NCBI RefSeq assembly: GCF_037975245.1
Contig: NC_092578.1
Location: forward strand, 15,792,321-15,856,320
Source of the DNA: Apostichopus japonicus
Lineage: Eukaryota > Echinodermata > Holothuroidea > Aspidochirotida > Stichopodidae
Reading direction: 5' to 3'
DNA: 64,000 bases
Of this stretch, positions 1 to 64,000 are shown in pieces (position 1 is the first letter of the stretch; every line of letters begins with the position of its first letter). Both the position numbers and the translations under genes were made by a program. Under the pieces are notes generated by a model. That model saw only the letters and a program-made list of their open reading frames with translations, was not told the DNA's origin and made no database searches.

Positions 1-9
1 ATTTCTTAC

Positions 10-234
10 ATTTGGTAAAGGACAACAACCATATTGTCCACTGGAAAGAAGACAACATGTGTTTCCATCTGGACATTCACTTTGTCCTCCTGGACATGTA
101 ACTGTTCCAACAGTGGTTGCTTCAGTCTTTTCAAACCAGGCCATAGTCTCACTTCCTTGACTACATGTGCCTCCAGAAACATCACATGTGTAACCATTTG
201 GACAACAGTGCAGATGGTCTGAGCAGCAAACAGC
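10..234 (-). CDS. GRN: Granulin array exon (last in window)
   Basis: I30T. It ends with a normal donor (AAT|GTAAG) at the window edge, so the coding sequence continues to the left. Confidence 0.94.
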
Positions 235-3200
235 CTACGAAAGAAGCAGTTATTTACACTGGAGTAAAATATATGTATCAGAAACAAAAGTTTGGATATG
301 ATTTCTAGTAAAATAAAATGACAGTACCACAGGCAAACAGGTTTCCAGTATGTTTTCAAAAAAGCTCATTTGCTACTACCCATACACCTTTCTGCTTTCT
401 AGGATCCCAACGATTTTTTACACAACAAAACTAAGAAGATGGAATTTCAAAATTGTACACAGTGATTCAACTTAATAGAATTAGTCATATTTAGGTATGG
501 AAAGTACTTTCCTATCTTACAGGGAAAGAGTTTATTCTAAAATATTTCCAAAACATCTCATTTTCTGATCATAATCTTAACTGTTGTCTACCCCTTCAGT
601 GATTGTCTTACCAAAACTGAATAAATTATTCTTTAATTCTAAAAAACATGTTTTTTACTTACATTTGGTAAAGGACAACAACCATATTGTCCACTGGAAA
701 GAAGACAACATGTGTTTCCATCTGGACATTCACTTTGTCCTCCTGGACACGTAACTGTTCCAAGAGTGGTTGCTTCAGTCTTTTCAAACCAGTTTATAAT
801 TGCACTTCCTTGACTACATGTGCCTCCAGCAACGTCACATGTGTAACCATTTGGACAACAGTGCAGATGGTCTGAGCAGCAAACAGCCTACGAAAGAAGC
901 AATATTTTACATGTGGAATAAATATATGTTTCAGAAACAAAGTTTGGATATGATTTCAAGTGACAAAAACGACAACACCACAGGCAAACAGGTTTCCGCA
1001 AAATCTCGTTTGCTTTTATTCACACACCTTTCTGCTTTCTAGAATTCCAACGATTTTTTACACAACAAAAATAAGATGCAATTTAAAATTCTGGACAGTG
1101 ATTCAATTTAATAGAATCAGTTACATTTATGTATGGTAGGTTCTTTCCTATCTTACAGGGGAAAAGAGTTGATTTAAAAACATTTCCAAAACATTTCATT
1201 TTCTGATCATAATCCTACCTGTAATCTTTACCTTCGGTGATTGTCATACCAAAACTGAATAAAATAGTATTAAATTCTAATAAACATGTTGTATTTCTTA
1301 CATTTGGTAAAGGACAACAACCATATTGTCCACTGGAAAGAAGACAACATGTGTTTCCATCTGGACATTCACTTTGTCCTCCTGGACATGTAACTGTTCC
1401 AACAGTGGTTGCTTCAGTCTTTTCAAACCAGGCCATAATCTCACTTCCTTGACTACATGTGCCTCCAGCAACGTCACATGTGTAACCATTTGGACAACAG
1501 TGCAGATGGTCTGAGCAGCAAACAGCCTGCAAAAGAAGCAGTTATTTGCAATGGAAGTAAGTATAGGTATCAGGCACAAGTTTATGTATGATTTCTAGAA
1601 AAAATATGACAAAACCACACACAAACAGGTTTCCATCATGTTTTCAATAATTCTCATTCATTATTTTCCATACACCTTTCTGCTTTCTAGGATCCCAACG
1701 ATTTTTAACACAACAAAACTAAGAAGATGGAATTTAAAAAATTTACACAGTGATTCAACTTTATTGAATCAGTTATATTCATGTATGGAAAGTACTTTCC
1801 TATCTTACAGGGGAAAAGAGTTGATTTTAAACTATTTCCAAAACATCTCATTTTCTGATCATAATCCTACCTGTTATCTTTCCCTTCAGTGATTGTCATA
1901 CCTAAACTGACTACAATATTATTAAATTCTAACAAACATGGTGTATTTCTTACATTTGGTAAAGGACAACAACCATATTGTCCACTGGAAAGAAGACAAC
2001 ATGTGTTTCCATCTGGACATTCACTTTGTCCTCCTGGACATGTAACTGTTCCAACAGTGGTTGCTTCAGTCTTTTCAAACCAGGCCATAATCTCACTTCC
2101 TTGACTACATGTGCCTCCAGAAACATCACATGTGTAACCATTTGGACAACAATGCAGATGGTCTGAGCAGCAAACAGCCTACGAAAGAAGCAGTATTTTA
2201 CACTGGAGTAAAATATATGTATCAGAAACAAAAGTTTGGATATGATTTCTAGTAAAATAAAATGACAGTACCACAGGCAAACAGGTTTCCAGCATGTTTT
2301 ACAAAAAAGCTCATTTGCTACTACCCATACACCTTTCTGCTTTCTAGGATCCCAACGATTTTTTACACAACAAAACTAAGAAGATGGAATTTCAAAATTG
2401 TACACAGTGATTCAACTTAATAGAATTAGTTATATTTAGGTATGGGAAGTACTTTCCTATCTTACAGGGAAAGAGTTTATTCTAAAATATTTCCAAAACA
2501 TCTCATTTTCTGATCATAATCTTAACTGTTGTCTACCCCTTCAGTTATTGTCTTACCAAAACTGAATAAAATATTCTTTAATTCTAAAAAACATGTTTTT
2601 TACTTACATTTGGTAAAGGACAACAACCATATTGTCCACTGGAAAGAAGACAACATGTGTTTCCATCTGGACATTCACTTTGTCCTCCTGGACATGTAAC
2701 TGTTCCAACAGTGGTTGCTTCAGTCTTTTCAAACCAGGCCATAATCTCACTTCCTTGACTACATGTGCCTCCAGCAACGTCACATGTGTAACCATTTGGA
2801 CAACAGTGCAGATGGTCTGAGCAGCAAACAGCCTGCGAAAGAAGCAGTTATTTACAATGGAAGTAAGTATAGGTATCAGGCACAAGTTTATGTATGATTT
2901 CTAGTAAAAAATATGACAACACCACAGGCAAACAGGTTTCCAGTATGTTTTCAATAATTCTCATTCATTATTTCCATACACCTTTCTGCTTTCTAGGATC
3001 CCAACGATTTTTAACACAACAAAACTAAGAAGATGGAATTTAAAAAATTTACACAGTGAATCAACTTTATTGAATCAGTTATATTTATGTATGGAAAGTA
3101 CTTTCCTATCTTACAGGGGAAAAGAGTTGATTTTAAAGCATTTCCAAAACATCTCATTTGCTGATCATAATCCTACCTGTTATCTTTACCTTCAGTGATT

Positions 3201-6200
3201 GTCATACCAACTGAATGAAATATTATTAAATTATAATTACATGGTGTATTTCTTACATTTGGTAAAGGACAACAACCATATTGTCCACTGGAAAGAAGAC
3301 AACATGTGTTTCCATCTGGACATTCAATTTGATGAAGATGGAATTTAAAAAATTTACACAGTGATTCAACTTTATTGAATCAGTTATATTTAGGTATGGG
3401 AAGTACTTTCCTATCTTACAGGGAAAGAGTTTATTCTAAAATATTTCCAAAACATCTCATTTTCTGATCATAATCTTAACTGTTTTCTACCCCTTCAGTG
3501 ATTGTCTTACCAAAACTGAATAAAATATTCTTTAATTCTAAAAAACATGTTTTTTACTTACATTTGGTAAAGGACAACACCCATATTGTCCACTGGAAAG
3601 AAGACAACATGTGTTTCCATCTGGACATTCACTTTGTCCTCCTGGACACGTAACTGTTCCAACAGTGGTTGCATCAGTCTTTTCAAACCAGTTCATTATA
3701 TCACTTCCTTGACTACATGTGCCTCCAGAAACGTCACATGTGTAACCATTTGGACAACAGTGCAGATGGTCTGAGCAACAAACAGCCTGCGAAAGAAGCA
3801 GTTATTTACACGGGAAGTAAAATAAATGTATCTGAAACAAAGTTTGTGTATGGTTTCTAGTAACAAATATTACAACACCACAGACAAACAAGTTGCCAGT
3901 ATGTTTTCAAAAATCTCATTTGCTATTACCCATACACCTTTCTGCTTTCTAGGATCCCAATGATTTAGTACACAACAAAACTAAGTAGATGGAATTTAAC
4001 AAATTTACACAGTGATTCAACTTAAAAGAACCAGTTATATTTAGGTAAAGGAAGTACTTTCTTATCTTACAGGAAGAAAAGTTTATTCTAAAATATTTCC
4101 AAAACATCCCATTTTCTGATCATAATCCTACCTGTTATCTTTCCCTTCAGTGATTGTCATACCAAAACTAAATAAAATATAAATAAATTCTAAAAAATAT
4201 GGTTTTTTTCCCTTACATTTGGTAAAGGACAACACCCATATTGTCCACTGGAAAGAAGACAACATGTGTTTCCATCTGGACATTCACTTTGTCCTCCTGG
4301 ACATGTAACTGTTCCAAGAGTGGTTGCTTCAGTCTTTTCAAACCAGGCCATAATCTCACTTCCTTGACTACATGTGCCTCCAGAAACGTCACATGTGTAA
4401 CCATTTGGACAACAATGCAGATGGTCTGAGCAGCAAACAGCCTACGAAATAAGCAGTTATTTACACTGGAGTTAAATATATGTATCAGAAACAAAGTTTG
4501 GATAAAAAATCAAGTGCGAAAAATGACAACACCACAGGCAAACAGTTGCCAGTATGTTCTCAAAAATCTCATTTGCTATTACCCATACACCTTTCTGCTT
4601 GCTAGAATCCCAATGATATTTTTCATTACAAAAATAAGATGCAATTTAAAATTCTGGACAGTGTTTCAATTTTAAAGAATCAGTTACATTTATTTATGGT
4701 AGGTTATTTCCTATCTTACACGGGAAAAGAGTTATTTTTAAACATTTCCAAAACATCTCATTTTCTGATCATAATCATACCTGTTATCTTTACCTTCAGT
4801 GATTTTCATACCAAAACTGACTAAAATATTTTTAAATTATAATTAACATGGTATATTTCTTACATTTGGTAAAGGACAACAACCATATTGTCCACTGGAA
4901 AGAAGACAACATGTGTTTCCATCTGGACATTCACTTTGTCCTCCTGGACATGTAACTGTTCCAAGAGTGGTTGCTTCAGTCTTTTCAAACCAGGCCATAA
5001 TCTCACTTCCTTGACTACATGTGCCTCCAGAAACATCACATGTGTAACCATTTGGACAACAATGCAGATGGTCTGAGCAGCAAACAGCCTACGAAAGAAG
5101 CAATATTTTACGTGTGGAATAAATATATGTGTCAGAAACAAAGTTTGGATAAGATTTCAAGTGACAAATATTACAACACCACAGACAAACAGGATGCCAG
5201 TATGTTTTCAAAAAATCTCATTTGTTATTACCCATACACCTTTCTGCTTTCTAAGATCCCAACAATTTTTTACACTATGAAAATAAGAAGATGGAATTTA
5301 ATAATTATAAACAGTGATTCAAGTTTATAGAATCAGTTGTAGTTAGGTATGGGAAGTACTTTCTTATCCTACAGGTAAAAGAGTTTATTCGAAACTATTT
5401 CCAAAAGATCTCATTTTCTGATCATAATCCTACCTGTTATCTTTACCTTCAGTGATTGTCATACCAAAACTGACTAAAATATTATTAAATTCTAAAAAAC
5501 ATGGTTTTTTACTTACATTTGGTAAAGGACAACAACCATATTGTCCACTGGAAAGAAGACAACATGTGTTTCCATCTGGACATTCACTTTGTCCTCCTGG
5601 ACATGTAACTGTTCCAACAGTGGTTGCTTCAGTCTTTTCAAACCAGGCTATAATCTCACTTCCTTGACTACATGTTCCTTGAGAAACATCACATGTGTAA
5701 CCATTTGGACAACAATGCAGATGGTCTGAGCAGCAAACAGCCTGTGAAAGAAGCAGTTATTTACAATGGAAGTAAGTATAGGTATCAGGCACAAGTTTAT
5801 GTATGATTTCTAGAAAAAATATGACGAAACCACACGCAAACAGGTTTCCAGTGTTTTCAATAATTCTCATTCATTATTTTCCATACACCTTTCTGTTCCT
5901 AGGATCCCAACGATTTTTAACACAACAAAACTAAGAAGATGGAATTTAAAAAATTTACATAGTGATTCAACTTTATTGAATCAGTTATATTTATGTATGG
6001 AAAGTACTTTCCTATCTTACAGGGGAAAAGAGTTGATTTTAAACTATTTCCAAAACATCTCATTTTCTGATCATAATCCTACCTGTTATCTTTCCCTTCA
6101 GTGATTGTCATACCTAAACTGACTACAATACTATTAAGTTCTAACAAACATGGTGTATTTCTTACATTTGGTAAAGGACAACAACCATATTGTCCACTGG

Positions 6201-9200
6201 AAAGAAGACAACATGTGTTTCCATCTGGACATTCACTTTGTCCTCCTGGACATGTAACTGTTCCAACAGTGGTTGCTTCAGTCTTTTCAAACCAGGCCAT
6301 AGTCTCACTTCCTTGACTACATGTGCCTCCAGAAACATCACATGTGTAACCATTTGGACAACAGTGCAGATGGTCTGAGCAGCAAACAGCCTACGAAAGA
6401 AGCAGTTATTTACACTGGAGTAAAATATATGTATCAGAAACAAAAGTTTGGATATGATTTCTAGTAAAATAAAATGACAGTACCACAGGCAAACAGGTTT
6501 CCAGTATGTTTTCAAAAAAGCTCATTTGCTACTACCCATACACCTTTCTGCTTTCTAGGATCCCAACGATTTTTTACACAACAAAACTAAGAAGATGGAA
6601 TTTCAAAATTGTACACAGTGATTCAACTTAATAGAATTAGTCATATTTAGGTATGGAAAGTACTTTCCTATCTTACAGGGAAAGAGTTTATTCTAAAATA
6701 TTTCCAAAACATCTCATTTTCTGATCATAATCTTAACTGTTGTCTACCCCTTCAGTGATTGTCTTACCAAAACTGAATAAATTATTCTTTAATTCTAAAA
6801 AACATGTTTTTTACTTACATTTGGTAAAGGACAACAACCATATTGTCCACTGGAAAGAAGACAACATGTGTTTCCATCTGGACATTCACTTTGTCCTCCT
6901 GGACACGTAACTGTTCCAAGAGTGGTTGCTTCAGTCTTTTCAAACCAGTTTATAATTGCACTTCCTTGACTACATGTGCCTCCAGCAACGTCACATGTGT
7001 AACCATTTGGACAACAGTGCAGATGGTCTGAGCAGCAAACAGCCTACGAAAGAAGCAATATTTTACATGTGGAATAAATATATGTTTCAGAAACAAAGTT
7101 TGGATATGATTTCAAGTGACAAAAACGACAACACCACAGGCAAACAGGTTTCCGCAAAATCTCGTTTGCTTTTATTCACACACCTTTCTGCTTTCTAGAA
7201 TTCCAACGATTTTTTACACAACAAAAATAAGATGCAATTTAAAATTCTGGACAGTGATTCAATTTAATAGAATCAGTTACATTTATGTATGGTAGGTTCT
7301 TTCCTATCTTACACGGGAAAAGAGTTATTTTTAAACATTTCCAAAACATTTCATTTTCTGATCATAATCCTACCTGTAATCTTTACCTTCGGTGATTGTC
7401 ATACCAAAACTGAATAAAATAGTATTAAATTCTAATAAACATGTTGTATTTCTTACATTTGGTAAAGGACAACAACCATATTGTCCACTGGAAAGAAGAC
7501 AACATGTGTTTCCATCTGGACATTCACTTTGTCCTCCTGGACATGTAACTGTTCCAACAGTGGTTGCTTCAGTCTTTTCAAACCAGGCCATAATCTCACT
7601 TCCTTGACTACATGTGCCTCCAGCAACGTCACATGTGTAACCATTTGGACAACAGTGCAGATGGTCTGAGCAGCAAACAGCCTGCAAAAGAAGCAGTTAT
7701 TTGCAATGGAAGTAAGTATAGGTATCAGGCACAAGTTTATGTATGATTTCTAGAAAAAATATGACAAAACCACACACAAACAGGTTTCCATCATGTTTTC
7801 AATAATTCTCATTCATTATTTTCCATACACCTTTCTGCTTTCTAGGATCCCAACGATTTTTAACACAACAAAACTAAGAAGATGGAATTTAAAAAATTTA
7901 CACAGTGATTCAACTTTATTGAATCAGTTATATTCATGTATGAAAAGTACTTTCCTATCTTACAGGGGAAAAGAGTTGATTTTAAACTATTTCCAAAACA
8001 TCTCATTTTCTGATCATAATCCTACCTGTTATCTTTCCCTTCAGTGATTGTCATACCTAAACTGACTACAATATTATTAAATTCTAACAAACATGGTGTA
8101 TTTCTTACATTTGGTAAAGGACAACAACCATATTGTCCACTGGAAAGAAGACAACATGTGTTTCCATCTGGACATTCACTTTGTCCTCCTGGACATGTAA
8201 CTGTTCCAACAGTGGTTGCTTCAGTCTTTTCAAACCAGGCTATAATCTCACTTCCTTGACTACATGTGCCTGCAGAAACATCACATGTGTAACCATTTGG
8301 ACAACAATGCAGATGGTCTGAGCAGCAAACAGCCTACGAAAGAAGCAGTATTTTACACTGGAGTAAAATATATGTATCAGAAACAAAAGTTTGGATATGA
8401 TTTCTAGTAAAATAAAATGACAGTACCACAGGCAAACAGGTTTCCAGCATGTTTTACAAAAAAGCTCATTTGCTACTACCCATACACCTTTCTGCTTTCT
8501 AGGATCCCAACGATTTTTTACACAACAAAACTAAGAAGATGGAATTTAAAAATTGTACACAGTGATTCAACTTAATAGAATTAGTTATATTTAGGTATGG
8601 GAAGTACTTTCCTATCTTACAGGGAAAGAGTTTATTCTAAAATATTCCAAAACATCTCATTTTCTGATCATAATCTTAACTGTTGTCTACCCCTTCAGTT
8701 ATTGTCTTACCAAAACTGAATAAAATATTCTTTAATTCTAAAAAACATGTTTTTTTTCTTACATTTGGTAAAGGACAACAACCATATTGTCCACTGGAAA
8801 GAAGACAACATGTGTTTCCATCTGGACATTCACTTTGTCCTCCTGGACATGTAACTGTTCCAACAGTGGTTGCTTCAGTCTTTTCAAACCAGGCCATAAT
8901 CTCACTTCCTTGACTACATGTGCCTCCAGCAACGTCACATGTGTAACCATTTGGACAACAGTGCAGATGGTCTGAGCAGCAAACAGCCTGCGAAAGAAGC
9001 AGTTATTTACAATGGAAGTAAGTATAGGTATCAGGCACAAGTTTATGTATGATTTCTAGTAAAAAATATGACAACACCACAGGCAAACAGGTTTCCAGTA
9101 TGTTTTCAATAATTCTCATTCATTATTTCCATACACCTTTCTGCTTTCTAGGATCCCAACGATTTTTAACACAACAAAACTAAGAAGATGGAATTTAAAA

Positions 9201-12200
9201 AATTTACACAGTGAATCAACTTTATTGAATCAGTTATATTTATGTATGGAAAGTACTTTCCTATCTTACAGGGAAAAGAGTTTATTCAAAACTATTTCCA
9301 AAACATCTCATTTTCTGATCATAATCCTACCTGTTATCTTTACCTTCAGTGATTGTCATACCAACTGAATGAAATATTATTAAATTATAATTACATGGTG
9401 TATTTCTTACATTTGGTAAAGGACAACAACCATATTGTCCACTGGAAAGAAGACAACATGTGTTTCCATCTGGACATTCACTTTGATGAAGATGGAATTT
9501 AAAAAATTTACACAGTGATTCAACTTTATTGAATCAGTTATATTTAGGTATGGGAAGTACTTTCCTATCTTACAGGGAAAGAGTTTATTCTAAAATATTT
9601 CCAAAACATCTCGTTTTCTGATCATAATCTTAACTTTTTTCTACCCCTTCAGTGATTGTCTTACCAAAACTGAATAAAATATTCTTTAATTCTAAAAAAC
9701 ATGTTTTTTACTTACATTTGGTAAAGGACAACACCCATATTGTCCACTGGAAAGAAGACAACATGTGTTTCCATCTAGACATTCACTTTGTCCTCCTGGA
9801 CACGTAACTGTTCCAAGAGTGGTTGCATCAGTCTTTTCAAACCAGTTCATTATATCACTTCCTTGACTACATGTGCCTCCAGAAACGTCACATGTGTAAC
9901 CATTTGGACAACAGTGCAGATGGTCTGAGCAACAAACAGCCTGCGAAAGAAGCAGTTATTTACAATGGAAGTAAGTATAGGTATCAGGCACAAGTTTATG
10001 TATGATTTCTAGTAAAAAATATGACAACACCACAGGCAAACAGGTTTCCAGTATGTTTTCAATAATTCTCATTCATTATTTCCATACACCTTTCTGCTTT
10101 CTAGGATCCCAACGATTTTTTACACAACAAAACTAAGAAGATGGAATTTCAAAATTGTACACAGTGATTCAACTTAATAGAATTAGTTATATTTAGGTAT
10201 GGGAAGTACTTTCCTATCTTACAGGGAAAGAGTTTATTCTAAAATATTCCAAAACATCTCATTTTCTGATCATAATCTTAACTGTTGTCTACCCCTTCAG
10301 TTATTGTCTTACCAAAACTGAATAAAATATTCTTTAATTCTAAAAAACATGTTTTTTACTTACATTTGGTAAAGGACAACAACCATATTGTCCACTGGAA
10401 AGAAGACAACATGTGTTTCCATCTGGACATTCACTTTGTCCTCCTGGACATGTAACTGTTCCAACAGTGGTTGCTTCAGTCTTTTCAAACCAGGCCATAA
10501 TCTCACTTCCTTGACTACATGTGCCTCCAGCAACGTCACATGTGTAACCATTTGGACAACAGTGCAGATGGTCTGAGCAGCAAACAGCCTGCGAAAGAAG
10601 CAGTTATTTACAATGGAAGTAAATATAGGTATCAGGCACAAGTTTATGTATGATTTCTAGTAAAAAATATGACAACACCACAGGCAAACAGGTTTCCAGT
10701 ATTTTTTCAATAATTCTCATTCATTATTTCCATACACCTTTCTGCTTTCTAGGATCCCAACGATTTTTAACACAACAAAACTAAGAAGATGGAATTTAAA
10801 AAATTTACACAGTGAATCAACTTTATTGAATCAGTTATATTTATGTATGGAAAGTACTTTCCTATCTTACAGGGAAAAGAGTTTATTCAAAACTATTTCC
10901 AAAACATCTCATTTTCTGATCATAATCCTACCTGTTATCTTTACCTTCAGTGATTGTCATACCAACTGAATGAAATATTATTAAATTATAATTACATGGT
11001 GTATTTCTTACATTTGGTAAAGGACAACAACCATATTGTCCACTGGAAAGAAGACAACATGTGTTTCCATCTGGACATTCACTTTGATGAAGATGGAATT
11101 TAAAAATTGTACAAAGTGATTCAACTTAATAGAATCAGTTATATTTAGGTATGGGAAGTACTTTCCTATCTTACAGGGAAAGAGTTTATTCTAAAATATT
11201 TCCAAAACATCTCATTTTCTGATCATAATCTTAACTGTTTTCTACCCCTTCAGTGATTGTCATACCAAAACTGAATGAAATATTATTAAATTATAATTAC
11301 ATGGTGTATTTCTTACATTTGGTAAAGGACAACAACCATATTGTCCACTGGAAAGAAGACAACATGTGTTTCCATCTGGACATTCACTTTGTCCTCCTGG
11401 ACATGTAACTGTTCCAACAGTGGTTGCTTTAGTCTTTTCAAACCAGTTCATTATCTCACTTCCTTGACTACATGTGCCTCCAGAAACATCACATGTGTAA
11501 CCATTTGGACAACAGTGCAGATGGTCTGAGCAGCAAACAGCCTGCAAAAGGAGCAGTTATTCACAGTCGAAGTAAAATATATGTATCAGAAACAAAGTTT
11601 GTGTATGATTTCCAGTAAAAAAAAAAAAGACAACTCCACAGACAAACAGGTTTCCAGTGTGTTTTCAAATAATCTCATTTGCTATTACCATACACCTTTC
11701 TGCTTCTTAGAATCCCAACGATGTTTTAAACAACAAATTTAAGATGCAAGTTAAAATTCTGGACAGTGATTCAATTTAAAAGAATCAGTTACATTCATTT
11801 ATTGTAGGTTCTTTCCTATCTTACAGGGGAAAAGAGTTGATTTGAAAACATTTCCAAAACATCTCATTTTCTGATCATATTCCTACCTGTTATCTTTACC
11901 TTCAGTGATTGTCATACCAAAACTGAATGAAATATTATTAAATTTTAATAAACATGGTGTATTTCTTACATTTGGTAAAGGACAACAACCATATTGTCCA
12001 CTGGAAAGAAGGCAACATGTGTTTCCATCTGGACATTCACTTTGTCCTCCTGGACATGTAACTGTTCCAACATTGGTTGCTTCAGTCTTTTCAAACCAGG
12101 CCATAATCTCACTTCCTTGACTACATGTGCCTCCAGAAACATCACATGTGTAACCATTTGGACAACAGTGCAGATGGTCTGAGCAGCAAACAGCCTGCAA

Positions 12201-15200
12201 AAGAAGCATTTATTTCTATGGAGTAAATATATGTATCAAAAACAAAGTTTGGCTATGATTCCAATAAAAAAAAAATGACAACACCACTGGCAAACAGGTT
12301 TCCACAAAATCTCATTTGCTATTACCCATACACCTTTCTGCTTCTTAGAATCCCAACGATGTTTTACACAACAAAAATAAGATGCAATTTAATATTCTGG
12401 ACAGTGATATAATTTAAAAGAATCAGTTACATTTATGTATGGTAGGTTATTTCCTATCTTACAGGGGAAAAGAGTTGATTTTAAAGCATTTCCAAAACAT
12501 CTCATTTTCTGATCATAATCTTACCTGTTATCTTTACCTTCAGTGATTGTCATACCAAACTAAATGATATATTATAAAATTCTAACAGATATGGCATATT
12601 TCTTACATTTGGTAAAGGACAACAACCATATTGTCCACTGGAAAGAAGACAACATGTGTTTCCATCTGGACATTCACTTTGTCCTCCTGGACATGTAACT
12701 GTTCCAACAGCGGTTGCTTCAGTCTTTTCAAACCAGTTTATCATCTCACTTCCTTGACTACATGTGCCTCCAGAAACATCACATGTGTAACCATTTGGAC
12801 AACAGTGCAGATGGTCTGAGCAGCAAACAGCCTGCGAAGGAAGCAGTTATTTACACTGGAGTAAATATATGTATCAGACACAAAGTTTGGATATGATTTC
12901 AAGTGAGAAAAATGACAACAACACAGGCAAACAGGTCTCCAAAAACTCTCATTTGCTAGTATCCATACACCTTTCTGCTTGCTAGAATCCCAAGGATTAT
13001 TTACACAACAAAACTAAGAAGATGCAATTTAAAATTCTGGACAGTGATTCAATTTAATAGAATCAGTTACATATATGTATGGTAGGTTCTTTCCTATCTT
13101 ACAGGAAAAGAGTTGATTTTTAAACATTTCCAAAACATCTCATTTTCTGATCATAATCCTACCTGTTATCTTTACCTTGGGTGATTGTCATACCAAAACT
13201 GAATGAAATATTATTAAATTATAACAAAGATGGTGTATTTCTTACATTTGGTAAAGGACAACAACCATATTGTCCACTGGAAAGAAGACAACATGTGTTT
13301 CCATCTGGACATTCACTTTGTCCTCCTGGACATGTAACTGTTCCAACAGTGGTTGCTTCAGTCTTTTCAAACCAGGCCATAATCTCACTTCCTTGACTAC
13401 ATGTTCCTTGAGAAACATCACATGTGTAACCATTTGGACAACAGTGCAGATGGTCTGAGCAGCAAACAGCCTGCGAAATAAGCAGTATTTTACACTGGAA
13501 GTAAATATATGTATCAGAAACAAAGTTTGTGTATGGTTTCTAGTAAAAATTTGACAACACCACAGACAAACAGGTTTCCAGTGTGTTTTCAAAAAATCTT
13601 ATTTGCTATTACCATACACCTTTCTGCTTTCTAGGATCCCAATGATTTAGTACACAACAAAAATAAGAAGATGGAATTTAAAAATTTTACACAGTGATTC
13701 AACTTAATAAAACCAGTTATATTTAGGTAAAGGAAGTACTTTATTATCTTACAGGAACAAAAGTTTATTCTAAAATATTTCCAAAACATCTCATTTTCTG
13801 ATCATAATCCTACCTGTTATCTTTCCTTGCAGTGATTGTCATACCAAAACTAAATAAAATATAAATAAATTCTAAAAAACATGGTTTTTTTTCTTACATT
13901 TGGTAAAGGACAACACCCATATTGTCCACTGGAAAGAAGACAACATGTGTTTCCATCTGGACATTCACTTTGTCCTCCTGGACATGTAACTGTTCCAACA
14001 GTGAATGCTTCAGTCTTTTCGAACCAGTTCATAATCTCACTTCCTTGACTACATGTGCCTTGAGAAACATCACATGTGTAACCATTTGGACAACAGTGCA
14101 GATGGTCTGAGCAGCAAACAGCCTGCAAAAGAAGCAGTTATTTACACTGGAGTAAATATATGTGTCAGAAACTAAGTTTGGATATGATTTCAAGTGCGAA
14201 AAATGACAACACCACAGACAAACAGGTTGCCAGCATGTTTTCAAAAATCTCATTTGCTAACCCTTTCTGCTTTCTAGGATCCCAACGATTTTTACACAAC
14301 AAAAATAAGAAGATGGAATTTAAAAATTTTAGACAGTGATCCAACTTACAAGAATCTGTTACATCTATGTATTGGAAGTACTTTCCTATCTTACAGGGAA
14401 AGAGTTTATTCTAATATATCTCCAAAACAACTCATTTTCTAATCATAATTCTTCCTGTTATCTTTCCCTTCAGTGATTGTCTTACCAAAGCTGAATAAAA
14501 ATTATTAAATTCTAAAAAGCACGGTTTTATACTTACATTTGGTAAAGGACAACAACCATATTGTCCACTGGAAAGAAGACAACACGTGTTTCCATCTGGA
14601 CATTGAACTTGTCCTCCTGGACATGTAACTGCCCCAAGGGTGGTTGCTTCAGTCTTTTCAAACCAGGCCACAATCTCACTTCCTTGACTACATGTGCCTC
14701 CAGAAACGTCACATGTGTAACCATTTGGACAACAGTGCAGATGGTCTGAGCAACAAACAGCCTGCGAAAGAAGCAGTATTTTACACTGGAAGTAAATATA
14801 TGTATCAGAAACAAAGTTTGGATATGATTTCTAGTAAATAATTTGACAACACCACAGACAAACAGGTTTCCAGTGTGTTTTCAAAAAATCTTATTTGCTA
14901 TTACCATACACCTTTCTGCTTTCTAGGATCCCAATGATTTAGTACACAACAAAAATAAGAAGATGGAATTTAACAATTTTACACAGTGATTCAACTTAAT
15001 AGAATCAGTTATATTTGGATAAAGGAAGTACTTTCTTATCTTACAGGAAAAAAAGTTTATTCGAAAATATTTCCAAAACACCTCATTTTCTGATCATAAC
15101 CCTACCTGTTGTCTTTCCCTTCAGAGATTGTCATACCAAAACTAAATAAAATATAAATAAATTCTAAAAAACATGTTTTTTTTCTTACATTTGGTAAAGG

Positions 15201-18200
15201 ACAACACCTATAATGTCCACTGGAAAGAAGACAACATGTGGTTCCATCTGGACAAACACTTTGTCCTCCTGGACATGTAACTCTTCCAACAGTGAATGCT
15301 TCAGTCTTTTCGAACCAGTTCATAATCTCACTTCCTTGACTACATGTGCCTTGAGAAACATCACATGTGTAACCATTTGGACAACAGTGCAGATGGTCTG
15401 AGCAGCAAACAGCCTGCGAAAGAAGCAGTTATTTACACTGGAGTAAATATATGTGTGTATGGTTTCTAGTAACAAATATTACAACACCACAGACAAACAA
15501 GTTGCCAGCATGTTTTAAAAAAATCTCATTTGCTAACCCTTTCTGCTTTCTAGGATCCCAACGATTTTTACACAACAAAAATAAGAAGATGAAATTTAAA
15601 AATTTTAGACAGTGATTCAATTTAAAAGAATCTGTTACATTTGGGTATGGGAAGTACTTTCCTATCTTACAGGGAAAGAGTTTATTCTAATATATCTCCA
15701 AAACGACTCATTTTCTAATCATAATTTTTCCTGTTATCTTTCCCTTCAGTGATTGTCTTACCAAAGCTGAATAAAATATTATTAAATTCTAAAAAACATG
15801 GTTTTTTACTTACATTTGGTAAAGGACAACATCCATATTGTCCACTGGAAAGAAGACAACACGTGTTTCCATCTGGACATTCACTTTGTCCTCCTGGACA
15901 TGTAACTGTCCCAAGGGTGGTTGCTTCAGTCTTTTCAAACCAGGCCATAATCTCACTTCCTTGACTACATGTGCCTCCAGAAACATCACATGTGTAACCA
16001 TTTGGACAACAGTGCATATGGTCTGAGCAACAAACAGCCTGCGAAGGAAGCAGTAATTTTACACTGGAGTAAATATATGTTTCAGACACAAAGTTTTGAT
16101 ATGATTTCAAGTGAGAAAAATGACAACACCACAGGCAAACAGGTTTCCACAAAATCTCATCTGCTATTACCCATACACCTTTCTGCTTTCTAGAATCCCA
16201 ACGATATTTTTCACTACAAAAATAAGATGCAATTTAAAATTCTGGACAGTGATTCAATTTAATAGAATCAGTTACATTTATGTATGTTAGGTTCTTTCCT
16301 ATCTTACAGGAGTTGATTTTAAAACATTTCCAAAACATCTCATTTTCTGATCATAATCCTACCTGTTATCTTTACCTTCGGTGATTGTCATACCAAAACT
16401 AAATGAAATATGTTTAAATTATAAAAAAACATGGTGTATTTCTTACATTTGGTAAAGGACAACAACCATATTGTCCACTGGAAAGAAGACAACATGTGTT
16501 TCCATCTGGACATTCACTTTGTCCTCCTGGACATGTAACTGTTCCAACAGTGGTTGCTTCAGTCTTTTCAAACCAGTTTATAATTGCACTTCCTTGACTA
16601 CATGTGCCTCCAGAAACATCACATGTGTAACCATTTGGACAACAGTGCAGATGGTCTGAGCAACAAACAGCCTGCAAAAGAAGCAGTTATTTTACACTGG
16701 AAGTAAATATATGTTTCAGAAGCAAAGTTAGGATATGATTTCTAGTAAAATAAAAGTGACAGTACAGTACCGCTCACATATAACTGGACATGTGTACACG
16801 CACAGAATTGCATAAAAATTATAAACAAGTACAATCGCGTATAAACTCGTTGACAAAAATATTGCCGCGTAGACGCCGCGTAGAGACCGCATATAATCCC
16901 TGTACGAGTTTATACCCAGGAAATGCTATTGTGCTCAATGAATAGGGATTATAGTCGCCGAAAGAATTACTGAGATGTTTGAAACATCCGTTCCTTACAT
17001 CGTAGTTTAAGTTGTTATATTCACCTAGCAGTAAAAGGGACGCAGGTAAAGTGTTTGCCGGCATAGAACTTAACTGGTTTTCGTTTATTGGGTTTCTATT
17101 CAGTGTTTCTTTTCCCCACTTTTTTTTTCAGTTGTAGAGGTTTTGTTCCACGGAGGATAAGTTTACTTTGAATAGTTGGCAACAGTTTGAAGAAATAATA
17201 AAGTATTACTAAGCGTTTCTTGTGTCAATTTTCTATATAATTTACCGTTGGTTCCAACAGAATGAAAAAAAAAAAAAATCCACCAAACAACTTTGAAGCA
17301 GGTTCGGTTGAAAACAAAACATGTTTCTCGTCCGCGCAAGGGGCCTCCTTTTTCCTGATTCCCGAGTCTCTATTTGGATTACAAGAAATCTAAACTATCC
17401 TTAAAAATTATTTTGTAAAGGTTGCCACATCTTCCAAACTAGTATCAGCACATGAAAAGAAGAAAAATGGCCGGCCGTTTTTTTTCAGATCTCAGTACGA
17501 GAAACATGTATTTTATTTGGATAGAACAACTCTTGTTAATGTGGTTAACTTAATTTTTTTCTACCCTAGCTGTATGTCGATTTTCTAAAACCTTCATAAA
17601 AACCAACTTTTTGGAAAATGGATTTTGAAGCTCAGTCAACAATTTAAGAAATGCTTACCATTAAATACTGGCGTCAAACAATACATTTCGTATTTATTCC
17701 AATAAAGATCCACAAAGGATAAAACTGCTAAGTAGAGCTTACTAAAAAGAAATAGAAACTGAATGTTCATGGTCATTTTAAGTATCCAAATACTATACAA
17801 AGAGATCGAGTTCACCGAAACACCCCTTTTCCTTACCACCTGAAGAAAACTGTCTTTTATAAATTATAGTACCTTACAGTACTTTAGATTTGATACAAAA
17901 GTTACTTCTACAACAGCTTCCCAAAATTTGTGTGTGTCGCAATAGGTTAAGTTTTAAACGCGCAGCACAGTACCATTAATAATTTGCATATTACACCAAA
18001 ATTTACACTCGGCGTCCAGATGGCGGGAAAATGTACCATCATGTTCAATGTGTTGTGTCGTTCCCATGGTGCGATGAACTTGGGCAAGTTCGAATGTCGA
18101 TGACCTACTTATGTTCCGTGACCAATGTCAATGGGAATTATGTGTGTAAAAACTTGGGTTTTTCCACGTGTTATATATATAGAAGTTTTACGTAAGCGGA

Positions 18201-21200
18201 GCAAATTTCGGGGCGGCTCGTTGATTGTGAGGAAGCACTTATCTAATTATCAATAGTTGTGCAAAATATCGTAAGGTTTTTCTTCAGAAAATATTTTTGA
18301 CTAGTAATTGGAATCTCAATGTATTAAGAAGTACTGGGTCTAAAGTTCTAAACCTTATCATTTCATTTTGGGGGAAGTCAGATCTTCAAGTGCAAAATAT
18401 TGTATTCTCATTTAAGGTTATCGTGGTTTTCTTGCGAGGTGTATACGGCGTATCTTTCGATGTAGGCTAAGAGGTAGGATCGGCCAAGGCCTACCTAGTT
18501 CTCATAGATTGTTACCTACGTTCAATTTAATGCCTAACGGGAGGAACTCGTATAAATAGTAACAGACTGGGGCACATTGTCGTAATTAATATAGTTTCCT
18601 TGCTAAAGTTTTTGCACTGATGGTATCGATCGTTTGTGCTCCTAGTAGCGCTGTTTTCTTTGTTACTCTTATTCTTATCACCTTAAGTATATGCTAACTC
18701 TGTGGTTGAATATTTTGGAAAGTCATTAATTGGGCTTTGTGCGATACTGAATTTACCGACTCTTTTCTTCATCACAGTTTATTCTAACCCATAGAAGCTC
18801 TGCTATGTAAAGCGGCTGCGAACACACTACGTTTACAGATTATACAAAATTGTACGTCTTTACGCGCGTATAATCCCTATTTAGGGGCACTAGAGCGAAG
18901 CCCTAAGGCGCGTTGACACGGCGTAGACACCGTGTAGAAAGTTGCGTACAGAAACGTATAACATCGTATAATTGCGTAGATAAACTTAGAGTATACGTCT
19001 ACGTGGAGTTATACGTGAGCGGAACTGTACCACAGGCAAACAGGTTCCAGCATGTTTTCAAAAAATTTCAATTGCTATTACCCATACTGCATTCTAGGAT
19101 CCCAACAATTTTGTACACAACAAAAATAAGAAGATGGAATTTAAAAATTTTACACAGTGATTCAACTTCATAAAACCAGTTATATTTAGGTAAAGAAAGT
19201 ACTTTCTTATCTTACAGGAACAAAAGTTTATTCTAAAACATTTCCAAAACATCTCATTTTCTGATCATAATCCTACCTGTTATCTTTCCCTCTAGTGATT
19301 GTCATACCAAAACTAAATAAAATATAAATAAATTCTAAAAAACATGGTTTTTTTTCTTACATTTGGTAAAAGACAACACCCATATTGTCCACTGGAAAGA
19401 AGACAACATGTGTTTCCATCTGGACATTCACTTTGTCCTCCTGGACATGTAACTGTTCCAACAGTGGTTGCTTCAGTCTTTTCAAACCAGTTCATAATCT
19501 CACTTCCTTGACTACATGTTCCTTGAGAAACATCACATGTGTAACCATTTGGACAACAGTGCAGATGGTCTGAGCAGCAAACAGCCTGCGAGAGAAGCAG
19601 TTATTTACACTGGAGTAAATATATATATCAGAAACAAAGTTTGGATATGATTTCAAGTGCAAAAAATGACAACACCACAGGCAAACAGGTCTCCAAAAAA
19701 TCTCCTTTGCTATTACCCATACACCTTTCTTGAATCCCAACGATTTTTTACACAACAAAAATAAGAAGATGGAATTTAAAATTTTTAACACTGATTCAAT
19801 TTAATAGAATCAGTTATATTTAGGTATGGGAAGTACTTTCTTATCTTACAAAGAAAAGAGTTTATTCAAAACTATTTCCAAAAGATCTCATTTTCTGATC
19901 ATAATCCTACCTGTTATCTTTCCCTTCAGTGATTGTCATACCAAAACTGAATAAAATATTATTTAATTCTAAAAAAACATGTTTTTTTTCTTACATTTGG
20001 TAAAGGACAACAACCATATTGTCCACTGGAAAGAAGACAACATGTGTTTCCATCTGGACATTCACTTTGTCCTCCTGGACATGTAACTGTTCCAACAGTG
20101 GTTGCTTCAGTCTTTTCAAACCAGTTCATAATCTCACTTCCTTGACTACATGTGCCTCCAGAAACATCACATGTGTAACCATTTGGACAACAGTGCAGAT
20201 GGTCTGAGCAACAAACAGCCTGCGAAGGAAGCAGTAATTTTACACTGGAAGTAAATATATGTATCAGACACAAAGTTTTGATATGATTTCAAGTGAGAAA
20301 AATGACAACAACACAGGCAAACAGGTCTCCAAAAACTCTCATTTGCTATTATCCATACACCTTTCTGCTTGCTAGAATCCCAAGGATTATTTACACAACA
20401 AAACTAAGAAGATGCAATTTAAAATTCTGGACAGTGATTCAATTTAATAGAATCAGTTACATATATGTATGGTAGGTTCTTTCCTATCTTACAGGAAAAG
20501 AGTTGATTTTAAAACATTTCCAAAACATCTCATTTTCTGATCCTTTTCCTACCTTTTATTTTTACCTTCGGTGATTGTCATACCAAAAGTTTATAAAATA
20601 TCATTAAATTCTAACAAGCATGGGGTATTTCTTACATTTGGTAAAGGACAACAACCATATTGGCCACTGGAAAGAAGACAACATGTGTTTCCATCTGGAC
20701 ATTCACTTTGTCCTCCTGGACATGTAACTGTTCCAACAGTGGTTGCTTCAGTCTTTTCAAACCAGTTCATAATCTCACTTCCTTGACTACATGTGCCTCC
20801 AGAAACGTCACATGTGTAACCATTTGGACAACAGTGCAGATGGTCTGAGCAGCAAACAGCCTACGTAAGAAGCAGATATTTACACTGGAGTAAATATATG
20901 TATCAGAAACAAAGTTTGGATATGATTTTAAGTGTGAAAAATGACAACACCACAGGCAAACAGGTTTAAAGCATATTTTCAAAAATTCTCATTTGCTATT
21001 TTCCATACACCTTTCTGCTTTCTAGGATCCTAACAATTTTGAAAACAACAAAAATAAGAAGATGGAATTTAAAAATTTTACACAGTGATTCAATTTAAAA
21101 GAATCAGTTACATTTAGGTATGGGAAGTACTTTCTTATCCTACAGGGAAGAGAGTTTATTCGAAACTATTTCAAAACATCTCATTTTCCTGATCATAATC

Positions 21201-24200
21201 CTACCTGTTATCTTTCCCTTCAGTGATTATCTTACCAAAACTGACTAAAATATTATTAAATTCTAAAAAACATGTTTTTTTCTTACATTTGGTAAAGGAC
21301 AACAACCATATTGTCCACTAGAAAGAAGACAACATGTGTTTCAGAATCAGTTACATTTATGTATGGGAAGTACTTTCTGATCTTACAGGGAAAAAAAGTT
21401 TATTCTAAAATATGTCCAATACATCTCATTTTCTGATCATAACCCTACCTGTTGTCTTTCCCTTGGGTGAATGTCATGCCAAACTGAATAAAATTTTATT
21501 ATATTTTAACAAACAGGGAGAATTTCTTACATTTGGTAAAGGACAACAACCATATTGTCCACTGGAAAGAAGACAACATGTGTTTCCATCTGGACATTCA
21601 CTTTGTCCTCCTGGACATGTAACTGTTCCAACAGCGGTTGCTTCATTCTTTTCAAACCAGGCCATAATCTCACTTCCTTGACTACATGTGCCTCCAGAAA
21701 CATCACATGTGTAACCATTTGGACAACAGTGCAGATGGTCTGAGCAGCAAACAGCCTGCGAAAGAAGCAGTTATTTACACTGGAGTAAATATATGTGTCA
21801 GAAACAAAGTTTGTGTATGGTTTCTAGTACGAAATATTACAACACCACCAACAAACAGGTTGCCAGTATGTTTTCAAAAAATCTCATTTGCTATTACCCA
21901 TACACCTTTTTGCTTTCTAGAATCCCAACGATTTTTTACACAACAAAAATAAGAAGATGGAATTTAACATTTTAAACAGTGATTCAAGTTGATAGAATCA
22001 GTTGTATTTAGGTATGGGAAGTACTTTCTAATCTTACAGGTAAAAAAGTTTATTCTAAAATATTTCTCAAACATCTCATTTTCTGATCATAATCCTACCT
22101 GTTATCTTTCCCTTCAGTGAATGTCATACCAGAACTAAATGAAATATTATTAAATTCTAACAAACATGGCGTATTTCTTACATTTGGTAAAGGACAACAC
22201 CCATATTGTCCACTGGAAAGAAGACAACATGTGTTTCCATCTGGACATTCACTTTGTCCTCCTGGACATGTAACTGTTCCAACAGTGAATACTTCAGTCT
22301 TTTCGAACCAGTTCATAATCTCACTTCCTTGACTACATGTGCCTCCAGAAACATCACATGTGTAACCATTTGGACAACAGTGCAGATGGTCTGAGCAGCA
22401 AACAGCCTGCAAAAGAAGCAGTTATTTACACTGGAGTAAAATATATGTATCAGAAACTAAGTTTGGATATGATTTCAAGTGCGAAAAATGACAACACCAC
22501 AGACAAACAGGTTGCCAGCATGTTTTCAAAAATCTCATTTGCTAACCCTTTCAGCTTTCTAGGATCCCAACGATTTTTACACAACAAAAATAAGAAGATG
22601 GAATTTAGAAATTTTAGACAGTGATTCAACTTACAAGAATCTGTTACATTTGGGTATGGGAAGTACTTTCCTATCTTACAGAGAAAGAGTTTATTCTAAT
22701 ATATCTCCAAAACAACTCATTTTCTAATCTTAATTCTTCCTGTTATCTTTACCTTCAGCGATTGTCTTACCAAAGCTGAATAAAATATTATTAAATTCTA
22801 AAAAACATGGTTTTTTACTTACATTTGGTAAAGGACAACAACCATATTGTCCACTGGAAAGAAGACAACATGTGTTTCCATCTGGACATTCACTTTGTCC
22901 TCCTGGACATGTAACTGTTCCAACAGCGGTTGCTTCAGTCTTTTCAAACCAGGCCATAATCTCACTTCCTTGACTACATGTGCCTCCAGAAACATCACAT
23001 GTGTAACCATTTGGACAACAGTGCAGATGGTCTGAGCAGCAAACAGCCTGCAAAAGAAGCAGTTATTCACAGTGGAAGTAAAATATATGTAAAAGAAACA
23101 AAATTTGGATAAGATTTCAAGTGCGAAAAATGACGACACCACAGGCAAACAGGTTTCCAAAAAATCTCATTTGCTATTACCCATACACCTTTCTAGAATC
23201 CCAACGATATTTTTCACTACAAAAATAAGATGCAATTTAAAATTCTTGACAGTGATTCAATTTAATAGAATCAGTTACATTTATGTATGGTAGGTTCATT
23301 CCTATCTTACAGGAAAAGAGTTGATTTTAAAACATTTCCAAAACATCTCATTTACTGATCATAATCCTAGGTCTGTTATCTTAACCTTCGGTGATTGTCA
23401 TACCAAACCTGAACAAAATAGTATTAAATTCTAACAAGCATGGTGTATTTCTTACATTTGGTAAAGGACAACAACCATATTGTCCACTGGAAAGAAGACA
23501 ACATGTGTTTCCATCTGGACATTCACTTTGTCCTCCTGGACATGTAACTGTTCCAACAGTGGTTGCTTCAGTCTTTTCGAACCAGTTCATAATCTCACTT
23601 CCTTGACTACATGTGCCTCCAGAAACATCACATGTGTAACCATTTGGACAACAGTGCAGATGGTCTGAGCAGCAAACAGCCTGCAAAAGAAGCAGTTATT
23701 TACACTGGAAGTAAATATATGTTTCAGAAGCAAAGTTTGGATATGATTTCTAGTAAAATAAAATGACAGTACCACAGGTAAATAGGTTTCAAGCATTTTT
23801 ATTAAAAATCTCATTTGCTATTACCCGTACTGCTTTCTAGGATCCCAACAATTTTTTACACAACAACCAGAATGAAAACATTTCATGGTTCCTTGCTGCT
23901 GTTCATTAGTTCCATTCATAGGGAAATTTCTAACAAAGCCCTAATACAACAACAGTAATTTATGCTCACAAACTTTTGTTGCCAAAGTAATGCTAAGCCC
24001 TGATATCAATTGCAACACACATCAGTGTGTGAAGACTATCTACCATTATCATCATACCAAGTTTGACGAAATTCCGACTAGTAATAGTAGCCAAGTAATT
24101 GCAATTTGGAGTATTTCACGTTTGACCCCATGACCTCATTAATATTCATGAAATGACCACCAAAATCAACATGGTTAATCTACTTACTATGAGCCACCCA

Positions 24201-27200
24201 CTCACCAAGTATGGTAATGATTGGTCATTCCCTTGTTGAGTTATTGTGCATACAAACTTTTCATAACGAAATAATGCTAGGCCCCCCTTCCCATATAAAC
24301 ATGCATGATATCAATTGCAACACACATCAGTGTGTGGAGACTATCTACCGATATCAGCATACCAAGTTTGACGAAATTCCAATAAATAGTAGCTGAGTTA
24401 TTGCAACTTGGGAGTTTTTCACGTTTGACCCGTGACCTCATTAATATTTTTTTAACTTTGACCTTGTTTAACTTCGCACACGAAGGTCACACGGGGGTCA
24501 ACCTATTGACATTTATGATCAGAAGGTACCTTTGACATCTGAAAATAGCATCGAAACTGTAAAAATCCCCAAAACATGAAAAGGTCACCAGAGGTCAAAT
24601 TGAAGTCAAGGGTCACCCAGATGCGGGTCAACAAGTGGATTACATTGAAGCAACTCCCAACCTTAACGGACAGTTCGTTCTCAAGTTATCACAAAAATAC
24701 CAGTTTTTTTATCATTAATTGACCTTTGGTGACCTCGGATCACATGACCGTTAGGTTTGAAAATATTCCCCTATACCATTTGCAACTTGTCCCAAAATAT
24801 CAACCGTGTCACACCTTGGAACTGAGAGTAATTGCATTAAATGTCTGAAAATTAACTTTGACCTCGTATAACTCCGCACACGAAGGTCACACGGGGGTCA
24901 ACCCATTGACATTTATGATCAGAAGGTACCTTTGACATCTGAAAATAGCATTGAAACTGTAAAAATCCCCAAAACATGAAAAGGTCACCAGAGGTCAAAT
25001 TGAGGTCAAGGTTCACCCAGATGCAGGACGACAATTGGATTAAATTGAAGCAACTCCCAACCCTAACGGACAATTCGTTCTCAAGTTATCGCAAAAATAC
25101 TAGTTTTTTATCATTAATTGACCTTTGGTGACCTCGGATCACATGACCGTTAAGTTTGAAAATATTCCCCTATACCATTTGCAACTTGTCCCAAAATATC
25201 AACCGTGTCACACCTTGGAACTGAGAGTTACTGCATTAAATGTCTGAAAATTTACTTTGACCTTGTATAACTTTACACACAAAGGTCACTCGGGTGTCAA
25301 CCAATTGACATTTTTGATCGGAAGGTACCTTTGATATCCAAATCTAGCATCAAAACCAAACATTTTCTTTTTCGCCCGTTTTCTCCCAAACTAAGCACAT
25401 TTTTTCTAATGTGACCTTTGACCTTTTGACCTTGGTTTCAAATGTAGTTTGATCTGCTGATTCCAAAAATCAACACGATAAGTCTGTACAGCCATCCTAA
25501 CTCCGACCGAAAACTTTGACCCCATATAAGTTCGCACACAAAGGTCACACAGGGGTCAACCTATCGATATTTATGATCGGAAGGTACCTTTGACATCTGA
25601 AAAGAGCATCGAAACTGTAAAAATCCCCAAAACATGAAAAGGTCACCAGAGGTCAAATTGAGGTCAAGGGTCACCCAGATGTGGGTCGACAATTGGATTA
25701 CACTGAAGCAACTCCCAACCCTAACGGACAATTCCTTCTCAAGTTATCGCAAAAATACTAGTTTTTTAACATTAACTGACCTTTGGTGACCTCAGATCAC
25801 ATGACCGTTAAGTTTCAAAATGTTCCCCTAACCAGTTCACAACTTGTCCCAAAATATCAACCTTGTCGCACATTGGCACTGGGAGTTATTGCAGTTTTAG
25901 TATTTTGGGTTTTTGGACCATAACTGACCTTTGGTGACCTTTGTGGGCACCAAAAACAATAGGGTTCATCTACTCACTATGGGCCACCCACCCACCAAGT
26001 TTGATCATGATCAGTCAATCCCTTGTTGAGTTATCGTGCATACAAGCTAAAGCATCACACACATACACAAACATACAGTACATACACTCACACACACGCC
26101 AACCTGAATACATAGGTTCCTTTGCTTTTAGCAAGGAACCAAAAATAAGAAGATGGAATTTAAAAATTTCAGACAGTGATCCAACTTACAAGAATCTGTT
26201 ACATTTATGTATGGGAAGTACTTTCCTATCTAACAGGGACAGAGTTTATTCTAATATATTTAAAAAACATCTCATTTTCTGATCATAATCCTACCTGTTA
26301 TCTTTACCTTCAGTGATTGTCATACCAAAACTGACTAAAATATTATTAAATTCTAACAAACATGGTGTATTTCTTACATTTGGTAAAGGACAACACCCAT
26401 ATTGTCCACTGGAAAGAAGACAACATGTGTTTCCATCTGGACAATAACTTTGTCCTCCTGGACATGTAACTGTTCCAACAGTGGTTGCTTCATTCTTTTC
26501 AAACCAGGCCATAATCTCACTTCCTTGACTACATGTGCCTCCAGAAACATCACATGTGTAACCATTTGGACAACAGTGCAGATGGTCTGAGCAGCAAACA
26601 GCCTGCGAAAGAAGCAGTTATTTACACTGGAGTAAAATATATGTATCAGAAACAAAAGTTTGGATATGATTTCTAGTAAAATAAAATGACAGTACCACAG
26701 GCAAACAGGTTTCCAGCATGTTTTCAAAAAATCTCATTTGCTATTACCCATTCACCTTTCTGCTTTCTAGGATCCCAACGATTTTTTACACAACAAAACT
26801 AAGAAAATGGAATTAAAAATTGTACACAGTGATTCAACTTAATAGAATCAGTTATATTTATGTATGGGAAGTACTTTCCTATCTTACAGGGAGAAGAGTT
26901 GATTTTAAAACATTTCCAAAACATCTCATTTTCTGATCATAATCTTACCTGTTGTCTTTACCTTCAGTGATTGTCATATCAAAACTGAATGAAATATTAT
27001 TAAATTCCAACAAACATGGTGTATTTCTTACATTTGGTAAAGGACAACAACCATATTGTCCACTGGAAAGAAGACAACATGTGTTTCCATCTGGACATTC
27101 ACTTTGTCCTCCTGGACATGTAACTGTTCCAACAGTGGTTGCTTCAGTCTTTTCAAACCAGGCCATAATCTCACTTCCTTGACTACATGTGCCTCCAGAA

Positions 27201-30200
27201 ACATCACATGTGTAACCATTTGGACAACAGTGCAGATGGTCTGAGCAGCAAACAGCCTGCGAAAGAAGCAGTATTTTACACTGGAGTAAATATATGCATC
27301 AGAAACAAAGTTTGGATATGATTTCAAGTGAGAAAAATGACAACAACACAGGCAAACAGGTCTCCAAAAACTCTCATTTGCTATTATCCATACACCTTTC
27401 TGCTTGCTAGAATCCCAAGGATTATTTACATAACAAAACTAAGAAGATGCAATTTAAAATTCTGGACAGTGATTCAATTTAATAGAATCAGTTACATATA
27501 TGTATGGTAGGTTCTTTCCTATCTTACAGGAAAAGAGTTGATTTTTAAACATTTCCAAAATTAAAATTCTAACAAACATGGTGTATTTCTTACATTTGGT
27601 AAAGGACAACAACCATATTGTCCACTGGAAAGAAGACAACATGTGTTTCCATCTGGACATTCACTTTGTCCTCCTGGACATATAACTGCCCCAAGGGTGG
27701 TTGCTTCAGTCTTTTCAAACCAGGCCATTATCTCACTTCCTCGACTACAGGAACCTCGAGAAGGATCACATGTAAAACCATTTTGACAGCAATGGATCTG
27801 ATCTGGGCAGCAAACCGCCTGAAAAAGTCATCAAAGTGATATCAGATACATCAGGTAGGAACTGGTTGGTGGTTTACAGTCAATTACATTGAATAACAGT
27901 ACACAAACTCAATCTTCACAGTAGGCATTGTGATTTGCAATGACGGCCATAGTCTTAACAGAAAATGAGTAAGTGTTTTTGAGCAGAAATCTTTTTATTG
28001 ACAAGTTCCCTTTTCAATGACCCTGTTTTGCCCCTGCCTCCCTGTTCTCTCCACCCCTGCCCTCTCCCATACCCTCTGCCATCAGTTGTCTTCTTCATCG
28101 TACAATTAGGCATTCATCACCGAGTATACATGCCAATCAGGGTTGACTCATTTTCTACAGCTGGTTCATGTACTGTAATCTGATTTTGTGGGACACACTG
28201 TAATCTGATGCACTGTAATCTGATGTATTGTTATCTGATGTACTGTTATCTGATGTACTGTAATCTCATGTACTGTTATCTGCTGTATTGTTATCTGATG
28301 CACTGTTATCTGATGTACTGTAATCTCATGTACTGTAATCTCATGTACTGTAATCTGCTGTATTGTTATCTGATGCACTGTTATCTGATGTACTGTAATC
28401 TCATGTACTGTTATCTGATGTACTGTAATCTCATGTACTGTAATCTCATGTACTGTAATCTGATGTACTGTAATCTGCTGTATTGTTATCTGATGCACTG
28501 TTATCTGATGTACTGTAATCTCATGTACTGTTATCTGATGTACTGTAATCTGATGTACTGTAATCTCAAGTACTGTAATCTGATGTACTGTAATCTGATG
28601 TACTGTAATATGATGTACTGTAATCTCAAGTACTGTAATCTGACATGCTGTAATTTGATGTATTGTAATCTGATGTACTGTAATCTGATGTACTGTAATT
28701 GGATGTAATGTAATCTCAAGTACTGTAATTTCAAGTACTCAAGTACTATAATCTGATGTACTGTAATCTCATGTATCATAACCTCATGTACTGTAATCTG
28801 ACGTACTGTAATTTGATGTAATGTAATCTGATGTCCTGTAATCTGATGTACTGTAATTGGTTCATGCACTGTTATATCAAAGACTATAATTGGCTCATGT
28901 ACTGTAATCTCATGTACTCATAAGTGTGTGAACAGAAGAAGACCTGCTTAAACTTTTTCCAGTGATTCAATGATTTGGGTCAATCCAAATTTTACAAAAC
29001 TGAATACAGTACAGAGAAGAGCCCTCCAGTCGGGGAAAAATGTCACAATATGTAATAGTGCATGCCATATTGATTTGAATTGCATACAAACTCTTTAATG
29101 CTACATCACAAGCAAAGATTACAGTATTAAGCATCAAATACAGCCAACCAATCACATTAAACCTTTCTTTAGAGAGCTACATGTGTTGCTGTTTTTTTTT
29201 TTTTTCACGTTAATCACTGACCATTCACAGCCCTCTTCGTCATCGCTTGGCAAGGGGCTTGGGTGAATGAGAATTTCATCACTTTTTTTTTATTCCTTTT
29301 TCACCTCTAAATGAACCAGATATATGGCACTCTCAGGCTCTCTCTGTTGACCGCAGGATTTTTGTTTGTGATTCCTAGTTCGGTCGGTACTGGGAGAGAG
29401 CTACATTACAGACATTAGAAAATCTATAAAATCTTCCGATCTTAGAAACTTGTCTTAGGCCGACCCATCATATCATTTGATCCTTGGCACAGGGTCCCCA
29501 TGGGGGGGGGGAGGTGTCTTGGCCCCTGGAGTTCGCACCGGGTTTCGAAACACATCTTTGACATAGATTCCACTATAGGCAAAGGATTTCGGGTCTAAAT
29601 CCTTGTAGAGGTCAAATATTTCTTACATTACGTAAAGGACAACAACCATATCGTCCAGTGGCAAGGATGCAACAAGTGCTTCCATCTGGACATTCGCTCC
29701 TTCTGTCGGGACACATCACAGATTCAACTATGACCGCCTCTGTCTTGCTTACTCCGGCCACAAATACATTGCCCTCCTCCTTGCTACACTGGTCGCCATC
29801 GCAGGAAAACCCTTCCGGACAGCAGTGAGTGTCACAGCATTCCGCCTTGACAAAAAGAGAAGAAGAGCAGATATCCTCACTGTATAATGCTGTGCAAGTA
29901 CATCTATAGCAGAGTGATTGATTGTCTACTGACCCACCTGTTGAACTGTCACTGCAGATCACTTTATTTTCAAGACAGTTGACTCAGAAAATTGGTTTCA
30001 AATTTTTGTCATTTGCCCTGTGCATTACAGAGTGCTCAGTGGTACAAACTGTATGCACAAATTTTTTTTTTTTTGGGCCATGATCAATCGAGGTCGGTAA
30101 ACTGACAGTTCATTGGCTGGATACCCTCCTTGTCACGTTGAACAACCAATGACGGACGCAGACATACAATATCGAATCGTTGAAAATGGATAAACCAGCC

Positions 30201-32464
30201 AGTCAACAGGCAGACTTGGTGATTCCTCGGTACCTACTTTGAATATTTTCTTGAATAACACTGCATGTGGGATTTTACAATTTTCAGCCACTTTGACAAA
30301 ACAAGGTTCCTGCACTACCGTGGACAAACATATCGGGGGGGGGGGCATTAAGTTTAAAATCCAAGCTTTACTTTGACGGTATAAATCATGTTGAATACAA
30401 CCATTTTTAGACATTGACCTCTGTTGACCTTTGACCTCCATTGATAGCAATAAGATCCTTGTACTCACTACAAGGTCAATCTAGAATCCAAGGATGACAT
30501 TCACACAAGCTTTACTTTGTTAGTTATTTGTGTACAAGGTTTTCCAGTTCTTGACCTCTAATTGATCGTTGACCTCCAAGACAGCAAAAATGATTCATGA
30601 ACTCATCTAGGGTTAGATCCACATATAAGTTCAACCGCCATTTACCAAGAAAACCAAGTAAGTCACACACACACACAATTTTTTTGCCTCCGGTAATTCC
30701 AAAGCTACTGTTTGGATTAATATTCAACTATTGCTGCCACAGGAATTAAACTAATATTCACATGACTAGTGGCTTTGAAGATTTTGGGAAACAAAGGAAG
30801 TAATTATAGACCTATTATTAAAAAGGGGAGGTGTTTGGCAAACTACCACATTTTTTTTTAAACTACCTCATCCAGAGGTCAAATTTCTCATCCAGTTTAA
30901 AATAATGAACAACCTCTGTTTTATTTTTATATTTTTTTTTGGTGCAAATTTGAGAATTACTGCAGGAAACTGTGAAACGATAAAGGATAGGAAAATGTCA
31001 TAACAGAGGAAATCAAAAGTGACTTTCAGAAAATTTCTTAACGTATAGCAAAAATTAGTCAAAAGATTGCACTAAAAGATTTTGTTAAGTTTCACAAACT
31101 TGCAACAATATAGATTTGCTGTATAGATTTGAAGTGGCAAATATATATATATATATATATATAAATATAAAAATATATATATATTGCAGTGTTTTATGTT
31201 GTTGTATTATTGGCTTGGGGGGATGGGGTGAGGATGAAGAACGTAATAGAGATTATATCTTGTTAGATGTATCCTGGATTAACCAAATTTGTGATGCCCC
31301 CTCACCCCCCCCCCAAAAAAAATTGGCCATAGTAAAATGACTTGGATTAGAAAAACTTTCGAATACAATGAGTGCTTTCTTTGTATCTCCTGATTAGCAA
31401 GGAATCAAGAAGAAAAGGGGAAAAAAATTATTTAGCAACCAGACTCCAGCCAAGTATGTTCCCCCAATTTGTTATTTCAATCCTTGAGGAATCCACAAAA
31501 TTTCACGATAAAAGAAGACAAAAGTCATTTCTACTTACTTTGGGCAGGGGACAGCAGCCGTATTTGCCATCTGCTTGTGGACAACATGTGTTACCATCTT
31601 TGCAGTAGTACTTTCCACCGCAATGCACATTCTTCGCCACCTCCTTTTCAAACCAAGGCAATTTCTCTGATTCGCTGCTGCAAGTTCCTTCGCTGACATC
31701 ACAGGTGTACCCCGAGGGGCAACAATGTTCTCCATCGGAGCAGCATACAGCCTGCGAAATATTTAGGTACCAAACTGTCGACTGAAGAGCTCTTGCGATT
31801 GGGTTCATGAATTTTGGTCATTCTGACTCAACCAAATCATAGTCACATGCACAGTACGCTCGTACAGTAATCGATTACCCCCTAAAAAAAATCTATAAAC
31901 TAAAGAAAGATCTAAGTGGATAAACCATTGGAGCGGTCATACAGTCCTTTAGCAAGTACAGTATAGTCGAGGGACCTTTCGTGGGAAATTCCAACCAGTG
32001 TAACCTTAGCGATGGAAACCAAGCCAAACTGGATATATATGTTAGTATGTACTGTTACTGTGCAGGACCACAATGTGTTTTACACAAGAGTGAATGCAAA
32101 ATTAATGTTAGAGAAATAATTTAGCGTTCACATTTTGCGTCCATATGTACTAAGCATTTTTCAGGTTTCCTGAAACTTATTTCACCGATAAAATACCGAA
32201 GACAACATGATGCAGTGTACAGGATAAACTACCATGCATTTTTGCTAAATTTGTGCAGCATTTTTTTGCATCGCACTTTGCTACTTGTAAAAGTGAGAGA
32301 GAGTTAGAGAGAGAGAGACTCACGTTAGGTACAGGGCAACAGCCATATCCTCCTGATTCCAGCTCGCAACATGTTTTATTTTGGTCACATCTCGTCTCCT
32401 GGTCGGGACATAAGAGGGACAAAGCGACTGGGAGGACTCCCAGTAGCAAGAATAGTAGCTTCAT
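10..32464 (-). CDS. GRN: Giant progranulin-type polygranulin gene (3'-partial, 38 coding exons in window)
   Basis: Encodes a secreted precursor of tandem granulin modules. In known progranulins such modules are released as cysteine-rich peptides with growth-factor and lysosomal roles. The start is the ATG at 32462-32464, followed by a hydrophobic signal peptide ([18 protein letters not shown]). Every later exon begins with the second half of one granulin ([20 protein letters not shown]...GTC), continues through a WFEKTEA linker, and ends with the first half of the next ([15 protein letters not shown]...[10 protein letters not shown]). All introns are phase 0 (AAT|GTAAG donors, CGCAG or CGTAG|GCT acceptors). 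Residue numbers in the exon entries refer to this 75-residue module, with consensus S20 G21 E29 I30 M31 A32 T37 E38 A39 T40 T41 V42 T44 E53. In total 37 full exons plus the signal exon give about 2,816 residues and 37 complete modules, against 7.5 in mammalian progranulin. No stop codon is reached before the left edge. Splicing is predicted, not proven. Confidence 0.93.
663..887 (-). CDS. GRN: Granulin array exon
   Basis: S20A, E29A, M31I, A32N and V42L. Confidence 0.94.
1302..1526 (-). CDS. GRN: Granulin array exon
   Basis: S20A only. Confidence 0.94.
1954..2178 (-). CDS. GRN: Granulin array exon
   Basis: Matches the consensus at every residue. Confidence 0.94.
2608..2832 (-). CDS. GRN: Granulin array exon
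   Basis: S20A only. Confidence 0.94.
3257..3332 (-). pseudogene. Truncated granulin exon relic
   Basis: Retains the donor and roughly the last 25 codons of the module (through [10 protein letters not shown]). It then runs at 'tttgatgaagatgg' straight into intron sequence. The acceptor and the first two thirds of the exon are gone, so it should be spliced out. Phase-0 neighbours keep the frame. Confidence 0.85.
3562..3786 (-). CDS. GRN: Granulin array exon
   Basis: E29D, A32N and E38D. Duplicate of the exon at 9716. Confidence 0.94.
4217..4441 (-). CDS. GRN: Granulin array exon
   Basis: V42L only. Confidence 0.94.
4864..5088 (-). CDS. GRN: Granulin array exon
   Basis: V42L only. Confidence 0.94.
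5517..5741 (-). CDS. GRN: Granulin array exon
   Basis: G21Q and M31I. Confidence 0.94.
6166..6390 (-). CDS. GRN: Granulin array exon
   Basis: I30T, shared only with its duplicate at 10. Confidence 0.94.
6819..7043 (-). CDS. GRN: Granulin array exon
   Basis: S20A, E29A, M31I, A32N and V42L. It carries the same five changes as its duplicate at 663. Confidence 0.94.
7457..7681 (-). CDS. GRN: Granulin array exon
   Basis: S20A. Duplicate of the exon at 1302. Acceptor TTTTGCAG|GCT. Confidence 0.94.
8109..8333 (-). CDS. GRN: Granulin array exon
   Basis: G21A and M31I. It sits at the position paired with the consensus exon at 1954, so these two duplicates have already diverged. Confidence 0.94.
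8763..8987 (-). CDS. GRN: Granulin array exon
   Basis: S20A only. Duplicate of the exon at 2608. Confidence 0.94.
9411..9486 (-). pseudogene. Truncated granulin exon relic (duplicate of 3257)
   Basis: Same breakpoint as the relic at 3257, carried along in the 6.155-kb duplication. Confidence 0.85.
9716..9940 (-). CDS. GRN: Granulin array exon
   Basis: E29D, A32N, E38D, V42L and P55L (ECLDGNTCC). The frame is intact on the minus strand. It is the paralogous copy of the exon at 3562 in the 6.155-kb duplication. Confidence 0.92.
10364..10588 (-). CDS. GRN: Granulin array exon
   Basis: S20A only. It belongs to the same subfamily as the exons at 2608 and 8763, each of which precedes a truncated relic in the plus-strand direction. 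Confidence 0.94.
11012..11087 (-). pseudogene. Truncated granulin exon relic (third copy)
   Basis: Same breakpoint again. It sits about 650 bp from the S20A-type exon at 10364, as its relatives do from 2608 and 8763. Confidence 0.85.
11317..11541 (-). CDS. GRN: Granulin array exon
   Basis: A32N and E38K. It is followed in transcription by the truncated exon at 11012-11087. Confidence 0.94.
11970..12194 (-). CDS. GRN: Granulin array exon
   Basis: T41N only. Confidence 0.94.
12607..12831 (-). CDS. GRN: Granulin array exon
   Basis: I30M, M31I, A32N and T41A. Confidence 0.94.
13246..13470 (-). CDS. GRN: Granulin array exon
   Basis: G21Q only. Confidence 0.94.
13898..14122 (-). CDS. GRN: Granulin array exon
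   Basis: G21Q, A32N and T40F. It shares this combination with the exon at 15189, suggesting descent from one duplicate. Confidence 0.94.
14537..14761 (-). CDS. GRN: Granulin array exon
   Basis: M31V, V42L, T44A, S52V and E53Q. Confidence 0.94.
15189..15413 (-). CDS. GRN: Granulin array exon (most diverged within array)
   Basis: Eight changes: G21Q, A32N, T40F, T44R, E53V, N58T, Q67H and G69R ([10 protein letters not shown]). All cysteines are kept. Confidence 0.94.
15814..16038 (-). CDS. GRN: Granulin array exon
   Basis: L8M and V42L. Confidence 0.94.
16447..16671 (-). CDS. GRN: Granulin array exon
   Basis: E29A, M31I and A32N (SAIINWFEK). It follows the intron interrupted by the 2.26-kb TIR transposon. 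Confidence 0.94.
16766..19026. mobile_element. 2.26-kb TIR DNA transposon with GTAC target duplication
   Basis: The left end AGTACCGCTCACATATAACT and the inverted right end AGTTCCGCTCACGTATAACT match at 18 of 20 bases. The intron sequence gacaGTACcacagg seen in other units is split here with GTAC on both sides (16762-16765, 19027-19030). Subterminal regions are rich in GCGTA-type motifs, as expected for transposase binding sites. No transposase ORF is visible, so it is non-autonomous. A 4-bp duplication alone does not assign a superfamily. Confidence 0.85.
19361..19585 (-). CDS. GRN: Granulin array exon
   Basis: G21Q, A32N and P72L, so the normally invariant CCPLPN ends as CCLLPN. It is the last exon before the 16766-19026 transposon in transcription order. 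Confidence 0.94.
19995..20219 (-). CDS. GRN: Granulin array exon
   Basis: A32N only. Confidence 0.94.
20636..20860 (-). CDS. GRN: Granulin array exon
   Basis: A32N only. The acceptor is ACGTAG|GCT rather than the common CGCAG. Confidence 0.94.
21287..21342 (-). pseudogene. Truncated granulin exon relic (independent deletion)
   Basis: Keeps the donor and about 18 codons, then joins at 'tgtgtttc|agaatcag' to intron sequence. This breakpoint differs from that of the other three relics. Confidence 0.82.
21531..21755 (-). CDS. GRN: Granulin array exon
   Basis: Changes T37N and T41A. A truncated exon relic (21287-21342) lies in the intron just downstream in transcription. Confidence 0.94.
22182..22406 (-). 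CDS. GRN: Granulin array exon
   Basis: N-type linker with A32N, A39V and T40F ([12 protein letters not shown]). Confidence 0.94.
22823..23047 (-). CDS. GRN: Granulin array exon
   Basis: Single change T41A relative to the consensus. Confidence 0.94.
23456..23680 (-). CDS. GRN: Granulin array exon
   Basis: N-type linker: A32N only. Confidence 0.94.
23867..26140. mobile_element. 2.27-kb repetitive insertion with internal ~400-bp tandem units
   Basis: It interrupts the intron motif cacaacAAaaataagaag found intact in other units. GGTTCCTTGCT near the left end (23887) and AGCAAGGAACC at the right end are perfect 11-bp inverted repeats. Inside, 'aactttgacc...gaaggtcac' heads start at 24454, 24854, 25254 and 25512, and an earlier pair of ~310-bp units covers 24000-24450. 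No protein is recognised. The type is unresolved. The left boundary lies about 20 bp outside the inverted repeat. Confidence 0.75.
26378..26602 (-). CDS. GRN: Granulin array exon
   Basis: Differs from the consensus at T37N and E53Y. Its 3' neighbour intron (minus-strand sense) holds the 23867-26140 insertion. Confidence 0.94.
27032..27256 (-). CDS. GRN: Granulin array exon
   Basis: Matches the array consensus at every residue. The intron to the next upstream exon (27594) is about 337 bp, shorter than the usual 420 bp. Confidence 0.94.
27594..27818 (-). CDS. GRN: Granulin array exon (first of array; mosaic)
   Basis: 225 bp. The N-terminal part differs from the consensus at S5P, H7Q, L8I, P12Q, Y15F, V19P, G21R, T23S and Q26R, whereas residues 47-75 are array-identical. 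V42L, T44A and T46I lie between. Acceptor TTTTTCAG|GCG. It looks like the boundary between the old 5' exons and the homogenised array. Confidence 0.93.
27819..28180. other. Intron sequence, no further feature seen
   Basis: 5' part of the large intron preceding the minisatellite. It contains a C/T-rich stretch (28020-28090). Nothing else is recognised. Confidence 0.7.
28185..28925. repeat. 15-bp minisatellite (consensus TAATCTGATGTACTG)
   Basis: About 48 imperfect units in the intron between granulin exons at 27594 and 29627. Because 15 is a multiple of three, long open frames appear on both strands (YCNLM and HQITV repeats). These are not treated as genes. Higher-order spacing of 5 and 8 units is visible around 28282, 28357 and 28477. 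Confidence 0.95.
28926..29626. other. Progranulin intron, unique sequence
   Basis: Holds poly-T (29192-29206) and poly-G (29503-29512) tracts. No coding or structured feature is recognised. Confidence 0.7.
29627..29845 (-). CDS. GRN: Progranulin exon 3 (diverged granulin junction, 73 codons)
   Basis: Reads [20 protein letters not shown], then a linker lacking the WFEK block ([17 protein letters not shown]), then [15 protein letters not shown]...[10 protein letters not shown]. The cysteine pattern is complete. Acceptor TCAAG|GCG, donor AAT|GTAAGAA. Confidence 0.92.
29846..31538. other. Progranulin intron with AGGTCA-type repeat and TA microsatellite
   Basis: Contains TGACCT half-sites at about 30415-30437 (spacers of 4 and 1), related in style to the 23867-26140 insertion. 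There is also a CA tract (30666-30677) and a TA microsatellite (31140-31185). No exon is recognised. Confidence 0.65.
31539..31751 (-). CDS. GRN: Progranulin exon 2 (diverged granulin junction, 71 codons)
   Basis: Reads [20 protein letters not shown], linker with [10 protein letters not shown], then [15 protein letters not shown]...[10 protein letters not shown]. It completes granulin 1 with all 12 cysteines and opens granulin 2. It is clearly older than the array exons. Acceptor CGCAG|GCT, donor AAA|GTAAGT. Confidence 0.93.
31752..32323. other. First coding intron of progranulin
   Basis: About 570 bp. A GA-rich tract directly follows the donor of the first coding exon (plus-strand 32294-32318). 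Nothing else is seen. Confidence 0.7.
32324..32464 (-). CDS. GRN: Progranulin exon: start codon, signal peptide, first half-granulin
   Basis: There are 47 codons: an 18-residue hydrophobic signal peptide, then CPDQETRC...[16 protein letters not shown], the first six cysteines of granulin 1. The donor is AAC|GTGAGT. A CAG acceptor lies immediately before the ATG (minus-strand TTTTTACCAG|ATG). This suggests an untranslated 5' exon further upstream, which I could not locate. Confidence 0.9.
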
Positions 32465-33787
32465 CTGGTAAAAATGAAAAGAAAAAAAATTTAAAATAAA
32501 AAATTATTTGAAGCAAACTTTACAGATTGACAGGAATTATAAAACAGTTCCTTCCATGGAAATTCAATACACATTTAAACCAGCTTTTCATAGTAAAGAG
32601 GTGTTGCTACGAAATGAAAACATTACAATGCCTTTAAGATTTGACACTTATGAACGTTCCTTTCGATCTTTCTTAGAGTGTGTTTATTCAAATAAAGACC
32701 CAGTTTGTTCTTTTCTCAGTGTGTGGTTTTGCCACAGACTGTCATGAAGAACTTTCCCAAACTAGTTGAGAAAAAAACTGTTATTCGATTCAAATGGTAG
32801 AAATCACAGATTTAATGTTTGCTGCACGCAAAATGCAGAAGACTTGATCAAGTCTAAATACTATATATACAGTATGATGTCATCGAACTACATCTGCTTT
32901 AACCTTTTATCTTTCTCTTTATTTCTTTTAGAATGTTTTTTTTTCCTTTTGTATTTTGGAGATGGCTTTTGCAAATACTGAATCTAAAACATTGAAGCTT
33001 TTTACACATGATCTAAATGATGGTTTTAGTTTCTGTGTCAACAGTGCTGTTAACTTTCTACCTTGAAAATATGAAAAAGAAAGAAAAAAAGAAAAAAAAA
33101 GAGAAATGTGAAAGGTTTTAGATCCTATGACATCACTATGACATCATAGTTCTACAAAATGATGGCTCTTTGAAACTGGGATATCTCCCAAACAGAGCAA
33201 GATTATTCTTAGCTATAATTGGGGGAAGTTCTCTGTCATAGTTTAGTTAAGTTTTGGAGACTGAAGGATCAGGAAGCCTTACAGTAGCTATAATATTTGA
33301 GACCCTATCCGTGTTAGATCAAGGATGAACACCTGCTTATTTCAAGCCTTCTACTCTTCGATTAATTAGTGTTCAGAGGATAACGAGGCAGGGGTGTGAA
33401 TTGGCTCCCATTCCTGCTCTCGGAACGGCCATTTAACGTCCCCATCGGACGGACGAGAGTGTATAATCCCAGCGTCTGACCACTTTCTCAAAATACTGAG
33501 GTACTGTCGGCAAAGGCACCCCATTCGACATTGCTGCAGTGCAGCCATGGGGAACAAAGTTGTTTCAAAACAGAGTGCAGAACAGCAAGTCCTAGCCCCT
33601 TTTTTCCAAGTTACCGACCAGAAATCCCGAATACCAGAAATATAGGATGTTTGGTTTCGTGTCCCCTGACATTTTCTAGGAATTTATATAAACAATTCAA
33701 CATTTTAACTCAAATTTAGAATCTTTTCAATTTAGAAAGTCATTTCTGATGGGAAAACCATAGATTGCTATTGGATGTAAAACCCTC
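32465..33787. other. Upstream region of progranulin
   Basis: It should hold the 5' UTR exon(s) and promoter, because an acceptor abuts the ATG. No exon, TATA box or CpG-rich segment could be identified with confidence. Confidence 0.5.
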
Positions 33788-33880
33788 CTTACTATGACCC
33801 GGCCGGGTTTCGAACCTGATTGCTAAGCCTCATTGCTTCAAATGCCACCCACCTTTGTCCACTCGGCCACAGCACCGGTA
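33788..33880 (-). repeat. Degenerate tRNA-derived element (Leu/Ser-like)
   Basis: The minus strand carries an A-box TGGCCGAGTGG (33859-33869) and a B-box GGTTCGAAACC (33806-33816), spaced as in class II tRNAs. The acceptor-stem halves do not pair and the T-stem has a mismatch. I therefore call it a tRNA pseudogene or SINE head, not a functional tRNA. Confidence 0.65.
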
Positions 33881-34885
33881 TACATACTTTTCTTTTGCAT
33901 ACCTTTTTTGGCATACCCGATTGCATACTTTGTTTTTGGAACCCGGAAAAACGAAACAACAATGTCAGATTACTTACGGTACCGACCACAGAGCTGCCTG
34001 CCAGTCATAAATTTGGTCGCAAAATTTATTGCCTTTTATGATTAAATTGTCAACAAAGATATAAATGCTTCTAAAATAGGTCTTTCGGTACTTACAGTGA
34101 CAGTACACAATATCGACATTTATTATCAAATATTTGTACAGGAGGGAAACATGTTTTTCTTACTTTATCTGCACAAATACACATTGCATTAACCTGTGTA
34201 GCTCAAATTCATGTCTCTAGTGTCTAGTCTAGGCTAGGCTAGCCCCACGTTACACCTTCAGTCTTACCCTTAGTCCTAGCTATGATCTACTTATTCTAAA
34301 CCGAACTGAATTTAATAGGCCTAGGCTAGTTAGTAACAAATTTCAGAAAATACAGCACTGCAAGCCTTGGCCTAGAAATTAAAGTAGTATATACGGTCAA
34401 CAGTAACACTGTAACAGAGTTAGTCTAAAGCCTTGAAAGTTCACGAAACTGAAAAGTTGAAAGAACAAGTGCAAGCAACAATGCCCTTCTTTACCTCTTG
34501 TTCTTTCTGCATAAGCAAAATAATGTGACTTGCTAGACCTCTTCCATAAAAGTTGGTATGATGTTAGTAAAGACTAAAGCCGGTGTTCCTTGTTCTTGTT
34601 TTGGTGTGTGTAACGCTCTACACTCAAGGATCATGTGCTACAATTTCAACTAGTAATGTACAATGGGAAACAGAAAAATCACATGACTCTGATCTCCTGT
34701 GTTACCAAACTGGTATTGACTTTTTGTGCCAACTGTTATCGGCCAAAAGAATTGTCAGATTAAAAGCACGTTTTGTTTTGTTTCCTTATAAACCCGACTT
34801 TTGGAAACAATGGAAAGGACCTCAAGGTTTGATTGTTTTACTTTATTGTACGAAAATGAAGGAAAGCTGTAAGATAATTATTATT
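33881..34885. other. Intergenic sequence
   Basis: AT-rich, with short 'taggctaggctag' runs near 34232. An open frame from 34583 begins with a hydrophobic stretch but runs into the GATG microsatellite and matches no family I know. Confidence 0.5.
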
Positions 34886-34891
34886 ATATGC

Positions 34892-35291
34892 AGATGGATG
34901 GATGGATGGATGGATGGATGGATGGATGGATGGATGGATGGATGGATGGATGGATGGATGGATGGATGGATGGATGGATGGATGGATGGATGGATGGATG
35001 GATGGATGGATGGATGGATGGATGGATGGATGGATGGATGGATGGATGGATGGATGGATGGATGGATGGATGGATGGATGGATGGATGGATGGATGGATG
35101 GATGGATGGATGGATGGATGGATGGATGGATGGATGGATGGATGGATGGATGGATGGATGGATGGATGGATGGATGGATGGATGGATGGATGGATGGATG
35201 GATGGATGGATGGATGGATGGATGGATGGATGGATGGATGGATGGATGGATGGATGGATGGATGGATGGATGGATGGATGGATGGATGGAT
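34892..35291. repeat. (GATG)n microsatellite, ~400 bp
   Basis: About 100 uninterrupted tetranucleotide units. The MDGW and HPSI open frames on both strands are repeat artefacts. Confidence 0.98.
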
Positions 35292-36198
35292 CATAGTTCC
35301 TCCCCTACACCCACCCTCATGTATCATTTCATTACAAGTTTCTGTGGGCGAAAACCTTGAGATATACGGTTCTCAAAAGCCTGATCACCAAACACACACT
35401 CACACATCCACCTATTGGTTGGCGTGTAACATAGAGGTTCATGATGCTTTCAGCATTGCTTCTTTTATTGACATGTATTGACATGTATGTAAATACAGCT
35501 CGATAAGATAAATCTACCATGAACCGGTTGTGATATTTTGCAGACTGCAGACTGTCGCTGAGAACGGGATTTTACAGACTTGGATTTGTATCATACAACA
35601 TGTAGTATTTGACGATAAAAAGAAACTTAGGGGGAAACGACAGAGACCATGGATTGCTATGGGTTCGGTCGGGCTGACATTTTGATGACGTATTTGGTCG
35701 GAAACAAATCTCAGTCGACGCAGCCTAGGAATATCGCGTGTATACTGTGGTGAACGGTATAACTAGGCTAGTTGGTTTTCTACAAAATGTGAGCGGCAAA
35801 AAATGTGTTCAATTCAGGTGTTGTTTCTTCAATTTTTTGAGTATGCTAGGCAGTACTTAAAGGCGTAAGGGAACCCCACCCAACCCCCCAACCCCACCAA
35901 ACCACGGCCGGGCCCAGCCCGACACCCACCCCCGGTTGCAAATTCCAAGTCAGTCTGCAGTCTGCAAATTACCACAGCCGACTATAAACTATTCCGATAG
36001 TCAGTTAACACCGTGGAATGCTAACAAAACATATATTGTTATCATTGTGTACGGTTACAGAAGCCAACTGATCTGTCAACCGTAAACCTCAAACAAGTAC
36101 CATCTACAACTTCACGTGACTGATTTCAACTGCCAAGGAGGGCGATTTTCATTGGATATACACGAGTTGCGTGGATGGGATATAGTGACCTGCATATG

Positions 36199-36200
<2 letters not shown>
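35292..36200. other. Intergenic sequence
   Basis: C-rich tract at 35874-35935. No gene is recognised. Confidence 0.6.

Positions 36201-36201
<1 letters not shown>

Positions 36202-36282
<81 letters not shown>
36202..36282. repeat. (TA)n microsatellite
   Basis: About 40 TA units. Confidence 0.97.
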
Positions 36283-36285
<3 letters not shown>

Positions 36286-37364
36286 CATAGACACACCGTG
36301 GTAAAAGTTATGTACATAACGTTTCTCTGGTATCCGTTAGTTCAACACTTTCGGATCCAACCTGGGGGCAATGAACCGCATTTGAACCGCCCTATTGCAA
36401 CGCGTCTGATGACACCAGAACCGATTCAACAGCTATAAGAATATATATGTACACGGTGTAACGTGTACATTATTTATGCATGTTCTTTAAACGACTTGTG
36501 GTAAGCATAATAATAAACCTCTATCACATGTCGAAATGTCCAGCCGGTTTGATGATTTGTAAGATTACGTCATGTCCGTCCTGTTATTGTGATTCCCGGA
36601 ATGAAGTCATATATAGGGCAATATATAGCCCATGCATGTTTGATAATGATTTATTGCCGTGTGTCAGTGTGTTGGTATATATGTTTCTTGGCAATATATG
36701 GTATGGGCAGTATCACGTATGATACCTGTATAATAGTCTATTCTTGGTAAGATCGCAGAATTATAACCTAAACGTGGACAATAATTTGTCAAGATTCCAA
36801 AAAAGAACGAAACATGAGATTTTAAAAGAGGCACCTGAAACAAAGAACACATGATCATTTTTCATTTATATATAGCTTCAACTGTGTTTAATCATATCAA
36901 CGTATAGTATTTAACGGAATTTTATATTGTGTTGGTATAAGATATATGATCAAGTTATAACATCGAAATAAATTAGTGATTTCAATTGTGGGAAGGACCC
37001 CTATATCTCACAGCAACGAGAAATAACTTTACCAATTGGTAGATAGATGATTGTGCCATTGTAGGGATCGAACCAAGTTTTTGGAAAATCGTTCCTTTGG
37101 CAAACAAAATTTCTCAAACAACGAGATGAAACTATAGTCATTTTGATGAACTAATATATTTTGTTATCCCAACTATTGAATGCAAATTGCATTATTGATT
37201 GACCATCTAATGATCGCAAAGATTTCTTGTAATTTTTGTCCGAACAATTCGCAAGAAAATAATGCGATCACAAAAATGAATAACATAAATAATCAAAATC
37301 GTTGCACTATTAATTGTCTTGGCTTTGATTGTGAGCACTCAAAACCATAGAGTTATACATATAA

Positions 37365-37366
<2 letters not shown>
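36283..37366. other. Intergenic sequence
   Basis: AT-rich and unique. Nothing is recognised. Confidence 0.6.
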
Positions 37367-37426
<60 letters not shown>

Positions 37427-37432
37427 ATATAA
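37367..37432. repeat. (TA)n microsatellite
   Basis: About 33 units with one interruption, followed by a short ATAC run. Confidence 0.95.
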
Positions 37433-38900
37433 TACATACATACATACATTATATGCATTATGCACATTTTGATACGTATTGAACCTTTTGAGGTTGAGGC
37501 CGGACGGGACTGAGAGGGGAGAGCTAGAATGGACACAGACGGGCATCGGGGTCAATTAGGGGTCACGTAGAAATATGGGATAAAAAATAATGTAATGGCC
37601 ATTTTCATGAAGACTTCAAAAAGTCGGCCCCTGTGACATGATTGTCGGCCCAGTTCTCGACTCCATAGGGTCTGAAGTGAGTTTTGCAAAATTGGTCGGT
37701 ATTCTCTCTGCACGAAGTAGTTCCATCTAAGGTCATGCGGTTGTTAAAACCACAAAGTACGCTAGAACCTTTAGTGTTTTTTTTAAATTATAAATTATTA
37801 CTTTATTAAATTTTAGCAGAGGTGAATGACAACTGAATACCCCGAGGTTACATAGTTCAGTATAAACGCTTTTTGCATATGAGTATCAGTGACTATTATT
37901 TGAATTTCTAGCATAACTTGGGCCCAATTTTGATGACCTTTATAGAATAAGTATTAATAAAGCTATACAAATAGTTTTAATTGTTTTTTGTTTTTTTAAT
38001 TATTATGGTACTATGGTTATTGGATGTAAGTGATATCTTCAGCTTTCATAAGTACTTATTCTTGTTTTATTTTTACTCTTGTTTTTCTTGCAACCATGCA
38101 TGAATATAGGAAGTTTATGTGATCATTTTCAATTTCAGACAACAATGCCAACAGGTGGACTGAATGAAAGTTCATTAGTAAGCAAAGCACGAGAGTGAAA
38201 ATGGTTTCACTATTCTTGATACATGGAAACTAAACAAATACATTTTCTTTTTCGATTTAAAAAGAAAATTCCAAATTAACCAATATATATTATAGTGCTC
38301 GATTATTTATTTTATGATATACAGTGTCTCCTTCCTTGTGTTATTATTGCTGAGCATGGTAAATAGAAACATCGTTATTTCGAACTTACAAGCCAATTTC
38401 ACTTTGTGTTTCATTTGTTATGGCAAGTCTTTGGGTGTCATGTCAAGGGACGAGGGAGCCGAGGAAGAGGGGGGGGGGTACGTGCCCCAATTTTCAATTT
38501 TTTTTTAAACACATCAAACATGAGATTCTGTTAAAAATTAGAAGTGCCACTTTTGGAACTAAATTTTTCTATTAAAAAGGTTCCCTCTAATTGTTACAAA
38601 ACAAAAAGAAAAAATGATCTTTTGTTGAAAAATTAAGCAGAAAAAAAAAAATTGAAATGAAAAGAATTTCCATTTATAACTTTCACATACTGGAATTTAT
38701 GCTACAGAATGCACAGAGAATCCATACAATTAAACAGTTTTTAAGTAACTCCTCAAAATGAAGGTTACATTCTCCACTACCTCTCGAAATTTGTGCCTAG
38801 TCCACTCACAGCCATCACAGCCATCACAGTCGATATAGGATTAGGAGATGCTAACATTGGCAAACTACTGCCAACCACCATCACCCCCCCCCCCCCGCCC
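37433..38900. other. Intergenic sequence
   Basis: AT-rich, with poly-G (38470-38478), poly-A and poly-C tracts. No gene is recognised. Confidence 0.6.
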
Positions 38901-39274
38901 CAGTGGCGGAGCTAGGGTATTGGTAAGAGGGCGAGAATGGTCTGTAGGGGCGCTTTCGACACTATCTAAGCGGAGCGCCACCACAGGTTGGTGCGGAGCG
39001 TACAGAATTTTTTGAGTAAAGATACTCCCTAGATCGCCGGAAATGACCTTTCCGGGCCTTGCTTATTTGCAATAAATAGCTGTTAGAGCATTTTGTCAGA
39101 AAATTACACCAACAAAATGTGACAAATATCAATAGGTAGATGAGAGCGCAATAAAAAAGTCAATAATCGCGAATAAGTAAAAAGTGGTAAAAGCTGAAAA
39201 GGGCGCCAGCAGTCCAATTGAGTCCGTCGGGGGGGGGGCATCCGGCCACTGACTGTATGGACACTCCGCCACTG
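38901..39274. mobile_element. Candidate hAT-like MITE (CAGTGGCGGAG ends)
   Basis: Left CAGTGGCGGAG and right CTCCGCCACTG are perfect 11-bp inverted ends, 374 bp apart. The interior shares the block 'actatctaagcggagcgcca' with other MITEs here. The flanking C-rich sequence hides any target duplication. Confidence 0.65.
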
Positions 39275-40204
39275 ACCCCCTACCACCCTCCCGAGCCTGA
39301 ACGAAGGCTGAGTTAGTGAGGTTTGCTCGTAACATTTTTTAATTTAGGGGTGGTGATCGAGGCAAGGAGGCAAAAAGACTTGTTATAAGTTTAAAGGTAG
39401 AAGTTTTTAAAAAGTACTTTCTTGGAGGTCTTTACTCTCCAAATTGTTCTCAGACATTGTTAAGTAACACACAAGATGACTGAATGTCTCAGTGAGGAAA
39501 ATTTCCTTTAAGGTTGTGAAAACAGTTGTGAAAACAGTTTAAGAATTAGGACCAAAGGTGACCATATTTGAATATCTAGGATATTTGGGGCCAATTCAGG
39601 ATACCTTTAAGGACAGTTCAATTGAACCGCGAAACTCAGCCAAACAATATGACCTTTCTTGTCAAAGTTATAACTAATTGTCTATTATATACACAATTTT
39701 CACAATATGTTGAAATGTGTGACCTATTAGGATTATAAAATTATGATCTAAACAAATTCTTCTTCTTCTTCTTCCTCCTCCTCCTCTTCTTTCCTCTACA
39801 CGCGAACTCATTCCTTCAGACATCATAACAAATCTCTGAGAATATCATCAGTTTTCTTCATTTCCATGCATTTGCAGTTGTGTTGTATATATAAAGATAG
39901 AATTATATTTATTTATATTGTTTTGATGTTTATTACAACAGCATGTATTATTATTTTCAGAATGTACGTGTTCCCATCACGTGTTCCTGCTAGCATGCAT
40001 GCGAGACTGTATGCTTTCGTTTCTAAGAATAGGTTCTGGAATTTTCCATGAGAAGCACCTTGTTCAATGCACAGGAAATGGGGACAGTCATACGATATCT
40101 GACATAAATACCAGTCCAGGTAGTATTCTGATGTAACTTTCACTTTCAATGGCGACCGAATATACATGTAGCACCCCTAATTTGTTTGTTAATGTATATA
40201 AATA
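39275..40204. other. Intergenic sequence
   Basis: Includes a pyrimidine TTC/TCC tract (39761-39795). No gene is recognised. Confidence 0.6.
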
Positions 40205-41080
40205 CAGGCGCGTATCCAGGGGGGGTTGGGGGCGCGCGCCCCCCGGGTAAGAAAAAGAGGAGAGAAACAAAAGAGAGAAGGAAAAAGGGGAAAAAAGGGG
40301 GAAAGAAGGGGAGGAAGGAATGGAAAAGAAAAAGAAGAAAGAGAAAAAAAGGAAAAAGGAGGGAGTAGAAAAAAAACGGCAAGAAACCGGGAAGTGTCAG
40401 AGAACAGGCACGCGTCCCCACCATTATCCAAGACTGATTTGCGCCCATGCTCCACACTGTCGATGTGTGTAGTGTTCGGTTTCGGAAATATCTGGATTTT
40501 TTTTATTTCCTTCAACGAAGTTTTATAGTAGCCGTTTGAATTTTCGAAAATTCCCTGACCAACATTCTTCATCATACTTCCCTCTACTCGTGCAATTTTG
40601 ACCGGTCTGTTAGGGGTTGAAGGTGGTTTGTCTATATTGGTTGTCCATAGATGAAATTTTGTGCAACATTATGGGTATGTTTTCAAGTGAATTTAATCAC
40701 AAGAAATGTGAATTTTCAAGTTCTGAACAAATAATGGGCTTAAAACTTTGAATAATGGAGCTGAAGGGTATTGTGGGCCACGATGTAGAATCACCTACAT
40801 AAGGAATGATCCACAGGAGATGCGAAGAGGTCGAACAAGATGTGTGACTGGTGACAATCTTCAAAAAGGTTATAGATGAGAAAAACTATTTGGAAATACT
40901 TGGTTCTCAGGCAAAAGTGTACATCTGGTTGGTCAGTTATCAAGCCCGAGACGTGCCATTTCCGGTGATCAGGGGGTATCAAAACCAGAAATTTTCTTGT
41001 ACGCTGCCCGCCAACCGATGGTGGCGCTCCGCTTAGATAGTAATTCGCGCCCCCCGGGTTAGAAAATCCTGGATACGCCC

Positions 41081-41083
<3 letters not shown>
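40205..41083. mobile_element. hAT-like non-autonomous element with polypurine tract
   Basis: The left end CAGGCGCGTATCCAGG and the inverted right end CAGGGGCGTATCCAGG match at 15 of 16 bases. Next to the left end is a roughly 115-bp purine-only-like stretch (40250-40370). Flanking TATAAATA and ATATATAT are compatible with an 8-bp duplication blurred by the adjoining TA repeat. Confidence 0.75.

Positions 41084-41164
<81 letters not shown>
41084..41164. repeat. (TA)n microsatellite
   Basis: Directly abuts the right end of the 40205-41083 element. Confidence 0.96.
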
Positions 41165-41167
<3 letters not shown>

Positions 41168-41262
41168 GGTTGGTTGGCGTCTATCTTGGCGCAGAGTGCT
41201 CTATGTCCGGTGGACAGAGCGGAATATATGTTGAGACTAGTTGAGACTAGTGGAACACTAGT

Positions 41263-41307
41263 AGTTGTAACTCAGAGTTTCACGCGTTGAGCTATCATCA
41301 GACAACT
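41263..41307 (-). ncRNA. Hammerhead-ribozyme-like core
   Basis: On the minus strand: AGUUGU, CUGAUGA, a 13-nt helix-II segment, GAAAC, then UCUGAGUU and ACAACU. Stem I pairs perfectly over 6 bp (AGUUGU with ACAACU). Stem III is ACU/AGU with a CUG triloop, leaving U as the cleavage-site nucleotide. Known minimal type I hammerheads of Penelope-like retroelements have such short stem III. The weak point is helix II (UAGC UCAAC GCGU), with only two firm pairs. The adjacent half-copy (41318-41335) reads UCGC, which would restore a third. Activity is inferred. Confidence 0.5.
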
Positions 41308-41330
41308 CTTGTCTGATGAGCGATCATCAG

Positions 41331-41335
<5 letters not shown>
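41308..41335 (-). repeat. Partial second copy of the hammerhead-like 5' half, forming a hairpin
   Basis: GTTGTCTGATGATCGCTC repeats the stem I/CUGAUGA segment. 41311-41332 is a 9-bp inverted repeat (GTCTGATGA/TCATCAGAC) with loop GCGA. Confidence 0.65.
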
Positions 41336-41425
<90 letters not shown>

Positions 41426-41524
41426 GTATGTATATACGTATATATATATATATGTGTATATGTGTACATATATATATACATATATATATATATACACACA
41501 CACACATATGTGTATGTGTGTATG

Positions 41525-41556
<32 letters not shown>

Positions 41557-41590
41557 TATATATATATATATTTATATATACTAACGAAAA
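41336..41590. repeat. Compound TA/TG/CA microsatellite
   Basis: About 250 bp of TA repeats with CA/TG interruptions. The long YIYI-type open frames are artefacts. Confidence 0.96.
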
Positions 41591-41944
41591 ATTATCGAAA
41601 GAAAAACTCGACAGGTTTTTTTTTGGTTATTATTATGTACAATCGTTGTTTGTAACAAATATAGAAATCTGTTTATATACATAGATTACACTAGTTAACG
41701 CTAAATACATAGGACTTTCAAAGTCATGTCGTTAATATCTTCCTTAAGCATGATTACAAAATTAACTCCGTTTTACGTGAATGTACGATAAGGTAATTGT
41801 AAATGTTAAAAAAAAAATTAAAAAAAATTCAGAGACAGAGAGCGATAAAGAGAAAGGTGGGTGGAGAGGGAGAGAATTTACATTTCGAGGGCGCTATGAC
41901 CGAAAAGCTCCACAGATCTATTAAAAGCACTGGGAATTTCACCG
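41591..41944. other. DKK: Downstream flank of the Dickkopf gene
   Basis: Should contain its 3' UTR. No convincing polyadenylation signal on the minus strand was picked out. Confidence 0.5.
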
Positions 41945-42005
41945 TCAGACGGCTTGACATCGCATGTGATTTTGTCCATTCCAGTACCTATTGGACGGTG
42001 CTCTT
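41945..42005 (-). CDS. DKK: Dickkopf exon 4 (C-terminus and stop)
   Basis: Acceptor TTTTCAACAG|A. The short ORF ends NHMRCQAV and TGA at 41945-41947. It was found by looking for the tenth cysteine, so it is less certain than the other exons. Confidence 0.7.
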
Positions 42006-44763
42006 CTGTTGAAAACAAGGGAACAAACAGAAAATTTGATTACGAGATTCCGACAAATCAATAATTATTGGGGAAAAAAGCGTAAACAATTTTCCTTTGC
42101 AAGTTATATACGTTAAGTATATCCAATTGATTTTTATAAAGGTGTCGCAAAATAAAAAATAGTTGTTAGAGGTGCTTGGGGTTGTCAAATTGTGCTTACA
42201 GCCATTACTAAAACGTCAGCTAATTGTTACCCATGCAGTAAATTTTCAACAAGTGTTTTACTGCCGTGTACTGTAATAGTAGTTATAGGCACACTGAGAC
42301 ATTTAATTGTAATTCTTTCAATAATCCACTAAAGGCTGGGAACAGTTTTGAGGATCAAAGCAACTAAGATAAGTACGTTTGAAGGCGTCGAAGCAAGTTT
42401 TGGCGTGCTAAAACCTTGGGGCCAATACCGATGAGTTTAAATTTCTCTCACCACAATACACTTGCATAGAAATTATTTTTGTTTCAGATTTGAGGTATAT
42501 TAACCATTAACACGTATCTTCAAAACAGTTTTCAAAACAAGCATTCGGTTAACCTACCACATCATTAGAAGGCCTTGTACAGTTACCTAGGCTAGCCCAC
42601 TTTGCACATGAAGAATGTGGCCTGAAACTGTAACTGTGTGTCAAATTACCTCATCAGGCTAACTAACAATTAGCTAAAATGAAACTTTTTTGACCCATCG
42701 AGAAAACAAAGAATATATAGCCTGCAATTTGGTAAATACTTCAATGTTTTGTGATTGTAATAAAGAAAAAAATGTTATAAATGTAATGATGAACTGACCC
42801 ATTTGGCCTTCTATGGTGTTGAACCAATCTACATACAAGACTTGCGTCACAGGGACATATGCTGTCAATAACATATTCAATCCCTCCTTCCGGTACGAAA
42901 CATTTAGCTCCGACTTGTAACTTTGCTTTGCAGATGGATTCTCCATGCTGTTTAGCACAGCACTGGCTATCGCCACAATCCTTATCGCTCCGACATCGAG
43001 CCCCTGTTTAAAATAAGGAAGCATAAACAATTCAATATCTTCCGAAATTTCCATATACAATCAAACAAGTGAAATAGTCTCCCAACAGGCCCAGAAATCA
43101 AAATGTATGGTTTTGGTCCAGTGACTGAGCTATATGTGGGGGGGGGGGTGTTGGTGAGAAGCAGGCGCGTAGCCAAGGGGAGCCGCGCCCCCCCCCCCTT
43201 GAGCATATTTTTTTTTTAATGTTTTTATGATATCGCTAGTATTTTCAAAAGAGAAAATGCTCAGATGCAACTTACAAGGCCTGGGAAGTGCCATTTCCAG
43301 CGGTCTGGGAGGCATTTTCAGCCAAAATTTTCTTGTACGCTTCGCGCTAATCATGGTGGCGCTACGCTTAGATAGTTTGCAATGCCGAATCTACAGTTTC
43401 GCCCCTCCCTTGGCAAATTCCTGGCTACGCGCCTGGTGAGAAGTTGAACGTTGGAACAATTGTATTTAACTAAGTCCATACCATACGGCAACCCCTTCCC
43501 CCCCCCCTCTCCCCGCCCACCCACCCGCACATTATAGAGCCCAGGATAAATACTTGCACTAATCACCCTGCGGGAAAATGACTTCCGTCATAAAAGGGAA
43601 TGAAATTCAAGGGATAAAAAAATATGATCTTTGAAATTTCGATAATAAAAAAATGAAATAAACTTAGTATTAACAAAATATGCTTTCCTAGCTTCTTCAC
43701 GAGACAAAGTTATTGTTGACATTGAATGACGTATCCATTGCAGTAATTTCATCCCTACAAAAGAAGACTCTTTGACCTATATAGATTTTCAATCGAGGAC
43801 ACATGACAAACTTTCAGACAACGGCAAAGCTGTCTACTTTCTAGTCGTAACATATCCTTGGAAGAGTATGTTACATATGAAACTATTGCCTTGAAAACAT
43901 CAATCATGGTAAAACATCAACCATCACAACTGATGATTGTAACAAAAGATACAACTAAGTCAGACAAACGTATTAGTTCTCACTTCTGAGCTCCTTGCTT
44001 TACAAATAGGTGCTGAGCTTTTCAGAATCAATCTGAACTTCTGCCATTCAAACCACGTCAATCAAATAAACACAACAATGATTGACAACGCCATTCTGAA
44101 TGCCCGTTCTCCGGGGTAACACATACTCTCTCTCACTGGGTGGGCCAGTTCTGCGACAGAATCCAGACAGCTAACCTGTAGTGTGTCGCCTGAATTTAAG
44201 GATGCGGTCTTAACTTAGACTAGACCTACCATTTTCGTTTTGACGTTTACAATTATCCATAAAATAAGAGTTATGGCCCAAGTAAGAACATAGAATGCAT
44301 TTCCCGACCCGCTTTAGCTTCACAGTAGGAAACTCGTCGCAAAACTGGCATCAACAGCATGTACGGCGCCTATACTTTGCGCCTACCATTCATGTCATAT
44401 GCAAATATATATATATAGTGACAATAGTGGGTTGAAAATAAAATCTACATGACGCTTGCTGTCAGTTAAGGTGCATCATGAAAGATCCCCTGTAGGGTCT
44501 TTGCTTGTCAGAGAAATCATTCCTACAGAGCAAATATTTCACGTGTCAAAATTTCAAGAGAATTATATATTTTGAAATTAGATCTATAGGCTCCCTGTTT
44601 TGAGGAAGTTATTGATTTGGTAAAGACAGCATGCCTGATGCTAAGGAATTTTAACTGTCTAGTTGGGGGAAAATGACCGACCTTTCATGCTTACGTGTTG
44701 CGTACGCGGCTCTCGTGTTTAATTTCCCAAAAACTTTGCAGAGATCTTACAATACAGCTGTCA

Positions 44764-44852
<89 letters not shown>

Positions 44853-47743
44853 CATTACATATATATATATATATAAACATATGTATATACATTACATATG
44901 AATGGTATGTGTAGGCCTACTTACCAAGCATGCCTTCAGCTATTGCTGTCTGGCAGGTCCCGAACCTACAGTGAGTTCCTCTTGTACAGTGTCCATCTCG
45001 CCTACAAGGTTCGCCAACAGATTTGTGACGCCTGCACCCACCATAATGTAAATCACAGAATAACCCTTTACCACATGATTTATCGCGGTCACATGGAACC
45101 TGAAATGTAACAAAATATGATCATACACCGAAGGGGATTGCACATACACACACACACACACACAAAATAAACTTATGTAATATATTTGAATTAAGAAGGA
45201 TGTTGGATACAGAGGTAGAAGTTACACTACTCGGATATCATGTGTGAATTGTTCATATTGACTTCCTGACCCCGTTTCCATCTTCCTTCACGAAAAGAAA
45301 AAAGCATTGTTCGGAACAATTTCCAGTGCCAGCAATAACGTTAATTGTTTGCCCAGAATTTGATAAAATAAAATTATCATAAAGATTTGTGAGTGCTGTC
45401 AATCAGCAAAAAAAGAAGTCAAACCTATTCGAAATGTCGAATTCAAAATTTTTTGAAAAGTTATTTTATTTCGAAAATGTTTTTTCCTTTCCTATATCCA
45501 AGAGGAAAAGAATGCGGAGTGTAAACAAAACGCTTCCGCGGTCAAAACAGTAAAAAAAAAAGAATATAAAAATGAGGAAATAAATTCAAAGAGAAAGATA
45601 GAACATGAAAGACAACTTTTAAATTCAAAAGACATTTATGACAGGGACGATTGAGGTAATAATTCAGCTATATACCTAAAAAATTGTGTGGTTTTACGTA
45701 TCATAAAATATATGTCCTACAAATTACGAGTGGTGTCACTCTTTGTGGTGTTAATATGTAAGCTATATACATGCTTGACCTCACCCTGTCTTCTGACTAT
45801 CTCTATAATAGTACAGTCTGTATATTTGTGAATTTGGCTTGGACTACATTAGACCGTGGTTTTGTCAGTTAAGCTTTCAGCAGACGCCAACCAAAATGTT
45901 TATCAAATCTCGCTAATCATTACACTGGATTTGAAATAAAGAGCATGGACGAATTGAAACAGAGGTATCGCCATCAAACAACACTCTTACATCCATTTTA
46001 GTGATGTACTCCTTTGCCTACCCTCCACCCCCCCCCCCACTCCATGTAACGTGCCAGGATGCAGTGGCGTCGCCAATGGGGGGGCTGGGGGAACGTGCCC
46101 TCCCAAAAAAAATCGTGCCCCCCCCCCAAATGCGATTTGTAGTGTTTAAAAAATTACTCAAAAACTCTTTTCCAAAGGACGAAACGTATTATGTTCTTCA
46201 GTAAAACTTCTTTCCACCGACAATCACAATACCAGTTGTTTTCTCACTAACAAGGTCACAGAGGCCCCGGCGTGAATCACTAGTGCTTAAACTTCACTAC
46301 TATACCCTACATGACTTTCAATTTTCATTTTTGGTATAACTTTTTATCCGCCTCAATTAAAAACATAAATATCAGACAGACTAAGCCCGAAAATTCTTGA
46401 ACATAAAGTTACTTCAAGCTGCAAAATATAGCACCAGATTGCATCTAAGGACCCTCAATTAATAATGAAAAAAAGGGGGCACCCCTCCCCTTAGAACCCT
46501 CCCCCGGGACGGCATTCACAAATAAACACGGTGCCCCCTAAGTAAGTGCTGTGTCCTCCCTGTGCTCCCTCCTCCCAGGTGGAATCTAGGTTCCTTTTGA
46601 CCTTATTTACTTCTTTCCTATAATCTATGACAACTGGTTCTGATTTGTGGAATTCTTTACCAAATACAATTCAAAATTCTGTTACGATAAATTCTTTCAA
46701 GAAAAACTATTGGCGTTTTCTTACTAACCACATAGCTTCGTCTCTGCTCCTTTGTTAAGTTTTGGCATTGCTTTGAAACTCCTTCTGTTGTTAACTCCCC
46801 TCCCTCCCAGCCCCCCCCCCCCCCGCCCCTCCTCCTTCCCACTTCTTTCTTTTGGTAACCAGAATTTTCATAAGTGTTCCGTCCTCTCTGGTTTCCTTTT
46901 ATTTCAGTGACAAAGTTATGTTTCTGTTTACCTCATAAATTTCATATGTTTGCTATTATAGTACGAGGGGGGGTGGGGGGGTGGCGGAGGAGTGCGATGG
47001 AACAACAAGACTTTATCTTTCTTCGGTTTCCATGGTATGGGTTTAAGTTTATTCTTTAAATAAATTCGCGCTTGTAATTCCTGCAGCTCTTCATTTTTAC
47101 AAAACATACTCGTCAATAGAAGATTACAATTCATCAAACCAGGGCATCCTCTTAGAAATTTCACGTAAGTGGAAAATATTGAGTGAGTGATTAACTTATT
47201 GAATTGAATCAATTTTAACATTTCATAGCTATCATTTGTTAATCGCATGCAAGACAGCAAATTGGCAAACAATAACACCCATTGCCTATTATTTAAATTA
47301 TCATTTAAATTAAACTTTTGCCGTATATCAAAGACACGTATAAAATGTGTAAATATCAATAATTAATCGCATGCCAAACGTAAGTTGGAAGAGTTCACAT
47401 TGGGGGAGGGGGTTGTGTTTTGGGGGCTTAACTTGCAGTACACTGTTCTTTTGATTTGTGCACTGAATAGCATGAAATAAATAAATAAAACATGGATAAT
47501 AAAACCAACTCAACCTGATTTGAAGTAGATATATTTTATACTTACAATATTAACATTCCTTACTGTATCGTTGACTCGATTTTCCTGCGTGTTTCGTGGA
47601 TAGATGTAGCTCCCCTCCTCTGCCCCATCATTCTGCGATTCTGGGTGTGGGCCCGACCAAACCAGAGGCCACATATAGGCCCACGTGGACCTTTGTAGTG
47701 ATGTCACGAAGATGATGAAGAGTAAACATGTGCAAATATTCAT
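41945..47743 (-). CDS. DKK: Dickkopf family protein (DKK3-like), complete, 4 exons, 212 aa
   Basis: A secreted protein with two cysteine-rich domains. Dickkopf proteins modulate Wnt signalling at LRP/Kremen receptors, although DKK3 types are less clear. Exons: 47546-47743 (signal peptide [16 protein letters not shown] and linker), 44925-45099 (domain 1), 42799-43003 and 41945-42005 (domain 2). Joints are phase 0, 1 and 2 and agree on both sides. Domain 2 reads [27 protein letters not shown] and ends with the tenth cysteine in HMRCQAV-stop, like the C-terminus of vertebrate Dickkopfs. CPC rather than CYC resembles DKK3. Domain 1 has eight cysteines instead of ten. Prokineticin shares the domain-2 fold, but two domains fit Dickkopf better. 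Confidence 0.85.
42006..42798. other. Dickkopf intron 3
   Basis: About 790 bp, AT-rich. Nothing else is recognised. Confidence 0.6.
42799..43003 (-). CDS. DKK: Dickkopf exon 3 (most of cysteine-rich domain 2)
   Basis: Nine of the ten domain-2 cysteines. Acceptor AAACAG|GG. The donor is the weak site GG|GTCAGT, chosen because it joins in frame to an exon supplying the missing cysteine. Confidence 0.82.
43162..43435. mobile_element. hAT-like MITE, 274 bp, with 8-bp target duplication
   Basis: Perfect 14-bp inverted ends CAGGCGCGTAGCCA / TGGCTACGCGCCTG. Flanked by GTGAGAAG at 43154-43161 and 43436-43443. An 8-bp duplication and CAG ends are typical of the hAT superfamily. Lies in Dickkopf intron 2. 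Confidence 0.88.
43444..44766. other. Dickkopf intron 2, remainder
   Basis: C-rich tract at 43497-43528, otherwise unremarkable AT-rich sequence. Confidence 0.6.
44767..44880. repeat. (TA)n microsatellite
   Basis: TA repeats with a TG interruption, close to the donor of Dickkopf exon 2. Confidence 0.95.
44925..45099 (-). CDS. DKK: Dickkopf exon 2 (cysteine-rich domain 1)
   Basis: [47 protein letters not shown]. Acceptor TTTCAG|GTT, donor TTG|GTAAGT, ending in phase 1. Confidence 0.87.
45100..47545. other. Dickkopf intron 1
   Basis: About 2.45 kb. CA run (45149-45166). At 46072 there is a single MITE-like end CAGTGGCGTCGCCA without a found partner. Poly-C tracts lie near 46030, 46120 and 46810. 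No exon is recognised. Confidence 0.6.
47546..47743 (-). CDS. DKK: Dickkopf exon 1 (signal peptide, linker)
   Basis: 66 codons. A hydrophobic leader is followed by a low-complexity acidic linker with possible N-glycosylation (NDT). Donor ATT|GTAAGT, phase 0. Confidence 0.85.
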
Positions 47744-49345
47744 GTTTAGGCTTAGTACTGAAAAGCACGCACGAAATGTGGTCAAATTAGGATGAAAAAA
47801 GTATTCCAACGATGCGAAAGTTGATTTGTTTAATTTTTCTGATACAGGTATAGATCTGGTATTGAAGTAAGAAGGCCTACACTTTCAAGGCGCGATGCTG
47901 TCTAGACTGAAGTTGGTAGAAAGTCAAACAAGGTATAAATACCTAAAATATCAAACCACGTGAGATTTTGACGATAATCAGGGTCGACAGCTAAGACGCA
48001 TAATCCATAATGTGCTCTCCGAAGACAGTAAATACCTTTCTGGGTACCTTTTGTGTCCATTTTTGACGGACAGCTCATTACATTGAAATACACAACAGCT
48101 TAATTGGGATTTGGACCAATCACATCAGAGTATCCGTTGTCAATCAAGGGTGCATAGCACTCATTAGGCTGGTATTGTTGACACGGATTTGAATAGAGAA
48201 GGCGTGGAAGTCTTCGGCTTAGCATTGTCCATGTAGACGCGACTGACACTAAATGGAGTTTGACGTTTCGATGATTTGCCAAGTTTTCTTGAGATTGACG
48301 GCTAGCTCTCCTGCCGAGGAGATCGGGGAGAACTATGTAAACAATCTCCGGGGTGGCATCCAACAGACTTTAGTCATGTATAGCAACTATTGACTTGTAT
48401 GTAGTAAAACAAGTTAGCTAAACAAATCGATAATGCTGGTTTCTGATCACTTTATACCCCAGAGCTTGAACACCTCAGCATTTACACAAACGCGAGCTAA
48501 ATATTTAAATATTCACATTTTAGTTTTCTGAGAAGAACCATATTTTTTTCTAATAAAGACTGCAAACCTTATACTTATACAATAAATTTCAGAACAATGT
48601 GGTTTCATCACATCGTTCAGATCGCTGCAAGAAATGAAGTTATAGGGTGTTCAATTTACCATAATGGAATTGGCAGGGGGGGGGAGGGTGTGGTTAGAAA
48701 TATAAAAAACAGGTATGACTTCCATTATCAGGCTGATTGTCGATTGGTCGCGTATGAGAAATTCAGTATCGATTGATCGAATATAAGAAATGTGCTTCGA
48801 TAATATCACACCAACGTTTGTTTGCTTAGCTAATAATATGAATTGCATTTTAGCTCCACTTGAGTTGGATACGTATAGCTTCTCCGATAGCTTGTTCAAT
48901 CAAATTTGAAAATATCTTTGAAAGTATAATTCCAGATGGCTGTGGTATTTGAAACTTTCTGATGATGCGAGGGAACCTTTTACAATTTCAGATAAGAAAT
49001 TCTTCCAAAATCATCTTCAAGATTTAATTCTTCTGTCACTTTATTCCTTCTCTTTTTTCCAAAGGAAATAAAAGGTAGGTCGAGGCTATACCGTTCTTTG
49101 CATGAATATATATATTTAGTAAATTGATCTCTTCCCAAAGAGATTAATTTAAGAGTTAATTTATGCATTCTCCTTTCAAATATCATACAAGTATCCCGGC
49201 AGTCTACTCCTCTATAAAAGTGTGGTTCTACACAATCATTCATGTCTTCAACAATCACTGAACACCACTCACGTCTAACTCAAAGACTGCTTCCAATTAC
49301 AGTCGTGTCTGTCTAAACCGCAGCAACGCGTTATACAACAATTGG
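47744..49345. other. Upstream region of the Dickkopf gene
   Basis: Presumed promoter and intergenic DNA. Open frames at 48100-48363 and 48980-49258 (minus) have no recognised domain. Confidence 0.5.
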
Positions 49346-49355
49346 AAGGCGGCTA

Positions 49356-49588
49356 AATACTTTTTAAGAAAAGTCACCCAGGAAAGAACCTGGGCACGAA
49401 AACCAAACAACCGAACAACTGATCCGCTCTCAACCCCAGTTCCCCTTGCATCGAGACTGTGACTGTGTGATCATCGTCAGGTGTGTGTCACTGCAGGGAG
49501 TTACATAACAACTCCCTGGTATCACGATACCCCTAGTGAGGGAACATAATGCTACACACGATCTTAGCCAAGAGGCCGAGAAGCGATC
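49356..49588 (-). mobile_element. U2-snRNA-headed SINE-like retroposon, 233 bp
   Basis: The minus-strand 5' end, ATCGCTTCTCGGCCTCTTGG and the following CTAAGATC..GTGTAG, matches the first ~45 nt of U2 snRNA almost base for base. The rest is unlike U2 but contains three perfect hairpins: GGTATC/GATACC (49518-49531), AGGGAGTT/AACTCCCT (49495-49517) and CCCAGG/CCTGGG (49377-49394). The element is flanked by AAGGCGGCTA at 49346-49355 and 49589-49598, a 10-bp target duplication typical of retroposition. Confidence 0.75.
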
Positions 49589-49600
49589 AAGGCGGCTATA

Positions 49601-49884
49601 CAGACGCGTCCCCCCCCCACACCCCCACCCCCCCCCCTTGAGCATATTTTTTGTATGTTTTTATGATATCGCTAGTAATTTCAAGTTTAGATGCAACTTA
49701 CAAAGGCCTGGGAAGTGCCCATTCCAGCAATCTGGGAGGCATTTGCATCCAAAATTTTCTTGTACGCGTAGCGCCAACTCATGGTAGCGCTACGCTTAGA
49801 TACTTTTTAATGCCGAATCTACGGCTCTGATAGTTTGTCTTCAAGTTCCTCCCTTCCTTTGGCAAATTCCTCGCTATGCGCCTG
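49601..49884. mobile_element. hAT-like MITE, 284 bp, with 8-bp target duplication
   Basis: Same family as 43162-43435, with shared interior blocks 'ttgagcatattttttg', 'tgatatcgctagta' and 'ggcctgggaagtgcc'. Flanked by CGGCTATA at 49593-49600 and 49885-49892. Its insertion site overlaps the 3' copy of the SINE target duplication, so it arrived after the SINE. Confidence 0.86.
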
Positions 49885-49892
49885 CGGCTATA

Positions 49893-50465
49893 CAATCAGT
49901 CGATGTTGTGTCAACGAAGTCAGAAGACACAACGATGCTCTTGTCTTAAGGCGCGCCCTCACGTATAGTTCTGGAATGCAAAGCATTGTGATGGTCATGT
50001 GATGCGATGTGATGAAATCATGTAATACTTTACACATGTTGTCACAGTTTCGTTCCCGCGAATAGTGATGTCACAGAGCGAGATACAGTGATATGTGTGC
50101 AAGAGAAACGGAAGAAAAGTACAACACACTTTTAACTTTTTTTTAGTTAATTTTATTTTTAATGTTTAGTTCAAACAAAAGTATCAAAAATATACTGCTT
50201 TGTTCAAAAAACAAACATGATAACAAAAATAAAAACAAATGAAAAACATAATGAAATATAGAAAAAAAAAGTTTCGTTAGTTGTTTGAGGTGAGAACGTG
50301 TATTGTGTCGCCAGTTGTTTGATCAAACGTTTTTGTAGCAACGAACTGCAAAGGTCCGCATTCAGTTGGACAGTTTCCACATGCAATCATGTGATATTTA
50401 TACTTGCGCATGATAGAACATTGTTGATGTAATATGTGACGTCATCCTTCATGCGGCAAAAAGGA
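49893..50465. other. Intergenic sequence
   Basis: Contains AT-rich and ATG/GTGATG-rich stretches (49985-50020). No gene is recognised. Confidence 0.6.
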
Positions 50466-50590
50466 TACTTTTCAAGAAAAGTCACACAACTGAAAGAGCC
50501 TGGGTACGAAACGCAAATATCTTTGTTCCACTCTCAAACTCAAACCCAAACATTGAGACTATAGTAACCATGTGATCATAATGGTTGTTG
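50466..50590 (-). repeat. Diverged, headless relative of the U2-headed SINE
   Basis: Shares 'aagaaaagtcac', 'cctggg.acgaaa', 'ctctcaa.c.c' and 'gagact...tgtgatcat' in the same order as the 3' half of 49356-49588. The U2 head is absent. Confidence 0.55.
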
Positions 50591-51300
50591 CGTCGAAAAT
50601 ATTTTTACAATGGGTGACACTGTACTACACAGAAGCCGACCGACGTTCGCTTTTTACTATTACATGTGTAATGATTTTTCTCTCGTTTATGTAAGAGGAC
50701 TATTGGTCTGGCAATTAACCTGACCAGTTAATGGTCATACCCACTTCAGCCCAGATATTTCTATGCAAGTGAGGATAGACATCTCAACTTTTTGAAAGTA
50801 ACTTATACTTCATCGATAATTTATTCATATGTTGTGACTGTATATTACTACATAATACATGAATTGCAGAATGTATTTTCTTGGCGGGAGTCGCTATGAC
50901 AACCACAACCTGTATGTTTAAATGTACTACCGCCCGTCATGGAGACATATAGTATTGTAGTCTATTATTAATAAAGTAAAAGTATAGGAACATTAAAATG
51001 ATCAATTAAGAGAATGCAAAATACAAACTAGCAAATATTGAAACAACAAAACTTGATACAAACAATTTTACCAAAACCACTCACGACTCGGATTGCACAA
51101 TATATATTGTGATAACATAAGAAAAAACTGAATTAATATCCTGTTCTCTTTGACACAATCTTGTAGTGATATTTAGCTCCTTTTTTTTTTGGAGATATAT
51201 ATGATATACGATAAACTGAAAAATAACAGTATGTGCATGTACGGATTTGCTAATATTTAATGGTAGATTCAAAAAGTTTCATTTTTACTACTATGACGAT
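50591..51300. other. Intergenic sequence
   Basis: AT-rich. Nothing is recognised. Confidence 0.6.
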
Positions 51301-51965
51301 TCATAAACTGATGACTAACGATATATCACGGTTTGTATGTTATGGCTTCACCACTGGAAGTATTCAAAACTGATGACTAACGATATATCACGGTTTGTAT
51401 GATATGGCTTCACCACTGGAAGTATTCAAAACTGATGACTAACGATATATCACGGTTTGTATGATATGGCTTCACCACTGGAAGTAATTCAAAACTGATG
51501 ACTAACGATATATCACGGTTTGTATGATATGGCTTCACCACTGGAAGTATTCAAAACTGATGACTAACGATATATCACGGTTTGTATGATATGGCTTCAC
51601 CACTGGAAGTATTCAAAACTGATGACTAACGATATATCACGGTTTGTATGATATGGCTTCACCACTGGAAGTATTCAAAACTGATGACTAACGATATATC
51701 ACGGTTTGTATGATATGGCTTCACCACTGGAAGTATTCAAAACTGATGACTAACGGTATATCACGGTTTGTATGATATGGCTTCACCACTGGAAGTATTC
51801 AAAACTGATGACTAACGATATATCACGGTTTGTATGATATGGCTTCACCACTGGAAGTATTCAAAACTGATGACCAACGGTATATCACGGTTTGTATGAT
51901 ATGGCTTCACCACTGGAAGTATTCAAAACTGATGACTAACGATATATCACGGTTTGTATTATCTT
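51301..51965. repeat. 62-bp satellite array, ~10.6 copies
   Basis: Unit starts (ACTGATGAC) fall at 51307, 51369, 51431, 51494, 51556, 51618, 51680, 51742, 51804, 51866 and 51928. Copies are nearly identical. Each contains CGATATATCACGG and TTCACCACTGGAAG. Confidence 0.97.
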
Positions 51966-52160
51966 CACCCTTTTGCATTAATTTTAGCGCTGATGTAATT
52001 CACAACTGAAGACAAACGACATATCTCTGTTGGGATTAATTTTACAACCAACATAATTCATAACTGACGATATATGATACATCATGCACGGTTTGTAATA
52101 TTTGTGCGACGGGTATAATGTATAACAGACGATCAGTGACATATCACGGTTTTGTGGGAG
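51966..52160. repeat. Degenerate satellite-like copies flanking the 62-bp array
   Basis: Pieces such as 'aactgaagacaaacgacatatc', 'actgacgatatatgatac' and 'gtgacatatcacggtttt' resemble the satellite unit at low identity. They look like older, decayed monomers. Confidence 0.6.
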
Positions 52161-53910
52161 GGTGGGGGGGGGGGGTTGTAATCGGTTTCACCTCTTAGTG
52201 GCATTATGACATCACTTATTGTAAAAATTAATGACATCCACAATTTACTACAAAAATTACTTTAACAATAACTTTAGCCAAAATATACTGAAATCACCAA
52301 TTTTGTCTCAAAAACTCAGTTTAAATTGATTATTGTAAAGAGAGGAAAAAACTGACCGTACTTTTCTATTTCTTGCTTTCTAACTTGTTATCAAAGAATA
52401 CTGGTTTCGGTTATTTTGTAAGTTGTTATTTATAGAATAAGCTCCTTTGAAACCTACGATGTTGTTTTTGGTAAATATAATCCGTCATCATTGTAGTTTA
52501 GTTATCAAACTATATTGACGTTACAACAGTTTATGACGTCACGATCACTTATGACGTCACAAAATAACCGCAAAACTATAGTTGTAACAGACGATTAACA
52601 AATTACCGCCAAATATTATATACAAGGCACAGAATTATTTTCTTCAGGGTTAATGTTTAACTAATTCCTCTTTTTTTTAACTTTTTTTTACGATTTTGGA
52701 ATAATACAAAAACGAAGTAACTGTTACATAAAACTAATAACAAACATTAAAGACTCTAATGAATTACATTTTACAACTTGTTAAAAGATCAAAAATATTT
52801 ACAAATACGATGAAAAAGAATTCCTAAATAAGTTTCATACTATTTCCTGTCTCTTGTTAAGTCATAGTTCCAAAGGGGTGGCGGTATGCACAAACTCAAT
52901 TGGGATATGATGAAGAATGTTAAAATTAACTGTTATCAGTTCTCCTTCTATAGCTATACCGCTTTTTAATATTATTGTTTTTTTTTTATTATTCTATTGT
53001 TTTTTGCAAAATAAACAAAGAACAAAATTTTTGCGGTAAATCGATATAAATGGCTGGACTACTTAGTCTAGCACGCAAACTATTAGACCAGTTCCACAGA
53101 CAAAGTTTAAAAGGGGAAAGAACAGACAAGTTTTGGCTTCTAATAACAAATGGATTTAACTTAGCATTTAGGCTTACACTAAAAAAGGTTGACCTTATCG
53201 CCAATTTAGCCTTAAAATAACATTTCAAATATTTAACACAATTTTAAGGTGAATATCTTGAAAATGGAAAAGCTATCGGAATATAAAAAAACACTTACAT
53301 TATTTATGTTTTTAAAATTTTAATTATTCTGCATAAATTCTACGTTTGAGAAGTATCAGTAAACAATCGTTGTTGTTTTTTTCCCAGGTAAATCTAACTC
53401 AGATATCTGATGTCAACTGTAGATTACTCATGTTTGCCCCGGTTATCGGTATACCGTATATGCACTATCGGTATATCGGCCGGTAGTGGCATCGGTTAAG
53501 TTTGCATCAACTTCCGATCGATATTGTTATTTTACAATAACAAAACACAAAAATTGATATTTTTCTCTGGTCTAGCTTCTTCATATTTGAAATAATGTTT
53601 GATCAGAGAGACATTTATATAAAAATTATCGATATCGATAGATATTGGCAATCTACGTTTATTGGTTATCGATGAAAAGCCGATATCCCGTGCAATACTA
53701 TCGATTACTACAGTTGCAGGGAAATCTTTTCCCTCTGTTCTTGTTGTTTCTTTGTTTCTTCCGCTCTTTGTTGCGGTTTGTATTGTTCTTATTGTTTATT
53801 GTTACGTCTGTCCTCATAATTTTCCCGAATATTGCAACTATTATAAAGACAATTTTCGCTCTTGTTGTTCATCCTTCGGATCCATAAAAAATATTATATT
53901 ATAGGTGTAT
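52161..53910. other. Intergenic sequence with paired CRE-like sites
   Basis: TGACGTCA occurs at 52534-52541 and 52552-52559. 'tatcggtatacc' repeat-like sequence at 53430-53660 is related to 61025-61160. No gene is recognised. Confidence 0.6.
53430..53660. repeat. Interspersed repeat with ATCGGTAT motifs
   Basis: Shares 'ggttatcggtat', 'gtttgcatcaacttc' and 'ccgatcgatattgtta' with the segment at 61025-61160 ('gattatcggtat', 'gtttccatcatgcaacttc', 'ccgatattgtta'). The ends are not defined. Confidence 0.5.
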
Positions 53911-53916
53911 TTTATT
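53911..53916 (-). terminator. Candidate polyadenylation signal of the integrin alpha gene
   Basis: AATAAA on the minus strand, about 200 nt after the integrin stop codon. Confidence 0.5.
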
Positions 53917-54111
53917 TCTATTTCATGCATTTCCTTATAGTACCACTCTCAACATCTTTAAGATAGTCAGTAAAAAAACATTTCACCATTGTTTTCCGAC
54001 GTGTGAGGTTGCCTCAAACAGAATGAAGTTGTGTGTCTTACTATAACCGATCGCAAACGGGGATGTGACACTGTTGAATATTCATTTTCAACCCTGTTTA
54101 ATATTCATGAT

Positions 54112-54165
54112 CTATTTGGTAAAAAGGTCTTCTTCTCCGATTCTCTTTCTCTTGAAGAATCCAAG
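54112..54165 (-). CDS. ITGA: Integrin alpha last exon (GFFKR cytoplasmic tail and stop)
   Basis: LGFFKRKRIGEEDLFTK and TAG at 54112-54114. Acceptor CTATCATAG|CTT, phase 0 with the transmembrane exon. Confidence 0.92.
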   Translation of the reverse strand, partial: LGFFKRKRIGEEDLFTK

Positions 54166-57100
54166 CTATGATAGAAAAAAAATCCAAAAGACGAAATTAT
54201 TGTATAGAATATTGCTAATTTGTTTAGCAAGTTACTAAAATATTACAAAAGTGACATTCATCTCTTTCTCTTTCAAACCAAATTTTGATTGTGGTGCTAA
54301 TTAGTCTAATTATCACCCAGTTTTTTTGTCAGAAGTACAGAGCGTTATTTAAAATAAGATTGCAAATACCCAAACTAAAAGTTCTTCTAACTCCGCCCCC
54401 TGATGAATATTAATTAGCGAGTAGCTAATAACAGCCAATCCTCAGGCAATGCAATTTACCACATTAAAACTTGTCTTGAGAGATGAAAAAAACTTGAGGT
54501 ATTGGTACTAATAAATACTTTCGATCCGAAGATTTTTTATTTTCAATATTAATATATCATATAAACAAATTAAAATAGGCCTATGTGAGGCGTGACACAA
54601 CACTTTTGTCGCGTGACTTACCTTCCAGGCTGTGAGTATGAGACAGGAGAGAACAATGAACCCGAGTAGAGCAGCAAGCAGGTACGCCCATATCGGGAAG
54701 GGGTCTTTGACGTAACTGATCGAAGATTCAGGAAGAGCCTTGGTCATAGCCTGAAGGAAAAGAACAACAAAATGTTATTTGTAATTACAGGAGATTTAAA
54801 GCAGTCTATTGCAGTTCTGTAAAAGGGATAAAGATCGGGATGAAGAAACCATTCATGAAATTTATCATCAACTCGAAAAAAAAAATGGTTGCCGAGAAGA
54901 TTTTGTTGTAGTCAAGTGGATAAGAAATATATATAGTATTATGTTGAAAAGAAATGGCTTAGTGTATGGTTTGCCAGTGTATGCGTTACGTATACGGTTA
55001 CGTTTGTGTTGATTTTTCTTGAATACTAGGAAAAGAAAGAAACCTATTCAACATATTACGTTATCTATTTCCCGATCAGTATGTGCAGTGTTGAAGCTGG
55101 AAACAAGATATTCATGCAAATAAAATTATAACGAATCTTGTACACTCCGAATATAAATTTTAAAATATTTTCCAAAAAAAAAAGGGTAAGACATCAAATC
55201 TTTCCACACCCAAAATGAAATGTGATGTTGAAAACAAAACCACAACCCCCTCCCTCTCCCCCCCCCCCAACAATGAGGAATTACTTACGGTTGCTGTGAA
55301 GGGCGCCGGTAATGTGTTGCCTATTGTATAAACCGATCTGGTAACTTTCATGGTCGCGGTAGAAGATATGATCCAATCACTCGGCGGAATATTGTTCTCC
55401 AATACCTAAAATATAATCAAGTATTTACAGAAAATAACTTACAATTGATATTTCACAGTTTTATAATGGTCAATAAGAATCCCCTGGCATGCATATGGAA
55501 GTTAAAATGTTAACTTTGTAAGACCAAGTATACATTTCTTGGGTATTATTGAGTATTAAAAGAAGCCGTATTTCCCTTTGCGGGTAAATGTGTTCACACA
55601 AAAATTATGTTTGCAATACAAAGACAAAGGATCATTGCATATTGATCACTGCTCACAGTTTAATTAAATTTTTTCTTCAATGCACCGGAAGTACAAAAAG
55701 TCATAAAAGTAAGTTTGGTACATTGTGCACACTTTTTATTTGTCGATGTTTGATGAATTTTACAAGATTATAAAATAATCCTTGTCAAAACTATGTAAAA
55801 ACGACATTTGAAAGTAACGCAATAAAAACCACCACATAACACAAATTGATTAAAAAAACAAACAACCACATACAAATCCATTTTCTCTGATGGAGTGAAA
55901 GCTTTTTGAAAGATATATCCCATAATGCAGTTCTCATTCTTGTAACATGTGTTTAGAACGAATGCGAATTTTAAATACCTTTGTTAACGTTTGCAACCAT
56001 AGTCTAGATCGAATGCTCAGTACAATAGGCTGATCATTCCCGCCTAGCTTTTCGAATCTACACGTAATTTCTACACATTGGCCAGTCCTGCAGTCAATCG
56101 TAACCAGAGGTTGAGGGGTTGGTTGATCATCATTCATAGGGTCATCTTCATCCAATTCCCGTGATGCTCGATGATTCTCAATAATCTTCTCCAGAGTATT
56201 GTTTTGGTTCAATTCATCGTCGTCTATAAGCTGTTTAAAGAGAAATGTAAGCCCCCCAAAAAGAGGGCAAGAATTGGGTCAAAAGTGTTTTTTTTTTTTT
56301 TTAAACGGGATTCATGTATTTGCAAAGCGAAATATATGCTTTACAAATTTAGCTCCGTGCAGCACAAGAATTTTGTTTTTGTACATTAGTTAAGGACCTA
56401 CGGATAAGGGGAGATAAGATAGGGGACGACAGGAAGGGGGGGGGGTGGGGGCTACTCGTGGTTGACCCTGCCGCCATGCGTACATGCGTTGTTGTTTTGG
56501 GTTCTTTTTTTTTCATTTCATTTACCTCTAAATGTCAGGGACACGACAAATATTGTTCAGTTCGGGTATTTTTCATTTTTCTCTCTATTATAGAAAACCA
56601 ACCACTTCCAAATATGGAAAGTAAACTGTTTTTTCTCTAGATTAATTCAACAAAAAAATATCAAAAATATCAAACGTTAATATGGAGTACCATCCTTCAT
56701 TGTTATGGTATACCTATAGCTATAATAAGAGCCATGAATAACTCACCTTCAGATTTTTGGGGTTAAGTTCACCGTCCGGTACGTCACATTGTCCCACACT
56801 GGGGGTAACACTGGTCAAATATAGTAAATAATCCCTCTCATCGGTGTACATCGGCCACTGTAAAGTCAACTTTAATGCGCCTACGTCACTTGGACCTGAA
56901 TTTTGAAACTGTTTTGTCGAGAGAGAAACAGGAGAAAGCGATGATAAAATTAAGAAACAGAATTACTGTAAAAAACTGTAACACTATACCAAACATATAC
57001 AATTGCGCTAATGTGTTAAGTTAAAAGGAGATTAACACGAATTATGTTTTAAAAACAGGGTTATAAGCATAGGCGTAGGAGGCGGGGGGGGGGGGCTGCA

Positions 57101-60100
57101 CCCCAACCAAATATTTTTGTGAAAATTCGGGCAATATGCTGATAATTTTTTGGGCACCTACTGAAAGAAAAATAAATTGCAATGTGTTTTTCAATGGTTA
57201 AACTTCTATTATTATTATCCTAATTATTGTAACGACCTCCCAAAAATGATAACCAATATGGAAGGGTAATAACACGGCAAATGATTGTATGTAATTGGCA
57301 TGCGATGTAATAACCCATGCAAGCCTATATGATATGCACATTAACATGTTTGAACGCGAAAAATTTTGGTTATATTTTTCGGGCAAGTCGTTACAGCCCC
57401 CCCCCCCCCAAACAAAATTGGGCTCCTACGCCCTATGGTTATAAGCATACTTTTTTGTGAATTCCAACACACTTCTACAATCTGGATATATTATTTACAA
57501 AAATTTTGACATTGCTTATGAATAATTATTATAACAGACAGAAAATGTCTGTTTATCTACATTTTAAGAAAAAAATGAGTTTGCATTAAAACAAGAGGAT
57601 ATTGTATACCAGTGTATAATGGAAAAAAATGTATTTAAAGATAAAAAAGGTTCATTATCTAAATATCTATCTTCGTATTGTGTGTTATGTTCTTACAAAC
57701 GGAGCTCAATTAATAACAAATAAATAATATTTGGGGTATATTTGGGTAAATTCAAATGTTTGTAAATGTTTTCTGTTGATCAAAGAAAGGATTCGAAGTA
57801 AATAATGGATGGAAAATATATATTCGAGAGCATGCGTTGCTCAACCTGTATAAATCTGTATTTGATAATGTGAAGAAACCACAATCACCAAACGCCTGAT
57901 TCGAATTCTTTTTATAAGCCCAGATTGGGACATTTTGTTACCAACCAATTAACCCCCATGCATAAGATTAAATTTAAAATTTTATTTCATATCAAAATAT
58001 ACTATTATAGTATAAAAAATGAAAAAAAACAAACAAAGGCAATATATTGACCCATAATTAATTTTCCTTGCAAATCAATATAATTTCGAAATATAAACTT
58101 ACAATGTAGAAGTGAATTATTTCCTCGCCAACATCCTGCTCTCTGCTGGCGTTTGGAAGTAAGGTAAAGTTGGTGGTATACACAGACTGACCAGGATTAG
58201 AGTACCTGTAGGTAAAAGAAAAGGAGGTATAAAAGGGCCACTGATGTAACTGGTCATTTGGGGAGGGGGCCTCTTGTTTAGGAACCCGGTGGCTAGAGAA
58301 CTTGTGAGTAAAACCCCATTGGAATTGTCCTCCTCTGCATGGGGAACAGTCCAGCCACCGGAACTCTTTTTATTTTTACTTTTTCATTTTTTTATTATTA
58401 TTATTTTTGTTTTCTAGGGCATATCCCGGCAGGGTGTGTTTGCCAGGTCTGGGGCAACCTGCCATTATTATTATTTTCCCTAAATAGCTCCTTTCTTTCT
58501 TAAAGCTTCCAAATGTTTGTACTGCTTGTCTTCAACCTCATTTGTTACTTTATAATGCTCAATTGTCTGTTTTCCATCAAGAAAAAAGAAGCTCCATTTT
58601 ACCTGCAGGGGCCGTGTCATTTGTCAGAGTTGGAGTGAGATGGGGTGGGGGGTGAGGGGAGGCAATTCGGGGAAAGTGGTACAGTACTAGAAGTGCTATA
58701 GGTCTTAGTGAGAATTAGTGATAGTTTTCAGAGGCTTCAGATATTTCCCATGCCATTTGCTTGATGTTTTTGTGATTCAGTTGAAGGTAACTGAACTAAA
58801 GCGGTTGAATGATCTACTTCTGGCAACTTGTTAGTCAGTTGGTTTAGCCGTTGCAAATACTGTAAATCTGGTTACGTTAAGAACAACATACCCGGGCGTA
58901 TTAAGGATTCTTAATATACATATATGTAGCTGCAGGATTGAACTGTGGTTTTAATAGGAAAGGGGTACAGTTCCCGTTGAAGATACCAACTTATCATATA
59001 TGGTGGTAGCGGTGGTGGTGGGGGGAGGGGGAGGGGGGTGGGGGAATATAGGAGACATATATCAATGTTGTTACATATTTTAAAACAGCTATCTGCAGAA
59101 TATACTACCAGTATATATATGTATTACTCGTAAAAAAAATGAAATGAAAGCATCCAATTCGACAGAATAGCATATTTTGGCCTTAAAATACGAAAATGTA
59201 TAGAAATTGAAAAAAAGAAAAAAAAGAAATTGTGACAACTTACCCAAAGAATTCAAGTGTATAGTTGATATTCACTGGCATAGATATGTTGTTGATATTA
59301 TCACTCAGAGTCTCGACCGCGTCTAGGTTTGAACTGTCAAATTATTTAGAGATGACAGAAAATTGGTTGGAAATTTGAATTTCACCTTGATGAACATTAT
59401 AAGTACGTATACGCCATAGAAGGAGGACGTGAATGAAATGAGGTCTCTTTCCGTGTCCAATGCAATTTTACAAATGTTGTCCCTGTCTGTTTAAATCGTA
59501 ATTTTGATTAAATATACAGAAATCGAGCCCCCCCCCCTACATAATGTTTTACCCTTATTGCAAACCTTCCTCTTCCTCCCCACCCCCCAACCCCGCCCAA
59601 CAAAATAAACCCCTCTCCTACTGCAATAGAATCCTGAATCCACTCACATATACACTATTGGATTCTTATCTCAGCTGATGAATGGGTGCTGTAAAATAGT
59701 ATACTACAAATCCAACAACTTTACAAATGCTAAAACACCGTTAGTAGGTCTGTTAAATAATTACCCCCCCCCTCACCCCCCCCCCCCCTCTCCGCCTCCC
59801 GAAGTCCCTCCACTAAACTAATATATATTGACAGGAAGTTGCTTTTTATATCATTTTCAAAGTTGACATAATTATTTGAATCTTACCTGTTCCCTAAGAA
59901 GTGGAGTTCCAGATATTCGTTCACTTTGTCTTCCAAATTAATCTCAAAATGAAGTCTGAAGGGAACCTAAAAATTAACAATTTTACGTTACAAAATTAAA
60001 TGGAGATAGGGGAAAGGGGGGGGGGGGAAACCCTGTGGTTTTCTAAACTTTTTTTTTGTCAAATTGGTGGAGGAAAGAAGGAAATGGAAATAATTTGGCT

Positions 60101-63100
60101 AATATCGAAGAAGAGACGTAACGATATAAGGCATCGATTATAAAATGTTCGAACTGTTTATTTAATTTCGAATAGGATTACTTTATCATTTTACTTTTTA
60201 AATCTATTTTTTTGTCTTCTCTAACTTAAATATTATAATTTGATTTACATTGGTTCACTATCTCACTTAGAAAGAATGAATCAAAAGACAAAGCTATCCC
60301 AGATCTGGTTAATATGGAGACGCGCTTAGTTGCCAAAAAAAAATCTACCTAAAGAAACATTTCACTATTATCCCTCCAACTGATCATGCGCAAATTGGAA
60401 TCGTATATGAGTTTTTGAGAACGAGACAATTGATTATAACTTTTTTAAATTCTAAAATTGGTTGGCTGATGTTCTTCTAAATTTATGAAATATGGATAAA
60501 ATGGTTTTCAAAACTCATTTGTATCTCGTAAATATAAATGCTCTGGGAAGTTAACCTACTAAAAATTAGACACTGAGGGCTATGACACTTGGCCAAGTGA
60601 TTTTACAACGTGTTTGGTTCTCGGGGTCACGTGACTTTTTCCGGAGCTACGTCACGCACTTTTGCAATTGAAATTATGAAAACAGAGAACGATCTTAATT
60701 AAAAATACCCCCACCATTTTTTGGTCATATCAGTCATATGATCTTGGGCAATAACGGCTCAATTTAAACTTAAATTATATACTTTTAGTTATTATCATTT
60801 ATCTTTTTCAAAATCAATCAGCCATTTTCCCCTTAGAAATTTGTAACTAAATGACACAAAAATGTTGGGTAAGGAATCAATGAAAAACAGAACAACTTAC
60901 TCTATAGTTTGCAGGGACAGGATTTCCAACGTTGCATCTCAAATGTATATCGTCTGCTACATGCGCTTGTTCTTCACACTCAACTAGTACATCCTGTAAC
61001 AGTAAATGAAAACCTCAAAATTAGTGTTGCACCGATTATCGGTATTTATTCATCGGTACGATAATGGCGATATTGGCGATAATCGGCTTGATAGCGGTAT
61101 CGCTAAAGTTTCCATCATGCAACTTCAGATATTTGCCGTCCGATATTGTTAGATTCATATATTTGTTAGATTCATATATAACTTCAAACTTGGGCAGGTG
61201 TTTTTTTTTACAAATTGGTGTCAGAAATAATGTTTATAGAGCCTAGCTTAATTAAATTGTATTTTTAGAAATTTTAATATAAAAAAATAGTATCAGAAAT
61301 ATACCCCCCCCCCCAAAAAAAAAGGAACAGAAAAGAGATGTGATTTTTATGGAATATTAAAATGAGACTTACACTGCTAAAACTTTCGACTTGAATAAAG
61401 GAGACACCTGCCGGAACGCCTGCATGAAGCCTGGCCTCAAAGGCCTCATCACCGTTATTCTGAAAGTCGACATCAACTATTAGCATTTCGCTCTTACCAA
61501 CGACGACTTGTTGAAGATCACTGGCAAAAGAATGGAAGATTAATGTATATGTCGTCCAGTTACAGAGTTGTTGACGATTGACAATTCATAATCATGGACG
61601 TTAAATATGAATGTAAGAGACTGACTTCGGTCAGCTTGCGGCTTTGATAAGCCAACGAGGCTTCTTCGCGAGGTCTTGCTTGCAGGAGGATCTAAAATAC
61701 ATACATGCACATATACATACATACAAGAGAACAATTATGTCCATTATGGTGAAAAGATTGACGTCACAATGATTAACCAATGACGTATCTGTATATATTT
61801 GGGGGTGGGGAGGGAAGGAAAGGAGGGATGGAAGGAGAGAAAGGCGCCTCGGAATACATACGAGGGAATTAGTTAATCAGCCACAAATTTAATTTCAAGA
61901 ATTTTGACAGGTTTAATCGCTGCTGAAAATAGCAGGGAGTTTATAATTCGAGGTGGTAAGACCATTGAAAATTAAAGTTTTAAAAAGAGTGGAAAGATTG
62001 ATTATGCGTCAACTATAGATGTGACTTACTGGATAGTGTCAATTCTAATGTCCGGTAAGCATCGTGCGTTACTGCAATTCTTTAGAAGTGCAAGCTGTTA
62101 AGAAGAAAAGCAAACTTGAAATAGATCAATTTGAATAGGGTTATTTTTCTAAGTAATTATAGTATTAATATATATGTTCTAGGTATTAATAAAATTTCAA
62201 TTATTGATTTTGCTGGTATCATATATAAAGATATACTCTTTAATTCTTTAACGGTTGAAACTCCACCCAGCTCTCATTGTTGAGATACCCTTTGTTAATA
62301 TATGAGTGGTTCCTGTTTTTATACAAAACTACCCATAAATGTACAGATACCTTTCATCAATATACAAAAGGAGAATGTTTCTGAAGGAAAGGCTTTGTAA
62401 TTATACACCCACAGTCTATCAAACAACAGAAAGTAATTGTTTCTCTACATAAAAAACTGTGACTGTACAAAACCTTTTGTACAATTATTAATTGGTACTG
62501 TCATTTTACGAGATAAATTGAGGGTGAGCGGACACCTTGTGTAGGTAAACAATGCATAATTGTAGTTGTACAACAAAGTCTCTGGAGACTAATTGACAGA
62601 GACACTGCTGTAAATTTACAGAGATTTTTTTTTAACAGTGCAGAGTGTCTGATAATGATCACAAACGGTGAAGTGAAAATCAGTCGTCTCATCAAAATGA
62701 AATGTTAGCTCTTCTATAGAGTGAAAGCACTGTTAGAGCCCAAATTGACAATAAACTTCAAACGAATTTGGCCATTATTGCACTTCTTGATTAACCCCAA
62801 AAATAATTATTACGCACGTTAGCCCGGGCTCTCATCTTAAAGTGCATGCATGTATGCAGGCCCGTCTAATTGCCTGTAAGATCACACCTCAGAATAAGAC
62901 AGCAAACTTCGCAGCCTTTACCGTTTTAATTTTTCATGGTATAGTCTATAATTACATACCTGTTCCGTGACGAAAGAACCTTCCGGTAAAATCGGCAATA
63001 AATCTCCAGCTTCACGATTAATATCATCCCTCGAAAGATCATAGCTGAACTTGAACACGACTGGTGAAAGTTTATCTCGGATAATTTTCTTAGGAACAGA

Positions 63101-63509
63101 ATGACAAAGATAAATATAAGCGTCATGTCTTGTCACGTGACTGTCATGTGCAGGGGCGGATTCATGGAGCGGGGGTTTCTTATGTACCGCTATGTCGGTG
63201 GTACTTTCAGTATCTACCGATATCTTACTACGATAACTAAACATCCATTCGAAGAGATAAAATCTTGGGATTGTTTTTCTACACGGGTTAATTAATTACT
63301 TTGTTACTTATCATAGCTTTACGTTTTTTTTATGCAAATGAAGTTAAATGTATTTACCTCGATATAAGCGTTATAAGTTACACAATCTTGGACTCCTTTA
63401 GTCAAATCTGTATTCCAGGTAAATTGTGATAAAGACTGGCCTTTTTGCAGAATAAATGCCCTTGATGACACTCTCTTCACTGAATCAAGTTGAAGATCAA
63501 ATGCAAATG
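54112..63509 (-). CDS. ITGA: Integrin alpha subunit, C-terminal 523 aa (5'-partial, 13 exons in window)
   Basis: Integrin alpha chains pair with beta chains as adhesion receptors for matrix or cell-surface ligands. Seen here are thigh/calf beta-sandwich exons (DKLSPVVFKFSYDL; NCSNARCLPDIRI; ADDIHLRCNVGNP; NSGPSDVGALKLTLQWP). They are followed by RASR before the light-chain cysteines (CRTGQCVEITC) and IRSRLWLQTL, then a transmembrane helix (WAYLLAALLGFIVLSCLIL) and the diagnostic GFFKR tail with stop. All 13 exon joints agree in phase. The RASR position and the order of the light chain resemble cleaved alpha subunits of the alpha-V/alpha-5 or laminin type. The I-domain status and ligand class cannot be read because the propeller lies beyond the right edge. 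Confidence 0.92.
54622..54750 (-). CDS. ITGA: Integrin alpha exon (transmembrane segment)
   Basis: FPIWAYLLAALLGFIVLSCL continuing ILTAWK. P-x-W before the helix is typical. Donor AAG|GTAAGT. Confidence 0.92.
55289..55405 (-). CDS. ITGA: Integrin alpha exon (light-chain ectodomain)
   Basis: VLENNIPPSDWIISSTATMK plus VTRSVYTIGNTLPAPFTAT. Phase 0 on both sides. Confidence 0.88.
55406..55978. other. Integrin intron
   Basis: AT-rich. Nothing else is recognised. Confidence 0.6.
55979..56230 (-). CDS. ITGA: Integrin alpha exon (calf-2, heavy/light chain junction)
   Basis: 84 codons. Acidic linker with HRASRELDEDD (a minimal RxxR furin-type site), then CRTGQCVEITCRFEKL and VLSIRSRLWLQTLTK. Confidence 0.92.
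56231..56746. other. Integrin intron
   Basis: Poly-T (56288-56302) and poly-G (56437-56451) tracts only. Confidence 0.6.
56747..56908 (-). CDS. ITGA: Integrin alpha exon (calf-2)
   Basis: FQNSGPSDVGALKLTLQWPM..., the conserved 'n.gps.v....l...wp' block. 54 codons, donor AAG|GTGAGT. Confidence 0.92.
57068..57437. mobile_element. hAT-like MITE, 370 bp, with 8-bp target duplication
   Basis: Ends CATAGGCGTAGGAG and CTCCTACGCCCTATG are inverted repeats with one extra base. Flanked by GTTATAAG at 57060-57067 and 57438-57445. Poly-G inside the left end and poly-C inside the right. Lies in an integrin intron. Confidence 0.85.
57446..58102. other. Integrin intron, remainder
   Basis: AT-rich. No feature is recognised. 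Confidence 0.6.
58103..58205 (-). CDS. ITGA: Integrin alpha exon (calf-2)
   Basis: YSNPGQSVYTTNFTLLPNAS followed by REQDVGEEIIHFYI. NFT and NAS sites. Confidence 0.83.
58206..59243. other. Integrin intron
   Basis: Several G-rich tracts (58636-58660, 59018-59045). Nothing coding is seen. Confidence 0.6.
59244..59333 (-). CDS. ITGA: Integrin alpha exon (calf-1/calf-2)
   Basis: SNLDAVETLSDNINNISMPV then NINYTLEFFG. Two potential N-glycosylation sites (NIS, NYT). Phases 2 and 2. Confidence 0.83.
59334..59886. other. Integrin intron
   Basis: C-rich tracts at 59529, 59581 and 59764-59790. Nothing else. Confidence 0.6.
59887..59966 (-). CDS. ITGA: Integrin alpha exon (calf-1)
   Basis: VPFRLHFEINLEDKVNEYLE followed by LHFLGN. 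Donor AG|GTAAGA, phase 2. Confidence 0.85.
59967..60900. other. Integrin intron
   Basis: Poly-G at 60017-60027, otherwise AT-rich unique sequence. Confidence 0.6.
60901..60993 (-). CDS. ITGA: Integrin alpha exon (calf-1)
   Basis: DVLVECEEQAHVADDIHLRC plus NVGNPVPANYR. Phase 0 on both sides. Confidence 0.88.
61025..61160. repeat. Interspersed repeat beginning GTTGCACCGATTATCGGTAT
   Basis: Related to 53430-53660. The 'gtgttgcaccgat' start is reminiscent of MITE ends, but no inverted partner was found. Confidence 0.5.
61373..61520 (-). CDS. ITGA: Integrin alpha exon (calf-1)
   Basis: Contains MLIVDVDFQNNGDEAFEARL and PAGVSFIQVESF, the classic 'n.gd.aye..l' signature. Donor AGT|GTAAGT. Confidence 0.9.
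61521..62029. other. Integrin intron
   Basis: Contains short ATAC runs and G-rich sequence (61801-61840). No exon is seen. Confidence 0.6.
62030..62094 (-). CDS. ITGA: Integrin alpha exon (NC...CLPD motif)
   Basis: LALLKNCSNARCLPDIRIDT, the invariant cysteine pair at the thigh/calf-1 boundary. Donor CA|GTAAGT, phase 2. Confidence 0.88.
62095..62959. other. Integrin intron
   Basis: AT-rich. Nothing is recognised. Confidence 0.6.
62960..63088 (-). CDS. ITGA: Integrin alpha exon (thigh domain)
   Basis: 43 codons beginning KIIRDKLSPVVFKFSYDLSR, the conserved 'dkl.p' block. Phase 0 on both sides, donor CAG|GTATGT. Confidence 0.88.
63358..63509 (-). CDS. ITGA: Integrin alpha exon (thigh domain)
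   Basis: FAFDLQLDSVKRVSSRAFIL...QDCVTYNAYIE. Acceptor TTAG|CA, donor GAG|GTAAAT. Starts in phase 1, so an upstream exon is required. Confidence 0.85.
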
Positions 63510-64000
63510 CTAACATAGGGGAGAAAGAGAGTAACAATACACAATATTATTGTTTTCCTTTATTAAAGTTGACAACTTTTAACATAGGAAATCATTTTGC
63601 ATTATATATATAAAAATAAAAATAATAATAATAAAAAAAATAAATAAATAAAATTAAAAAAAAAAAATCATTTTTATATATTATAATAATAATATATTTT
63701 TCATTATAATCTTGCAGTTTGTATTGATTCTTTTACGTGTTTTGCGGTTTGTTTGTTTAGTAGAAATTATTTGCTGTTATAGGCTACTCTCGCCGGGTCT
63801 AAGAAAATTCAATGGAGAATAACCTCGTTATACTTCCACGCATCAAGCCCACCGTTAGCCCTCCCCCCTCCACCCTACCCTTCACCCGGACCCCATCAAT
63901 GTGATAGGAAGTCAACAGAAGCATTAAGCAATCCTAAATAACTGGGAATTATTTGGTGCGCCATCAGTTGTTGTGGTAAAGTACTTATGAAGCCATTTAG
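63510..64000. other. Integrin intron running off the right edge
   Basis: A/T-only-like tract at 63600-63720 and a C-rich stretch near 63860. The next upstream exon is outside the window. Confidence 0.65.

Follow-up and report, generated by a model that had tools for sequence, protein, structure and literature searches.

The minus strand of the window (the whole 64,000-nt stretch of Apostichopus japonicus DNA analysed here, C18:15792321-15856320) carries, together with its left flank, one progranulin gene of 49 coding exons spread over 43.9 kb (43,899 bp). Judged from its sequence, this is very likely a single gene in which amplification of the middle part has produced a series of 225-nt exons. 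The predicted coding sequence of 10,680 nt translates into an acidic chain of 3,559 residues (368 kDa, pI 4.46) containing 47 granulin modules and 565 cysteines, in keeping with the precursor of about 300 kDa or more proposed in the original prediction. The same prediction had spoken of gene amplification within one open reading frame, which fits the 49 in-frame exons and the degree of repetition that they encode: 20 of the 47 modules are one sequence, and 32 of the 47 are covered by three.

We added flanks of 40 kb on the left and 10 kb on the right of the window (114 kb in all, with no N anywhere in the region examined around the gene) and scanned the minus strand for half-granulin motifs, splice sites and frame; a window coordinate w corresponds to C18 15792320+w. 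On the window's minus strand, we counted 37 instances of the C-half cysteine motif; the plus strand has none, and neither has any of 20 first-order Markov control sequences. Exons 1-38 lie in the window between 32464 and 10 and supply 37 complete modules plus one N-half, which bears out the earlier count of 38 in-frame exons with phase-0 introns, intact cysteines and splice sites (38 of 38 found) and of at least 37 complete modules. No stop had been seen before the left edge of the window, and that edge indeed cuts the gene, which runs 11.4 kb beyond it. The sequence to the left, which the original prediction had proposed to obtain in order to find the stop codon, contains 11 further exons and a TAA at window coordinate -11434, or C18:15780886. 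Across the full model, all introns are in phase 0, all exon lengths are divisible by three and no stop precedes the terminal one; the splice sites hold without exception, with AG before 48 of 48 exons (2-49) and GT after 48 of 48 (1-48).

The exon layout consists of one sn exon, 44 cn exons (2-43, 47 and 48), three irregular exons (44-46) and a terminal c exon. Exon 1 (32324..32464, placed by motif and splice sites) encodes a hydrophobic leader, judged by eye, and the N-half of module 1. Because a CAG acceptor stands directly before its ATG, a 5′ untranslated exon probably lies upstream. Exon 2 (31539..31751; C-half of module 1, N-half of module 2) and exon 3 (29627..29845; C and N halves) are divergent, and exon 4 (27594..27818; C and N halves) makes the transition into the array. 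The homogeneous array begins with exons 5 and 6 (27256-27032 and 26602-26378) and continues through exons 7-13 (19361..23680; starts at 23680, 23047, 22406, 21755, 20860, 20219 and 19585), exons 14-23 (10364..16671; starts at 16671, 16038, 15413, 14761, 14122, 13470, 12831, 12194, 11541 and 10588), exons 24-32 (4217..9940; starts at 9940, 8987, 8333, 7681, 7043, 6390, 5741, 5088 and 4441) and exons 33-38 (10..3786; starts at 3786, 2832, 2178, 1526, 887 and 234), after which the donor side of intron 38 occupies positions 1..9. Array exons 39-43 lie to the left of the window, followed by exons 44 (-4094..-4270), 45 (-5526..-5720), 46 (-7394..-7507), 47 (-8977..-9231), 48 (-10149..-10382) and 49, with the TAA (-11303..-11434). 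In exons 44-46, the half-modules are split irregularly, and the model there is built on motif and splice phase only.

Modules 4-42, each of 53 residues and joined by 22-residue linkers, hardly differ from one another, and they are flanked by divergent modules at both ends (1-3 and 43-47). Exons 4-43 each measure exactly 225 nt. The 38 introns between exons 5 and 43 are less regular: 32 are of 400-430 bp and six are longer, and the 32 short ones have 16 different lengths, 21 of them not divisible by three. Each of the 38 contains at least four in-frame stops, and unspliced read-through is therefore ruled out. Twelve cysteines are found in 46 of the 47 modules and 13 in the remaining one (module 44). 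Each of the 18 distinct module sequences hits Pfam PF00396 (E<=0.001); no match came from NCBIfam, which serves the annotation of prokaryotes. The best sequence matches of a representative array module in the PDB are granulins, namely human granulin A (2jye, E=7.6e-20), 2jyt and 2jyv, also human, and 6cku, besides some short fragments. From these matches to solved granulins, the modules are predicted to adopt the stacked β-hairpin granulin fold. Twelve-cysteine modules, their tandem arrangement in one predicted secreted precursor, half-module exons and a near-identical run place the gene in the progranulin family. A search of the 671.6-Mb, 35-contig assembly, with all 110 first-look candidates scored, returned 46 granulin matches, all in this gene, and found no second granulin locus.

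The array retains traces of how it may have grown. Exons 24-32 recur about 6,155 bp farther on as exons 33-41, of which exons 33-38 lie in the window, and the repeated 6.155-kb block comprises nine exon-intron units. The two copies differ at 26 of 5,723 bases (0.45%), with 4 differences in 2,025 exon bases versus 22 in 3,698 intron bases (introns 24-31 versus 33-40; Fisher p=0.038). Among unit separations of 1 to 19, pairs nine apart are the most alike on average; physical distance explains little of the divergence between units (Spearman rho 0.09, on pairs that are not independent). Truncated copies of an N-half exon with an identical junction sit in intron 22 (near 11071; 11012..11086, the upper end approximate), intron 24 (near 9470, ending at 9411) and intron 33 (near 3316, ending at 3257); they are probably remnants of an unequal event that were later carried along in blocks. 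Two array introns are much enlarged. Intron 6 (23681..26377; 2,697 bp) holds a dispersed repeat with 400-bp tandem units (window 24300-25500), for which the scoring of 40 of 1,795 candidates gave at least 163 matches, spread over many contigs. Intron 13 (16672..19360; 2,689 bp) resembles intron 6 only at its two ends and therefore represents a separate insertion. Outside the array, intron 3 contains a 15-bp minisatellite of about 44 copies (window 28197-28857).

We propose that the middle of the gene would have been enlarged by unequal exchange or segmental duplication of one to several exon-intron units at a time, with the nine-unit block as a recent copying step. The heterozygosity of another A. 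japonicus individual has been put at 1.59% by k-mer analysis and at 0.73% by read mapping, the latter called an underestimate by its authors (PMC5638244). Set against the higher figure, the nine-unit duplication appears younger than the average pair of alleles. Since the 0.45% divergence of the block falls below the published 1.59%, the number of modules may vary between individuals. The array could then be a coding VNTR, in which exon-intron units of 650 bp are gained and lost in blocks and alleles differ by several modules, so that the dose of a single growth-factor peptide would be set heritably in a highly regenerative animal; we offer this reading tentatively, leaning slightly against it.

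The array exons are clearly more alike than the introns, with a mean pairwise divergence of 3.3% versus 14% in the 32 short introns (the pairs are not independent). Averaged over pairs of the 39 exons, pN/pS is 0.45, with 0.22 in the C-half, 0.27 in the N-half and 0.94 in the linker, again on non-independent pairs. By this measure, the linkers look freer to change than the modules, though not by variant counts: with each variant counted once, the modules have 17 nonsynonymous and 10 synonymous variants, a depletion that is not significant against the intron spectrum (p=0.18), and the linkers have 20 and 6, which does not differ significantly from the modules (Fisher p=0.37). Because synonymous variants in the array exons are also depleted relative to the introns, with 16 seen versus about 40 expected, part of the uniformity of the exons may reflect homogenisation (conversion) or constraint on splicing, and not selection on the protein.

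Could the array be something other than one long gene? A row of short progranulin genes at the locus, or a partly pseudogenised array, is highly improbable. The array is indeed interrupted by two introns of 2.7 kb and by three truncated copies of an exon, and exons 44-46 depart from the regular C-half/N-half layout, but the truncated copies sit within introns and the intron 6 insert belongs to a repeat dispersed in the genome. A motif scan of exons 2-43, each of which carries a C-half plus the next N-half, found neither a second signal-peptide or start exon nor a lone terminal exon, and all 49 exons are intact and in phase. An apparent stop at codon 53, which would be a single-base change from the consensus, was likewise discarded: the exon concerned reads Tyr there, and no exon is interrupted by a stop. 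An assembly artefact, in which the real array is shorter and, for example, the nine-unit block is two alleles placed in tandem, leaving 38 modules instead of 47, is a more serious concern, although still an improbable one. The 26 differences in 5,723 bases between the block copies are what gives it weight, being fewer than expected from the 1.59% heterozygosity of the other individual (PMC5638244). Against this, HiFi reads averaging 14.7 kb (PMC10344927, if that is the assembly concerned) exceed the length of both copies together (about 12.3 kb), and the other units are readily distinguished, with a mean difference of 8-9% when each exon is compared together with about 100 bp on each side. Taking the block away would still leave 38 modules.

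For the single amplified gene, the action of its product can be read in two ways. The chain would be secreted and/or sent to lysosomes, its linkers would be cut by cathepsin- or elastase-type proteases, and about 39 granulins, almost identical and of roughly 5.3 kDa each, would be set free; the array would raise the yield of one peptide per transcript. We consider release by linker cutting moderately probable, by analogy with vertebrate progranulin, which is processed by lysosomal cathepsins and yields granulin-size bands with cathepsin L in vitro (PMC5569495); a study cited in the same paper reports that cathepsin L cuts the linkers, and elastase and MMPs are cited there for extracellular cleavage. 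No dibasic pair occurs between residues 166 and 3226 of the predicted chain, and because the array has no such site, prohormone convertases are unlikely to act in it. N-glycosylation motifs are absent between residues 29 and 3249. The protein might instead work uncut, as a long multivalent cysteine-rich fibre or a matrix or scaffold whose repeat number sets length or avidity and not peptide yield. The lack of dibasic sites in the array and the fixed linker length of 22 residues would suit such a role, and intact progranulin is itself active (PMC4527844), but cathepsins do cut the vertebrate linkers (PMC5569495) and the linkers here have the highest pairwise pN/pS (0.94), as suits disposable spacers, although the variant-count test does not separate them from the modules. 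On balance, we regard an uncut protein as rather unlikely.

The surroundings of the gene include several other recognisable features. A perfect GATG microsatellite of about 100 copies (window 34893-35291) lies some 2.4 kb upstream of the start codon. Farther upstream and on the same minus strand, a Dickkopf-like gene (window 42744-45120) stands between the granulin and integrin genes; two ORF pieces, when joined, gave a match to the Dickkopf N-terminal domain (E=3e-11), and another cysteine-rich piece is present. The integrin alpha gene, also on the minus strand (window 55934-63295, possibly 54511 to about 72977), matches Pfam Integrin_A_Ig_2 and Ig_3 above the cut-off and Ig_1 and FG-GAP below it. 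Mainly by eye, we also recognised an exon at 54.5 kb that resembles a membrane span, and others, reaching to about 73 kb, that resemble the propeller. Human GRN likewise lies near an integrin alpha gene (ITGA2B), in a different orientation, and the linkage of granulin and integrin alpha may therefore be ancient. Downstream of the progranulin gene, the plus strand carries exons with a family-2 glycosyltransferase domain, GalNAc-transferase-like by eye. Elsewhere in the assembly, the 16,099-bp contig C35 has a COX1 match in Pfam and, read by eye, the gene order COX1-ND4L-COX2, with ND6 on the opposite strand ahead of CYTB, an echinoderm arrangement; COX1-like pieces at C29:14745-16086 and 30842-31219 are mitochondrial copies or assembly debris.

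In a starfish study, granulin serves as a comparison and assay control (PMC11891777). Three A. japonicus genome papers and a Holothuria preprint do not mention granulin in their main text, and among the papers listed from the openly licensed literature none, as judged by titles and the beginnings of abstracts, describes this gene. At this locus, the amplification of exons within a growth-factor gene can be followed in fully contiguous sequence. Its steps of growth are legible in the sequence, as a nine-unit duplication, truncated exon remnants at shared breakpoints and uniform exons among diverging introns, and we regard the recent block duplication as the most interesting part of the gene. 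The human progranulin gene is a dementia gene, and the sea cucumber array makes it testable whether animals raise their granulin dose by lengthening one open reading frame.

Human GRN, with 7.5 divergent modules, has a C-terminal sortilin-binding tail, which is not seen at the ...PSKKLK end of the A. japonicus chain. The two genes are alike in their 12-cysteine modules and, towards the C-terminal end of the mammalian gene, in cn exons (PMC4527844). Among invertebrates, the premise of the original prediction that most progranulins have few modules did not hold up: amphioxus has more than 30 and Aplysia 13, and near-identical repeated modules are known in Aplysia, oyster, sea urchin and Nematostella, with origins that Palfree et al. 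2015 (PMC4527844) call unclear. Amphioxus (Branchiostoma floridae) is similar in that its granulin chain holds as many as 31 repeats, set between 8 and 3 flanking modules (PMC4527844), but there the repeats lie in multi-module exons and their number is uncertain, whereas each array module of A. japonicus is interrupted by a phase-0 intron and could be counted in contiguous sequence. Aplysia and oyster likewise assemble near-identical modules from split N, C and CN exons, although Aplysia has 13 modules, 11 of them identical, compared with 47 here (PMC4527844). The sea urchin Strongylocentrotus purpuratus, a fellow echinoderm, also has highly repetitive modules, but they are reported in tandem within a single large exon (PMC4527844). 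The A. japonicus gene is, as far as the literature covered here shows, a record-sized example of an already known kind, larger than those found listed by Palfree et al. 2015.
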